From positions 992,001 through 1,056,000 of the forward strand of contig BSYQ01000002.1 of the NCBI GenBank assembly GCA_030272585.1: a stretch of 64,000 bases of DNA. Reading direction: 5' to 3'. The DNA is from Bryopsis sp. KO-2023. Taxonomy: Eukaryota > Chlorophyta > Ulvophyceae > Bryopsidales > Bryopsidaceae. Position 1 is the stretch's first letter. The number at the start of each line of letters is the position of its first letter. Shown here in pieces: positions 1 to 64,000 of this stretch. A program made the position numbers and the translations under genes. The notes beneath the pieces were generated by a model. The model searched no databases, was not told the origin of the DNA, and was given only the letters and a program-made list of their open reading frames with translations.

Positions 1-2155
1 CCCGAATCCAGCGATCTCCAGCGCCAGTATACGGTTTCGGCATCGGGAATTTGACCGCATTGGGAATGTGAAGCAAACGATTTTCTGGCCGTGCATAGCC
101 CATAAAATCGGGGCCCCCACTTGGGGGACCAGGAGGTCCGCCTCCTCCGCCACCTCCACCACCACCATCTCCAGGACCGCCTCCTGGGTTCCTAGATGGT
201 CCTTCTCTTCCTCCACCAATATGTGGTCCAGGTGCAGACCCACGGCCACTTCTGTCCGATGGGCCTCCGCCACTTCCATCACCGGAACCATCATCATCTC
301 CACCTCCGCCTCCTCCGCCTGCGCGTTGAGGAATACGCGGATAGGATCCCCATCCCACATAGGGGTTTCCGGATGATGGAGCTCCGTATACATTCACGGA
401 GTGACCTAAGATAGAAGGCCGACTGTATGATGCTCCCATGGCATAATAGCCGGGTGGTGAAATCATTGATGGATGTGATAACACTGGCTGAGAAGCTGGT
501 GGTGGCATGGGTAATGTTCTAGGTGGCTCGGGTGACGTGGTTGTTGGAGTTGTCAGCGGAACAGTTTGTACCACGGGAGAAGCCTGCGTACGCTGTGGCG
601 GTTGTACTTGCTGTAATACCGCTGGTGGTCTTGTATTTGGTGTTTGTCCAAACACAGCGCTAGGCCTCACGGTCGGCCTAGGTACATTTCCCTGTCCGCT
701 GATTGCACTGCCTCGCCCCACTCCAGGAATAATGACTGGGGGTGATGCAGGTCGGGTAATCGGTCTATTTGCCCGCGGGAATACTGGTGGTATTGGCGGG
801 AAACCTACTGAATCCGGGGCAAAGCCGGATGAGGTTTGGGGCGGTTGACCGAATGGAATTTGTACTTCGGACAATCTTGGTGGTTGTGCCACCGTTCTGG
901 TTCCCGCTCCCGCCATAGCAGCCACAAGAGGTGTTTGTTGAGCAGCGGATGCCATTTGTGTGGCAACTGCTGCAGCATCTTTCTTCCGCCAAAACTCAAA
1001 ATTCGACGTGAACTTTGTGTCCGCTACATCTTCAAACACCTTCTTTAGCTCTTGTGCTGTTTCTGGATCTTGTAGCATATCTTGTAACATTTCCCGCGGT
1101 TCTCTGCTCCTTGTTGAGCTTCTTGATCTGCTTCTCCTTGAAGACCGACTCTGACTTCTTTTCAACTCCTCCATTTCCGCTTTCAATGAAGCCGCTGCTT
1201 CTTTTGCAGCCGCTGCCTCCTTTAACAAATAGGCTACTTCCGCATGATGCTGTATTTGAAAACTTTCCGCCCTTTCTTGCGTCTCTTTGAGATCATACTT
1301 AACACGAACGATTTCCTCGAACTGTTTATCTTGACCCGCATCCACTTGCGCCTGTGTCTCCCTCAGTTCTTGTTGAACCGTATCCAACCCCCAAAGGGCG
1401 TCGTTATATTGCCGGTCATACTCTTCTTCGAGTTTCTTCCTTTTTTCGTCCGTGTCAGCTACTTGTTCCGCCAATATCCGCTGAGCCTCTTTGGCTTCGT
1501 CCACCTCTTTCTGGGCGACATCACGGATATTCGCCAAGCCAGCTTCCATTTGGCTGAGCCTCCCCTTGGCTGCAGCATCCAGATCTTGTATCCGCTCATC
1601 CAACCTCTCACTGAGCTGTCCTTCAATCTGGTGATGGCGGGACTGTAGAGTAGAGTCCAACACATCATGTACTTGGGAAGCCATGCTTGAACAAGCTCCC
1701 TCTACCCGACTATCAAGATGTTTGGCGACCTGGGCTGTTCTGTGGGCAGCCTCGTCCGACAATTGGCTATACAACCGCTCTTGCGATTGTTGGAGATCGC
1801 GCTCCTGCAAACCGTCATTGTGAACGTGCAGAGTTTGATTATGTACATTCACTTGGCTTTGGCGCAGGTGCTGCGTTTGCTGATTGATGAATACTCCTGG
1901 CTCTTCGTCCATCTCTTCATCAAATTGCGGGCCATTGTCGGCTTCCTCATCGCCTCCCTCTTCCACCATATCCGGTTGGACGGGTATGCCATACGCTTGT
2001 AGCGGCTGGCCCATTTCTGCCTGGTAGGGCAGTCCGACAGCAGGTATGTCTCCAGCGACGATAATCGGATATAGCGGCGCGCCAGCTGGGGCATCGCGCT
2101 CTTGATTGTCGTCCTCGATTCCATACTCCAGGAATAACTGCTCGTCGTTCCCCAT
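1..2155 (-). CDS. Gag-like retroelement polyprotein, 3' end beyond window
   Basis: An uninterrupted frame starts at an ATG whose first base is 2155 and stays open for 718 codons to the window edge, so the C-terminus is missing. In order it shows an acidic N-terminus, a long Gln/Glu/Ala-rich coiled-coil region (about residues 120-370) with an Arg/Ser-rich patch, a Pro/Thr/Gln-rich region, and a Gly-rich stretch with runs of glycine. It ends in a segment containing KFPMPKPYTGAGDRW. That last motif resembles the start of Gag capsid-like domains of Ty3/Gypsy-type elements (family knowledge, loose match). I infer a retrotransposon Gag polyprotein whose pol part would lie to the left. A host coiled-coil protein is the main alternative. 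No LTR or primer-binding site could be identified upstream. Confidence 0.5.
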   Translation of the reverse strand, partial: MGNDEQLFLEYGIEDDNQERDAPAGAPLYPIIVAGDIPAVGLPYQAEMGQPLQAYGIPVQPDMVEEGGDEEADNGPQFDEEMDEEPGVFINQQTQHLRQSQVNVHNQTLHVHNDGLQERDLQQSQERLYSQLSDEAAHRTAQVAKHLDSRVEGACSSMASQVHDVLDSTLQSRHHQIEGQLSERLDERIQDLDAAAKGRLSQMEAGLANIRDVAQKEVDEAKEAQRILAEQVADTDEKRKKLEEEYDRQYNDALWGLDTVQQELRETQAQVDAGQDKQFEEIVRVKYDLKETQERAESFQIQHHAEVAYLLKEAAAAKEAAASLKAEMEELKRSQSRSSRRSRSRSSTRSREPREMLQDMLQDPETAQELKKVFEDVADTKFTSNFEFWRKKDAAAVATQMASAAQQTPLVAAMAGAGTRTVAQPPRLSEVQIPFGQPPQTSSGFAPDSVGFPPIPPVFPRANRPITRPASPPVIIPGVGRGSAISGQGNVPRPTVRPSAVFGQTPNTRPPAVLQQVQPPQRTQASPVVQTVPLTTPTTTSPEPPRTLPMPPPASQPVLSHPSMISPPGYYAMGASYSRPSILGHSVNVYGAPSSGNPYVGWGSYPRIPQRAGGGGGGGDDDGSGDGSGGGPSDRSGRGSAPGPHIGGGREGPSRNPGGGPGDGGGGGGGGGGPPGPPSGGPDFMGYARPENRLLHIPNAVKFPMPKPYTGAGDRWIR

Positions 2156-2751
2156 GGTGGATGTCTTGACTTGTCGGCGGGCTGATCACGTGTCAGTTCG
2201 GTGAATCACTTTGCCGGTGATCCACGTGACTAATTTGTCACTCTTTGTCGCGCAATTTCTGGCAGCGTAACTTTTGGCGGAGCTCCGTTTCCGTCCAAAG
2301 ACGTCCGCGTAGCGGTTCCGCTTCGTCTGCCTTTCCGTTTAACCACGTTTAGCGTCGACAACTCTGCGACGAACTGAAGTTCTACTACGCCGTGCTGTGT
2401 GGTCGTAGAGTCCGAGGATCTACAGATCCTGCGCGATCTTCGAGGGAATGATCAGGCGCAGCAACGTGCGTTCTATGTCGTCCAGCGTAAAGTTGGTGCG
2501 CAGCAACACGAAGTAGGTTCCAGACACGAGAGGAAACCTTCTTCGACCTAGTTGACCTGATCTTTTGCAACTCGACTGCTAAATTCCCTGTCGATCTTTT
2601 CGAAAAGAAGACTCGACTTGCAGTAGGGGTTGCTTCGGCTCCGAAACCAGTTTGTTAGGCCCTGTTTAGCTAGGCTTTCACTGGGAGGTTGTATGCACAC
2701 TTGAGTTTGAGAAACGAGTGAACAGGGGTGAAACTCGACACTCAGAGATAA
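2156..2751. other. Spacer between Gag-like frame and acidic-repeat gene
   Basis: About 600 bases hold no convincing gene. If the Gag-like frame belongs to an LTR element, its leader and 5' LTR should lie here, but I could not find paired terminal repeats because the other end is outside the window. Confidence 0.3.
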
Positions 2752-5199
2752 TTAATTTTTACAAGTTCTCTCTGAACTTAACACCCTAGAACCCGAATAC
2801 CTGTACCACGACTGTACTACAATTCTAAACGTTCGTATCAGCAACGGCGCCAAATCCTCCTCGCCTCTCGACATCTCCTGAACCTGGTCGTCACTCTCCA
2901 TCTCCTGACCCTGGTCGTCACTCTCCATCTCCTGACCCTGGTCGTCACTCTCCATCTCCGGACCCTGGTCGTCACTCTCCATCTCCGGACCCTGCTCATC
3001 ACTCTCCATCTCCGGAACCTGCTCATCATCCTGCATCTCCCCATCTTGTTCACCACTCAGCTGCGTTTCCTTGGTCCTCTCGGATTGGCCGCCTCCATCA
3101 ACGGCGGTGGAGGTCACCGTGAAAGGGTCACCAACCTGAAGAAATCGCACGAAAATCCTTAGCACACTGCATAACAAAACATGTAAAATCGGATACCGGA
3201 TCTCTCTCACCCATTTATTTGCAAGGTTGTCGGCCCGGTCTAATATTTATCCGGACCGATCCGTGGTAACATTGTACGAAGTAAGCTTGAAAGGAAGATT
3301 TGAGATTATCTGTGTTTTTCGAATTCTAGTCGAAACGTCTACCGATGTTACAGTGGTTACGACCGTAACAACTGATTTCTTGTTCTTTTTTTCTCTTACT
3401 AACGACTCACCTGAGAGTCCACGATCGTCACGCCGGTCTCATTGTACAGGGTTTCTTTTCTTTTCACCACCGTCTTCCACAACAAGTCCGTTTGAAACAT
3501 GTGATCGTTATCCACTAATTTCGTTCTTTGGAGCCCTCCCCTCTTCCCAATGGCTCGTTGTTTCAGTCCAAAACGCAAGTTGTTGATCCTATTGCACAAA
3601 AACGTTTGAACTCCTCACATAAAACATAAATCATCGAAGAAGAGGAAATATATGTTTGTGGGACTTAGTAGATCATGATTGGCTTGGTTCGGGTTCCTAT
3701 TTGTTATAGTCGCATTGGAACAACTATCACTTAATCTATGAAATATTTGCTCTTACCGTTGACTGATCCGGGACGTGAGCACAGACCACCCAATCCGAAA
3801 GTTTTGTTGCGTTCCCAAAACGCCCAGGTTGTTGTCGGCATGGAAGAATATCCTCAAAGTGGCCAGCTCGGCTTGGTCGATAAGGAAGGATCGATTGGTA
3901 TCCGTCACAACCGTTCCTCCGACCTGGGCAAAGAAATGTTTTCAAGAACGTGTTCGCCCACGAAAAGTGACGCATTACACTTAATATTGTATATCTCACA
4001 CATGTTTAAATGAAGCACGTGTTCGCTAAGACGAACGTCCCCGCTGATCCTTCCGATTGGATTCTTTAGTCTGATTGAGATTCGATAAGACGTTCCGATC
4101 TACACAGCTTGAACCGGCCGGGCAGTACTATTCACGGGTCCCCACAACAACCGGTTACTCGAGTTTAATCTCTCAGCATCAAGCCCTTTTAATCCCAATG
4201 AATACTGTTCTAAAAGTTATCACTTACTTTATTGCCATTCTCGAAATCAGCTTTTCGCGCCATTGTTCGATGTCCATCAGGCATGACCTCTTGCGGCCAG
4301 AACTCTGCAATCAACTTTAAGGAAAGAACATTGTTAAATTATTAACATGACACCCAAATACAATAAAGAACAAGTCACTTTATAGAAAAAAACGACAACA
4401 AATAAACAAGTTTAAAAAAATGAAAAATAGTGGAGAGCTTAGAGTTATGCTTACGTTATCTAGCCATCGGAACATTGTCGTGTTTGGCCATTGGTAGGTT
4501 GTGCGGGTGCCAGTCTTCTTCTCCGTCCTCCGCGAAGCATCATGCGCCCCCTTCGTGTTTTTCACCCTGTTTTTCTTTCCCTTTCCAGAAGCGGGGGTGG
4601 CTGTGTTCGCAACGTTGGAAACCTGTACGTTGCAAAAAAACTTTGAGTATAGTAGTACGGGTATTGACAATATGCAAAAAAAACATCACACAAAGAACGA
4701 ACCCTCTCGACCTCAGCCTCCGGACCGATGATCACCACGACCTTCTCCTTCAGCCTGAACAAGAGGGGCTCGAGTGTCTTCACTCGATCCTCAAAGTTCT
4801 CCCCCACGACCGTTCGAATCATCTCTCCCCCCTTCCCCCAGATCCGAGCGGTCCGAGAATGGAAAGTCTAAATTCAACGCCAATAGGTCAGGATTGGGCC
4901 ATTTTATGCGACTGACGGGTGAGGACTCCATTACCCGTCTTTATCGTGAAAACGAGTGAAAACCATTATAACAGACTCCACATAGCTTCATAGAAGTCAA
5001 CACAAAATCCAAACTCGTTTCAAACCCGTTCCAAACTTACATGAACAAACGAGTCCGCCAAATGAGTCTCTGGGTGAAAAGGCCGGAGAAAATCCCCAAC
5101 TGCCTCCAACGACCCCCCCTCCAAACCCCCCAAGGCACCCACAAGCCTGTCCAGCTCCGCAAGCTCCCCCACCACGATCGCCAATATCAAGACTAACAT
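2752..5199 (-). CDS. Unrecognised multi-exon protein with C-terminal acidic decapeptide repeats
   Basis: A phase-consistent model on the minus strand: exons 5199-5041, 4867-4703 (end approximate), 4622-4455, 4314-4228, 3923-3757, 3588-3411 and 3135-2752, all but one donor clearly GT. It gives about 435 residues. The start is an ATG followed by a hydrophobic stretch (MLVLILAIVVGELAELDRL), which could be a signal anchor. The middle has a basic Lys/Arg/Thr-rich part and then a segment with RIGWSVLTSRISQRINNLRF. The last exon carries about six copies of a ten-residue unit of the type EMESDDQGP. I recognise no family. Donor usage at the second exon (GTTCGT or GTCGAG) is weak and the start exon is the least certain part. 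Confidence 0.5.
2873..3036 (-). repeat. 30-bp tandem repeat encoding acidic decapeptides
   Basis: Five to six direct copies of a 30-bp unit containing CTCTCCATCTCC and GGTCGTCACT. The unit is a multiple of three and stays in frame inside the last exon of the gene at 2752-5199, encoding EMESDDQGP-like units. Copies differ by a few bases. Confidence 0.93.
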
Positions 5200-5339
5200 G
5201 ATCTTCAATCTTAACAACAAAAAATTACAATCCGTTATGATTTTTCAACCACCTCTATGCCAGAGGTGAGAGACTAGGCTATAACTGACAGGTGGGGAAA
5301 ACTCCGTAAAATCTGGAAAAAAAAAGGGTTTTCCTAGAA

Positions 5340-6125
5340 ACAAAATTCCTTTAGGAGAAAAAGTATACTGTGCGATGTTCGCGTGTTTACTGCAAAACAT
5401 GGCTGTGGATAGTTTGGAAAAGCATCGCGCAATATGGTTCAAAACATCGCACAGGGGTCGCACAACATCGCACAGGGGACGCAATTACATTTGCACGCTG
5501 TGCAATTCCTAAAATCGTGTATGCGAGACCTTAGTTTTCTGTGCGATTGTATTGGGAGACGTCGCACAATATGGGTGTTCCCATAGTTCGTTACAGGCAT
5601 GTTAACTAAACACCACACTAATTTCCGGGTCGAAACCAGGGAAACGGGCCGCAGGAGCCCGTTCCAGTTTAACTAAACACCAAGGGAAAAAAAAAACAAA
5701 AACAAAAGCAAAAACAAAAAAGCGAAGCGAAGCGAAGCCCCACCTGACCACCTGGAGGCGGCGCGCACAGCGGTAAGAGCGTTTTTTCCCCTTAGCGAAT
5801 GGCGAAGTTTTGAATGCGGCAAGTAAATCCCGTGAAAAAACCTGGAAAGGTGCGCAAAAACTTCAGTTACATCGCACAGGAGTTGAACGCTTTCTGGGCA
5901 ATGTCGATTTTTTCGATTTTTTCGATTTTTTCGATTTTTTTACAGTGGCGACGACGACTATCACGGCTACATTTGAGAGGAACTTCTGGGAGTCGAACCC
6001 AGTTTTTTCCGTTCGTTCCACAACCGTTTTCTAAGCGACGAACCACACTTCTGCATCTGATCCGAAATTGCGCTAACATCGCACAAAATTCTGTACATCG
6101 CACAGACGGTGTTTTCCCATAGTGG
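5340..6125. repeat. CGCACA-motif element with tRNA-like head
   Basis: The stretch is studded with the motif ATCGCACA and its complement (for example near 5370, 5450-5475, 5560, 5870, 6080 and 6095). A tRNA-like segment lies inside it, and both halves end near TCCCATAG (about 5578 and 6114). It also holds short runs of GAAGC near 5722-5735 and of TCGATTTTTT at 5907-5940. I read it as a non-autonomous repeat, probably SINE-like, related to repeats at 10.7 kb and 17.5-18.45 kb. No gene is supported here. Confidence 0.5.
5976..6050 (-). repeat. tRNA-like SINE head
   Basis: On the minus strand a box-A-like segment (TGGTTCGTCGCTTAGAA) is followed about 40 bases later by a box-B-like GGGTTCGACTCCC. 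Stem pairing outside the T arm is poor, so this looks tRNA-derived rather than a working tRNA. Confidence 0.45.
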
Positions 6126-6963
6126 ATACACTCTGCAAGCACGACTTTTTTGAACTGCAGCACGTGAGGTATGGCGCGAAAAGAAAAAAAAAAGAAAAAG
6201 CAAGGAAGCAGAGGGTTTACGAAGAAGCACTGTGTCAAGTCGACTGTCAGAAACCAGTGTTCGCCTCTTGAGCGCGGTGGGCTGTGGCTATCTGAAACTT
6301 TTCTTGGCTTGCTCCTGTTGAGGATCGCACTCAGACATGTTATGCGTTTTCCCGCGCGGGGGCAGGTTCAGAAAAAATGGTAGTTCTAGAGTTGGGGTAG
6401 GGTAGGGCAGGGGCACCCTCCAATGTCTTAAAGAGCGGTTATATTTCCCCATCTTCGCCTTTTCCAATCGTTGAGAAGCATCATTGGCATTTGACATCGA
6501 AATATGTTAAGCGCTTTGTTCTGTCGGAAAAGCAGCCCCGACGCTTCCGCCCATTGTTCATTTGGTTGGTTTCGCGCTGTGGCGTGGTCTTAAGAAACTT
6601 CCCCTGTTGCTCATGTTTATCGACTGCGTTGGCGTGTGTCGAGTGGAGGGAAGTGTTCTTAGTTATGAGGTTGTCGTTGATGAGGAAGTGCTCTACGTAT
6701 TTTAATGGACGACGAATAGAGTTGTCCATGTTCAGGTTGGCCGCAGGTGAAGCGTGTTTGTGTTTCTTCTTACGACGTTTCGAAACAAATCATTTGTTGG
6801 AGGCAACATGGGGCCTGAGCTCTTGCTTTTAGCTTCTCTGAGTCTTGCTGTGCAGTGTTGGAATGCACTGCTAAGTTTTGTATTACGATTCTTAGGGGCT
6901 TCTAGTTCTCGCTCAGTGTACAGAAGGTTGACCTGCCCTGTTTGACGCCTCCAGCGTTTCGAC
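6126..6963. other. Region upstream of SKP1
   Basis: No exon could be supported. Small frames exist on both strands without splice or family support. The stretch directly precedes the SKP1 start codon and probably holds its promoter. Confidence 0.3.
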
Positions 6964-8027
6964 ATGGCGGAAAGCAAGGTGCGTCTCAATACGGACGTTT
7001 TGTGTGGGGAGTGCCGTTCATTTTTTAGGGTGATGGAGAGCGACCCGGGGTTTTCTTCCCCTGTTCTTAGATTATCAAGCTGAAGTCTTCTGACGATGAG
7101 TGTTTTGAAGTTCCAGAGGCAGTGGCACTTAGAAGCGAAACGATCAAGAACATGATCGAAGGTGACAGGATCTCGACGATTTTACGTTTCTTTCTCAAAG
7201 TGGAGAAAAAGGCCTGCGTTTGGGGGGTTGCTTTAGAGTGTGTGTGTGTGTGTTTTCGTTCGTGTTCTGAGGTTTAATTGCACAGTCCTGGAAGGCTGTT
7301 TGTGTTTGGGGGGGGGAGGAGTGATGTTTGAAAGCGCCTTTTCTCTAGGTGGAGATTCCTGGGTATTGTCAACAACAGTTTTTATGCAGGAGCAAATAAC
7401 TGATCCCCCAAGTGGGATGTTGGTTGTCATTGCTTGTGCAGATATCCAGGGAGTGGAGGGTTACATTGTTCCCTTACCTGATGTCAACAGTACGACTCTG
7501 AGGAAAGTGATTGAGTATTGCCAGTACCATGTGGATGCTGAAGAGAAGGACCAGAATGGCAATCCCAAGAAGGGGGAGGAGGAAGTCAGAAACTGGGACC
7601 AAGTGTACATACAGGTTGACATCGACACCCTCTACACACTTATCTTGATGAGCGGCAACTGCATCTCCAGTATTTTTTACATGTTATACGAATCTCCTAG
7701 TGTTTTATTTAAATTTCTGCTCCTGATAATGATGGGGTCTGTCTTGATGTGTTTGTTTCCATGTATTTCCCAGGCTGCATCTAACTTGAAAATCACAAGC
7801 TTGCAAGATCTGTGCTGCCAGAGGATTGCCGACATGAATAGAGGTAAAGTCAGAGTTGGATTGTTGAATTAATTGTGCCATGCGATTATCTGATTATTGC
7901 TCTTGACGCCTTTTTGGTCTGACTGAGAACACATATGTCCGACTTGTTTGCATTCCTTTTGACTTGGTGATAACTTCTACTTGCAGGGAGAACAAAACAG
8001 GAGATCAGAGCAATGTTCAATATCACG
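6964..8027 (+). CDS. SKP1: SKP1-like SCF ubiquitin ligase adaptor (last exon not found)
   Basis: SKP1 links F-box proteins to cullin-1 in SCF ubiquitin ligases. Exons by phase: 6964-6978, 7071-7161, 7442-7647, 7774-7843, 7987-8027, about 141 codons. Visible are the N-terminal BTB/POZ-like part (IIKLKSSDDECFEVPEAVA and YIVPLPDVNSTTLRKVIEYC), the loop with GNPKKGEEE, the WDQVYIQVD segment, and the helices LQDLCCQRIADM and RTKQEIRAMFNIT, all in normal SKP1 order. The usual last 20 or so residues after FNI (typically an acidic NDFTPEEE-type tail with an EN-W motif, part of the F-box contact) are not visible downstream. The third intron (7648-7773) starts with ATGAGC instead of GT. It is 126 bases long and open in frame, so retention would insert 42 residues. 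Identity as SKP1 is secure; integrity is not. Confidence 0.9.
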
Positions 8028-9060
8028 GTAATCTTCTTTTGAGAACAAATGTTTCAAAGGTTCCTTCAATTATTCTGTTGGTGTTCTAAATTCCTCCTTG
8101 CTTTCGTTACTGAGAAAAAACCCACCAGATAGTTTTATTGTTGCAGGTGCTGGTGTTCCTCTTCAAAAAAGGGGTTCTTGTGACGCTCTTTTTTTAAACA
8201 GACATTGGCCAGGACATTCCCTGTCTTCGAACAAACATGGTGTGAGAGATGTTTCAGGTGGCTCAAAAAACGACCTCGTTTATCAGCATGGCTGAGTCTT
8301 TCGGTCAAAGACAACTCCTCAAAGACGGCGTCCCCCTTCTGGTGGCGGGTCAGCTTCCATCAAAAGCTCAGATGCACCCCAGCCACTGGATACTTCAACT
8401 CCACTAAAACACTGCACAAGATTTTCAGGAAACCACCAATGTATTGCGAGCCTTTTTCCTTAATTCCGCGTTATCCAATACTGTAGCTTTGTAGTCCTGA
8501 TGTTGAGTGTTCTGTTTGCTGTCTCTTGTATTGCAGAATCTGTTGTTCGATGCCAAAGTCTGACCCTTCTTTGTGGGGTGTGGGAACCAAATCAGCGTGT
8601 GTTGCTGGTAGTTAACTGGCCAGCAGTGTCTTAATAACCTCTCGAAAGACGGCTTATCATGAAAGTGGCGGCGCAACCAAACTTAAAAACTGGGTTCGAG
8701 CCATGTGAATTGGACTTTCAGACTCCTTTCAGAACTCCACATATTTGGCAGAAAGCATCTATTAAACTATAAACACAATAATTTTCATGGGAAGGAAGTT
8801 GTAAAGGTTTATTTTCTCAGCACTTCACTCTTATAGATATAGCAAACAGCCTTTTTTTAATGTGTAATTACAAAACAGAATTTCCTGTCAACAGTGACTT
8901 TTGGGTGATTTTTGTGTGAGGTTAAGTACCAAATCGATTGACTTGTGAGGTCCGACTGTCCGGTCATGAAGTGATTGCTCACTTTTCTCGAATCTTTTTT
9001 CTTTAAATATAGAACCCCTCCCATACCCCTTCCCCCCCCCCCCCAAAAAAAAAAAACACC
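8028..9060. other. Region downstream of SKP1
   Basis: I searched for the missing SKP1 C-terminal exon and saw no good candidate. One weak option is a short frame after an AG near 8536. The stretch ends with a C-run followed by an A-run (about 9030-9057), just past the stop of the gene on the minus strand. Confidence 0.3.
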
Positions 9061-10092
9061 TCATACTAGCTCCCCCAGCCGCCGAAAAATCCAAGGCGAC
9101 CCAAATCCCGGTGGGGGAAGTACTCCGTGTCCTCGAACAAACGCATCCACAAAGTCAACTATTCGAGGGACCTCAGCCCCGTGTTGTACAAGACCTGCAA
9201 AAAAAACACTCCAAGGGCTCGAAACAAACGCTATCCCTGAACCTTCCGTATTCATTGTAAACCCTGGCTTAGAAACTACACAATCACGATGCCCTTTCAT
9301 CCCAATCTCACCCCAAGCTGCAAACTTTGGGTATTTTTCAAAAACACATCAAGGCGCGTGCAATCACAACAGTTGATCACCTTGCATTGTCTCCAAGAGC
9401 TCCTGTAAGGTTTCTGGGTCTTCAAAAATGTGATCCGGAAAGAGAAACACTCCAGTCCCAAGATCTCGGCTCAAAACGCCGCCCATCAGCCCTCCGCGCG
9501 AAATCATCATCTCGTGATTGTCAATAAATACTAGGGTAGCGGCCCCAAAACATATTGCTATAGCCCGGGGGTTATTTCCCGACATCCAAAACCCATACAC
9601 AACACAATGCTGTTATTGTCGAGTGGTTTCACATGTTTCAAGACTTTTTCGAACAATGCCCGAAGTCGTTGCTTCACTCGCGATCTCGACGGTAGTAGCC
9701 TCCTACAAGACAACTGTCGACCAACTCCATCCGCGGTAAAGTTGGTCATCAGCCAACTAAATGCAAAATAAAAATCGTGAAATCAAATTTGCCCTCCACG
9801 TTTTGGGTCAAAAACACGTCCACAGAACAACACCAGTGCATTTAAAAAATACAGAGCTTTTCCCTCTTGAGCTCACCTCTACCAGCTCGTCGGACGGCGG
9901 GGCGTACTTCACCATTGCTTTGGACTCATTCGCACCATCGGGGCGGCTTGCGGCCAACTCTGCTCTGGGCAGTGGGGGAGCGCAGGGCTGCAAATGACCC
10001 CTTCTTCTTTAACGCCATATCCACCACGACCCGACGGGCAAACCTAGAGATCCCAAGGCGCACGCAGAAACCAGTGCGATTTTGCTCACCAT
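9061..10092 (-). CDS. Unrecognised multi-exon gene, possible signal peptide
   Basis: The two last exons are firm: 9609-9381 and 9194-9061, joined in phase 1 by a GTGATC donor and a T-rich acceptor. They encode a part with WMSGNNPRAIAICFGAATL, FIDNHEMMISRGG and FPDHIFEDPETLQELL, then VPRIVDFVDAFVRGHGVLPP and the stop. Upstream, an exon around 9993-9874 encodes MVKYAPPSDELVE before a GTGAGC donor. A possible first exon at 10092 begins MVSKIALVSACALGSLGLP, signal-peptide-like. The section 9610-9750 has frames I could not join without a stop, so an exon is missing or the gene is damaged there. I do not recognise the family. A decayed copy of the last exon lies at 28735-28905. Confidence 0.45.
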
Positions 10093-10689
10093 TCTTGCTG
10101 TGTGGATAGAAAGTCTGCGCAAACACTGGTGAGATTTCGTGTTGACCTCCGCACGATATACCGGTGAGGTATATCCTGATGTCGTTATTTGTGGTTGGCC
10201 GAGAGCACTTGGTGAACTGTTGGTTGACGCATCGAATGAAGCAACATAGAAACGCCGCCGTCGCGTAGCTTTTACTGGCTTAAAAGCATTTAGGAAGAAA
10301 AAGACATCCAGCGAGGTCGCTTCGAGCTGAGGACAGAACCCCAGAGCTCCAGCATCGCTACGTGGCATCCCTGGGGGAGGTATTTTGAGCATCCGCTCAA
10401 GGGAAAAAAAAAAAAAGAGTGGCAGGTTTCTGATATCCAGAGTAGGAGCGACCGAAATGCAAGTGCGGAAACGATGTGTTCTCTTCTTTTTTTCTACCCA
10501 GAGTCACCCTATCCCAAGAGCTAAATTCGATTATTCTTTGTACAATTCATTATCAGTCGTGATATTTCACTATGGTTGGGCCTACTAAAACAGAGAAGGC
10601 TTCTACACAAGCACTCAAAAAATATGAATCAACTGCTGGATGCCGTTAAGATCAACACCTACAAGGAGAAAAGGTGAGAGGAAGCTCTG

Positions 10690-10966
10690 TGCGGCGTTAA
10701 AGCACCTCTGTGCGGGGCTGTAATGTCGTTGTGCCGGGTGAGGCTGATTAGGCTGTTGCAAGTGCTTGTGGGTCAGGGGGCTTCTGAGCGGGGTGAATCA
10801 AGCCCTGTGCGGGGTATAAATGCCGCTGTGCCGGGTGAGGCTTTAGCAGGAAAATAACAAAGAAAAAAAGGAAAAAAAGGGAACCCACAAAATTCAGAGT
10901 GTAGCGGGACTCGAACCCACCACCAACAAAGCTGCAGTCACGCGCTCTAACAACGTAGACCAAGCG
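10690..10966 (-). repeat. SINE-like element: tRNA-Cys-like head plus CCCCGCAC body
   Basis: Read on the minus strand, a tRNA-like head (10966 to about 10895) shows GACTGCAGCT at the anticodon position and GGGTTCGAGTCCC as box B. It is followed by a body with several GGCACAGCGG and CCCCGCACAGGGCT blocks. The acceptor stem does not pair well, so it is not a functional tRNA. The body motif links it to the repeats at 5.3-6.1 and 17.5-18.4 kb. Confidence 0.5.
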
Positions 10967-11069
10967 AACACAATATCTTTGAATCTAAACGCTCCCTAAC
11001 CCCCTTTAGCGTTATAATGCCTAATTAGGGGATAAGTCACAAACACTTAAGCACACACACACCAAATGT

Positions 11070-11152
11070 GCTCTGGGGGAATCGAACCCTCGACCGCACC
11101 GCCTAAGGTTATTCACCTTATCGGTGGAACACCCTAAGCCACAATACTTCAC
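11070..11152 (-). repeat. tRNA-like pseudogene or SINE head
   Basis: The minus strand shows GAGGGTTCGATTCCCCC as a good T arm, with a D-arm-like GTGGCTTAGGGTG about 50 bases earlier. The rest folds poorly. Confidence 0.4.
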
Positions 11153-11261
11153 CGATGTTAAGTTACTTTGTAACACTATTTTTATTTTATTTTACGGAAT
11201 TGCCAAAAGATTAAGGGATATCATTGCAACACCCAAGATTTTAACGTGTTCCGCTTGGCTT

Positions 11262-11332
11262 AGTGCTTACCGTAGTATAACTTGATACCGTGTGGGACGG
11301 TGTTCGAATCCTACTCGGTTCCCTTGGGTTTT
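11262..11332 (+). repeat. tRNA-like pseudogene or SINE head
   Basis: A box-A-like GCTTAGTGCTTACCG is followed by a box-B-like GTGTTCGAATCCTAC about 45 bases later. This is a promoter-like layout without a convincing cloverleaf. Confidence 0.38.
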
Positions 11333-11395
11333 GGTTTCGTCTTCGTACAGGAGATGTGTGGAACCCGTTTTAATCTGTTTTAAGCCACTAAACTA

Positions 11396-11478
11396 TCGTG
11401 GTGCGGTGGCTTAGAGTATTAGAGTGTATGGTTATAGTCTTTAAGGTTGTGGGTTCGAATCTTAATAGGTTCTTACGA
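11396..11478 (+). repeat. tRNA-like pseudogene or SINE head
   Basis: GGTGGCTTAGAGTATTAGAG followed by GTGGGTTCGAATCTTA forms a box A/box B pair similar to the neighbouring copy on the same strand. Confidence 0.38.
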
Positions 11479-11668
11479 GTTTGGGGGTAGAATTGGGTTC
11501 CGTTGCAACGGTTTTCCGTGACATGATCGGGGATCGGAACGGTCGATCTCCGGTTCCGGATCCCTAGTATGGAAAGACTTGTCATATTGAATTCTTTGTT
11601 GTTCACAATCGATCTTACTCTTCAGGACCATCGCCTCTCCCCAGACCGCTTGCGAGTGTGGCCTTCCT

Positions 11669-14600
11669 TTGTTCCATCTCTCCGGGACCGTCCTCACGCC
11701 GGTGAGAAGGATCTTCTACTTCGGCGTGAAGTCTGTCCTTCGCATCATGCATGGTAGCTATGCATTTTGCGAGGCGAGGATTCACGCCGCGATGAGATCC
11801 TTCTCGGTGAAGTCCACCCCTGTCATGCAGATATTGGGAGATTTGCTTCCCGACGGGGTGGATCTTCAGGATATCACCACCGGCCTCTATGAGGTCGGTG
11901 GTGACTATTTCGGCCTGGGGACAGGGAGGCGCCGCAATTACTCGATCGGCGCCTTCTTTATCAGATGTGGTGAGCTGATATATATATATATATATATATT
12001 GGTTGTTTCTCGTTCCTATTCAGGTATTTGATGTAAAAAATCACTGGTGTACTGAAAGTTTTAACGTGTGTTCGAATTTTTTCAGACGACCTCCATGACT
12101 CCGTCCGGATGCAGGTGGAGAACCACTACCCCATTGCCCTCATCCCCGGTCCAAAGGAGCCCGAGAGCTTACAGGGAGTCCTGCGGTTGATTGTGCAGGA
12201 CTTCCTGAAGCTCATACCTGGTGGGCCGGGGATGAGGTTGAGGGGATGGTCGCCCCCCGCCACCGGATCCGTTGGACCCTTGACGCGTTCTGACAGTGTG
12301 GACCACTGGGCGTTGCTGTCCAGTGTGACCGGTGATACTCCTTGGCTTGCGAAAGTCGAGTTAGCACGCGGTCACACTGGACGCAACGCCTGTCCCGACT
12401 GTCATGGGACTACGAGCGTCGTCACCACTCGCTCCGGGGTCACTACTCACAGGTGTGAAGCTACGTGATGTTGATCCAGTTGCCTTGGTGAACCTGATAC
12501 ACAATTACGTGGAAACTGACGTGTTCGTCATTTATGTAGGTACATGGGGTATCTTGCGCCAACCAGGCGTTCCGAGGAGGACATGAGCGAGCTTCTGACA
12601 CTCCGGCCGGGGCAAGTGTGTCCTTGTTGTCCTTGTTTTTATTATTGTTTTTGCGACTTCTTCGTTATTCTCTCTTCTTTGCATAAAGTGATCTCATGTG
12701 TTTTTTTAAGTCAGGAATTTCTCGGTCATTTGATCCTATTTGGTGTTTTTATAGGACCCCAACTGGACGCCCATCGATCGTGACACGCACAGGACACGTG
12801 AGGAGTATCTGCACTTTGCAGCGCTCGCGGACACGTCTGCCTTGGACCCCGTCGCTGCGCATGTCCGCGGACGATCGGTTCTCCACGACCTTCCGTACTT
12901 CGCACCAGAAGTACTGAAGGTCGTGGGGGCCTCTCATTTGATGCTCTTTGGCCTCGTCAAAGACTTCTTATACGAGGTATGTGTGTTTCTCTTGCTTGTG
13001 TTTGATATATATTATGAATGCAAAAGTCTATTAATTGTGTTGTTGAAACCACAGTTTTTATAGAGTAAAGTTGTTCCCCACTCACTTCCTAAATACACAA
13101 ACTCAAACTCGACTAACATCCCTCAGCCAAGCGGCGCTTTGACTTGCGCGATCCACATGTGTGACTAAACCGCCCCATCCGATCCCAATGGGTTTTACAG
13201 TGTGTTGATCGATAGTAACATATGTGTGATTGCCAAGATCCGGAGCCGTCTCCTTGGAGCTTCGCGGCGTGCAGACCTCGCCCAGTACCGGAGGGCACTT
13301 GCCGGCGTCCGACTCCCAACAGACTTTGGGGGTCTGTTGATCGACATCTGTGCTGACAGGAAACAGCACACGATGTACGATTACGCGTTGCTGGTCCGGT
13401 GAGTTAATTCTTCAATAAGAAAGCAAAATGTGTCTGAAACGAAACAGGAATACCAAAGGTCTCACTTTCATGTACGCTGTACGTGTAGGAGTTATGGGGC
13501 TTTCGTGTTCCATTCCTGCCTGCATAGAGACGAGTTCGTGGCGTGGGACCAGCTCTGCACTGCCGCCACCCACTATACCTCCCACCGAGCCATGGCTGGA
13601 GCTACCATGGATGACTGCATCGAGAGAGGCCGTGTGATTCGGGACACGATGTACCAGTATGCTCGGTGAGCGACGTTGTGCGTGTGAAAACATTGGCGAT
13701 TTCGTTTACTGTCATGAGGTTTTCCTTGTTCTTTCGGTTGCGACAATACAAAGGCGACGATTATTCAGTGAACAATATTCACGTCTTAATTTTCACGTTT
13801 ACAGGAACGTCCAAACCCTTTTTGGGGCGGGGATGTGTACCTTTAACCTGCACAAAATCATTTGTGTGGGTTATCGGCAAGAGAGCGTACGTGGGGCGAT
13901 TTCACGTTCGGGGGAGTCGTGGGTCGAGCGAGCGGTTGGACACATCAAGCGTGTTTCCGCGGGACGTGTCAAGAGATGTGCGGGAGAAATGATTGCAAAC
14001 GATGTTCTCTCCGACATGTGAGAACTACAGCCAAGTCTCCAACACTTTCGTAGGCTCAAACTAAGAGAACCCAAGAAAAGCAGATAAACATGTTTGTACT
14101 ATTCCTTTCTTTATGTTTTCAAAGTGTTGAACGATTCAATTTGTGGTTTTCAAGGGCGTTGAGGGCAAACGCAAACATGCTTTCGCAAGACGAGCAAAGT
14201 GTGGTGGACGCTATCATTACTCCCCCGCCGAGGAAGCCGTTGGACACCATCACCACCCTGGAGTACACGTTTTCCTTCCTCCCTCGACCTGTATCGGCAT
14301 CGGACATTCGGACATTCGTGGACGCCATTAGGGAGGCGATTAGGACGTACGTGATTCCGCAAAAGCTTGTTGAGTTATAATTGATTGATTCCAAACGGGA
14401 CGATGCACTAAGCTACCGTTGATGTGTTCGTAGGTGGGGCTTCTCTCTTCCGGGGTGGACAGTGGGCGACCTGCTGCCATACGCCATCCACCGGACTTTC
14501 CGGGTCACTCGAGACACGATCCAGGGACGCGAGGAGTTTTTTGCGACTGGGTGGTCCTCCACGGAGCGAGGTATTAACCTTAAACTGTGTTGCACACTCA

Positions 14601-15008
14601 AATTTTGGTGAAGGGAATCTCCCCAAGAGTGGTATATTACCGGTTATAAGCTATTGTTTTAAAATGTTGTGTTTTGCAGGTGACGACTCGACGTGTCTTT
14701 ACGTCGAGTACGAGGACGACGAGGGCAGGAAGACGATGTACGGGGGACACGTCCGTGCCTTGTACACTGTCCGGGATGCTGGGTTCGGACGGTGTCCCCC
14801 TCGGGTCGTTGCGATGGTGGACCTGTACCAGCTCGTCTACGTGGATGCTCGATTCAGGCAGGGTCGTCCGGTCAGGCTCACGAACTTGTTCAAGACGAGG
14901 GGGAGAAAGCTTGAGGGTTATCCGGTGCTCTTGGAGGACGCCTTGTCGAAGCTGATGTGTTTGAGGGAGGGCCAGTCGAGATATTATTGTTTTTACACAG
15001 GGGTTTGA
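11669..15008 (+). CDS. CACTA/Tnp2-like transposon protein, ten exons
   Basis: Phase-consistent exons: about 11669-11969 (start uncertain), 12086-12466, 12540-12615, 12755-12976, 13238-13398, 13489-13665, 13805-14017, 14155-14346, 14434-14570 and 14680-15008, giving roughly 730 residues with one stop at the end. The order of motifs matches Tnp2/Transposase_21-type proteins with a DUF4218-like C-terminal part (family knowledge): a block with SSVTGDTPWLAKVELARGH and CPDCHG, then HLMLFGLVKDFLYE, then RLPTDFGGLLIDI, a tryptophan-containing helical part (FVAWDQLC), and FNLHKIICVGY followed by SWVERAVGHIKR. The last exon contains YGGHVRALYTVRDAGFG. I did not find CACTA terminal repeats, so the gene could be a domesticated copy. 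The fifth exon start (acceptor before ATCCGG) was chosen because it keeps phase. The first codon at 11669 is TTG, so the true start lies upstream or at a later ATG. Confidence 0.55.
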
Positions 15009-15518
15009 TGTTGGGTGTTTCGTTCTTTCTTTATTTTCATTTTTGTCCTTTTTTGTGTTATAATCCGACGGCCGTAACATTTTATCTATGTTCTTCAACA
15101 TAACGATCACGAAGCTACACTTGAAGCCAACACTCAGATAAACTTAAAGTCGCAAGTCATCGATGAAGCCAATTAGTAAGGAGATCAACCACGAAGAAGA
15201 AACAAGTATGGAACATTATCGGACTCAAGTGACCCGAGTTCAAACCCCACTCCTCCCACTTAACGACCCACAATACCCATGGAAAAATCCCTCTTCCCCA
15301 AGCCCCGCTTCACGAAAACTGGGCGTCCCTTCATTGTCGTCAACTCCATGCAGACGTCAAATCCGGCCGTCACATCATTCGACGTCGTCAGACATGCGCA
15401 TTTTGACACGTGACTAAGGTTTTCAAACTTTTTCTGTTCGCCACAATCGGGTAAGCGAAGGCTTCTGGAAGAGCGCCACGCTGGGGTCGGCGGAAAGGTA
15501 TTGTTTCACTGTTTCAGG

Positions 15519-17275
15519 TATGGATCCCAGCCACCAGAATCTCTCCCGAACACGAGAACTCGACGACAGGGCCCATCACTTCTTGACACCTCACAGCGTC
15601 GGTTTCTTATGATGGCCGTTGCAAGGTACACAATTGAAAGTGGACTTCGTGTGACAAGTGGTTTTATGGTGCTTCCAGGGGAGGTCACAGTCGGAAGGGA
15701 ATCGGAAGCTGAATGCAGTTGGGTGCACCGAGCAGCACATTTGAACAGGAGAAGAAAAAGATAAAGTAGATGGAGGAGGAGTTTAAACAGGGAAGGAGGA
15801 GGAGGGATGCGGAGATGGCCGGAATGGAAACGCAAGTGCGACTGGCCAAGTACAAATCCAAGCTGAGGTGCGAGCCGCCGTCGAACTGGTTCCCCCAGAT
15901 TGATCACCTTCAAATATCCAGAGGCTGTAAGCCACTCCAAATAAAAGATATATATAAATAGACCTGGTCAGCTTTGCCTCCATGTGTCTATGTTGCAACA
16001 GTGGAACTTGAAGGTTCAGTCTGTTCTACTTTTTGCATTACAGACACCAAAAAACAAAGAGAGGAGAGAGAAGTCCACCCCTGGAGGTTCCACCCCCCCC
16101 TGCTGAAACTGATGCCGATGATTCGATGATCTCCAGAATGTATGAAGACTCTGTTTTGAATTGGCATTTCGTTTTCACATATCGTTTTCACATTTCGTTT
16201 TGCATCACATTTCAGGAAATCGAGACCATCCGACATTTTCAAGGTGGGAAATTCGGTATGTGTCAAATCCCCCCCCCAAAATAAAATGTTTTTTTTCTGG
16301 AAAAGTTGCTGATTGGCTTGGTGGCTGTGGTGCGACTTTTCTTTTTTTTACTCAATGTTTTTTTTCTTTTTCTCGATTTGGCAGTTGCGATATTGAAGCA
16401 AGGAAATCCAGGGTCCACAGAGTTCGCAGAGGTTGATATTAAAAGATATTTAAACCCGACAGGGCTGGTCGCCACCGCATATTTCAGGTGGAGGAAATGA
16501 AAAAGAACTCATCTATAGTTCATATGTAGTTCTTAAAGAGAGCTTGTTGATACGTTTCATTCTGTTGTTCATTCACTTAAAACTTTTCCATTTTCTTTTT
16601 GGGTGGGGGGGGGGGTTGGCAAAGGAAACGCAAGCCCTCGAAAAATAAGTGAAAGAATTGCAGCAATTATTCTCTACACAGAATAGTTGCAGCACTCTGC
16701 CCCAAGAATAGTTGCAGCACTCTGCCCCAATTATCAAAATTATGGACGATTTTTTTCATGGTGCTTTTTTGGAATGCTGATGTGTAATGCTTTTTTTTTC
16801 AAGACAAAACAGTAACAGACTTTCACAGATGCTGATAAATCAGTCTGACATGCAAGCGCTGATTCTTGGAGCAAAAGATGGCCAGAGCATTGTTGTAAAA
16901 AATGTTCAATGAAAAACAACAAAATAAAACACCACAGAAACATTTGAGAATTTTTGTACGGTGTTGTTCTTCAGATCCTTGTGAATTTTTTTCAGGTGAC
17001 TGGATCTGCTGCAGCCATCAATGTGAACTGGACTCGAAGCATGCTGATGTTGTTCACCTTCTGGGATGGGTTTTCAGTCAGCAGTGGATATTGTTATTGC
17101 TTTGATAATGTTTCCCAGACAAAAACGGAAAAACCTTCTTTTGCAGTAATGGAAATAGGCAGAAGAGAAAAAATGTTGAGGTGGCTTTTACTTTTGTTGA
17201 AACAATTGATTTATTCCAACCCTTGGACAGCTGGTTTTGTCTGTCAGGCAGTGAGGGATTCGATGGTTAATTAAA
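15519..17275 (+). pseudogene. Decayed coding traces, including a coiled-coil frame with an internal TAG
   Basis: Several splice-like blocks encode plausible peptides (for example after the acceptor at 15518, 16216-16258, 16384-16499, 16998 onward) but cannot be joined into one open frame. Around 15740-15960 a Glu/Lys-rich coiled-coil-like frame reads FEQEKKKIK, then TAG, then MEEEFKQGRRRRDAEM in the same frame. I recognise no family and treat the region as a broken gene or genes. Confidence 0.25.
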
Positions 17276-17537
17276 AAATGGTTAGAAGTGGGTCAGATGG
17301 GTATTTATAATATGTTCAACGAGCTCTGTATTATTGAAATACAAGCGCAGGGTTGAATGGCAGGATCAGAGTTCAAGGTTTTGGGCTATTTTTTTTGTTT
17401 CTATTTCTGTTTTGGAATAAGTGGGAATGGACAAGTGTTCAATGATAAAATGGGGTGTACATTTCAAAAGGGGTTTTGTCATTGTTGTTTTATTGTAACC
17501 AATTTGTCACCATGAATCCGCACATTTGTGTTTCTAC

Positions 17538-17965
17538 AATCACCCCGCACACACACAGAAGGAGCCCGCACAGACACCCCGCACACACACAGAAGGAGCC
17601 CGCACAATCACCCCGCACACACACACAAGGAGCCCGCACAGACACCCCGCACACACACAGAAGGAGCCCGCACAGGGCTGTAATAATCACCCCGCACACA
17701 AACAGAAGGAGCCCGCACAGGGCTGTAATAATCACCCCGCACACAAACAGAAGGAGCCCGCACAATCACCCCGCACACAAACAGAAGGAGCCCGCACAGG
17801 GCTGTAATAATCACCCCGCACACAAACAGAAGGAGCCCGCACAGTCACCCCGCACACACACACAAGGAGCCCGCACAGGACTGTGACGAACACCCCGCAC
17901 ACACACACAAGGAGCCCGCACAGTCACCCCGCACACACACACAAGGAGCCCGCATACGCTTCCCA
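17538..17965 (+). repeat. Minisatellite of ACACCCCGCACACACA / AAGGAGCCCGCACA units
   Basis: About twelve direct copies of a unit of roughly 34 bases, with a longer 44-base version carrying an extra GGGCTGTAATAAT block. Each unit has two CCGCAC motifs. All six frames are partly open because the unit is low in complexity, so the apparent peptides rich in HTQKEPAQ are not credible genes. Confidence 0.92.
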
Positions 17966-18450
17966 CAATGACCCCGCACAGCGACCACGCACAGCTGTGC
18001 GGGGGCCTGGACCTCGTGTGCGGGGTGGCCCATGATTCGCATAGGGAAGTGAGACCCGTGCACAAAGGAAACGACACCCCGCACGGCTCTGTTCCCCGGT
18101 TTGGGCCGGTTTTGTGCGGGGTCCCAATTTTACCCCGCACAGGATGGAACCCCGTGCACGGAATCCGACGTCTTTTATATACACCCCGCACGGCACCCCC
18201 GTACGGAGGATAGGGTACCCCGCACACTGTACGGGGCTATGATCCACCTGTGCGGGGTCCCACAACGGGAAAGACGTCAGGTTCTGTGTGCGGGGTTCCA
18301 GTATGTGCGGGGTTAAATTGGGACCCCGCACAAAACCGGCCCAAACCGGGGAACAGAGCCGTGCGGGGTTATTCTGGCCCTGTGCGAGGCAAAACACGGG
18401 TTTCAGGCCTCTGTGCGGGGTCCCGATTTAACCCCGCACAGGACGTGATT
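17966..18450. repeat. Array of inverted CCCCGCAC / GTGCGGGG motifs
   Basis: After the minisatellite the motif continues in both orientations (about eight GTGCGGGG and seven CCCCGCAC). Several pairs are close enough for hairpins, such as around 18110-18140 and 18305-18340. The block ends at TTTCCCATAGT (about 18445), the same end seen in the element at 5.3-6.1 kb. Confidence 0.85.
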
Positions 18451-18667
18451 TCCCATAGTGATATGCCTGGACCTGAAGCCGCACTCAGATTCAGTACCCT
18501 CTCCACCTGGAGGAATCCAGCAACCAGAAAAATAGCCTACCAACCAACCAAAAATACTACTATACATGCTAGGCCAAAACAAAAAAGAAGTAACCGCCAC
18601 TACAACTTTTCAGATCCACAAAGAGGCTTCAACTGATCGGCTGGGCTAACCTGTCCGTCGCGGAGAT

Positions 18668-19132
18668 TCATCCCTTCTTGCCGATAACCACCACCTGAAA
18701 ACAACATTGTCAAGGTAGTATTACAAACTCACTCCCTCAATGAGCGCTCCAGAAAACCGAGATTCATAAGATTCAGCAAGCCCACCTTTTTCTCGGGCGG
18801 AGGAGGTGGGGGATCCACGACCACGATGGTTTTCTTGGTAGGAGGAGGGGGCGTCCAGACCTTTTTGGTTGGCACAACGTAAACAGGGTCGTAGCCTGGT
18901 GTCAGACATAACAGCACCAACTTCAATAGATTAAGTGAGATCCATGCCTCCGCCGCCAGTAGCGACTTTGATCGAATATCTGGGTCATGAGTCATGGCGG
19001 CGCTCCTGAGTGATCAATAGAGAAAAAGATAAGCTGCGAACGCAAACACTCACCCCCTTTCTTCCCAGCGGAGACTGTTGTTGCACACACAGCAATCAGA
19101 AAGAAAGCCAACACCATCTTTTTGGACAACAT
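18668..19132 (-). CDS. Small secreted proline-rich protein, copy A
   Basis: Three exons in perfect phase: 19132-19054, 18895-18786 and 18694-18668, giving 71 residues. Exon 1 is a classical signal peptide (MLSKKMVLAFFLIAVCATT, cleavage expected after SVSAG-like residues). Exon 2 encodes GYDPVYVVPTKKVWTPPPPT and a second run of six prolines before EKK. Exon 3 encodes VVVIGKKG and the stop. The same exon lengths and phases occur in the paralogue at 56838-57277 in opposite orientation. Both lie next to an ankyrin gene copy, so the pair comes from an inverted segmental duplication. The function is unknown; export to the cell surface, wall or outside is inferred from the signal peptide. Confidence 0.8.
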
Positions 19133-19935
19133 GGTTTTTTTGCTTCCTCCTCCTTTCAAGAAAAAAGGTATGTTTCGACTGTTCAGGCACAAACCTCCGC
19201 GACGTCCACGACCCTACCTACTCGGGTTCGTAGCTTTCTTTTATGCGAAAGCAGAAAGAGATCCTGGACACGCCAGTGAGACAATCTTCTTCCATGATCT
19301 TCGTACAAGGTTCCCAGAAACACGAAGTCAATTTCACTAGGTTGTCAGAACCCGTAAAAGGGCCGTCGCACAATCTAAGAGACGCTCTTTTTGCTTCTTC
19401 GTGTATAATCATGATTTGATCCGATTTGAATTTTTGCTTGTGTTTGAGGATGTTTCTGAACATTCAATTCTTGTTGTTGCATTTTCAACATGTAATTTTG
19501 ATTCATTGATTGCTCAACTTGTTGGATGTTTTGACTTATCTTAGGCTGTCCTTACAAAAAAGTGTCACAACATTAAAAAAGCGTCCAAGCAAATTTTAGC
19601 CTGTCTTCTTTCCTTGTATCCTGAGGTGGGAAGACACTATTCTATAGGGGGAAAAGGAATCTCAGGAAGGATGGATCTTTGAGGAGAAATGAAAACACCA
19701 CCACAAGTGGGGACGAGAAAGGAAGAAAATGTGAGTCCAAAACCTTTTTTGTTACCACAACTCCCAGATAACTTCTGGATAAGTTATTTGACTCATAGAA
19801 ACACGACCACCAGAAAACATCTAAAAAAAACCCATAGAATCATCCAACACAGCCTCACCCAACAAACATCCATTCAGCAGCTCTGATATATCTGTACTCG
19901 ACTGGAACAAGAAGCGTTCAAAACATTTCCACTCC

Positions 19936-20507
19936 TCAACGAGCGCCATTCTCCTTCAAAATACGTATCGTTTGCACTCGTCCATAGTGCTCAGCAATTT
20001 GGAGTGGGGTGTTGCCGGAATCATCCGCAATGTTGATGTTTGCACCAGCGCTGGTCAGAACCATCACAGTCTCGCTCAAGTGGTCATACAGCACCGCGAA
20101 ATGCAGAGGTGCCATGGAGTTCGGGTTGAAATCAGAGTGGAAAGAGGGGTCTTTTTCAACAACGGAATACTTGACGTTCGGATTCGCTCCCTCATCCAAC
20201 AACATTTTCATGGCGAACCTTTTTCCCAAAGTAGGAGGCAGTTGCCAAAGGAGTGTTGCCTACACTGTTCGATATCAGCCCGGGCATGAATGGGAGTCTG
20301 GAGAGGTGTAGTGAATCCAAACTTTGACGCCAGGTGCAAGGGAGTGAATCCTTGATCATCCCCGGCTTCCAAGCTCGCACCATTTTCGACCAGAGCCGTG
20401 ATAGCCTCTTCGAGTTCAAGGCCTTCACGGCTTGTTTCCATGGTAGCCGCCCAATGCAGCGCATTCCAGCCATGTGCTACTACGTGCGCATAGTTTTTGG
20501 GACACTT
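19936..20507 (-). pseudogene. Ankyrin-repeat gene, frameshifted copy
   Basis: The minus strand encodes the same ankyrin protein as 55278-56117: WNALHWAATMET, QGFTPLHLASKFGFTT, then NPNSMAPLHFAVLYDHLSE and SGNTPLQIAEHYGRVQT up to the stop. Relative to the intact copy there is a net deletion of about 8 bases near 20265 and an extra base near 20222, which throws the third repeat out of frame. It is therefore read as a pseudogene. Its counterpart of the intact copy's first exon was not found upstream. Confidence 0.75.
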
Positions 20508-20942
20508 GCGTGATCAGTTTTCTAGTGGTGAGGTGGCAGGAAGAAGGAGAGAGTTGCCGAGAAGAATCTGAGAAGTAGTACCTAGCACAGCAGTCTACCT
20601 CAGGTTGGGGTAAAATAGTTTTCACGAGCACCCTGAAGAGTGTTTCTCGTGGTTAAAAAAAGACTTTGCGGAAAATCATATCTTTCTTAGCTCCAAGGGT
20701 CCTTTGTGGGGTACAAGTAAAACTGATCCCACAGTAAAGTGGTTCCACCTGCGCTCAAGTCTCGATACTTTTTTCCTCTTGTGTGCGTTGCAAGTCATGG
20801 CGTGAAGAGAAAAAAAATAACGTACGTCGTGGAACGATCCTCATAAGAAGTCTCATGGTTTCTTCGCCGATCGGCCCGAACGAAGAATAGCGTAGAAGTG
20901 CCAACATGGAATTACATTTACAACTCAAAACATTTCCCCATT

Positions 20943-21971
20943 CTATGCAAAATCCCACATCATGTGATCCCCATTGTATGTCACACCTATTAACCTTCTT
21001 TCACCACACCAGAGAAAAGCTAAAGTGGAAGGATTTGGTACCTTCAATTCCCGGATACAATCTCCCCGTTCAATATCCCACACGCTCACAACACCAGCTA
21101 AAGATCCCAAAATCAAACGACCACAAGCAAAAGCGATACATCCGATGAAATCCGAGTGCCATCGAATTGCTCGTAATTCACTTCCGTCATTCAAATTCCA
21201 AAGACGAGCATGGTCACTCGAGCAACTTGCGATCATAGACTCCCAAACAAGAACCTGCTGAACAACACCACCATGTCCAACCAATTCGCCAAGGCAAATT
21301 TTTTCAGCAACATCCCATATCCTGATTGTACAATCAAAGGAGCCGCTGATCAAGCGTTTCTTATCATCGGTGGAAGACAATGTTGATACATCGTATTGAT
21401 GCCCACTCAACACTTCCTTGCACTCCCAATCTTCTTTTCCCCAAAATTTGATATGGCAATCACCCCCCGCTGTTGCTACGTCTTCCCCAAGCTCTTCAAT
21501 TGCCCAAAGACTGTTCGCATGAGCATCGATGTGAAACAAAGAATGAGAACTGTCAATATCCCAAGCATAAAGGCTTCCCTTGTGGTCTCCACTTAACAGC
21601 ATTTCATCGATGAATTGGACCGACAAAATCACACTGTTGGTAACATCCAAGGGGATGCAACTTTCTGGCCCATTTCGAGTATTCCAATAGACCAGAGAAA
21701 AATTACCACCGACTGCGATAAGGTCATCTTTCTTTGTTGCACATCTGGTGGAAACTCCTCCCAAAATAGGAGTCACAATGGGTACAACCTCTTTTGATCG
21801 CCACATTCTCTCGCCCCGAAGTTTTTCTGACAAATGAGGGTCCACGCTTGCTTGCCACCAAGTGGAAGCTATAGAACGAGACCTGGCTACATCCCTTGCC
21901 GAGGTTTTCTCAAGAATGCCCTTTAAGATATTCAAGGGCAGATCCCACTCAATAATTGGAACTTGGTTCAT
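20943..21971 (-). CDS. F-box/WD40 protein 1
   Basis: A single coding exon of 342 residues. The first ATG in frame is at 21971, a few bases after an AG acceptor-like site, so an intron in the 5' UTR is likely. Residues about 5-50 form an F-box (WDLPLNILKGILEKTSARDV, then SIASTWWQA). The rest is a WD40 propeller with repeats ending SVWDI, NLND or RIWDV, including LISGSFDCTIRIWDV. F-box/WD40 proteins are substrate receptors of SCF ubiquitin ligases, binding SKP1 through the F-box. It is head to head with the paralogue at 26876-27934, with a piggyBac-like element between them. The substrate is unknown. Confidence 0.88.
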   Translation of the reverse strand: MNQVPIIEWDLPLNILKGILEKTSARDVARSRSIASTWWQASVDPHLSEKLRGERMWRSKEVVPIVTPILGGVSTRCATKKDDLIAVGGNFSLVYWNTRNGPESCIPLDVTNSVILSVQFIDEMLLSGDHKGSLYAWDIDSSHSLFHIDAHANSLWAIEELGEDVATAGGDCHIKFWGKEDWECKEVLSGHQYDVSTLSSTDDKKRLISGSFDCTIRIWDVAEKICLGELVGHGGVVQQVLVWESMIASCSSDHARLWNLNDGSELRAIRWHSDFIGCIAFACGRLILGSLAGVVSVWDIERGDCIRELKVPNPSTLAFLWCGERRLIGVTYNGDHMMWDFA

Positions 21972-22545
21972 TGCCACCCCTGGGAATCAAACAGCAAAGG
22001 TGACTTACAACACATTGTATCAATAATGCAATAACAGCCAGTCCCCCGAGTCAAGGGGCAGGAGTTATGCTTGCTGGAGCATAACAGGTGCGAGACATAG
22101 AAATTCTTCCGAAAAATTCTTCAATCAACACAGCCAAACGAACATGACCTCATCAAATTACTTGTTTTCTTTAAGAACCCCTGTTTCGAAAATGGTCGAC
22201 GAACGACTCATAACCGACAAGCAACAAAGAGCCCGACGTTCAATATTGAAGCAACGACGCAACACGTTGTCTTTCTCAAACTTGAAGGAAATAGTGGATC
22301 CACCGAAAAGGAGGGGCGTCGCTCAGCTAAAAGGGAAAAACAAGAAATGAACAAAAAAAACAGAATAGAGAAGTTGTAACCCATCCACACCTGGTTATGT
22401 TTTCCTGCGCGAGGCGAAAAAAGCCGAACGTTTACGAAATAGAAGCCACTGACCCCAGTTTCTCCCCTCTGAGCAAATATTCTCGGCTCACATATTGCGT
22501 ACGACGGAAGTCCTCACCAAATCGGATTTTGGACCCGAAAATCAT

Positions 22546-22549
22546 ATGG
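22546..22549. repeat. Target-site duplication (left) of piggyBac-like element
   Basis: ATGG here matches ATGG at 26120-26123, immediately outside the inverted termini TGTCCGAG and CTCGGACA. Confidence 0.65.
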
Positions 22550-25500
22550 TGTCCGAGTTACCAGGTTACTAGCGCTAGTTCTGAACTACTAGCGCTAGTA
22601 ACGATGTTCACCCCCCTCCACTTTCCGTTTCGAACTTCATATTTTTTTCCAAAATTTTGCACAGACCTTTCTTATGACTTGAATGTACTGGGAAATAACA
22701 TTGAGATGAAAATTCAAACATTAGATCCTAATGCACGTCTCCTATCTCCTTGTTAGGAATTTGTGTCGCAGAAACAGTGTTTTAAGTCTCTTCCACATTT
22801 TTCTTTCCACGACGCTTGGAATGTGAAGTTTAGACCTAATTTTTGGAGTGTGTTTTCAAAACACTGAAACACAATATGTGTCAAAAAATCAAGCAAAAAT
22901 AAAGTTTTTAAAGACTCCTAGTATCTCACTCATATGGAGGTAATTTTTGCTTGCTGCAGAATTGACTTGTCTACACCATTATGACCGGTAGCTGAAAATC
23001 TAGATTTTTCGAGCTCATGAAATTCATTGGAGGTGAATTCACACCTATCAAGGATTCTTAGGAAAAAATTCCGACTCCATTTGATGAAATGATCCTCTCG
23101 TAATGCTAATTCAAAGTTAGGGCATTTTGCCAGTTTTTTCCATAGTAAAAGTGATTGTCTCATATTTGGTTGCGATAGGAGCAGAGTGGCCTCAGGCACA
23201 ATGTAAATTGATGTTTGTTTGTTTGTTTGCCTCAGGCAACATCTAATTATTGATTTATTGATTGATAAGTAATGTACATCGCTTCGTAACGTTTGATCAT
23301 GTAAGGGTACAACAATACGATATTAGCTAAGCACCTGTTCCAGTGGCTGGGGCCGTAAGAGCACCCTCTCTGAGGGGCGAGTGGCCCCTCAGACAATATG
23401 TAAGTATTGTTGCTGTTGTTGTTTTTAAGAGCACCCTCTCCGTTTCGTCTCTCGTCCGCTACTACTACACTCTTCCTCTCTCTATTTCTGACGCAACTGT
23501 GGATGGAAATTCGGCCTAAGTTATAGAAAATCACAGTTTCCGATTGAATGACGAGGTGGATATTCTTGCTGTCGCTTTTGGGCAAGAGTGGGCGAAGCAA
23601 ACCTATGGACGACATTGGAAAACGTCGAGGGTTCATGGGATCGTTGTCAAGGTCGTGGTTAATGGAAAAGTGACCGTGAAATGGGATGGTGACCCCGTGA
23701 TGGAGAGTGATCACGAGCCTGGAGCTCTTCGCGTTGTTAAGGCGGTTACTCTTCAAGGTCGAGGTTGGCGTAGGGGAAGCTCAAGTACGCATGCAAATCG
23801 TGAAAATGAAGAACCATTAGAAGAGGGTGTGTGGGAGGTTTTTGAGGAAGAAATTCTGGACGAAAATGAGGGTACAAATGATACGAATGGTCAAAGTTCA
23901 TTCGATGACCTGTTGGGGAAAATTCAATGGAGAAAGGAGTCATATCCTTCGCCGTTTGATCTCAGAACGATCCTCGACAATAGGACTCCAACTTTGCAGT
24001 TGTCGGAGTACCAAACTGCCAGCCCATTAGGATTTTTTTTACATTTTGCGCCGACAAAATATTTTGATGGGCTCGCGAGAAGAATGACGGAAGTGGGTCA
24101 GGCTCGGGGATTTAAATGGCGTCGTGGCGACTGGATTGTTTCGCGCGGCATCTTTTATCGCTGGGTTGGGGTTTGGAAAGTTATGGCTTTGTACCCCATG
24201 CATTCGAAGCACAAGTATTGGCAAAATACTTCCGAGAAAGGTCCGGTGGTTTGTAATTTGCAGGAGTGGATGTCACGAAATGAATTCTACAAACTCAATT
24301 CGTGTCTGTCGCTACTTTCGGGGGGAAAGAAGGATGACCCGCTTGATGACGTTAGACCCTTCTGGGACGCATTAAATGAGGCCTTGCAACATGGGATTAC
24401 ACCGGGGACGTACATCACCGCGGATGAAAGCATGGTTAGGTGGACTGGACGATCCATGCCTGGGATGATGTACATCCCAAGAAAACCTCGACCTTTGGGG
24501 TTGGAGCTGAAAGTATTGTGCTGCTCGATTTCCAAATGTGTTTTGCGTTTGGAAGTTCAAGAAGGGAAGGAAGAAATGGGAAAAAAAGAGTTTGCCAATA
24601 GATACAAAGCTACGGTTGCCGGAACACTTCGATTGACCAAGCATTATCATGGATCACACAGGGTTTTGATTGCTGACTCTTGGTTCGGGTCAGTGAGGAG
24701 TTGTGCTGCTTTGCTTGATCACGGATTATATTCAATCTTGAATGTGAAAATGGGGCATTCTTTTTTCCCTAAAACGGATTTACTCGAAGATATGAATGGG
24801 CGGAAAGGTGCATCGGTTTCTTTTCGGGCAAAATGGAAGGGGTTGCCTTTGTTGGCAGTAGGTTGGCACCACCTGCAGCCAATGTTGATGGTCGCATCTG
24901 CAAGCACTGCAAGAATTGTGGAGGGCAGAGTGTCGCACAAGATTGAACGGTACAGAAGTGGTGAGGAAAGAAGATTGGAAGTTATTCAATCATTGCCCGA
25001 GGTGCACCTTACTTACAAGGGAAAAATGCAAGCTGTGGATGTTTTGAATCACCACAGGCAAGGTGGGCTTTTTGAAGGTTTGATACCCTTGGAAGACATT
25101 TGGAGAACGGATGATTGGCGAATTCGACACTTTTCTGGTGGGCTCGATTTCATTTTTACCCAAGTGACGCTTGCTTGGAAACAGTGGAGGGATTCTGAGG
25201 TGAAGCCGAATGCTTTGCACCATGAACTCGCGATGGAGCTACTTGAAAATCCTTGGTGGGATGAAGCTCGAACATCGAGACGATCATCACTTCATGATGA
25301 TGATGCTTTGGATCAATTGAATGAGGAATCCAATGAGACGATTTTTGATGATCATTGGCTCGTTTCCGCCGGGAATCAATTGGCATGTGAATTCTGCCAC
25401 AAAAGGACAAGTTTTGTTTGTGGTGGGTGTCATGGGCAGCACAGGTTGTGCTCCCCAACGTCCGGCAAATCGGTTTGTTTTTCCAAGCATGTCCAAGGAG

Positions 25501-26119
25501 TCACTCCACCACCTCGAGAAAAGAAAGGACAACGGCGACAAAATTCTCTTGTTGGAACCCCTCCAAAAAAATGGAAGAGATGAGGCTGTGCATAAATTGA
25601 GATGTAATTTACTTTTTTTTCACATCTTGGATTGTTTAAATGATGTCTTACCATTTTTGTAATGAAATGCACAAGTTCTCGTTCATATACAATCCGTTTA
25701 GAACAAATGTGGAAAAAACTGGCAAAAACTGGCAAAATGCCCCGACTTTGGATTAGCATTACGAGAAGATATTTGCATCAAATGGGGTCGGAATTTTTTC
25801 CTAAGAATCCTTGATAGGTGTGAATTCACCCCCAATGCATCTCATGAGCTCAAAAAATCTAGTTTTTCAGCTATCGGCCATAATGTTGTACACAAGACAA
25901 TTCTGCAGAAAAGCTAAAATTACCTCCATATGAGTGAGATACTAGGAGTCTTTAAAAACTTTATTTTTGCTTGATTTTTTGACACATATTGTGTTTCAGT
26001 GTTTTGAAAACACACTCCAAAAATTAGGTCTAAACTTCACATTCCAAGCGTCGTGGAAAGAAAAATGTGGAAGCAATTTTCACTACTAGCGCTAGTAGTG
26101 AAAACTGGTAACTCGGACA
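22550..26119 (+). mobile_element. piggyBac-like DNA transposon, 3,570 bp
   Basis: The termini TGTCCGAGTTACCAG and its complement CTGGTAACTCGGACA bound the element. Long subterminal inverted repeats follow (about 22795-23145 against about 25695-26072, clearly diverged). The left arm has roughly 180 extra bases between the tip and the matching part. The palindrome ACTAGCGCTAGT occurs twice in the left arm (22568 and 22588) and once in the right (26085). The transposase gene lies inside on the plus strand. The flanking 4-bp duplication is ATGG, not the TTAA usual for piggyBac. The element sits in the shared 5' region of two inverted F-box/WD40 genes. Confidence 0.85.
23544..25583 (+). CDS. piggyBac-like transposase (DDE_Tnp_1_7 type)
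   Basis: An open frame of 679 codons; position 23544 is TTG, so the real start is either an upstream spliced exon or a later ATG. Family marks of piggyBac transposases are visible: the first catalytic aspartate in TADESMVRWTGR followed by PRKPRPLGLELK, the second in VLIADSWFGSVRSC, the third in QAVDVLNHHRQGG. Near the C-terminus is a cysteine-rich zinc-binding domain (CEFCHKRTSFVCGGCHG, then further Cys). All three acidic positions seem present and the frame is unbroken, so the enzyme could be active. The protein would cut and paste the element it lies in. Confidence 0.88.
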   Translation: MNDEVDILAVAFGQEWAKQTYGRHWKTSRVHGIVVKVVVNGKVTVKWDGDPVMESDHEPGALRVVKAVTLQGRGWRRGSSSTHANRENEEPLEEGVWEVFEEEILDENEGTNDTNGQSSFDDLLGKIQWRKESYPSPFDLRTILDNRTPTLQLSEYQTASPLGFFLHFAPTKYFDGLARRMTEVGQARGFKWRRGDWIVSRGIFYRWVGVWKVMALYPMHSKHKYWQNTSEKGPVVCNLQEWMSRNEFYKLNSCLSLLSGGKKDDPLDDVRPFWDALNEALQHGITPGTYITADESMVRWTGRSMPGMMYIPRKPRPLGLELKVLCCSISKCVLRLEVQEGKEEMGKKEFANRYKATVAGTLRLTKHYHGSHRVLIADSWFGSVRSCAALLDHGLYSILNVKMGHSFFPKTDLLEDMNGRKGASVSFRAKWKGLPLLAVGWHHLQPMLMVASASTARIVEGRVSHKIERYRSGEERRLEVIQSLPEVHLTYKGKMQAVDVLNHHRQGGLFEGLIPLEDIWRTDDWRIRHFSGGLDFIFTQVTLAWKQWRDSEVKPNALHHELAMELLENPWWDEARTSRRSSLHDDDALDQLNEESNETIFDDHWLVSAGNQLACEFCHKRTSFVCGGCHGQHRLCSPTSGKSVCFSKHVQGVTPPPREKKGQRRQNSLVGTPPKKWKR

Positions 26120-26123
26120 ATGG
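26120..26123. repeat. Target-site duplication (right) of piggyBac-like element
   Basis: ATGG, matching 22546-22549. Confidence 0.65.
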
Positions 26124-26875
26124 AGCCCACGTGGCCTGATATAGAATGGGGCAGAGCAATCCGTGTGGAATCCAGGCTCCTGCGTTGAACACTGCAAATG
26201 TCCTAAGTATAATTGAACTCAAACGTACGGACTCTCTCCTGTTCCTAACGCATGACGCATTCTCTATCAGGTCAATTGGGCTGGTGATGTTTTCGAGTCG
26301 AATGTCTGACTGGGTGAGCACTTCCGTCGTACACAATACGAGAGCCGAACACGCCTCTCCCAGGGAAAAAAAATCTTGGGTCAGCGGCTTCCATTTCGAA
26401 AACGTTCGGCTCTTTTTTGTACCGCGGAGGAAAAAAAAAAGGTGCGGGTGTCTTTCAGCTTCTCTCGCTGTTTTTTCGTCGTTGTGTTATTTTCCTTTCC
26501 GCTGAGAGAAAAAGACGGCCCTATTTTCTATGGGTCTGCTGTTTCCTTCGAGTGCAAAAAAGAATCGTGTTGCTGGCTTGCCTAATACAAGAACGTCGGG
26601 GTTTTTTTGTTTTTTTTACTGGTTATCGGCTGTTGGGTCGTTCGTCGACCATTGCCGGAAAAAATGTCTTCCAAATTTTTAGCAATTTGATATGTTCAGA
26701 TTGGTATGGTTGTGGCTGTGATAAAGAATGTCTCAGGACAATTTGTTTGCCTTGTACTTGTTATAATTCAGCCACCTTCCCCCAGAAAAAACAAAAAAAA
26801 ACTCAGGGGCTGTTTAGACATTGTTGATGCAATGTGTTGTAGGTCACCTTCACTGATTCATTCCCAAGGGTGGCA

Positions 26876-27934
26876 ATGAACCAAGTTCCAATTATTGAGT
26901 GGGATCTGCCCTTGAATATCATAAAGGGAATTCTTGAGAAAACCTCGAAAAGGGATCTAGCCAGATCTCGCTCTGTAGCTTCCACATGGTGCCAAGCAAG
27001 CGGGGACCCCCGGCTGTCAGAAAAACTCCGGTGCGAGAAGTTATGGAGGTCGAAGGACGTTGTACCTGTTCCAACTCCTCCTTTCCTTGATGCAAAATTC
27101 ACATGTGCAACGAAGAAAGATGATCTTATCGCACTTGGTGGTGATTCTTTGTTGGTCCTTTCGAATACTCAAATTGGACGAGAAAGTCGCATCTTATTGA
27201 ATCATCACGATTGTGATATTTTTGCGGTGGGATTCGTCGACAAAATGTTGCTGAGTGGGGACGGCGACGGACGCCTTTGTGCTTGGGATGTTGATACATC
27301 CCATTCTTTGTTTCGAATGGATGCGCATTCTACCTCTGTTTTTGCAATCGAAGAGCTTAGAGAAGAGGTAGCGACGGCGGGCGGTGATCACCTTATTAAA
27401 CTTTGGGGAAAGGAGGATTGGGAGTGCAAAAACGTCTTGAATGGGCATCAAGACGAGGTATCAACATTGTCCTCCACCGATGATAAGAAGCGTTTGATTA
27501 GTGGCTCATGGGACAAAACAATCAGGATATGGAATGTTGTGGAAAGGACTTGCATTCACGTGTTGCATGGGAATTATCGGGGGGATTTTGAGGTTTCTCG
27601 AGTTTTCGGAGGCTTGATAGCAAGTGGAGCAGATGATCGAGTTATTCGTGTTTGGGATTTGAATAATGGGAGTGTGGTAAAAAAATTTCAAGGGGACTCA
27701 GATTTTCTTCCATGCATTGCGGTTGGTTGTGGTCGTCTCATATCGGGTTTTATTTATGGCGTCGTGAGTGTATGGGATATCGAACAAGGAGATTGCATTC
27801 GAAAGTTGGCCGTACCATCACGTGCATCGACTTCCATTGGGTCTCGTCATACGTTGATTGGGTTATGGTGTGACGACAAAATGATAATTGGGGTCACTGA
27901 TAATGGGGCTTGCTTGACGTGGGATTTTACATGA
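26876..27934 (+). CDS. F-box/WD40 protein 2
   Basis: A single coding exon of 352 residues from the ATG at 26876, eight bases after CCCAAG. The F-box is at about residues 6-50 (WDLPLNIIKGILEKTSKRDL). WD40 repeats follow, including LLSGDGDGRLCAWDV, KRLISGSWDKTIRIWNV and ASGADDRVIRVWDLNNG. It is the closest relative of the gene at 20943-21971 and faces away from it. Role inferred as SCF substrate receptor, partner of a SKP1 such as the one at 6964-8027. No frame damage was seen. Confidence 0.88.
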   Translation: MNQVPIIEWDLPLNIIKGILEKTSKRDLARSRSVASTWCQASGDPRLSEKLRCEKLWRSKDVVPVPTPPFLDAKFTCATKKDDLIALGGDSLLVLSNTQIGRESRILLNHHDCDIFAVGFVDKMLLSGDGDGRLCAWDVDTSHSLFRMDAHSTSVFAIEELREEVATAGGDHLIKLWGKEDWECKNVLNGHQDEVSTLSSTDDKKRLISGSWDKTIRIWNVVERTCIHVLHGNYRGDFEVSRVFGGLIASGADDRVIRVWDLNNGSVVKKFQGDSDFLPCIAVGCGRLISGFIYGVVSVWDIEQGDCIRKLAVPSRASTSIGSRHTLIGLWCDDKMIIGVTDNGACLTWDFT

Positions 27935-28734
27935 ACGGAGGCATGTTCTTGAACCATTAATGGTGGTTGTAGAAAAGGTTAGAGGAAGAAGGGATGGGCG
28001 GTGAATTAAATGGGCTTTCGTGAGAATTCACAGGCAGTACAAGAAGTTTAGTGGATTGGCAAAGTATAGTGGGTTGTTGGAGGACAGGCAGTACTTGGAA
28101 AGAAAAAGGATAAATTGTTGTGGAGAAACGATATGATTAGTTCTTGCAAGTTCCTTTTTGGCAAAGCCCAAGTATGTTTTCTTGTGTGTCCCACCCAACT
28201 ATTCTCAAAGAATCGAGTCCAGCAAGATTATTGTTAAAGTGGCTTTCTACATTTTTGGATAATCAGGAAGGGAAGAATAAAATCTTTTTTTGGGGAGGTT
28301 GGGTGTCCTTGGGCTGTGGGATATCGGGGTCATACGACGTTGTTGTAATTCTTGTAGTTCTTGTGGAGTTTAAAAAAACGGATAATTGAAATTGAGACAT
28401 GAGATCCGGTTTTATCGGATAGACATGGTCTTCATCTTGTGTTCAGCGTTGATGGTGCATATGTTTCAATAGGGCTATTTTGGTGCCTTTCGCAAAGTCC
28501 CCACTTCGATCCATGAAAAGTCAGAATTCCCTCTTAGGAAGATCTTCTCCAGTTATCGTCGCACCGCTGAGCCAGAGATGCTTTCTAGATAATTTCAGAG
28601 GTTGCATAAATGCATTTGTGGCACGAGTTAAACACGCTGTAACCGTAAAGATTAACGCCCAAACTGAACTGAACTGTCTGTCCACTATTCTGAATCCAAT
28701 CAGGCTCTCACTGATAACGGTTTGAAGTCCAAAA
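27935..28734. other. Downstream of F-box/WD40 gene 2
   Basis: No gene or clear repeat could be supported in this stretch. Confidence 0.3.
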
Positions 28735-28905
28735 TAACGCCCCCCCCCCAAAAAAAAAACAAACACAAAAAACCCTCATACTAGCACGCCAGGGCGCCGA
28801 AAATATTAAAACGACCTGAAAACCCCAAAATTGTTAAAGTACTACGTGTCCAGAAGGAATGCCCCCACGAAGTCGACTATTTGAAGAAACCCGTTCTTGT
28901 ACCGA
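28735..28905 (-). pseudogene. Decayed copy of the last exon of the gene at 9061-10092
   Basis: The minus strand retains IVDFVGAF in place of IVDFVDAF of the gene at 9 kb. It has the same context, including an adjacent C-run/A-run (28739-28760), but a stop and several differences. Only the 3' end of the gene was copied. Confidence 0.55.
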
Positions 28906-29148
28906 AATGAGTCGATGTTTCGGAACGTCCAGCCCTGGTTTCTCGAAAACTATCAGAAGCTGCCAACCTCGCAGGACCTCGTCCCTCAATCCCCTAGGAG
29001 GACCTCTCGCTGTTTGTTTCGCTTGGAAGTGAGGCCCTGGCCATTTTCACAGCACATAGGAACAGAACGTTCGAGCAGGTGCCCAGATCGAAACCACCGG
29101 TGGAAACTCAAGGTCGGTCAAGTTTTGTCAGCTGGTGCGTGCGCCGCC

Positions 29149-29590
29149 ATGTCGAAAATGATTGGGATCGCTGTCTTGATCCTCATGGCTTCGACACGGG
29201 GAGTGGTTTCGAGGCCAAGAGTTCTGACGACAGGTACACGAGCGCACAAAGGAGCCTGTTTTCCAACGCTGCTCTTAGTTTCGGGTAAAACCCAGCTGCG
29301 CTTCACTAAATTCCAGGCAATATGATTTCGCAACCATTGTCGAGAAGTCTCGGAATCATGCAACCTGGTTTCGCTTGATGGGAGGCTTTGGTTCAGTGTT
29401 GAAGAACAACGCCGAACAAAGCATGAATATGAAAAGATGGTGCTCTGCAGGTCAGAAGGATTGGTGCAAAGCTTGCTCTGCGGCTTGGGATGGTTGCCTC
29501 GACTATGTTTTCTCATGCCAGGAGGGAGGCGGGCACCTGTGGTTGCCTGTGCAAGGGGACCAATTTGCGTGTTGTTGCAGATTCTCGTAA
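29149..29590 (+). CDS. Secreted cysteine-rich peptide 1
   Basis: Two exons, 29149-29233 and 29451-29590, joined in phase 1 (GTACAC donor, TGCAG acceptor), giving 74 residues. Exon 1 is exactly 85 nt and encodes a signal peptide (MSKMIGIAVLILMASTRGVV) ending SRP. The mature part has DWCKACSAAWDGC, FSC and a terminal CCC cluster, seven cysteines in all. The ATG sits in a strong context (GCGCCGCCATG). Two further genes (35312-35977 minus, 58385-58911 plus) share the exon-1 length, signal-peptide pattern and upstream sequence, so this is a real family. The function is unknown; a secreted disulfide-bonded peptide is inferred. Confidence 0.78.
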
Positions 29591-29869
29591 CCAAGCACAC
29601 GAGGAGGGTTTTTCTTTGTTATTGTTGGCAAAGGAGGAGAGAAAAAAGCAATCTTGACCGCTCTCGACTCGCCAAGGGAAAAAAAGACCAGGGTTTTGAT
29701 AAGAAAAAGAAAAGGGTGGAGATGGACCTGAACTCCCTTTTTTTCCATGAGAAGAAGTTTTCTTGAATCGTACTTTTTTTGGGGGGGGGGGGGGGCGGCA
29801 GGTCATTCGCTTTACACAAATTCTGCTTTTTTCTTTCTACTTTTTGTCCCACTTTGTCCAGTTTCTAAT

Positions 29870-30424
29870 TTGGAATGTCCAAGACTGTGCTGTGTTTGTA
29901 TGCGCGCATGCTTTGCCCTCTATAGAGCCAGAACTTATATATAGTCTTCAAACCACTCAGCAAAGCGAGAAAAAGCGTGACTTTCTGAAACTGACCCAAA
30001 ACCCAATTTCACCGCAGGGAGAAAAGAGAGTGACCTTCCAAAACCCAGTAAAAACAACGATCTGAATCTCACAGGAAAAGGGGAAAGAGAGTGACCACCT
30101 AAATCTCATTTACTAAGCCCCATTCTGAGAGAAGAAGGAAAGAGTGAGCTTCTCATCATGGGGACTTCCTTTTCTTTTTTGGATACATAAAAACATCCTG
30201 GGATGAACCCCACAACCAAGACCATCGTACAATAACAATAAAGTAAAAATGAAGCTCCAAACAACAGAAAAATAAAAAAATGTCCTCTCCAAGTAACACA
30301 TATTTTTTGCAAATCTCCACACCAATATCCGAAGTTTGGATTCCAAACCAAAGATATCAAACCAAGAATTGAAGACTGGAATGCGGAACAGAAAGCGGCA
30401 AAAGAGGGCAACGAACTAGCTAGA
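29870..30424. other. No gene seen
   Basis: Low-complexity stretches and short unsupported frames only. Confidence 0.3.
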
Positions 30425-30652
30425 TCATGTGCTCGTCGAATCAAAATTGCGGCGGGGGCTCCCGAGCGACATCAAAAGGTTTCTGAGGCTGGGGCAGTTC
30501 CCCGGGCGTTCTTCCAAACGGGGGTCGCTTGCTTGCTGCCATGTGGATGCTACACAGCGAGACCTAGCTACATCCCTTGCCGAGGTTTTCTCAAGAATGC
30601 CCTTTATGATATTCAAGGGCAGATCCCACTCCATGGCTGGAACTTGGTTCAT
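30425..30652 (-). pseudogene. Truncated F-box gene, WD40 part missing
   Basis: From an ATG at 30652 the minus strand encodes the F-box of the local family (MNQVPAMEWDLPLNIIKGIL, then TSARDVARSRCVASTWQQAS). It then leaves homology after about 50 residues and stops, with no WD40 repeats downstream. The upstream region is also copied (30655-31480). An isolated F-box could still bind SKP1, but a truncated duplicate is more likely. Confidence 0.75.
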
Positions 30653-30654
30653 TG

Positions 30655-31480
30655 GAATCCCTTGGGAATCAATCGGTGAAGAAGACCTACAACACATTAT
30701 ATCAACAATGTATAATGAACCAGCCCCCAAAGTCAGGATAGCTCTTTCTGGAACAGAACAAGTACAGAGCAATCGATTCTCCTGAAACATTCTTCAATCA
30801 CCACAGCCAGTCCAACAGGACCTTATCGAATCACTTGAAAACTATGAAAACCCCTTTTTCACAACTGATCGACGAACGACCACACAGCCGATGATCGGAA
30901 GGAAAAAAAACAGCCGACGTTTAGTCTGAAGCAAGTCAGCAACACGATATCTTTTTCGACCTCGAAGGAAACAGCAGACCGACAGAAGAAAAAGGACTGT
31001 CTTTTTCTCTCAGCGAAAAGGTGAAAAACAGAAACAGAAAAATGAGCGACAGAAGTTGAAACCCACGCACACCTTTTTTTTCCTTCGCGGGACGGAAAAA
31101 GCCGAACGTTTCGAAAAATAAAAAGCGTTGTGGTCCAGCAGCTCGCACCCACACAGAGAATCCACGTAGCCAGCAAACGTTGCGAAAAGATAAGAAATTA
31201 TCCTGCACACAACACAGCACAAACCCTGCCCCCCAATCTTTTAAGGGAAGAGACGACGGAGACCAGTAAGCGACTTCCAAGGGGAGCTGGACGTCCAAGG
31301 ATCTCGTTCCCGAAAAGAACGTGATAATGATCCCAAAAAAGCAAAAGCCCATCGATCGCTTTTTCACAGCGCAGCGGGAGGCTCCCGCCGGGAGCGTTCG
31401 ATTCAGATCTGGCCAGTGGTCTCACCCTCGGGGGGGGGTTGGGGTGAGAAGTGGAAACATTTGGGGTCCAGTCGGACAGG
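30655..31480 (-). repeat. Copy of the F-box gene 5' region
   Basis: Read on the minus strand this matches the regions before F-box genes 1-4 (22130-22540 minus, 26290-26870 plus, 36430-37090 plus, 50390-51050 plus). Shared blocks include GAAAAACGTTCGGCTTTTT-like and TTTTCGCTGAGAGAAAAAG-like stretches and a GGTCTGCTGTTTCC-like block. Confidence 0.6.
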
Positions 31481-33854
31481 GAACTGGGACACACTGGGGA
31501 GGGGAAAGACAGGATAAAAACAACATTGTAATTAGTTGATGATGGGTCTCTTTTGCTGAGCGATGTAATTATATATTGATTGATTGTAATGAGTTAGGGT
31601 TGTGAACTCCACACCTGCTGTCTGTCAAAAAAACTCGGTCGCAGTTGTTTGTGCTGACGTCGTGAAGCAATAGATCTGCTGAAAGTCTAAAAAATCACCT
31701 TGAAATAGTAAGGAGCAATAGAAGCCCCCTTAATGGCCTCTTTTTGCTGTAGTTAGTTGATTAATTGAAAATAAAAGCCTCCTGGGTGATGAAAGAATGG
31801 ATAGGGCCCTGCACGACTGTACAACCTTCAACCTCATATTTTTTAGTCACCACCAACCGTGTATATTGCCAAACAAGTGCCTGCGAAGGTGATTTCGGGC
31901 TCGTGGAAATCTCTGTTAGTTCCTGAATGGATGGAATCGCTCTTTTCCGTTCGGGGATATTGCAGACAAGTCAACAGCTCACAGATGAGTCAAAGCAAAG
32001 CCCTGAAAACTATCCTTGATCAATCAATCAATCAATGATGACATGTTGCCTAACTATCCCTGATACTGAAACAAGACTCAAGGGGGCCACAGGATATCTG
32101 CATTTCCCCAATAAATGTTTTGAGCAACATCCAACGAGTTGTTGCTGCTGTGCGATTGAATGAACGGTTAAATGAATTGGTCCTTGAAAGTTGCTTTTTA
32201 CCAAAGCAAAATTCGGTCAAGAATCTCCCAGCCTCAGAAAACTGATTTATCATCTCAACATCAGATCAAGAACCAAAAAAAAAATCAAAAAAAAAATCAA
32301 TTTTTCATCATCGGCTTGATAACTTACGATTGCTTCTGACGAAAGGAACTCGGCCAAGAAAAACTCAACGAAATTCGATTCAATTGAAACCTGAAGCCAC
32401 TGTTGGTGCAAAGTGAACAAAAGAACGAATCAAAGATAAATAGAGATGTTCCAATAATACTGAAATAACCTAAATTTTGTATTTGCAATGACCCACCACC
32501 AATTGGCGTACCAACCAGGCAAGAATATTACAAGACATGCCAGGCCAGAGTCTCAACGTCTGACCAGGATGGACTGGATCAATGACGCCCACACCTGAAG
32601 GATGCCTACAGCATCGGGGGAATACAACAAAACACACAGTTTACACTGCCCCAGGCCAGTTCCGGGTAGATTTTTGAAAGGCAGAACCAATCGGTAACCG
32701 ACAGTCCAGATTCAGGGACCAATAATAACCGCCAAATACGGCGCCGCCAGAAAAATCAACCGCCACGCCCAACGGAATTATTTGGACGGAGGAGACGACG
32801 GATATCGAGATTCACAAGGGCACCACAGCTTCGTTTGAAGTGACCTCCGCTAATGGCTCGTTCGAACAAAATACCAAACCGCCCCTTGTTGGAGAAAACA
32901 GGAGCGATCTCTCTGTGGGCAAAAATAGAAATTTTTAAGAAAGAATCGTTTCAATCAGAATTGTTTTTTTTTGGTGTGAAGAGAACAAAATGGGCCTGTG
33001 CAGAAGATAATAAGGAAGGGGCTGTGCAAAGGATAATAAGGGAATTCTGGTGGCACAGGCGATTCTGCCCCAGGATCAGCACCTGGTTCCTTTCCGGTTT
33101 GCGGCGGCATGATTGGAAAGTATCTGCGTCGTCAGACCCACTGCCATGGAGTGAAAAGTCTGACTAGGGTGGACTAGATCAACAGGTGCCCACCCCCAGG
33201 AAGAGGCCTGGACCCTTACGCCAGCCCCACAAGGACAACCTGTCGCGACAAAAACGAAACGTTATAAAGCAGACCATGGTTGACATCCATGTCGCAACTC
33301 CAAAAAAATAATAGACAGGCATCAACGCTTCTCATCTGAACAAACTCGGCAAAAGGTTGCCAACACCAGCACACAACCACCATTTCTCAACAACGCACTT
33401 AGAATACTTTTCACTGACAGGTAGCCTACCTGGATTCAGCAACACACTCTCGACGAAAAAAAGTATCTGAACGCGCACCTTGACTGGTGCAACCTCACGT
33501 TGGCTCAAAAATACGCCCCGGGGGTCAAACAATCAAGCGTTTCCAGAACAGCACGTTGCGCTGGATCAACTCCACTTCGTGGTTAGCTATGGAGGTATCT
33601 GAGTCAACCTCAACTGAGTACTTCCCTGCAACAAGAAAAAGAACTTACAAGCCGCCATGAAAGATCGAACGTGATTAGTAGGGAAAGCAGGCGACTAACC
33701 TGGTGGACGCGGACGCCACGGCAATGACAACGATCCAAGCGAGCATTGGGAAACCCAGGCCGTTTCGCAAGATAAACAGGCTAGAAACAAAAGAAACGTT
33801 GTCAGTGAGTGGCTGAGAAGTGCAGGGGTGGTGGAATACAAGCGCCGCCAATGT

Positions 33855-34265
33855 TTATGTAGGGAGGCGCCACATCCAAAAAGCGTCCACAATGCCCAAT
33901 TCGGCGCCTTTCTTGATACGATCTGGACCTTTTCCCGTGAATCTGCAAGATGGGGCATTGTCGAGCGGAAAGCACATCTCCGGCTGTCCTCCAACGGGAC
34001 TGACATCCAACCCTGCCCCGCCCTGATCGATCTTGTTGATGAGAAACTGAAGTTCAAAGAACCATCCAGTCATTGGATCAGTTGAATAAAACAATGTCTC
34101 CTCAATAGAAGAAGAGCTATCTGCACCGCTTTGTGGGAACAAAAAATCGGGCTTCACACAACACCCAGCCAGAAAAATCGGGCTCATTTTCTGTGTCTGC
34201 TGCTTTTTTGGTTTGTCGTTAGGTCTGGCAAAACGAATAGCGGCTGAAACAAAAGATTGCTGCAC
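33855..34265 (-). CDS. Duplicated hypothetical frame
   Basis: A frame encoding LFYSTDPMTGWFFELQFLIN and PSCRFTGKGPDRIKKGAELG is preserved in both duplication arms (second copy 45972-46463). Many of the differences change residues and the neighbouring block has a stop in one arm. It may be an old exon or chance. No family recognised. Confidence 0.25.
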   Translation of the reverse strand: MQQSFVSAAIRFARPNDKPKKQQTQKMSPIFLAGCCVKPDFLFPQSGADSSSSIEETLFYSTDPMTGWFFELQFLINKIDQGGAGLDVSPVGGQPEMCFPLDNAPSCRFTGKGPDRIKKGAELGIVDAFWMWRLPT

Positions 34266-34345
34266 AAGGTGGGGTTCGAACCCACGCGGAGACGAGCTCC
34301 ATCAGGTCTTAAGTCTGACGCCTTGGACCACTCGGCCACTTGTGC
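34261..34345 (-). tRNA. tRNA-Leu (UAA)
   Basis: 85 nt with a perfect 7-bp acceptor stem (GCACAAG/CTTGTGC), D arm GGCCGAGTGGTCCAAGGC, anticodon loop CTTAAGA (anticodon TAA), a long class-II variable arm, and T arm GTGGGTTCGAACCCCAC. No intron. The second copy is at 45717-45801. Confidence 0.92.
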
Positions 34346-35311
34346 CGACGGGAATTATTAAAAAATTTTGATCATAGTCTTAAATGGGTAGTTCCAGAAA
34401 AACACAGGAGGATCACTTGGACTTAAAGTAAACGAAGAGATGCAGGCGTTTTAATGTCTAAAAAAAGACTTTTCAAGGCTTTGAACTCTTAAACTGCTGA
34501 GTGAACTCTTATCTTGTTGTGTGGACAAACAAACAAACAAACAAACAACATTTACATTGTTGTGTGGACAAGACACCACTCAATTTTCATTCCGCCGGAG
34601 ATTTTTCTTTTTTCTCCTTCACCTCTTTCAAATTTTTTCATTTACCTTGGGACCGATTCAAGAGGGACCGATTGAAGAATTTTGTACGAGTCGAAGAAAA
34701 AATTTATTCGAGGTAAGGTTACTCTTTTTCTAGTTTCTGTTGTGAGATTGAGGTCGGAGCCACCAACCACAAACAAACAAACAAACATCATTTACATTGT
34801 GTAGGAGATGCCGCTCTCCTATTACAACGAATATATAATGATCCAATCTATTCCCATAGAATCAATTGTCTAATCTGAATTGTGGTTGTGCCAGCAACCA
34901 CAGTGGGCTTAAAAAAGAGATTGGGTTTGAGACGTCTTTTCCCATTTAAGAAATCTTTATGATGTTTTTTTCAAGTTTCTGTTGGGAGATTGAGGTCGGA
35001 GCCACCAACCACAGTGGGCTTAAAAAAGAGATTGGGTTTGAGACGTGTTGAATACACTCGTTCGCAACAGCGATACCGAGTGGTGAAACGGCCGCCAAAG
35101 AACGCTTTACTGAAAGTAAGCAAAATAAACGACACAATGACCAGTCCCTTCACTTCCTAAATAACCTCACTGAATTCATCTTTCCTATACTTTCCAGTCA
35201 TATCAAGATCGTTCCAATGTCCGACTATCGCCTGTTGCGATACACTAAATTCCACAGACGTCTTTTACCATTTAAGAAATACAGTTTCACATGAATTCCA
35301 CACCCAGAAAC

Positions 35312-35977
35312 TCATAGGACAGCCAAATGTTTACACAAAACGTCCCAGCCGAAATTTCTACAAGACATGCCTCTACAATCGAGGGGATACAGAAAAAACC
35401 TCAAAAATTCCCATTCCAATTTACTACTGGACTCTCTAAGCAGCCTCGATTTTGACTGAATGCCATCACAAAAAACCAACAAAAATGTGTGACAGGTGAG
35501 GAAGCCACCCCAGCACATGTCACAACTTGGCATAAAAAAAGGCACTGATGGATGTGTTCTACTAGCTTCGTTGGAGGAGGGCAGCAAGAGGTTCTGCTCT
35601 TTTCCTAGAAGACCGTGGCCAGCGAAGTCGTTGTCCCGTTTCATTTTCCCGAGAAAAGAGGTCGATAATCAAAACTGCAACGACACTTCATACGGCCGGG
35701 GCCGCTATGCACCGCTCCGTCCCCGCCTTCCCTGTGGATTAAAAACAACAACATAAACATCCAATACTCTGCTGAAAAAAGGACCACACTACGCCCAGAG
35801 ATAGTGGGTGGCACAATGCCGAGCAATCGCAGCTGAAGTGTTTGCTTCGATAAGAAGCGTTGTGAAAAAGAGCGTCCTCTCTCTGGCCGTACCATTTGGA
35901 ACAGCTACTGGTCGGGAAAGCACCCCCACTGTGAAAGCCATGAGGACCAAGACAACGATCGCGAACGATTTCGACAT
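35312..35977 (-). CDS. Secreted cysteine-rich protein 2
   Basis: Two exons, 35977-35893 and 35604-35312, in phase 1, about 125 residues. Exon 1 is again 85 nt and encodes a signal peptide (MSKSFAIVVLVLMAFTVGVL) ending SRP. Exon 2 differs from its relatives but keeps the spacing C-x2-C-x6-C-x7-C in PSCDMCWGGFLTC and LLVFCDG, and is longer, with extra cysteines near the end. The upstream 220 bases resemble those before the gene at 58385. Export is inferred; function unknown. The second exon is less certain than the first. Confidence 0.6.
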
Positions 35978-36210
35978 GGCGGCGCTAGAGAGAACACCAG
36001 TGGTTTTAAGACCTGAATTGATCGCCAGCCTATGATTCTTCGCTATCAGTGCGCTGTGAATATGACCCTGGTCTTAGCTTTAATATCAAGCGATTGGCGA
36101 GAGGTTGCTTTTTGGGGGATTCGGTTTTTGGCTTTTGGGTCGCCAGATCCTTGGCGAAGGATCCGTGGATCGTCGAATCTGATTCGCTGAGGTCACCCTA
36201 TCAATGCACA
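35978..36210 (-). promoter_or_regulatory. Conserved upstream region of cysteine-rich gene 2
   Basis: Reading toward the gene, this matches 58150-58384 over about 220 bases, including GGTGACCTCAGCGAATCAGA, CCAATCGCTTGA and CACAGCGCACTGATAGC-type blocks, ending in GCGCCGCCATG-like start context. A shared promoter and 5' UTR is inferred. Confidence 0.55.
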
Positions 36211-36287
36211 CAGCCCCGACTGGAAGTTGTGGCAGTCCATGAAACCTGGCACAGGGTTTTTCTTCGTTTTGTTCCCCCGATGCTATA

Positions 36288-36330
36288 GGCTCTGGCCTGG
36301 CATGTCTTGTAATATTTTTGGTTGGTTGGT
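36288..36330 (+). repeat. Copy of the GGCATGTCTTGTAATATTTT interspersed motif
   Basis: A full-length copy of an about 42-bp motif: GGCTCTGGCCTGGCATGTCT, then TGTAATATTTTTGGTTGGTT. Other copies are listed under the finding on this motif. Confidence 0.8.
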
Positions 36331-37091
36331 GTTTGGTCAGAACAGGAGTAGAAAGTGTTCTTCAAGTTGCACCATTCAGTTGGGTAGAAGATTGAGTGGC
36401 TCTTGACTCAACAGTCTTGAGTTCATATAATGATTGATTGATCTACGAATTGAAACGTACAGTCCGTACGTTCGCGTTCTGCTTGGGGCGATGCGTTGAC
36501 AGCTTCAGGCGAGTCAGTGTGGGGTCCTTTCAATTTCGACACGTTTGCTGGCTGCGTGGCTTTTTCGAGTGACTCAAAAGGCGCTGGCCGGCATGGGTTT
36601 TCCATTCCAGTCCGCTGTGGGCTGGTGTTCGATCGATACTCCCGAAAAGTAGAGGGTGGTTTTGGTTGCGTGGGCGTTTTTTTGTTACGACGTTTTTCCT
36701 GCGCGAAGGGAAAAAGGCAGGGTACGGAACAAAGCGGGTCTCGATCATATTGTTTTTGTTTTCGTCTCGTCTTGCACAGGATAACGACGGGGTCGGTTTT
36801 TTTTGGTGGAGGGGGGGGGGGGGGGGTTTTTCCTTTTTGTTTTTTCAAGAGGAGCGGGCATGAAATCGGCTTCTAAGTCTTGTCGAAGAACTATATTTTC
36901 CTGCCCAGAACGACGCACTCGCGTCAACACTTTCTAGAAATCTTTCTGGTTGGTTTCAACCGATCGGGGGAAAGGCTAAAAAACGATTGAATCTGTCGCC
37001 CGACTTCTATCGTCGACAGACTGTAGGGGCTGAATCATCCCGGCTGATGAGTGATTGTGTTTTTTTTTTCCTTCCAGCACGAAGGGGCAAG

Positions 37092-38162
37092 ATGGAATCC
37101 AAAAGACGACATCGATGGGACTTACATTCGGATGTCATCACTCAGATTCTGGCACCTCTCCCAGCAAAAGAGGTTGCAAAGTGTGCATGTGTTGCTTTAG
37201 CATGGAAGATTGCAGTCGATGATCCCACCTTGAAAAAAAAGATGGAGTTGGAAAAGTCTTGGAGGTGTGGGGATGTGAAGCCCATCACACTTCACTTGGG
37301 TGCCTTCTCGCAACAGTGTTCCAAAAGGAGAAGAAATTTGATTGCAGTAGGGTGCTCGACCTCCATTCACATATTGGATTTGAGGATGAGAAAAATTGTG
37401 AAGGTTCTTGAAACGGGAAAAAAGTGTTCTTGTCTTTGTTTACTCGAGGATGAGGTTTTGTGCGGTGACCGAGAGGGACTCATAAGTGTGTGGAACATTG
37501 AGGGGAGTCTTTTATCATCCCATTTCGAGGCACACACTGACGCCGTGTTATCCATTGTTGAGGCTGGAGACATGGTAGCAAGCGGTGGATATGATGATGA
37601 CATTGGGGTGTGGCGGCGAGGGACTTGGGAGTGTTATATGCGTCTACGACAAGGAGTTTCTAATTTTCCTCACATGTTGGCATGGTCTAGCGAAAACGAA
37701 CTTTTGTTTGTTGGAAATTCCAGTTGGATTTCTCGAGGGTGGGATATCTCAACAGGCAAACGTGTTCGAATTCTTCAAGGAGATTCACGCATTGGGGGAC
37801 CTTTTTGTGTTCATGAAGATTGGGTGTTGAGCTCCTCTGGCAAAACTACAAAACTTTGGAGTGTGAAAGATGAAGAGTGCAAGCAAGAATACCCAAGTTC
37901 AAGTGGGGTTCAATGTCTTGATATCCATGGTGATCGAATAGCAATTGGATCGAATGATGGGAAGGTGGATATTTGGGGCGTGGTTGAGAAGAAACTCATG
38001 AGATCGTTTCATATTGAGAGTCAGAATTTTTTGGGCTTGTGGTTGGGAGAAAGTGAGCTTGTGGCACTAGACTATCTTGGCAAGGTTACCGTTTGGGATT
38101 TCCAACCATGTTCAAAATGCAAGCATCCTAAAACGCGGTGGCTTGGAGGGGGGGAAAGATGA
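37092..38162 (+). CDS. F-box/WD40 protein 3
   Basis: 356 residues in one coding exon from the ATG at 37092. An acceptor (CTTCCAG) lies just upstream, so there is a 5' UTR intron. F-box: MESKRRHRWDLHSDVITQIL then KEVAKCACVALAWKIAV. WD40 repeats include LCGDREGLISVWNIEG, ASGGYDDDIGVW and GSNDGKVDIWGV. It is a direct paralogue of the gene at 51053-52072. The C-terminus is 17 residues longer because the paralogue's stop position is read through (PCSKCKHPK). Role inferred as SCF substrate receptor. Confidence 0.88.
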   Translation: MESKRRHRWDLHSDVITQILAPLPAKEVAKCACVALAWKIAVDDPTLKKKMELEKSWRCGDVKPITLHLGAFSQQCSKRRRNLIAVGCSTSIHILDLRMRKIVKVLETGKKCSCLCLLEDEVLCGDREGLISVWNIEGSLLSSHFEAHTDAVLSIVEAGDMVASGGYDDDIGVWRRGTWECYMRLRQGVSNFPHMLAWSSENELLFVGNSSWISRGWDISTGKRVRILQGDSRIGGPFCVHEDWVLSSSGKTTKLWSVKDEECKQEYPSSSGVQCLDIHGDRIAIGSNDGKVDIWGVVEKKLMRSFHIESQNFLGLWLGESELVALDYLGKVTVWDFQPCSKCKHPKTRWLGGGER

Positions 38163-38169
38163 ATCAGTG

Positions 38170-39135
38170 GCGAAAGTGTATGAAACTTTTTCAAGGTCGT
38201 TTCCCCGTTCTTTCAGAAACTTGATCTACGGAAATGAAGGTAACATTATTACACACTTAATTACTAGGGAAGGATTGCACTAGAAGAAAACACAATTGAT
38301 AAAACACATATGTTTGTTTCCTTCATTGTAAACATATCATTTTTTTAATTGTTGTCTTCATGGGACGCCGTAACACACACGCACAGAAGGACCCCAGTCA
38401 TAACCCCTGTGCCAACTCTGTGGTTGTGTTACAGTTGGTTATTCCAACCTGTCAGATCCAATCAATATACTTCCATTCATCCACAGATGGATTCCCATAC
38501 TTGCCTTTAACAATCAGTTATTCTAATTTGTCAGACCAATTCAATGTACCTTCACTTCTTTAAGGATGGTTTCATAAGGTTACCTTCTTCTGACTCAACT
38601 TCTCCACTGCAGCTTTGCAGTTCTTTTTCTCCAGTTTGCTGGCACTGGTTGCTGTCTCCCTTTCCTGTCTCCTTCTCATGATCTCCACTCCTACACTCCA
38701 CTCAATTTACTGGCCACTCACTCGAATAAGACACTCTTTCCTTTACTTAGTAAACTTTACTCCGGTTCTCTCAGGGAGGGATAGGGTTGGGAAAACAAAA
38801 AGGAAAACAAGAATTACCGTGCTTGTTTCCTTGCTGCTTAAATCGTTACTCTGAATAGTCATGAGTAACCGCAGCTATTTCAGGCTCTTGTTCGCTTTAC
38901 ATGAACCCCTGTAACAGGCTTTACTTGATTCTCAAGTAAAGCTTTCATTTCTCCTGCAAACCATGAACGATCTTCAGCATTAAGTGAAAAGCGCATATCG
39001 ACAGAAAACCCTTCTCGCCGCATCGAAATCGAAAGAGGCCTCCACCACGCACACGCAGGGACCCCAGCACAATAATTGCAGCGGTTTGCACTTCTTCTAC
39101 TTCATCTCCATCGACGCCCTCTGGCGTGAGATCTT
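38170..39135. other. Downstream of F-box gene 3; part of direct segmental duplication
   Basis: Matches 52080-54120 apart from the hAT element there and extra bases here (about 38420-38920). The stretch around 38393-38415 is the unoccupied equivalent of the hAT target site at 52363-52370. Confidence 0.6.
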
Positions 39136-39639
39136 TTGAGGTCGGGCATCAAGAGACACGAGCGTCAAGCAGGGGACTCCATTCAGAGCTCGTTTTGGCG
39201 GAGCAGTGAAGATCCTTGCGTATGTCAGCTTGTGTGTTTCGCTTTCAATGTTCTTGGTTTATATTTTGCGCGGTATTCTGTCGCTCGTCAGTTGCGCACG
39301 TTCCATGCTGCTATTATCGACGACCTGAAAGTGAGAAACGGAGACTTACGGGGGGCGGGAGCTGAGTTCACTTGTTTCACATTTTGTTGCGAATTCACAA
39401 AAAGAGAAGTTACAGAAAACGTCGTCAAACCTTCAATCCTGGCGTGGAAACATTGCTGCAAGAAGATCGCCGGCGGTCTTAAGCCAGTGATTGAATTTCC
39501 AAGAGCCAAAGCTAAATCCCAACACCTTGAGTGTTACACTTTTCAGTCCGTTGATATTGGTGTTTGGCCGTTCACTTTCTGGGAAGCTAAATGTCATAAA
39601 GTCTTCAGGAAACTTGGTGACGCCCCCGTCGTAACCTAG
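39136..39639 (+). CDS. Duplicated hypothetical frame, hydrophobic segment
   Basis: The block is shared with 54100-54461. Two overlapping frames are kept in both copies: one gives ARFGGAVKILAYVSLCVSLS (membrane-like) and one gives the longer listed frame. A 9-bp length difference between copies is a multiple of three. I cannot tell which frame, if any, is used. No family recognised. Confidence 0.22.
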   Translation: MRSGIKRHERQAGDSIQSSFWRSSEDPCVCQLVCFAFNVLGLYFARYSVARQLRTFHAAIIDDLKVRNGDLRGAGAEFTCFTFCCEFTKREVTENVVKPSILAWKHCCKKIAGGLKPVIEFPRAKAKSQHLECYTFQSVDIGVWPFTFWEAKCHKVFRKLGDAPVVT

Positions 39640-40746
39640 TATAACGCTTATAACTGTTGTGGAGCAGTCGGTCATAGACGCCGTCCTAAGCTCGACCTTG
39701 ATTTTGATTTTTTTTTCAGAACCTATACCAGAAGCAGCCCAAACATATTCGGTCTCTAATGATGAATGACAATATGCAGAGAAGACATGCTTTAGATAAT
39801 GTCATCCCAGACTTCCAACTTCTACCATTCTGGTGCAGTAGGCAGAAGGAGACGCCCTCGAAAATTTCGGCGTCAACGGAATCCTCCAAAAAGGGCAGGT
39901 CACCCTCCTCTTCTATCTATACCAGCAAAAAGCAAAAAACAAAATCACCTGGTCATTCACTTTTTGAATGAATGAAAAAAAACTACCTATAAAAAAACTC
40001 AGGGTGATCCTTCCACTGGCTCGAACTGCTCTGGCGCTTCAGCTTTCTCGGGATGCGAGAGGGCGTCGGCGTCGTTTCTGGCTCCCCCACACCGACGATT
40101 TCCAATGCAGCACCACAACCACATAACGCAAACTGTGGCAAGGTGGGCGCGGACATGGCCTAACACCCAGTCTCTACACCACGATGACCCGACCGTTATA
40201 CAACTAGGTACAAAATTTAATCCACTCCAGTCCGAAAAGCTTTCACTTTCCTCGTTTTGCTGTGAGACGAGGACGCAAAGATAAGTACGTCTTCGCCTGT
40301 AAGTTCTGTTCTGTTCTTGTTAATGCACCAATCGCGCAGCACGCTGCGGTCATTGAAGGTTTCCATCTCCGATTCGTTTCTTTTTCGTGCTGGTTGGGAC
40401 AACATCGTCCTAAAGTTGCGCCCTACCCGTTTGTCCAGAGATGTCGAGGTGGTGCTCACCGACAGCCCGATTTCGGTAGATCGGCTGCACCCACGCCGAC
40501 AACGAAGTTGGCGCAGTGTGTGTTGTTCAACAGACCCATGGGTCAATCACCACCAAGTTGGCGGCGCCAGCCTTGTGACGGTTTCTGAAAAAGCTCTGGC
40601 GCACATCCCGAGCACACCGCCTACTTTTTTCGACTCCAGCTCCACTTCATTCGCACAGGATCAATACGGACACGTTTTGATATTGCATCCTTTGCCGCTT
40701 TTGCTCCCAGCTCGTTCGGGCCAGCCCACACAACTACAATTTCGTG

Positions 40747-43700
40747 ATGGCCGATGCACCCAACGACCTGGCCCGGGCTCTTTCCAAGGACGAGAAGTTT
40801 CGCGCCGTTTTGGACGTCATTGATGAAGTCAGACCATTTCTCAAAGATATGGAAGGGCTTTCCAAAGTGCTGAGCGGAATCGTGGTCATCGGGAATCAAT
40901 CCTCGGGAAAATCCTCTTTGTTGGAACGCATTGCGGGGATCAATCTGCCAAGAGGGCAGGGGCTTTGCACCCGCGTCCCCCTGGAGATGCGATTGAGAAA
41001 AGGGTTGGATTTTTCGGCAACACTGGAGTACAAAAGAAACCACGATGAGGAAAGCAAGCAGTCCGTGGAAATCAAGGATGTGTCAGAGATAAGTGGCGCG
41101 ATCCAAGATGCGACGAGAGAAATCGTTGGGATCTCAAAGAATGTAGAGGACCTCCCTCTGGTGCTGAAGATTTCAAGCCCGACCTGTCAAGACCTTACCC
41201 TATTCGATCTCCCAGGCATGAAACACACATTGAACGTCTAGCCGAGCTCTTTTTTTGTCTCGTGAACAACACCTCCCCGCGCGAGGATGCTACAAGGGGA
41301 TTCACTTTCCCCCTTTCTGTCTTTCTTTCCAACACGTGGTGTGTTTTGCATCATCCTTTCGTAGGATTTGTACAAATCTCCTCCAATGGACAACGGGAAA
41401 ATACCAGCAAAATGACGAAGGAAATAGCCAGGCATTACATTACGGGGGATTCCAAAGTTATCCTTTGCTCGCTTCCTGCATCCGAAGACCTCGTCACTAA
41501 TTATGCGTTGAAGCTTGCGGCAGAAGTCGACCCAAAGGGTGAAAGAACACTGGGCGTTTTAACGAGAATCGATCAAGCTGGAAAAGGGATTGGGAAAAAA
41601 CTGGAGGGAACTGATGAAGCGGACTTCGCCTTGAGCTTAGGATTAGTTGGTGTGAGTGGGGCGATCGCGTCCTAATATGGGGCGGCTCCATAAAACCGAA
41701 AACTACAATATGGATGTTTTCGCCAGATCAGGCCATCCCCCCACAAAATGCTGTGGAAAAGAAAGTGACGGCAACGCCCCTAATAACAATTTTGAGAATT
41801 TTTCCAGGAAACTTTGTTTGTGCATGACTCTCACAAACATCCGCTGGTAATTTTCATTCATGGGTTTTTGTTTTGCTATGGCTATACAGATTGGCTGGCT
41901 GGCTGGTTGGCTGGTGGAGTGGAGTGAAACGTTTTTGGATCTGAGATGTGTCGGCATGTGCAGGTAACATCTTTATTCTCTTGTCTCAGGTTCGATGTCG
42001 AACGCCGGAGGAAACGGATGAGGGGGCGACATTGGAGCAAGTCCAGCAGCTCGAAGAAGAGCTGTTCCGAGATCACAATGAGCTGAAGCACGTCGATGAC
42101 TCCCTGAAGGGTGTGCCTGCGCTCTTGCAGAAACTCGTTGAGATTCAAAGGAAATGTCTAACCAACCACCTACCTGAGGTTCGGAGAAAGGTATGATCGA
42201 CTAGGCGATATCTCTTCTTCTTCCTTTTTTTTTTCGAGGGGGGGGGTGTTTATTTTCAAGGAAATCCAGAAAGAAGCTCGCAGTGAAGTGGAATTGAGGC
42301 AATGATATAGTTGGTTGATTGAGGGCTGATTGAGGCTGGCACCCTGTTGTTGGTATTGAAATTTCTGTACAGGTGGATAAACAAATCAGATTGGAGAAAG
42401 AAACTCTCGACAAGCTTCCTGACGTTATTGAAAATGAGGACGATGCACTCGCTGAAGCTAAAGATTGCGTTCGAAATATCTGTGAGGAGTTTGAAAAAAG
42501 GGCAAAATGTGATAAGTTGGACACAAAAAATGGCCTCCAAGTGTCCGCCAAAGTTGCTAAAAAGTTTAATGAATTCAGTGACGAGGTATGTATATGGAGC
42601 CATGCACCTTATTCCTTGTTTATTTTGACAGGGGGTTGGAGGTCAAATATACATCCACAGCGCTGTTGTAATGAAAGAAAACTGCAGCAGGACATTGTAT
42701 AGCGCACCCCTGTTATTTTCCCAGGAAAAATGTGGGGGAAACTCTATACCTTCATTCAAAATTTTCATGATAAAAAAGATTTTCTATTGTTTGATGTAGA
42801 TGGACAAAATAAGTGGAGGCATCTTTAAGGATGAGGTCTGGGACCACATCCAAGATATGAACAGAGAGATAAAAGGGGTTCACTTACCCAACGTCTTGCC
42901 AATCCCTGTGCTTGACGCAGTCCTAAAAGAATGTGAGTCCTATCGAGTCGCAGAAGAAGCCCTTGCGTCAAGGCTCTTCTTACGGAGACACCCATTTTCT
43001 TTTTCTCAGCATTTCAGACTTCTATGGTCAAAGCATGATCAGTCAAAACGGTTTAGTTTTGGCTGATTTTTTATACATATTTTCATCTTCAAGGGGAAAA
43101 ACTATAATGCGGACAACAAAATGGGTCGGAGGGGAACGCGGAAAAACTTTTTACAGTTTTTGGATGCTGTGATCAGATTTGCTCAACAACTTGAGCGACC
43201 CGCCTCTAGCACTCGTTCAAAATGTGCAGGTAGAGGTGGAGGGCGTTCTTAGCTCTTTGATCGCCGATGCGACGAAAATGTATCCCAAGCTGAGCAGAGT
43301 GATTTCAGCCCAGGTATGAAAACAAACCGCTACCATTTATGCTCGTTGCTTATGAAGTTGTGACGAGTTGGCTTACAATCAGACTTTCCAGAAAGCGATA
43401 GGTTGATATCCAAAACAGAGAAACACTGAGGCGAATGATCTTCGAGACAAGTGGAGCCTCTGTTACAAGAACACACGATCGGCTTGAATTGTGACTTGCT
43501 CTGACGTTAGTTTTTTTGTGGCTGGGTCAATGTGCGCCTATCACACGCTTCTGTGGCTAATCATTTCGTGAGTTTTTTTGTGTTCTCCTATTGAATGTCT
43601 CAGCTGAGTCGTTTTTTGGAGGAACGACGTGAGAATACGGAGTACCTCGTGAAGGAGTGCATAAACTCCCAAAGTGAATGCATTGCTACCACCAGACTTT

Positions 43701-44810
43701 ACAAAGACACCTTAGAGGAGATGAAAGCCATCAAATATGGCTCTCTCACAAGGACAGGCGCTTGGATTTTCCCGGTAAGGCCCACCACAAACCGCAAACT
43801 GTGTGAATGATAGGAAAAGCAAACGGGTTTCAGGAGCACAACAATTAGAATATAGAATGCATTTCAGATGGGTATGAAAAGTGATTGGTGAACTCATTGA
43901 ACAGAAAGGGAGTGAGGAGCACGAATGGTTTCGAGCTAAGGCTTCCGCGGAATCTGAGGATATGACATCGATGGAAATCCTGTGTACTTTGGGAGCTCAT
44001 GCCAAGACGGTCAGCCTGTTGTTGGCAGAGCAAGTCCCCAAGTTTGTGAGAAGAAATCTTGTCCTCATGGTACGATAAAAAGCAGTTTTTGTGTCCTTCC
44101 TTGAACGCGCGTTAGATTTTGGTGGTTTTATATCTTCCAAAATATATCCTGAAACATGAATACTTACGCAAGGCAAAGGTTTTAGGTGCAGTCCATCTCG
44201 CGGCCTTCTGTCACAGTCTGACTCAGAACTTCGATCAATGAACAATTGCAACCCACAGCAAACGAGAGCCAAAGTGCTCCACTACATCCCTCGATTGAAA
44301 ATGCACCCCTCACACAATCATTTTTGAAGTAAGAACCAGCTCTCCGTAAGAAAAAACTGGTGCCCGTTTGTCTTTTTGTATGTGTATTTCTTCTATTTTT
44401 GTCCCATTCATTGTATTTTATCGCATTTCATTTCATTTTACCTTTCAAGTCGATAGCTATTTTGTTTTGATTCTGAAATAAACAAAGTATAGACCAGATA
44501 TACACACTTCCTTAAAGGAGCTGAAATTTTAACTTCAAAAAACAAAAAAGAACAGGAGAAAAAAGAACAGACACTCATCGTTACTTTTCTTAACTCCCTG
44601 TTCTCTCCTGCTTTTCTTTTGAAGTTATATGAGAATAGAGCACTAGAGAAATACCTGGGGAAGGCGCTGGATCAGGTCCGTTCGACGTTGTATGAATTAA
44701 TGGGAGACGAAAGGCAAGCAAAGAAGAGGAACAAGAGCGAGAAGAATCTCAAAAACCTAAAAATAGCTAGGGAAAAACTAATGAGTGCCGTCAGCTTTGG
44801 AGGTTATTGA
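40747..44810 (+). CDS. Dynamin/Mx-like large GTPase, nine exons
   Basis: Dynamin-family GTPases assemble on membranes (or, for Mx, on other targets) and remodel them using GTP. Exons: 40747-41215, 41365-41651, 41990-42190, 42373-42585, 42800-42932, 43177-43313, 43604-43774, about 43882-44069, 44625-44810; about 660 residues. Visible: P-loop GNQSSGKSS at about 49-57, switch threonine in LCTRVPLEM, DLPG, TRID (G4), then the middle/stalk region and a GED-like C-terminus (EILCTLGAHAKTVSLLLAEQ and LYENRALEKYLGKALDQV). No PH domain is present, as in Mx and some plant or protist relatives. Intron 1 has a GC donor (AG/GCATGA). All junctions keep phase except exon 7 to 8, where one base is missing or a micro-exon is hidden. 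It could be a working gene or recently damaged. Confidence 0.82.
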
Positions 44811-45716
44811 GACCGCGAGGGGAAGACTTCACTCCGCAGAACGACGCCAATGGTCGGACGAGCAGGGTTATTTTTCAGTCGTCCTGAGATGTTTGGTGTT
44901 CTCCAACGATATTCCATACATACCTATGCAAGAAACTGCTTGTCCAATTGGTGTTTGTTTTACAGAAATGTTCATACAGACCCAAATCTTAAAAAAAAAA
45001 AAGAAACTGCTTGTGTGCTGCAGCGTCTAAAATATGTTGTAAGTGTAAACAACAAAGTCGAAAAGTGGATGCTCTTTAAAATCCTGCCCAAGACGACTGA
45101 TAAATTGATCTTGCAAGAAACAGCTCAGAAAGAGGCTCTCCAAAAGAGGACAGGTAGCCCCAACCCCTAGTGTCATCATAAAGATTTCTTAAATGGTAAA
45201 AGATGCCTTAAACCCACTCTCCTTCAAAAACCCACTGCTGTTGGTGGCTCCGACCTCAATCTCACAACAGAAACTTGAAAAAGAGTAACCTTACCTTCAC
45301 TGAGTTTTGTCTTAGACTCATGGACAAAATTCTTGAATCTGTCCAAGCTTAAAGAAGAATTTGAAAGTGGTGTGAAGAAGAAGAAATTTAAAATTAAATG
45401 TAAGAATGAATAAACAAAATAAAAATCTTTGGTGGAATAAAAATTGAGTGGTGTCTTGTCGACACAACAAGAGAAGAGTTTACTCAGCAGTTTAAAAGTT
45501 CAAATTCTTAGACTGAAAATCAATAGTATTGGGTACAAAATCCTCTGACCACCCCAAAGAAAAACCAAATTTCAAAGTCTTAAGGAGTCTTTTTCTTTTA
45601 GACATTATAACGCCTGCATCTCTTCGTTTACCTCAAATCTAAGTCATCCTCCTCCTTTGTTTTTCTGGAACTACCCATTAAAGACTATGATCAAACTTCT
45701 TCAAGAATTCCCGTCT

Positions 45717-45801
45717 GCACAAGTGGCTCAGTGGTCCAAGGCGTCAGACTTAAGACCTGATGGAGCTCGTCTCCGCGTGGGTTCGAACCCCACCTTGTGC
45801 A
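45717..45801 (+). tRNA. tRNA-Leu (UAA), second copy
   Basis: Same length, acceptor stem, anticodon loop CTTAAGA and T arm as the copy at 34261-34345. The D arm reads GGCTCAGTGG rather than GGCCGAGTGG, which weakens D-stem pairing, so this copy may be less functional. Confidence 0.82.
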
Positions 45802-47727
45802 GCAATCTTTTGTTTTAGTTGCAATTCGTTTTGCAAGACCTAATGACAAACCAAAAAAGGAGCAGACACAGACAATGAGCCCGATTTTTCAGGCAGGGTG
45901 TTGTGTGAAGCCCGATTTTTTTTTCCCACAAAGAAATCTCTGCAGATATCTCTTCTTCTGTTGAGGAGACATTGTTTTATTCAACTGATCCAATGACTGG
46001 ATGGTTCTCTGAACTTCAGTTTCTCATCAACAAGATCGATCAGCGTGGGGCAGGGTTGAATGTCAGTCCTGCTGGAGTACAGCTGTGGATGTGCTTTCCA
46101 CTCAACAATACCCGATCTTGCAGATTCACGGCAGAAGGTCCAGATCGTATCAAGAAAGGCGGCGAATTGGGCATTGTGAACGCTTTTTGGATGTTGCGCC
46201 CCCCCTACATATTCACTGGGGGCTTGGATTCCTCCAGCCCAGCACTTCTCAGCCACTCACTGACAACGTTTCTTTTGTTTCTAGCCTGTTTATCTTGCGA
46301 AACAGCCTGGGTGTCCCTATGCCCGCCTAGATCGTTATCATTGCCGTGGCGTCGCCACCAGGTTAGTCCCCTGCTTTCCCAACTAATTGCGTTCGATCTT
46401 TCATGGCGGCCAAACCAGATTTTTTTTTTGTTGTTGCAGGAAAGCACTCAGTTGAGAGGTTGACCCAAATACGCCCACAGCTAACCATGAAGTGGAGTTG
46501 ATCCAGCGCACCATTCTGGGAACGCTTGATTGTCTGAACCCTGAGACGCTCAAAAATACGCCAACGTGAGGTTGCACCAGTCAAGACGGGCGTTCAGATA
46601 TTTTTTTCGTTGAGAGTGTGTTGCTGAATCCAGGTAGGCTACCTGTCAGCGAACTGTATTCTAAGTGCGTTGTCGAGAAATGGTGGTGGTGTGCTGGTGC
46701 TGGCAACCTCTTGCCTAGTTTGGTCAGATGAGAAGCGTTCATGCCTATTTATTAATATTTTGGAGTTGCGACATGGACGCCAACCATGGTGTGCTTTATA
46801 ATGTTTGTCGTTTTTGTCGCGACAGGTGGTCCTTGTGGGGCTGGCGGAGGGGTCTCTTCCAGAGGGGGTGGGTACCTGTTGATCCAGTCCACCTTGGTCA
46901 GACTTTTCACTCCATGGTAGTGGGTCTGACGACGCAGAGACTCTTTCGAATCATGGAGTCCCTGCAAACCGGAGAGTAGGCGGGTGTTGATCCGGTGGCA
47001 GAATCGCCACCAGAATGCCCTTATTATCTTCTGTACAGCCCCATTTTTTTCTCTTCACCAGAAAAAGATAATTCTGATTGAAACGATTCTTCCTTTTTTT
47101 TTTCTATTTTTGCCCACAGAGAGATTGCTCCTGTTTTCTCCAACAAGGGGCGGTTTGGTTTTTTGTTCGAACGAGCCATCAGCGGATGTTAAGCTGTGGT
47201 GCCCTTGTGAATCTCGATATCCATCGTCTCCGCCGTCTACATAATTCCGTTGGGCGTGGCGGCTGTTTTTATTGGCGAAGCTGTATTTGGTGGTTTGTTA
47301 TTAGTCCCTGACATCTGGACTGTCGGTTGCTGGTGCCCTCTTTCAGATAGCCTCCCGGAACTGGCCCGGGGCAGCGTTTCGAGGACGAAAAGGAGAAAGG
47401 ATGATGAAAACTCTGTGTACAAAAACACATCCTTGTATTTCCTGACTGCGGGCGTCAGTTCATCCAGTTCACCCTGGTCTTGTAATAATTTTGGCTGGTT
47501 GGTAGGCCAGTTGGAGAAAATTTCAAGTGCAAAATTAGGTTCTATTATTGGAGTATTTCAATTTATCTTTCATTTATTTCATAGAGCAGTGTCATGATGT
47601 TGTTTCTGTGCCAGCAGTGGCTTGAGGTTTCATTTGAATTGAATTTCGTTGATTTTTTCTTGGCCGAGTTCCTGCCTCAAGAAGCAATTGAAAGTTGCGC
47701 AGCCGATGATGAAAATTGTTGATGAAA

Positions 47728-47743
47728 AAACCCTAAACCCTAA
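47728..47743 (+). repeat. Telomere-like AAACCCTAAACCCTAA
   Basis: Two units of the CCCTAAA repeat inside the duplicated segment. The same sequence is at 60115-60130. Confidence 0.7.
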
Positions 47744-48292
47744 TCTGATTTTCAGATGACACATCAATTTCTGAGGCTGGGAGATTCTTGACCGAATTCT
47801 GCTTTGAAAAAGCAACGTCCCAACTTTCGTTTGATATTTTTATCTAAGGAGTAATTCACTCGAATTTGCAGACCAGAAGAGGAGTAGAAACAAGAGCTCC
47901 CCCAGAAATTGATCTTATATTGGTATGCAATCCAAGGCCCAATTCATCTAACCGCTCATTCATTAGCACAAGTCTTGAAAAAGTTTGGGTTGGAAAGGTC
48001 ACAATGTTTCCCTGCGACTCTGAGATCCATCCGCCGATCATTTGCCATTATTACATGTGCAGCAGCCCAGGCCTCTGTTGCAACAAAAAATACTCAAGCA
48101 GTTCGTTGCTTTAAGTGGTACTGGCCGATAATTATTTTATATTAAGATCAACTGAAAATGTCCACCATATTTCCAGTGGATTCTGTCTCAGTGTTCACCT
48201 ATCCACAGCAGAGATGAGTGCTACTCGTGTATGCCCGACCCAAGAACATTCATTTTATGGTTGTTGGTATTGTGAGTCACAATAGACTGTAG

Positions 48293-48423
48293 GCCAGGAG
48301 GGCTGGTGCAAAGCTTGCTCTGCGTCTTGGGATGGTTGCTTCGACTACGTTTTCTCGTGCCAGGAGAGGCGGGCGTCCATCGAGATAGGGGACCAATTCG
48401 AGTGCTGTTGCACATTTGCTTGA
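48293..48423 (+). pseudogene. Orphan second exon of a cysteine-rich peptide gene
   Basis: After an AG acceptor the frame encodes GWCKACSASWDGCFDYVFSC and later ECCCTFA with a stop. This is nearly the mature domain of the gene at 29149-29590 and all seven cysteines are kept. No signal-peptide exon was seen upstream, so this copy is probably incomplete. Confidence 0.6.
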
Positions 48424-48731
48424 GGAGGGTTTCAGCTTTTTTTTGAGGGGGGCGGGCGGAGAGAAAGAAGCCATCGACCGCTCTCGACTCGCCAAGCGAA
48501 AAAAGTCCCGACCCATTCGTTTTGATAATAAAAAAAAGAAAAGGGTGAAGATGGACTCCATCTTCTTTTCTTCTTCCATGAGACTAAGTCGTTTTGAATC
48601 GTAGTATTCGTTTTTTTTTGAATCGGCAAGTATTCACACCCATTTTGCCTTATTCTTCCTACTCCTTTTTTTACTCTTTGCAGTTTTGAATCTCGAGCTT
48701 CTCATGTGCTGTATGTGTGTATTCTTTTCGC

Positions 48732-48739
48732 TTCAGAAG
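48732..48739. repeat. hAT copy A target-site duplication (left)
   Basis: TTCAGAAG, repeated exactly at 50259-50266. Confidence 0.93.
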
Positions 48740-50258
48740 CAGGGTTTTTCCTAAGCACTCAGAGCTTCAAGCCACATGGCTTTTTTCTCCTCTTTCCTAT
48801 TTTTTTTTCCGCCACGTTGTGGCGTTGAGCGAGCTTTTTTAATTTTTTTTTTCAGCCAATGTGGCGTTTTGCTCAATCTCCTGGCTTTTTCTTACTATTT
48901 ATGCAACTCATCAGAACATTGTCCTTACATACACAAAACAATCGACAATCTCTCCTCCTTCCACAAGTCCACAAATACCCTTCCCGCGACTGATATCACT
49001 TTTTTCATTCATTCAAAACAATAGCAACCCCAGAAAACCCAAATCTAATCACGAAAAACACCACTTCCCTTTGCAAGAACATTTCTTCTATCCTTCGTTC
49101 TTCCCCACAATTGAAGAGTTTCCTTGTAGGGAAATGAACTGATATCAAACCGACAATTCTTTACTCTGATGCAACCGTTTAAATGATCTTCTTGCAGCCG
49201 GTTACGAACAATTGTTTTTGTCAAGTTCATTTCCGAAAATCTTCTCTCATTACTGACGCTCGTCATCGGTAGAATAAGCACAATTTGTGCCAACTTCACG
49301 AATTCCGAGCATAATCGAAGAACACCGGGGCTTTCCATCAGATGCTTTTAGCAATACTCCATCGATTGTATACGAAGATGAAGCTTTCATTGTCACTTGA
49401 AAAAGGTCAAACTGTGTGTTCAATTTTTCTTCATCAAGAAGGGGAAGAACCGTGGTATCTCCCTGAGCGATTTCTCGACAAAAATGTTTTTTTATTGTGT
49501 TGAAAAACCGTTCAATCAGTTCCCTCCCAGGGTCTTGGGCCCAAAAAAATGGTTGTAAAATAGAGAATGCAGAGAACAATTCTTTGGGAGGAAATCGGGT
49601 TTCGAAATCCGAAATCACAAGCTCTGAAGCTTCCTTCACTTTCACCTTAGTTCGTTCAAGAATGTCGAACCACATGTCCTCTGTTACGATTTCGGTCCTG
49701 TGTCCTCTCCCATTTTCATTTTTCTTTGTGGTCATAAGGTAGTGCTTCATACCACTCCCACAGTTGAAGGTGAGATAGCTGACGCCTTCATCGCAAAGGT
49801 CCAGTGGACTGTCCGTCTCTCCAACCGCTACGAAATTCCTCCAAATTCTTCCCGAAAAACTGTCCTCACTCATGTATTCCTGACGAATATATTATAGAGA
49901 CGCGGTGCAGGGGTTGAATTCGTGGTAGAGAGGGGAATGGAAACAATGGCGTTATAGACTTGTGGTGGATTTCCAGTCTGCACAACAGGGAGTTCAATTG
50001 TTCGATTGCACGTGGAATCGAACACCTTTGAACTATCTGGCGATTCGACTTTATTTCCGATATATTTCACTGGCCACAATGGCGATTTCAGCGATTTCTT
50101 GTGTTTTTCGACGGCCACTGAGTGGCGTATTGGCTTTACCAATTGTCTGAAATAGTGGCGTATTGCACGCTATTTCTTTTGAAATATGCCGCCACATTTG
50201 GCCCAATTTTGTTTTTTTCCGCCACATTGGCGGCTAAACGCCACTAAAAAAAACCCTG
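48740..50258 (-). mobile_element. hAT-type element, copy A (1,519 bp)
   Basis: Bounded by CAGGGTTTTT and AAACCCTG (short hAT-type inverted termini starting CAGGG) and by an exact 8-bp duplication TTCAGAAG. It has the same length as, and apparently identical sequence to, copy B at 52371-53889, in opposite orientation. Subterminal GTGGCG/CGCCAC motifs are repeated near both ends, as expected for transposase binding. The internal frames are broken in the same way as in copy B. Confidence 0.93.
49045..50142 (-). pseudogene. hAT transposase remnant, copy A
   Basis: Three overlapping frames (50142-49870, 49873-49250, 49338-49045) cover what would be a continuous transposase. The last contains the hAT C-terminal dimerisation motif (LPMTSVSNERRFSEMNLTK, then NRLQEDHL). 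At about 360 residues in total it is much shorter than usual hAT transposases (about 600-700). Either the gene is internally deleted or introns were missed. Likely mobilised by an enzyme made elsewhere. Confidence 0.7.
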
Positions 50259-50266
50259 TTCAGAAG
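50259..50266. repeat. hAT copy A target-site duplication (right)
   Basis: TTCAGAAG. Confidence 0.93.
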
Positions 50267-51052
50267 TGGTTTCTATTGCACTAAACTAGACTCATCACCC
50301 CACCTGTTTGAACGCCTAATCCGGGGGGATCACCCTGAAACCCCCCCCCCCCAGGTGTAAGGCCACTGCCCAGATCTGAATCAAACTCTCCCGTTACGTT
50401 GTGAAAAAGCGATTGATGGGCTTTCGCTTTTTTGGGCTTCGGTTCACGTCCTTTTGGGGCACGAGATCCTTGGACGTTCAACTCCCCTTCGAAGTCACCG
50501 ATCGGTGTCCATTGTCTTTTTATCTTTTTACCACGTTTGCTGGCTGCGTGGATTCTCTGTGTGGGTCTGCTGGACCGCAACGCTTTCATTTTGAAATCTT
50601 TCGGCTTTCTTCATTCTCTGTGTGGGTGCGATCTACTGGACCGCAACGCTTTCGTTTCGAAATCTTCCGGCTTTCTCTATTTCGCCCGGGAAGAAAAAGG
50701 TGCGGGTGGGTTTCGACCTCTCTAGCTGTTTTTTTCTTTCTGTGTTTTTTCCCCTTTTCGCTGAAATAAAACGACCGCCCTTTTTTTTTCTGCTGTGGGC
50801 TCGTTCGTCGACCATTTAGTGCATGAAATCGGCTTCTAAGTTTTGTCGAAGAACTATTTTCCTGTCCAAAAGAACGCACTCGCGTCAACATTTTCTAGAT
50901 TCTTTCTGGTTGATTTCAACCGATCGGGGGGAAGGCTAGAAAAAAACTGAATCTGTTGCCCGACTTCTATCGTAGACAGACTGTGTAAGGGCTGGATCAT
51001 CATGGATGATGTGTGATTGGTTTTTTTCTCCCTTCCAGCACGAAGGGGCAAG

Positions 51053-52072
51053 ATGGAATCCAAAAGACGACATCGATGGGACTTACATTCGGATGTCATC
51101 ACTCAGATACTGGCACCTCTCCCACCAAAAGAGGTTGCAAAGTGTGCATGTGTTGCTTCAACATGGAAGATCGCAGTTGACGATCCCACCTTGAAAAAAA
51201 AAGTGGATTTGGAAAAGTCTTGGAGGTGTGGGGATGTCAAGCCAATCACACTTGAATTGGGTCTCGTTTCGAAAAGTTCTGCCCGGAGGAGAAGAAATTT
51301 GATGGCAGTAGAGTCCTCGACCTCCATCCATATATGGGATTTGAGGATGAGAAAAATTGTGAAGGTTCTTGAAACGGGAAAAGAGACTTGTTGTCTTTGT
51401 TTACTCGAGGATGAGGTTTTGTGCGGTGACCGAGCGGGACTCATAAGTGTGTGGAACATTGAGGGTAGTGTTTTATCATCCCAATTCGAGGCACACACTG
51501 ACGTCGTGATATCCATTGTTGAGGTTGGAGACATGGTAGCAAGCGGTGGATCTGATAAATGCATTCGGCTGTGGCGACGAGGGACTTGGGAGTGTTATAT
51601 GCGTCTACGACAAGGAGCCTCGTATTTGCCTCATATCTTTGCATGGTCTAGCACAATGGAACTTTTGTTTGTTGGAAATGCCAGTAGGATTTTTCGAGGG
51701 TGGGATATCTCAACAGGCAAACGTGTTCGAGTCCTTCGAGGAGATTCGGACATCAGGGAACCTTTTTGTGTTCATGAAGATTGGCTGTTGAGCACCTCTG
51801 GCAAAACTACAAAACTTTGGAGTCTCAAAGATGGAGAGTGCAAGCAAGAATACCCAAGTCCAAGTTGGGTTACGTATCTTGCTCTTGATGGTGATCGAAT
51901 AGCAATTAAATCGATGGATGGGAAGGTGGATATTTGGGGCATGGGTGAGAACAAGCTTATGAGATCGTTTCATGTTGAGAGGCTTCTTATCGGCTTGTGG
52001 TTGGGAGAAAGTGAGCTTGTGGCACTCGACTATCTTGGCAAGGTTATCATTTGGGATTTCCTAACATGTTAA
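51053..52072 (+). CDS. F-box/WD40 protein 4
   Basis: 339 residues from the ATG at 51053, with a CTTCCAG acceptor just upstream. The first 25 residues are almost the same as in gene 3 (MESKRRHRWDLHSDVITQIL). WD40 repeats include LCGDRAGLISVWNIEG, ASGGSDKCIRLW and IKSMDGKVDIWGM, ending IIWDFLTC. It lies between two inverted copies of one hAT element. Role inferred as SCF substrate receptor. Confidence 0.88.
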   Translation: MESKRRHRWDLHSDVITQILAPLPPKEVAKCACVASTWKIAVDDPTLKKKVDLEKSWRCGDVKPITLELGLVSKSSARRRRNLMAVESSTSIHIWDLRMRKIVKVLETGKETCCLCLLEDEVLCGDRAGLISVWNIEGSVLSSQFEAHTDVVISIVEVGDMVASGGSDKCIRLWRRGTWECYMRLRQGASYLPHIFAWSSTMELLFVGNASRIFRGWDISTGKRVRVLRGDSDIREPFCVHEDWLLSTSGKTTKLWSLKDGECKQEYPSPSWVTYLALDGDRIAIKSMDGKVDIWGMGENKLMRSFHVERLLIGLWLGESELVALDYLGKVIIWDFLTC

Positions 52073-52362
52073 TTAGGATGCTTGGATTTTGAAACGCGGG
52101 GGCTTGGAGGAGGGGAAAAGATGAATCAGTGGCGAAAGTGTATGAAACTTTCTCAAGGTCGTTTCCTTGTTCTTTAAGAAACTTGATGTAAGGAAATAAA
52201 GGTAACGTTTTACACACTCAATTACTATGGAAGGATTGCATTAGCAGAAAACACAATTGATAAAACACATGTGTGTGTGTGTGTTCCTCAATTGTAAATA
52301 TATAATATTGTTAATTGCGGTATTCATAAGACGCCCTAGCACACGCGCACAGAAAAACCCGA

Positions 52363-52370
52363 GTCGTAAC
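52363..52370. repeat. hAT copy B target-site duplication (left)
   Basis: GTCGTAAC, repeated exactly at 53890-53897. The unoccupied paralogous site near 38393 reads GTCATAACCCCTG. Confidence 0.93.
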
Positions 52371-53889
52371 CAGGGTTTTTTTTAGTGGCGTTTAGCCGCC
52401 AATGTGGCGGAAAAAAACAAAATTGGGCCAAATGTGGCGGCATATTTCAAAAGAAATAGCGTGCAATACGCCACTATTTCAGACAATTGGTAAAGCCAAT
52501 ACGCCACTCAGTGGCCGTCGAAAAACACAAGAAATCGCTGAAATCGCCATTGTGGCCAGTGAAATATATCGGAAATAAAGTCGAATCGCCAGATAGTTCA
52601 AAGGTGTTCGATTCCACGTGCAATCGAACAATTGAACTCCCTGTTGTGCAGACTGGAAATCCACCACAAGTCTATAACGCCATTGTTTCCATTCCCCTCT
52701 CTACCACGAATTCAACCCCTGCACCGCGTCTCTATAATATATTCGTCAGGAATACATGAGTGAGGACAGTTTTTCGGGAAGAATTTGGAGGAATTTCGTA
52801 GCGGTTGGAGAGACGGACAGTCCACTGGACCTTTGCGATGAAGGCGTCAGCTATCTCACCTTCAACTGTGGGAGTGGTATGAAGCACTACCTTATGACCA
52901 CAAAGAAAAATGAAAATGGGAGAGGACACAGGACCGAAATCGTAACAGAGGACATGTGGTTCGACATTCTTGAACGAACTAAGGTGAAAGTGAAGGAAGC
53001 TTCAGAGCTTGTGATTTCGGATTTCGAAACCCGATTTCCTCCCAAAGAATTGTTCTCTGCATTCTCTATTTTACAACCATTTTTTTGGGCCCAAGACCCT
53101 GGGAGGGAACTGATTGAACGGTTTTTCAACACAATAAAAAAACATTTTTGTCGAGAAATCGCTCAGGGAGATACCACGGTTCTTCCCCTTCTTGATGAAG
53201 AAAAATTGAACACACAGTTTGACCTTTTTCAAGTGACAATGAAAGCTTCATCTTCGTATACAATCGATGGAGTATTGCTAAAAGCATCTGATGGAAAGCC
53301 CCGGTGTTCTTCGATTATGCTCGGAATTCGTGAAGTTGGCACAAATTGTGCTTATTCTACCGATGACGAGCGTCAGTAATGAGAGAAGATTTTCGGAAAT
53401 GAACTTGACAAAAACAATTGTTCGTAACCGGCTGCAAGAAGATCATTTAAACGGTTGCATCAGAGTAAAGAATTGTCGGTTTGATATCAGTTCATTTCCC
53501 TACAAGGAAACTCTTCAATTGTGGGGAAGAACGAAGGATAGAAGAAATGTTCTTGCAAAGGGAAGTGGTGTTTTTCGTGATTAGATTTGGGTTTTCTGGG
53601 GTTGCTATTGTTTTGAATGAATGAAAAAAGTGATATCAGTCGCGGGAAGGGTATTTGTGGACTTGTGGAAGGAGGAGAGATTGTCGATTGTTTTGTGTAT
53701 GTAAGGACAATGTTCTGATGAGTTGCATAAATAGTAAGAAAAAGCCAGGAGATTGAGCAAAACGCCACATTGGCTGAAAAAAAAAATTAAAAAAGCTCGC
53801 TCAACGCCACAACGTGGCGGAAAAAAAAATAGGAAAGAGGAGAAAAAAGCCATGTGGCTTGAAGCTCTGAGTGCTTAGGAAAAACCCTG
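52371..53889 (+). mobile_element. hAT-type element, copy B (1,519 bp)
   Basis: CAGGGTTTTT to AAACCCTG with exact 8-bp duplications GTCGTAAC. Same length and, as far as I can compare by eye, same sequence as copy A, in inverted orientation. The different target duplications show two independent insertions, and the lack of differences implies recent movement. Confidence 0.94.
52487..53584 (+). pseudogene. hAT transposase remnant, copy B
   Basis: Frames 52487-52759, 52756-53379 and 53291-53584. The first two touch by an ATGA overlap (stop of one inside start of next) and the third overlaps the second in another frame. The third carries the hAT dimerisation motif with SNERRFSEMNLTK. Breaks are the same as in copy A, so they existed before these insertions. 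Confidence 0.7.
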
Positions 53890-53897
53890 GTCGTAAC
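53890..53897. repeat. hAT copy B target-site duplication (right)
   Basis: GTCGTAAC. Confidence 0.93.
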
Positions 53898-55277
53898 CCC
53901 TGCGCCAACTCTGTTGGTGTGTTTCTCTCGCGAACTAAGAACGATCTTCAGCATTAAGGGAAGAGCGCATATCGAAAGAAAACTCTTTTGGCCGCATCGA
54001 AATTGAAGGAGGCCTCCGTCACGCACGCGCAGGGACCCCTGCACAATAAGCGCAGCGGTTTGCAATTTTTTTGCTTCACCTCCTTCGACGCCGTCTGGCG
54101 TGAGCTTTTTTGAGGTCGGGCATCCAAGAGACACGATCGTCAAGCAGCGGACTCCATGCAGAGCTCGTTTTGGTGGAGCAGTAAAGGTCCTTGCATATGT
54201 CAGCTTGTGTGTTTCGCTTTCTTTGTTCTTGCTTGTGCATTCTTCGCCGCTTGTCAGTTGCGCACGCTCCATGCTGCTTTCATCGACGACCTGAAAGTGA
54301 GAAACAGAGACTTACGGGGTGCGGAAGCTGAGTTCACTTGTTTCATATTTTGTTGCGAATTCGCAAAGAGAGAAAATACAAAGAGCATGGTGAAACCTTC
54401 AACCATGGCGTGGAAACATACACTTTGGGCTTCTTCGCCGGCGATGACTGGGGCACCATAGACTGTCGCCTGTCGCCTGGATCTGTTGTATCGCACGATC
54501 CGTTGTTGTGCGAACGTTCTTGCCAAATGTAGAGGTTTTTTAGTGGTGCTTGGGAACCACATCGGCGCCGGCTACCCTCAAAAGCTCTCTGAGACAATTT
54601 GTCGGCTCATTTGCGCAACGATCATTCCTGCAAGAAGATCGCCGCCAGTGTTGAAACAGTGATTGAATTTCCAAGAGCCAAACCTAAGTCTCAACATTCC
54701 CTGAGTGTTACACTCTTCAGCCCGTTGGAATTGGTGTCTGGCTGTTCACTTTCTGCGGAGCTGAATGTCATAAAGTCATAAAGTCTTCGGGAAACTTTGC
54801 GACGCCCCCGTCGTAACCCAGCACAACGTTTATAATCTTTGTGGAGCAGCCCAAACATATTAGGTTTCCAATGATGAGTGACCATATGCAGCGAAGATAT
54901 GCATTAGACATTGTCATCCCAGAATTCAAACTTCTACCACATCTGCTGGTGCGGTAGGCAGAGGGACCTTACATATATATTACGTTATTTTTGAGTGCGA
55001 CATGGAGCACCCCCAAAAAAGGCAGGCATCGTTGAGTGAGATGCCGCCCTGTCCCAATGGATTCATCTGTTGGAACAAAACCCAAAGGTTGAAAGAACTT
55101 AACAATACATGAAAATCTGCATGACTAGTAACAGTGACACCGCCTGGTGAAGAGCAGGAGCTTCCTTTTTGCAGAGAAATGCTGCTGCTTTTCCGATGAA
55201 TAGGATTTGTTAAAAACTGTGCTGACCAGAGGGGCAGCTGGAGAGAAGGTTGCACAAATCTTCGAGAGGGATCCTAC

Positions 55278-56117
55278 ATGCTGATCCTGGAATATGAAGG
55301 TGTAGGGAGGATGCTTTTTGGTGCTATGACCGACAGACTGTGAGTGAGCTTCCTGAAAAGATAGGATCGTATTACTACCCCCCCCCCCCCCCCGCTAGGA
55401 ATATTACCCATCTTTACGACGGCCCAATGAGCCAGTTCGGTCTGTGCACTGATCAGGGAAACACTCAGATCTTTCATGGTTCTTTTTTATCGATACAGAG
55501 TTTTGGGGAGTTCTCACTGAAGGAGCGATCGACCACATAGGTGTCCCGAAAACTATGCCCGCACAACAGCAAACGGCTGGACTGCTCTGCATTGGGCGGC
55601 CACCTTGGAAACAATCTCTATGAGGTTTCAAATCGAAACCAGTATCAGGAGTTTGCTTGATAATGGCGCGAACTTGGAAGCCAGGGATGATCAAGGGCTC
55701 ACACCCCTGCACTTGGCGGCAAAGTTTGGATTCACAACAACTCTCGGGCCTCTTATTTCTGACGGGGCTGATATTGAAGCGGAGGACAATGTAGGCAACA
55801 CTCCTTTGGCAACTGCCTCCTACTTTGGACAAGATTCCGCCATACAGATGTTGTTGGAAGAGGGGGCAAACTCGAACGTTAAGTATTATTCTGCTGCCAA
55901 AGACCCGTCTCTCGACGCCGATTTCAACCCGGGTTTCATGGCGCCTATACATTTCGCAGCCCTGTATGGGAAACAGACTGCGACCACCGAGATGCTGATC
56001 GTAGCTGGTGGTGAAGTCAACGTTTTGGATAATGGCGGCAACACACCTCTTAGAATCGCTGAGCACTGTGGACGAGTGGAAACGATGCGTATTTTAAAGG
56101 AGAATGGCGCTCGGTGA
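55278..56117 (+). CDS. Ankyrin-repeat protein, intact copy
   Basis: Two exons, 55278-55339 and 55541-56117, joined in phase 2 (GTGAGT donor, CATAG acceptor), 212 residues. Five ankyrin units are visible: NGWTALHWAATLET, QGLTPLHLAAKFGFTTTLGP, VGNTPLATASYFGQDS, APIHFAALYGKQTATTEM, and GGNTPLRIAEHCGRVETMRI. Ankyrin repeats bind proteins; no catalytic domain is seen, so the partner is unknown. The intron contains a C-run (55380-55393). A frameshifted copy lies inverted at 19936-20507. The start ATG at 55278 is plausible but more exons upstream are possible. Confidence 0.78.
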
Positions 56118-56837
56118 GAAGTGGATATGTTTGAGCGCCGCATTTTTCAGTCGGGCACTTGTCCCTGCAGGGATATCACAACTGCTGTTGAATGAATGTT
56201 TGTTGGGTGAGGGTGTGCATGGGTGCTGTTGGAGCATTCTGTAGGATATGTCGAGATGTTTATTGGTGGTCGTGTTTTTTCTAGTCTCATAACTCATCCG
56301 AAAGTTATCTGGGAGTTGTGTAACAGCAAAAAAGGTGCTGGACTCAAATTTTATTCCTTTCTCATTTACATTCGTGGTGGTGTTTTACTTTACTCCTCAT
56401 AGATCCACTCTTCCTGAAATCCCTTTTCCATCTTTTGCAGAATCGTTCTTTGGGGCTACCTCCATGAAAAGACAAAAAAAAAAGAACAGACTAATGATAA
56501 TGACAATGAACAGACTAAAACTTCCTTGTACCCTGTTTTGTTGTGACACCTTTTTGTAAGGCTGGACAATCAAAGATAGGTCGGGGCTTCCAAAAATAGC
56601 AATCGGAGTCTGACAACACAGTGAACTTCATTTGAAGTGGACTTCGTGTTTTTTGGAACCTCGCCCGAGGATCAAAAAAGGAGCTTGTCTTATCGACGAG
56701 TACGAGATCTTGTTCTGCTTTCGAATAAAAGAAAGTTGCAAATCAAAGTAGAAGGTCGTGGACGCCGCGGAGGTTTGTGCCTGACCAGTCGAAACATTTC
56801 CTTTTTTTTCTTCGAAGGAGGAGGAAGCGTCAGAACC

Positions 56838-57277
56838 ATGATGTCCAAAAAGATGGTGTTGGCTTTCTTTCTGATTGCTCTGTGCGCAGTATCCGTCTCC
56901 GCTGGGAAGAAAGGGGGTGAGCTTTCGCGGTTGCAGCTGATCTCCTTCTCTATTGATCACTCAGGAGCGCCGCCATGAGTCATGGCACAGGATTTCGATC
57001 AAAGTCGCCACTGGCGGCGGCATAGAACCTGCTGAAGTTGGTGCTGTTGTGTCTGACTCCAGGCTACGACCCTGTTTACGTTGTGCCAACCAAAAAGGTC
57101 TGGACGCCCCCTCCTCCTACCAAGAAAACCATCGTGATCGTGGATCCCCCACCTCCTCCGCCTGAGAAAAAGGTGGCCTCGCTGAATCCAATGAATCTCA
57201 GTTTTTTCAAGTGCCCGTTGAGGGAGGTTGAGTTGCGATGTTGTTTGCAGGTGGTCGTTATCGGCAAGAAGGGGTGA
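56838..57277 (+). CDS. Small secreted proline-rich protein, copy B
   Basis: Exons 56838-56916, 57063-57172 and 57251-57277, all with GT-AG junctions and phases matching copy A, 71 residues. Signal peptide MMSKKMVLAFFLIALCAVSV, then GKKGGYDPVYVVPTKKVW, two proline runs, and VVVIGKKG at the end. Differences from copy A are conservative, so both appear to be under selection. It lies 700 bases downstream of the intact ankyrin gene, mirroring the arrangement of copy A. Function unknown. Confidence 0.8.
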
Positions 57278-57369
57278 ATCTCCGCGACGGACAGGTTAGC
57301 TCAGCTGGTCAGTTGAAGCTTCTTTGTGGATCCGATAAGTTGTAGTATTGGCGGGATTTTTCTTTGTTT

Positions 57370-57407
57370 CTGGCCTGGCATGTATTGTTATATTTTTGGT
57401 TGGTTGG
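57370..57407 (+). repeat. Copy of the GGCATGTCTTGTAATATTTT interspersed motif
   Basis: TGGCCTGGCATGTATTG followed by a T-rich block and GGTTGGTTGG. The inverted counterpart is at 18535-18576. Confidence 0.75.
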
Positions 57408-57409
57408 CG

Positions 57410-58149
57410 TTTCTCTTTTTCGGGTTGATAGATTCCTACAGGTGGAGAGGGTTACTGAATCTCAGTGTGATGCCGCTTCAGATCAAGCTGCAAAAAATTC
57501 CCGCCATGATCGCGAATTTTGAACAAGATGCGATTTCACTTTTTGGTTGGGTGTGGTGTAGTGCAGGGTCCGCTTCAGTCTTGATTCAGGTCGGGAATTG
57601 AATTCACTAGTTAATGCCTGATGTTAGTTTACTTTTCACACTTGTTCCAAAACCAGGCATAGTTTTTGGGGCGTCGCTGTGACTCATCTGTGAACTGTTG
57701 ATTTGTCTGTAATATTGTGAACGAAAAAGAGCGATTCTATTCATTCAGGAACAGCAGCTACTTGTTTGTCTGTTGGAGCCTTGTAGGACAAGGGGCCATT
57801 GCATTGTGTTTTTTTGAAAAGAACTGTTGCAAAGAACTGCCAGTGTTGGTGATGTGGAGTTCGTGGAAAACCCCAATGTCCGAATCGATTCTCTAAGGTT
57901 CAAATTTGTATCTTGGATATGCCCCTGTCCATTCTTTTCACCAGAAGACTTTTATTTTCATTTTTTTTCTGGCGACGGCACCACCCAGAACTCAGTTTTC
58001 CTCGTTGATGCCTTTATTCTTTTGCATTCGCCTGTGAAGAGAGCCTAACACCACCCCCTTGAAGCGAGTCGGGGTTTCGGGTGCGTATGAGCCCCACCCT
58101 GGCTCTTTGGAGAGTCAGGGACTGCCACAACTACCAGTCAGTCAGGAAT
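57410..58149. other. No gene seen
   Basis: Short unsupported frames only, between the proline-rich gene and the cysteine-rich gene promoter. Confidence 0.3.
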
Positions 58150-58384
58150 GCGTGCGTTGATATGGTGACCTCAGCGAATCAGAGTAGACCCAAAAGGCGT
58201 GAACCGAATCCCAAATAAAGCGACCTCTGGCCAATCGCTTGAATACGCTGATTTGTTCGATCCATCGCTTGGCAATAAATCTGAAGCCCAATTTTCACAG
58301 CACACTGATAGCATTGAATTAGCTGGCGATCGATTCAGGTCAAAACCACCTGGTGTTTTTTGAAGTCGTCGGGCGTGCGCCGCC
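58150..58384 (+). promoter_or_regulatory. Conserved upstream region of cysteine-rich gene 3
   Basis: Matches the reverse of 35978-36210 and, near the start codon, 29050-29148 (blocks TTTTCACAGCACA and GTGCGCCGCCATG). Likely promoter plus 5' UTR. Confidence 0.55.
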
Positions 58385-58911
58385 ATGTTGAAACCTCTCG
58401 CAGTCTCTGTTTTGATCCTCATAGCTTCAACCAGGCGGGTGATTTCTAGGCCAGTAGATTCTACGACAGGTCCGCCCAGAGAGGGGGCTCTTTCTCAAAA
58501 CGCTATCACGCCAGGTGCGTTGACCATTGTTCTCCAGACGACGTGGCAGTTTCTCTCCGGTTCTTGCCCCCAATTTTGGAGCCTTTTCACTTGGCTGGGT
58601 TTCTTCTCTTGTTTTGAGGGCGAACGCAAAGTCCAACGAAAAATCTTACAAGATAATATGCCAGACCAGAGCCTGGAGCATCAGGAAGGCCAACCAACCA
58701 ACCAACCAAAAATATGACAAGATATGCCAGGTGAGATCCAAAGAACTGACGATTCAATCGTTTTGTTTTTTCTGCAGCCAATCTGTTTTGGTGTCGTGAC
58801 TGCGTGGAGCTCTGCTTCGTCGTCGCTCGAAGCTGCACGACAGCAGGCGGCACCTCGTCGAAATACAAGAAAGACTTTGGGGTTGGGTTCAGAGTTTGTT
58901 GCGAGCTTTGA
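58385..58911 (+). CDS. Secreted cysteine-rich peptide 3
   Basis: Two exons, 58385-58469 (85 nt) and 58778-58911, phase 1, 72 residues. Signal peptide MLKPLAVSVLILIASTRRVI ending SRP. The mature part has FWCRDCVELC, RSC and a terminal VCC before EL and the stop, six cysteines. The pattern W-C-x2-C ... C ... S-C ... C-C is shared with gene 1. The intron contains a copy of the short interspersed motif. Function unknown; export inferred. Confidence 0.75.
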
Positions 58912-59890
58912 TTCTGCTATTGGAGGAAGCAACGTTTTTGTTCACATTCTCCCGATGCTTTTGGCTCTGGCCTGGCATGTCTTGTAATATTTTGGGTTGG
59001 TTGGAGAAGGCAAGGAGGAGCGTTGTCTCTGTTTATGAGATCGTCGATTTTTATCGACACGTTTCGCGCAGATTTTGGCATGACCAGGCGCGATCTGTGT
59101 TTTTTGGTGATGCACTGAGTTCTTTCCTATTATTCTCGGGTTTTGCACAATGGTTAGAAAAAGATGGGGTCGTTGTGTGAAACATACTCGATTTTGTTTT
59201 TTGGTGTAAAATATTTGTATGATGCTGACTGACTTTTGGTAGTTCTCTGTATAGTATAGAGTGTCTAACCCCCATGCAAAAGGCTCTGGCCTGGCATGTC
59301 TTGTACTATTTTTGGTTGGAGGATTACGTATGCTGGATTTCTTTTTGTGTTTCAATAGAGACCTGGGTTTCTGCCATGTAATATTAATGGATTTCACGAA
59401 AGAGCCAAGAACAACACCAAATAGATTTTCGAAAAAGAAAACCAACCGGAGAATTAAAAAAAAAATCAAAAAAAAAAACAAGCAGAAGATTCTTTTCTTT
59501 AAACCACAAGCACAAGCCTACAGCAACTGTAAAAAAAGAAGAGCCAACCAAAGAAAAATATTACAAGAAATATTACAAGAAATGCCATAGCATTCAAAAA
59601 AAAAGGGAAAAAAGAAAAAAGAAGCCCTCTAGCCTTGGAAGAAAGAATCCATTCCACTCTATCAAGAACCGGGCTATGGGGAAAATCCGAAAGAAAATTT
59701 GCGACAATAACTGGAGAAGATCCTTGTGAGGGAGACGCCCGGGGCAGCGTTTCAAGGACGTGGAGGAGAAAAGGATGAAAACTGTGTGTTTTTGTATTTC
59801 CTGACTGCGGTCGTCAGTTCATCCAGTTCACCCTGGTCAGACGTTTGGGCTCTGGCCTGGCATGTCTTGTAATATTTTTGGCTGGTTGGT
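58640..59890. repeat. Cluster of short interspersed motif copies
   Basis: Copies or part copies of the TGGCATGTCTTGTAATATTT motif at about 58648-58675 (minus), 58690-58730 (minus), 58963-59004 (plus), 59282-59319 (plus), 59548-59590 (minus, decayed) and 59849-59890 (plus). Nothing else was recognised between them apart from A-rich low-complexity DNA. Confidence 0.75.
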
Positions 59891-60600
59891 CAGTTAGAGA
59901 GAGTTACAAGTGCAAAATTAGGTTCTATTTTTGGAGTATCTCAATTCTTCTTTTATTTGTTCTATTGACCAGTGTCATGATTGAAATTCTGTGCCAAGAG
60001 TGGCTTGAGGTTTCAATTCAATTGAATTTCGTTGATTTTTTTTAGGCCGAGTTCTTGCCGCTAGAAGCAATCGAAAGTTGCGCAGCCGATGATAAAAATT
60101 TGATGTGGATGAAAAAACCCTAAACCCTAATCTGATTTTGAGATGATACATCAATTTCTGAGGCTGGGAGATATTGATCGAATTTTGCTTGAAAAAGCAA
60201 CGTTCAACTTTCGTTTCGTTTTTTTTATCCAAGGAGCAATTCACTCGAATTTGCAGACCAGAAGAGGAGTAAAAAGAAAAGCTCCCCTAGAAGTTGATCT
60301 TATATTGGTATGCAATCCAAAGCCCAATTCATCCAACCGCTCATTCATTAGCACAAGTCTTGAAGAAGTTTGGGTTGGAAATGTCACTCTCTTTCCTTGC
60401 GACTTTGAGATCCATCCGCCAATCAATTCGCTATTATTATAAAAATGTAATTACATGTGCAGCAAACCATGCCTCTGTTGGAACAAAAAATACTCAAGTA
60501 TATTGATTTCAAATAAGAATGTCCATCATATTTCCAGTGGATTTTGTCCCAGTGTTCACCTATCCACAACAGAGATGAGCGATACTTATGTATGCCTTGA
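59820..60600 (+). repeat. Third copy of the outer part of the inverted-duplication arm
   Basis: Matches 47460-48170 with about 10% difference by eye. It includes the telomere-like motif and a frame around 60143-60442 with RSFISTSLEEVWVGNVT, which is kept in the other copy (KVWVGKVT). The frame may be an old exon; no family recognised. Confidence 0.7.
60115..60130 (+). repeat. Telomere-like AAACCCTAAACCCTAA
   Basis: Same motif and context as 47728-47743. Confidence 0.7.
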
Positions 60601-60779
60601 AGGTACATTGAAAGAATACAAGCCCCGTCTCCACTAGTGTCCCCCCCCCTTAACGTTGAAAAAAAAGTGACCCACGGTTACTAGAAGAGAAAATACGGAA
60701 ACTAAAAAAAAACCTTAGAGGGTTTTTTACACTTGTGGCACGGATTCAAACCACTACTCTAAATTCCAACGATTCTTGG

Positions 60780-61865
60780 TCAACATGGTAAGAAATCCCA
60801 TATTTTAATCCATCCTTTATCATCCACCACGATGAGCTCACTTCGTTCTATCCACAAGCCAATAGGCCTGCGCTCTGTATGAATAGATTTGATCACCTCT
60901 CTTTCAGCCGTATCCCAAACATTAATTGTTCCGCAACTCGACCCAACCGCGAGTCGACCATCATTCAGATCAACATCAACACACACAACCCACTCATCCA
61001 TTGAACACGGGTATGTTCCCTTCGACTCTCCATCTTTGAGACTCCAAAGTTGGGCTTTTTTTCCACATACTCCGCTCAACACCCAATCTTCACAAGCACG
61101 AAGAGTTCCACCCAATATAAAATCTTCCCAATCAGGATGCGGTAACACAAATGATGAGTAACCTTTGAGAATATGAACACGTGTCCTCGTCGAAATGTCC
61201 CACACGTGAATGGTCGAATCAGACAACGCGGCAAGTAAGATTTTTCCGTTGTCACTCGATGCCAAGGTCCGAACATCAGAGTCTTGTCCAAGTACCTCTT
61301 CACATTCCCAAGTCCCTTTTATCCACAATTGGACGAAACGATCATCATCTCCAACACTCGCGACCATGTGTTCCATCTCGACAATACAAGTCACCCTCCG
61401 GAAATGTGCCTTGAACCGTGATGTCAACATATTCCTCTTGATACTCCAAACGCAAATGTAACCCTCCTGATGACCGCTCAAAACCACGTCCTCGAGTAAG
61501 CAAAGGAAAGAGCAACCTTCTCCCGTTTCAACAACCTCCATAATTTCTCTCCGTCTGATATCCCATATTTTAATCACATCCACGTCCCACAATCCTATCA
61601 GATTGTTTCTCCTTGCGAAAACAGGAAGAATGGAAAAACAGCTCAAGCCAAATGTGAAGGGGTCCCCATCACCACACCTCCACGACTTTTCCAAATCGAC
61701 CTTTTTTCTCAAGGTGGGGTCATTTTTGACAGCAACCATACATGGTGATGCGACACATGCAAAGTTGACAACCTCTTTAGCCGAAAAAGATGCCAAAATA
61801 CGAGCAATGATATCCGAAGGTAAGTCCCATTCATCTTCAATTCTGGAGTCCATCAGCGCCTCCAT
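60780..61865 (-). CDS. F-box/WD40 protein 5
   Basis: 361 residues from the ATG at 61865, which follows a CTCTTCTAG acceptor, so again a 5' UTR intron. F-box: EDEWDLPSDIIARILASFSA then KEVVNFACVASPCMVAV. WD40 repeats include LSGHQEGYICVWSIKR, LAALSDSTIHVWDIS and VGSSCGTINVWDTAE, ending KIWDFLPC. It is the most diverged of the five but shares the LEKSWRCGD segment with genes 3 and 4. Role inferred as SCF substrate receptor. Confidence 0.88.
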   Translation of the reverse strand: MEALMDSRIEDEWDLPSDIIARILASFSAKEVVNFACVASPCMVAVKNDPTLRKKVDLEKSWRCGDGDPFTFGLSCFSILPVFARRNNLIGLWDVDVIKIWDIRRREIMEVVETGEGCSFLCLLEDVVLSGHQEGYICVWSIKRNMLTSRFKAHFRRVTCIVEMEHMVASVGDDDRFVQLWIKGTWECEEVLGQDSDVRTLASSDNGKILLAALSDSTIHVWDISTRTRVHILKGYSSFVLPHPDWEDFILGGTLRACEDWVLSGVCGKKAQLWSLKDGESKGTYPCSMDEWVVCVDVDLNDGRLAVGSSCGTINVWDTAEREVIKSIHTERRPIGLWIERSELIVVDDKGWIKIWDFLPC

Positions 61866-63024
61866 CCTAGAAGAGAAAAACAAATCTGATAACCCCTGTG
61901 GAGCGACACAGTTTTGCTGTTATTCTGACCTATGCGCGATCAACCTCGTAAAAAGAGGTTGGGCAACGAACAAGATGTTTTTTTTGAGCCATCACCCAGC
62001 CTGGCGACGAACCCAGTTTACTTTTTTCGGACAGAAAGAAAAACATAAATTGAATTGTAGTCAAAGCCAGTGCCGTCCATAAAAAGTTGTACGCACCCAG
62101 AAAGCGGCGGCTCGGGAGCTGGTGGACCCGTCTTTCTTCCTCGCGAGAAAGGGAAACAAAAACATGATCGTAACATACTTCGTCACGTTTTCAATCCTGC
62201 CCGTTTTTTTCCTGCACCCAGAAAAAAGAGAGGAGTAAACATGAAAATGCACGCACATTGTTTCAGCCCTGTTCGTTTTGAACGCGCCTACATCGACGAC
62301 AAAACCCTTCTCCGATCGAACAAACGTTCAACTCCTGTTCTGAAGTTGAAGACAAACATCTTACTTGCCCGGGTTGAAAAGGTCGTATTCACTTTAAAAA
62401 ATCCGCCCAGCCAGCGCGCGTAATGAAACAAGAAACCTAACACGCAGCAGCACCGCGCCAAAACAATTCTAGAAAAAAGAAAACAGAAACGACGGAGATC
62501 AGCGCTCGGGATCGATCTCGAACAAGCGTCAGCCATCCAAGGTTTGGTTGCACAGGTCAGACGGGACGTCAGCATTGCGTGACGCAGGGGAGTCAGTCAG
62601 TCTGTCAGGGTGGGCATCACCTGTGACAGACTGAGCGGAGTGCTTTCTGCTCCAAAATCCATTCTTTTGATGAATGAAAACAGCAACGCACACTCCTCCC
62701 GTCCTTGAGCTCTCGCAGGCGAAACAGGATCGACCGTTGGTCAGCGGAACGATGGTGATCGTGGGGGTGATTCAGAAGCTGCCAGAAATTCCGGTACTTG
62801 ATGACAGACTCGCACTCCTGAGCGGTCGTTCCGGGGGTCGCGTTGGTAGCCCAACCAGCATGTGGCTCCAGCCCGCGGCCCCCCCGGTTCGATCCTTCGC
62901 TCGAACTGGCACACAGCGTCGCGTCGACCATCTCCCTACATATTGCGCCCTGGAAGCGTCGTGTTCAGAAACGTTTGCGATCGTGTTCCCTCTTCGAAAG
63001 CAACAACTGCTGGACTCGTCAAGC
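61866..63024. other. Upstream of F-box gene 5 and of the glycine-rich gene
   Basis: Probably divergent promoters. No gene supported; an open stretch on the plus strand from 62674 reads across an intron and is not a separate gene. Confidence 0.35.
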
Positions 63025-63580
63025 ATGGTCAAAACCGTGGCTGCTCTGCTCCTGCTCGGCCTCGTGGTCGCTGCCGCGCAGGCTTCCTTCGCAGGTGAGC
63101 CAGGCGTGACACTTCGTTCGTCGCTGTGGTTTTGCCCTTGCCCTTGGCTATTTCTGTTTCAAATGTGTACAAAAAACGCGTGTGTGCGTGTGTTCCAGAC
63201 GAGCGTCGTCTCCTCGCAGCAGGTGAAGATGGAGGAAGAAACGGAGGTGGGGGTGGAGGAGGAGGATGATTCGGGAGTGGGGGTGGAGGCGCTTTTCCGG
63301 CGGCGGAGGAGGCGGAGAAGGCGGAGGAGGAGGAGGAGGAAAACGACGGAAAAGTGGCGACAGAAAAAGTGGGTGCCTGAAAAGTGACGTACACCACGCC
63401 TTCCGCACCAGACCGACAACTTTTTTTCGTGACTGGTTTTGTTTTCGCTTTGCAGTGAGCCGCATGCTCCTGGCAAGATTTGGAGGAGGCGGTGGCGGTG
63501 GTGGAGGCGGGGGTGGAGGTGGAAGTGGAGGTGGAGGAGGAGGAGGAGGAGGACACCATGGCGGCGGCGGCTGTTGCTGA
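63025..63580 (+). CDS. Glycine-rich secreted protein, exon joins partly unresolved
   Basis: Exon 1 (63025-63094) encodes a clear signal peptide (MVKTVAALLLLGLVVAAAQA) and ends in phase 1 at a GTGAGC donor. Exon 2 starts at 63199 with DERRLLAAGEDGGRNGG. It meets a TGA at 63267 unless spliced earlier, for example at GCAG/GTGAAG. The last exon (63456-63580) encodes RMLLARF, long glycine runs, HH, and a terminal CC. Glycine-rich secreted proteins often belong to cell walls or surfaces (family knowledge). The exact middle junction, and so the intactness of the gene, is not settled. Confidence 0.6.
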
Positions 63581-64000
63581 TCGGATGGGTCCATCGACCC
63601 GATTGCTGTTTATTGGGTGCGCTTCCTCACACAATAGTGTGCGAGCGCCTGAAGTTTATTCCCTGTTTCCCTGTTGGGCCGGCCAGAACGGTGACCCAAC
63701 CAAAGCCCCTGCGATGAATACATTTGTTTTAGGGTGGTAGTAGTGAGCACTGCACTGCACTAAATTGTTCTTTGCGACTTGGATCGCCAGGTGTTGTTTT
63801 GGTGCTTCTCTCGAACACACATTCGTTTGACGAACGTGAGGCTGAAACTCGATTCTCTGCGGATCACTTCGGGCGATCCAGGGATCATTGAAACGATCAA
63901 GGAGACAATCAACCAAGCACCCCCAGAATTCCAACCAGCCAGTTTCACAGAATCGACCTTTGCATCCCACGACTGACTGAACTCGAATTCCACCAAACCA
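63581..64000. other. No gene seen at right edge
   Basis: Nothing supported beyond the probable 3' UTR of the glycine-rich gene. Confidence 0.3.

Follow-up and report, generated by a model that had tools for sequence, protein, structure and literature searches.

A multigene family of cysteine-rich peptides with a common 85-nt signal-like exon and exchanged 5′ modules on one chromosome of the green alga Bryopsis

Contig C2 of Bryopsis sp. KO-2023, a green alga with a 91 Mb assembly, carries a family of two-exon genes in which an 85-nt signal-like exon precedes a cysteine-rich second exon, and 5′ modules have been exchanged between members with different second exons. We consider it fairly probable that these genes form a disulfide-stabilised peptide multigene family that enters the secretory pathway, was diversified by duplication and 5′-module exchange, and has a role in interaction or defence. 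The first-pass annotation had described three such genes (A, B, and C) in the window, the 64,000-nt stretch of C2 analysed here; its observation was largely real, and the family is larger than it saw. We listed 56 candidate peptide loci on C2, a list that omits three exon 1 matches with E values of 0.07–0.10 (373185, 374294, and 406610), includes F756 (E 0.145), F1086 (E 0.41), and e6898 without sequence inspection, and contains some exon-1-only and exon-2-only loci (e.g., e647 and C650) that could be two halves of a single gene. Among the 34 two-exon models on C2, genes A, B, and C included, 29 had an ATG and a GT at exactly +85, and 30 had an intact ORF through the cysteine-rich exon 2, one of them (G739) with a GC donor. 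The layout thus recurs beyond chance. Outside C2, one convincing signal exon alone was found, on C12, and the family is nearly confined to one chromosome.

The features of the window are given in Table 1. At all three loci the first exon was exactly 85 nt long, as had been reported, running from an ATG to a phase-1 GT and encoding a hydrophobic N-terminus with SRP at its end, and the upstream sequences were related. The coordinates proposed for genes A (29149–29590) and C (58385–58911) were exact to the base across signal exon, phase-1 intron, and cysteine-rich exon 2. Their predicted spliced ORFs comprised 74 and 72 amino acids, with mature parts of the form WCKACSAAWDGC..SC..CCC in gene A and WCRDCVELC..SC..CC in gene C. 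Exon 1 queries against the whole window revealed no family exon 1 besides those of genes A, B, and C.

Table 1 Peptide gene features and F-box/WD40-type neighbours in the window.
Feature	Positions	Strand	Remark
Upstream WD40 gene (neighbouring family), 1.2 kb from gene A	26870..27934	+	
Gene A exon 1 (85 nt), signal-like MSKMIGIAVLILMASTRGVVSRPRVLTT	29149..29233	+	98% identical to exon 1 of locus C2:747921
Gene A intron, 217 nt, GT...AG, phase 1	29234..29450	+	Predicted from DNA
Gene A exon 2, mature domain GQKDWCKACSAAWDGCLDYVFSCQEGGGHLWLPVQGDQFACCCRFS + stop	29451..29590	+	AlphaFold mean pLDDT 82.6
Gene B remnant of family exon 2, second half only, two cysteines	35644..35727	-	Truncated copy
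Gene B exon 1 (85 nt), MSKSFAIVVLVLMAFTVGVLSRPVAVPN	35893..35977	-	Protein identical to exon 1 at C2:697120, 741845, 942866
F-box/WD40 gene, head-to-head with gene B	37080..38162	+	F-box at Pfam cut-off
Orphan A-type exon 2 copy, GQEGWCKACSASWDGCFDYVFSCQERRASIEIGDQFECCCTFA + stop	48293..48423	+	89% identical to gene A exon 2 over 80 nt
F-box/WD40-type gene downstream of orphan exon 2	51041..52072	+	
Gene C exon 1 (85 nt), MLKPLAVSVLILIASTRRVISRPVDSTT	58385..58469	+	
Gene C intron, 308 nt, GT...AG, phase 1	58470..58777	+	Predicted from DNA
Gene C exon 2, ANLFWCRDCVELCFVVARSCTTAGGTSSKYKKDFGVGFRVCCEL + stop	58778..58911	+	AlphaFold mean pLDDT 92.7
F-box/WD40-type gene, tail-to-tail with gene C	60780..61868	-	Start approximate

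The second exon had been misassigned in gene B, for which a model at 35312–35977 had been proposed. The true family exon 2 is truncated: compared with locus L036, a short deletion has removed its first half, including W-C-x2-C. We rejected the C-x2-C ORF ending at 35312, which sits in the 3′ flank past the family stop codon of L036 and L037; the ORF's own stop is present in L036 and lost in L037. The window also contains an orphan A-type exon 2, overlooked in the first-pass annotation, with no family exon 1 found upstream. A search for alternative signal exons of orphan exon 2 copies found none in L013, L014, and L035 and one weak candidate in L017. Some of the family is thus in decay: A561, A698, A816, and gene B are broken, and the exon-2-only loci are orphaned.

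The family pattern was W-C-x2-C..C-x6-C..CC. In an alignment of 17 exon 2 sequences, W-C-x2-C and the last cysteine were invariant, three more cysteines were present in at least 90%, and the third and fourth cysteines were spaced C-x6-C in 15, with one sequence lacking C3 and one lacking C4. Mean column identity was 67% for exon 1 (11 chosen sequences) versus 44% for exon 2 (17 sequences), a rough contrast because the sequence sets differ. Across 16 representatives, the net charge (K+R-D-E, residue 21 to the end) spanned -9 to +8, with many members acidic, among them H-type (-6 to -9) and D-type (-3). Among 12 representatives, a shared promoter word, TTCACAGC, occurred in only four (winA, winC, C154, and B1069), and GCGCCGCC lay within 250 nt of the ATG in eight.

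AlphaFold predicted a beta-alpha-beta-beta mini-fold, confidently for the two subfamilies of genes A and C (Table 1). Searches with 17 members gave just two single weak Pfam matches at E up to 1 (E 0.047 and 0.23), to unrelated families, and no relative in the PDB sequence search, in agreement with the earlier statement that no named family fits. A Pfam scan of genes A and C gave no match. The best match in the BFVD fold search was an uncharacterised phage protein (E 0.063), which we took as chance. Homologues of gene A were sought in viral (IMG/VR) and prokaryotic (GTDB) contigs, where none of 6 and 80 pattern matches, respectively, was confirmed by tblastn. EHEE mini-proteins in the PDB (gEHEE_06, 5jg9; MOPD-1, 7rjf) were counted among the closest known systems. 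No paper on such peptides or on F-box/WD40 expansion in Bryopsis was among the matches listed in the literature searched.

Exchange of 5′ modules was evident from abrupt changes in identity along gene pairs. B568 and B942 were 96% identical in the 5′ flank, 95% in exon 1, and 97% in the intron, versus 69% in exon 2 and a background level of 43% in the 3′ flank. H877 shared 98% of exon 1 and 36% of exon 2 with H879, and 82% of exon 1 and 95% of exon 2 with H695. The trees conflicted accordingly: the grouping of B568 with B1069 was joined in the exon 2 tree (97/95) and rejected by the 5′ tree (p-AU 0.0003), and that of H877 with H879 was joined in the 5′ tree (97/95) and rejected by the exon 2 tree (p-AU 0.003), the other two of the four AU tests being borderline (0.058 and 0.055); the tested groups were picked after the identities were known, and the exon 2 tree places H879 on a long branch. 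Breakpoints fell within the intron or where exon 2 begins. Together, the similarity breakpoints and conflicting trees support the proposal of an interchangeable signal-like exon common to a family of cysteine-rich peptides.

Substitution counts indicated that exon 2 is under purifying selection in the D-type (pN/pS 0.09, from 12 nonsynonymous versus 28 synonymous differences in 10 non-independent pairs) and C-type (pN/pS 0.33) genes. The pN/pS between exon 2 of B568 and B942 was 1.27 (p 0.52); no comparison gave a significant nonsynonymous excess in exon 2, those besides D-type and C-type being uninformative. Constraint on exon 1 was uneven (pN/pS 0.78 in D-type, 1.19 in H-type, and 0.13 in G-type). 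The peptides had been likened to rapidly evolving ones, a description that is right only in part, exon 2 being conserved within D-type and C-type. The counts give no support to positive selection as the chief driver of exon 2 divergence, and recombination is indicated because the 3′ flanks are unrelated.

Most likely, the products are secreted interaction or defence peptides, for which we infer splicing, secretion, and disulfide pairing. The 5′ module would consist of the promoter region, the 85-nt signal exon, and most of the phase-1 intron, and the 3′ module of a cysteine-rich exon of about 45–60 codons encoding a six-cysteine domain of predicted beta-alpha-beta-beta order. Segmental duplication together with ectopic recombination or gene conversion may preserve the uniformity of the module for targeting and expression and let the mature domains drift apart, a pattern also known from other peptide repertoires for recognition or defence. 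Putative targets are other organisms (microbes, endophytic bacteria, and grazers) or other cells of the same species; the broad spread of net charge favours varied targets over one uniform cationic antimicrobial action.

Conotoxin genes offer a parallel. There, introns are conserved within a superfamily, the mature exon is the most changed, and rare recombination is proposed (PMC3862624); eight of the nine superfamilies studied have three exons, and superfamily A has two. The Bryopsis genes resemble this layout, with a conserved signal and a divergent cysteine-framework mature region, to the extent that the rough identity contrast between differing sequence sets allows. Conotoxins, however, are products of animals (cone snails), whereas a plant-type rbcL lies on a plastid contig of the Bryopsis assembly, and in Bryopsis whole 5′ modules are visibly exchanged among genes with clearly different second exons.

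An alternative that we regard as possible but unlikely is that the peptides are antimicrobial or endophyte-managing, acting on bacteria inside the coenocyte as NCR peptides do in legumes. Bryopsis has stable, specific endophytic bacteria, and intrinsic mechanisms for choosing them are suggested (PMC3252328). NCR genes of land plants (PMC9515463) are alike in their two-exon layout, their mature peptides with four to six cysteines, and their large and variable family, and a signal exon 1 followed by a cysteine-rich exon 2 was present in 30 of the 34 Bryopsis models, the signal peptide being judged from sequence. Exon 1 of pea NCR genes measures 45–138 bp, against exactly 85 nt in 29 of the 34 Bryopsis models. 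Further differences are the cysteine spacing, the green algal host, and the location of nearly all genes on one chromosome; moreover, many members are acidic, and the Pfam and PDB sequence searches revealed no kinship with defensins or NCR peptides. In the defensin-like (CS-alpha-beta) signature, the helix carries C-x3-C and the last strand C-x-C. The Bryopsis peptides mostly have C-x6-C at C3–C4 and usually CC in the last strand, and none of the 17 aligned sequences carried both elements. Their predicted order is beta-alpha-beta-beta, and no defensin was among the 50 rows listed in each of four fold searches, an absence that is no exclusion.

We also doubt, to a similar degree, that the family is chiefly a by-product of segmental duplication, in which few peptide genes would be functional, their copies, some decayed, would ride with repeats and F-box/WD40-type genes, and the mosaic would stem from neutral recombination. 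Segmental repeats abound in the window, homology around the genes often spans 1–3 kb, broken copies and orphan exons are present, and larger repeats could have carried the closely similar D-type copies along. Against this stand the purifying selection on D-type and C-type exon 2 and the intact state of most two-exon models.

A linked recognition or incompatibility system is decidedly improbable in our estimation. Here an F-box protein, as SCF substrate receptor, would recognise or clear a cognate or non-self secreted peptide, as in S-RNase/SLF or a toxin–antidote pair. S-RNase/SLF loci combine a secreted polymorphic product with many F-box genes close by (PMC6649718); in Bryopsis, 157 of the 180 scored F-box/WD40-type loci lay on C2, the peptide chromosome, and 36 of the 56 peptide loci were within 3 kb of one, above all 500 local shifts (means 18.4 and 17.6, maxima 29 and 27, for shifts up to 30 and 100 kb). 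Every one of the 13 D-type genes had such a gene 1.2–1.8 kb downstream, on the same strand in five and the opposite strand in eight. Without the co-duplicated D-type, however, the count was 23 of 43 (means 17.1 and 16.0, maxima 26 and 25), not clearly over local density, and no more than 56 of the 157 loci could each lie nearest to one of the listed peptides. Between two of these genes, WD37 and WD51, pN/pS was 0.19 over the first 50 codons and about 1.0–1.3 from codon 100 onward, a pattern absent from WD20/WD26, WD51/WD60, and WD26 versus L003 and L042. An F-box was detected, at the Pfam cut-off, in one of two proteins scanned (37080–38162), the other being judged from the best 25 of 38 rows. 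The system would also differ from S-RNase/SLF in that the predicted secreted product is an approximately 50-residue peptide rather than an RNase, with no credible Pfam match (genes A and C and 17 exon 2 domains), and the candidate partners bear WD40 repeats.

That C2 as a whole is a recognition chromosome, on which dozens of secreted, 5′-module-swapping six-cysteine peptides are paired with expanded F-box/WD40 ubiquitin-ligase receptors as ligand and receptor or toxin and antidote in self/non-self discrimination by a giant coenocyte able to heal and rebuild itself from spilled cytoplasm, appears very unlikely.

The family appears to be a large repertoire of cysteine-rich peptides from a green alga, for which the libraries searched contained no relative. 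Exchange of the promoter–signal–intron module is visible directly in the sequence and provides a natural setting for testing how repertoires of this kind arise. At the gene level, little is understood of how coenocytic algae heal wounds, control endophytes, and govern mating compatibility, and the association with F-box/WD40-type genes, if functional, would indicate a recognition system in these algae.

Re-derivation of the gene structures confirmed genes A and C, two of the three putative secreted cysteine-rich peptide genes in the window, as drawn in the first-pass annotation. For the third, gene B, the signal-like exon 1 was placed correctly and exon 2 was not: the C-x2-C ORF ending at 35312 that had been proposed as exon 2 sits 3' of the stop codon in the related genomic stretches L036 and L037, and its own stop, present in L036, is lost in L037. 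The true family exon 2 is a remnant at 35727–35644 that lacks the W-C-x2-C motif because a short stretch is missing from its start relative to L036. An orphan exon 2 at 48293–48423 had been overlooked.

The assembly comprises 28 contigs (91.09 Mb), of which C2, the contig carrying the window (at 992001–1056000), represents 8.83 Mb; CCCTAAA/TTTAGGG repeats were found at five of 12 contig ends examined. rbcL was located on C28 (91,672 bp; first 10 kb examined), with plant-type large chains as best PDB matches, the second being 1gk8, which we take to be Chlamydomonas; further ORFs there we read as other plastid genes.

Fifty-six candidate peptide loci were identified on C2, a list that includes some single-exon loci and a few accepted without reading the sequence. 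The family DNA carries a signal-like exon, splice sites and a six-cysteine domain. In 29 of the 34 two-exon models attempted, exon 1 opens with ATG and the GT donor lies precisely at +85. The exceptions were C154 and H695 (exon 1 longer by 21 and 3 nt), G739 (GC donor), A816 (GTG start) and A698 (84-nt exon 1, broken frame). Thirty models, including G739, were intact; A561, A698, A816 and gene B were not. On the related stretches L066 (2038–2424, −) and L037 (685–768, +), a family-like signal (MSKLLAS..LVLSTVGV.SRPVGFG) runs in one ORF, with no GT at +85, to a different Cys-rich tail, which ends GDFKLCC in L066.

The family is nearly confined to C2. Whole-genome match counts, which are lower bounds, were 24/24 on C2 for the 5' DNA of gene A, 29/29 and 7/7 for the exon 2 peptides of A and C, 5/5 for an H-type peptide and 46/51 for the exon 1 consensus. 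One convincing signal exon lay elsewhere, on C12 (E 5.6e-4; MSKAIAFVFLVFLASSVGVFSRPVQ in L068), and no six-cysteine exon was found beside it within the 751 bases of L068. The remaining four matches off C2 (E 0.06–0.2) are probably chance.

Exon 1 had been described as interchangeable, and this stands, since identity breaks sharply along gene pairs and trees conflict. Identity between B568 and B942 was high in the 5' flank (96% over 300 nt), exon 1 (95%) and the intron (97%); it began falling at the intron end, reaching 69% in exon 2 and a background level of 43% in the 3' flank. H877 and H879, separated by 1.4 kb, were 98% identical in exon 1 and had the early intron in common, and their second exons (36%) were alignable in the cysteine motif only. 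H877 was 95% and 91% identical to H695 and H6865 in exon 2, and 82% and 85% in exon 1. The tree of the 5' module (promoter region, exon 1 and intron) joined B568 with B942 (95/99) and H877 with H879 (97/95), whereas the exon 2 tree joined B568 with B1069 (97/95). In AU tests, whose p-values are optimistic because H879 has a long branch in the exon 2 tree, and because groups were picked after the identities were known, B568+B1069 was rejected for the 5' module (0.0003) and H877+H879 for exon 2 (0.003), the other two being borderline (0.058, 0.055). Promoter region, signal exon and intron have thus moved as a unit onto different mature exons, probably through gene conversion or unequal exchange. 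In addition, one to three kilobases around a peptide gene are often covered by the duplication.

Two subfamilies are constrained. D-type exon 2 (10 pairs) showed 10/0/30 differences at codon positions 1/2/3 and a pN/pS of 0.09, with introns only 83–91% identical, and C-type exon 2 gave 0.33; such a pattern is the hallmark of a protein that is maintained. Exon 2 was not informative in A-type (0.39, p 0.05), B (0.86), B' (0.23 on four differences), H (0.76), G (1.04) and B versus B' (1.27, p 0.52). Pairs in this analysis are non-independent, which makes all its p-values a rough guide only. Exon 1 gave a mixed picture, from 0.13 in G-type and 0.28 in B-type through 0.60 (C) and 0.78 (D) to 1.19 (H).

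Searches with two F-box/WD40-type proteins of the window placed 102/119 and 97/115 matches on C2; the share off C2 may be larger, because only part of the candidates was scored (119/338 and 115/381). Merging, by script on C2 and by hand elsewhere, gave 157 and 23 loci, respectively (157/180 scored), a very large expansion on C2. Pfam placed an F-box at cut-off in one of two proteins scanned. In the boldest reading, peptides and F-box/WD40-type genes would form a linked recognition system. Both families are expanded on one chromosome and often adjacent: 36/56 peptide loci had such a gene ≤3 kb away, against control means of 18.4 and 17.6 (maxima 29 and 27; local shifts of each peptide, 500 draws each), and 13/13 D-type genes had one 1.2–1.8 kb downstream (five same strand, eight opposite). 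These figures do not establish specific pairing, since with D-type excluded the count (23/43) falls within the control range (mean 17.1, maximum 26 in one set of shifts; mean 16.0, maximum 25 in the other). Between two of the F-box/WD40-type genes, WD37 and WD51, the N-terminus was constrained and the WD40 part changed freely, a pattern absent in the other F-box/WD40 comparisons made.

The 1,519-nt inverted repeat is perfect, with 2,112 nt between arms enclosing an F-box/WD40-type gene; both arms contain the same 213-aa ORF, and the one copy scanned gave no match in Pfam. Another ORF matches DDE_Tnp_1_7, presumably piggyBac-like. A short repeat located near peptide genes may represent one terminus of a small mobile element.

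Features of the window other than peptide genes
Feature	Position	Strand	Remark
F-box/WD40-type gene	20946–21986	−	
F-box/WD40-type gene	26870–27934	+	
F-box/WD40-type gene	37080–38162	+	
F-box/WD40-type gene	51041–52072	+	enclosed by 1,519-nt arms
F-box/WD40-type gene	60780–61868	−	
F-box/WD40-type fragment	near 30526–30665		
1,519-nt inverted repeat	48740–50258, 52371–53889		
DDE_Tnp_1_7 ORF	23520–25583	+	stop-to-stop, 687 aa
Inverted repeats	22790–23142, 25720–26073		flank the 687-aa ORF
tRNA-Leu(UAA)	34261–34345	−	inside duplicated segment
tRNA-Leu(UAA)	45717–45801	+	inside duplicated segment
Duplicated inverted segment	~33257–34412, ~45650–46806		~91–93% identical
Short repeat	36272–36329, 57350–57407, 58947–59004, 59266–59323, 59832–59889		core near CTCTGGCCTGGCATGTCTTGTAATATTTT.GGTTGGTTGG

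The gene plan is like that of legume NCR genes, described in PMC9515463 as mostly two exons, signal then mature, with four or six cysteines, and that of conotoxin genes, with conserved introns, a changing mature exon and rare recombination (PMC3862624). This likeness is a parallel in repertoire building, not kinship: the plan is of a known kind, and the family is new, with its own cysteine framework. Among the papers on capped literature lists, no description of such a family in Bryopsis was found, judged from titles and abstract openings; in a survey of 12 plant species, signal-bearing peptides were the majority of cysteine-rich peptides in all species but green algae (PMC5557327). The products, predicted to be spliced, secreted and disulfide paired, would act on outside partners. 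The simplest guess at their role is endophyte management or defence, given that Bryopsis maintains specific endophytes and survives open wounding (PMC3252328).
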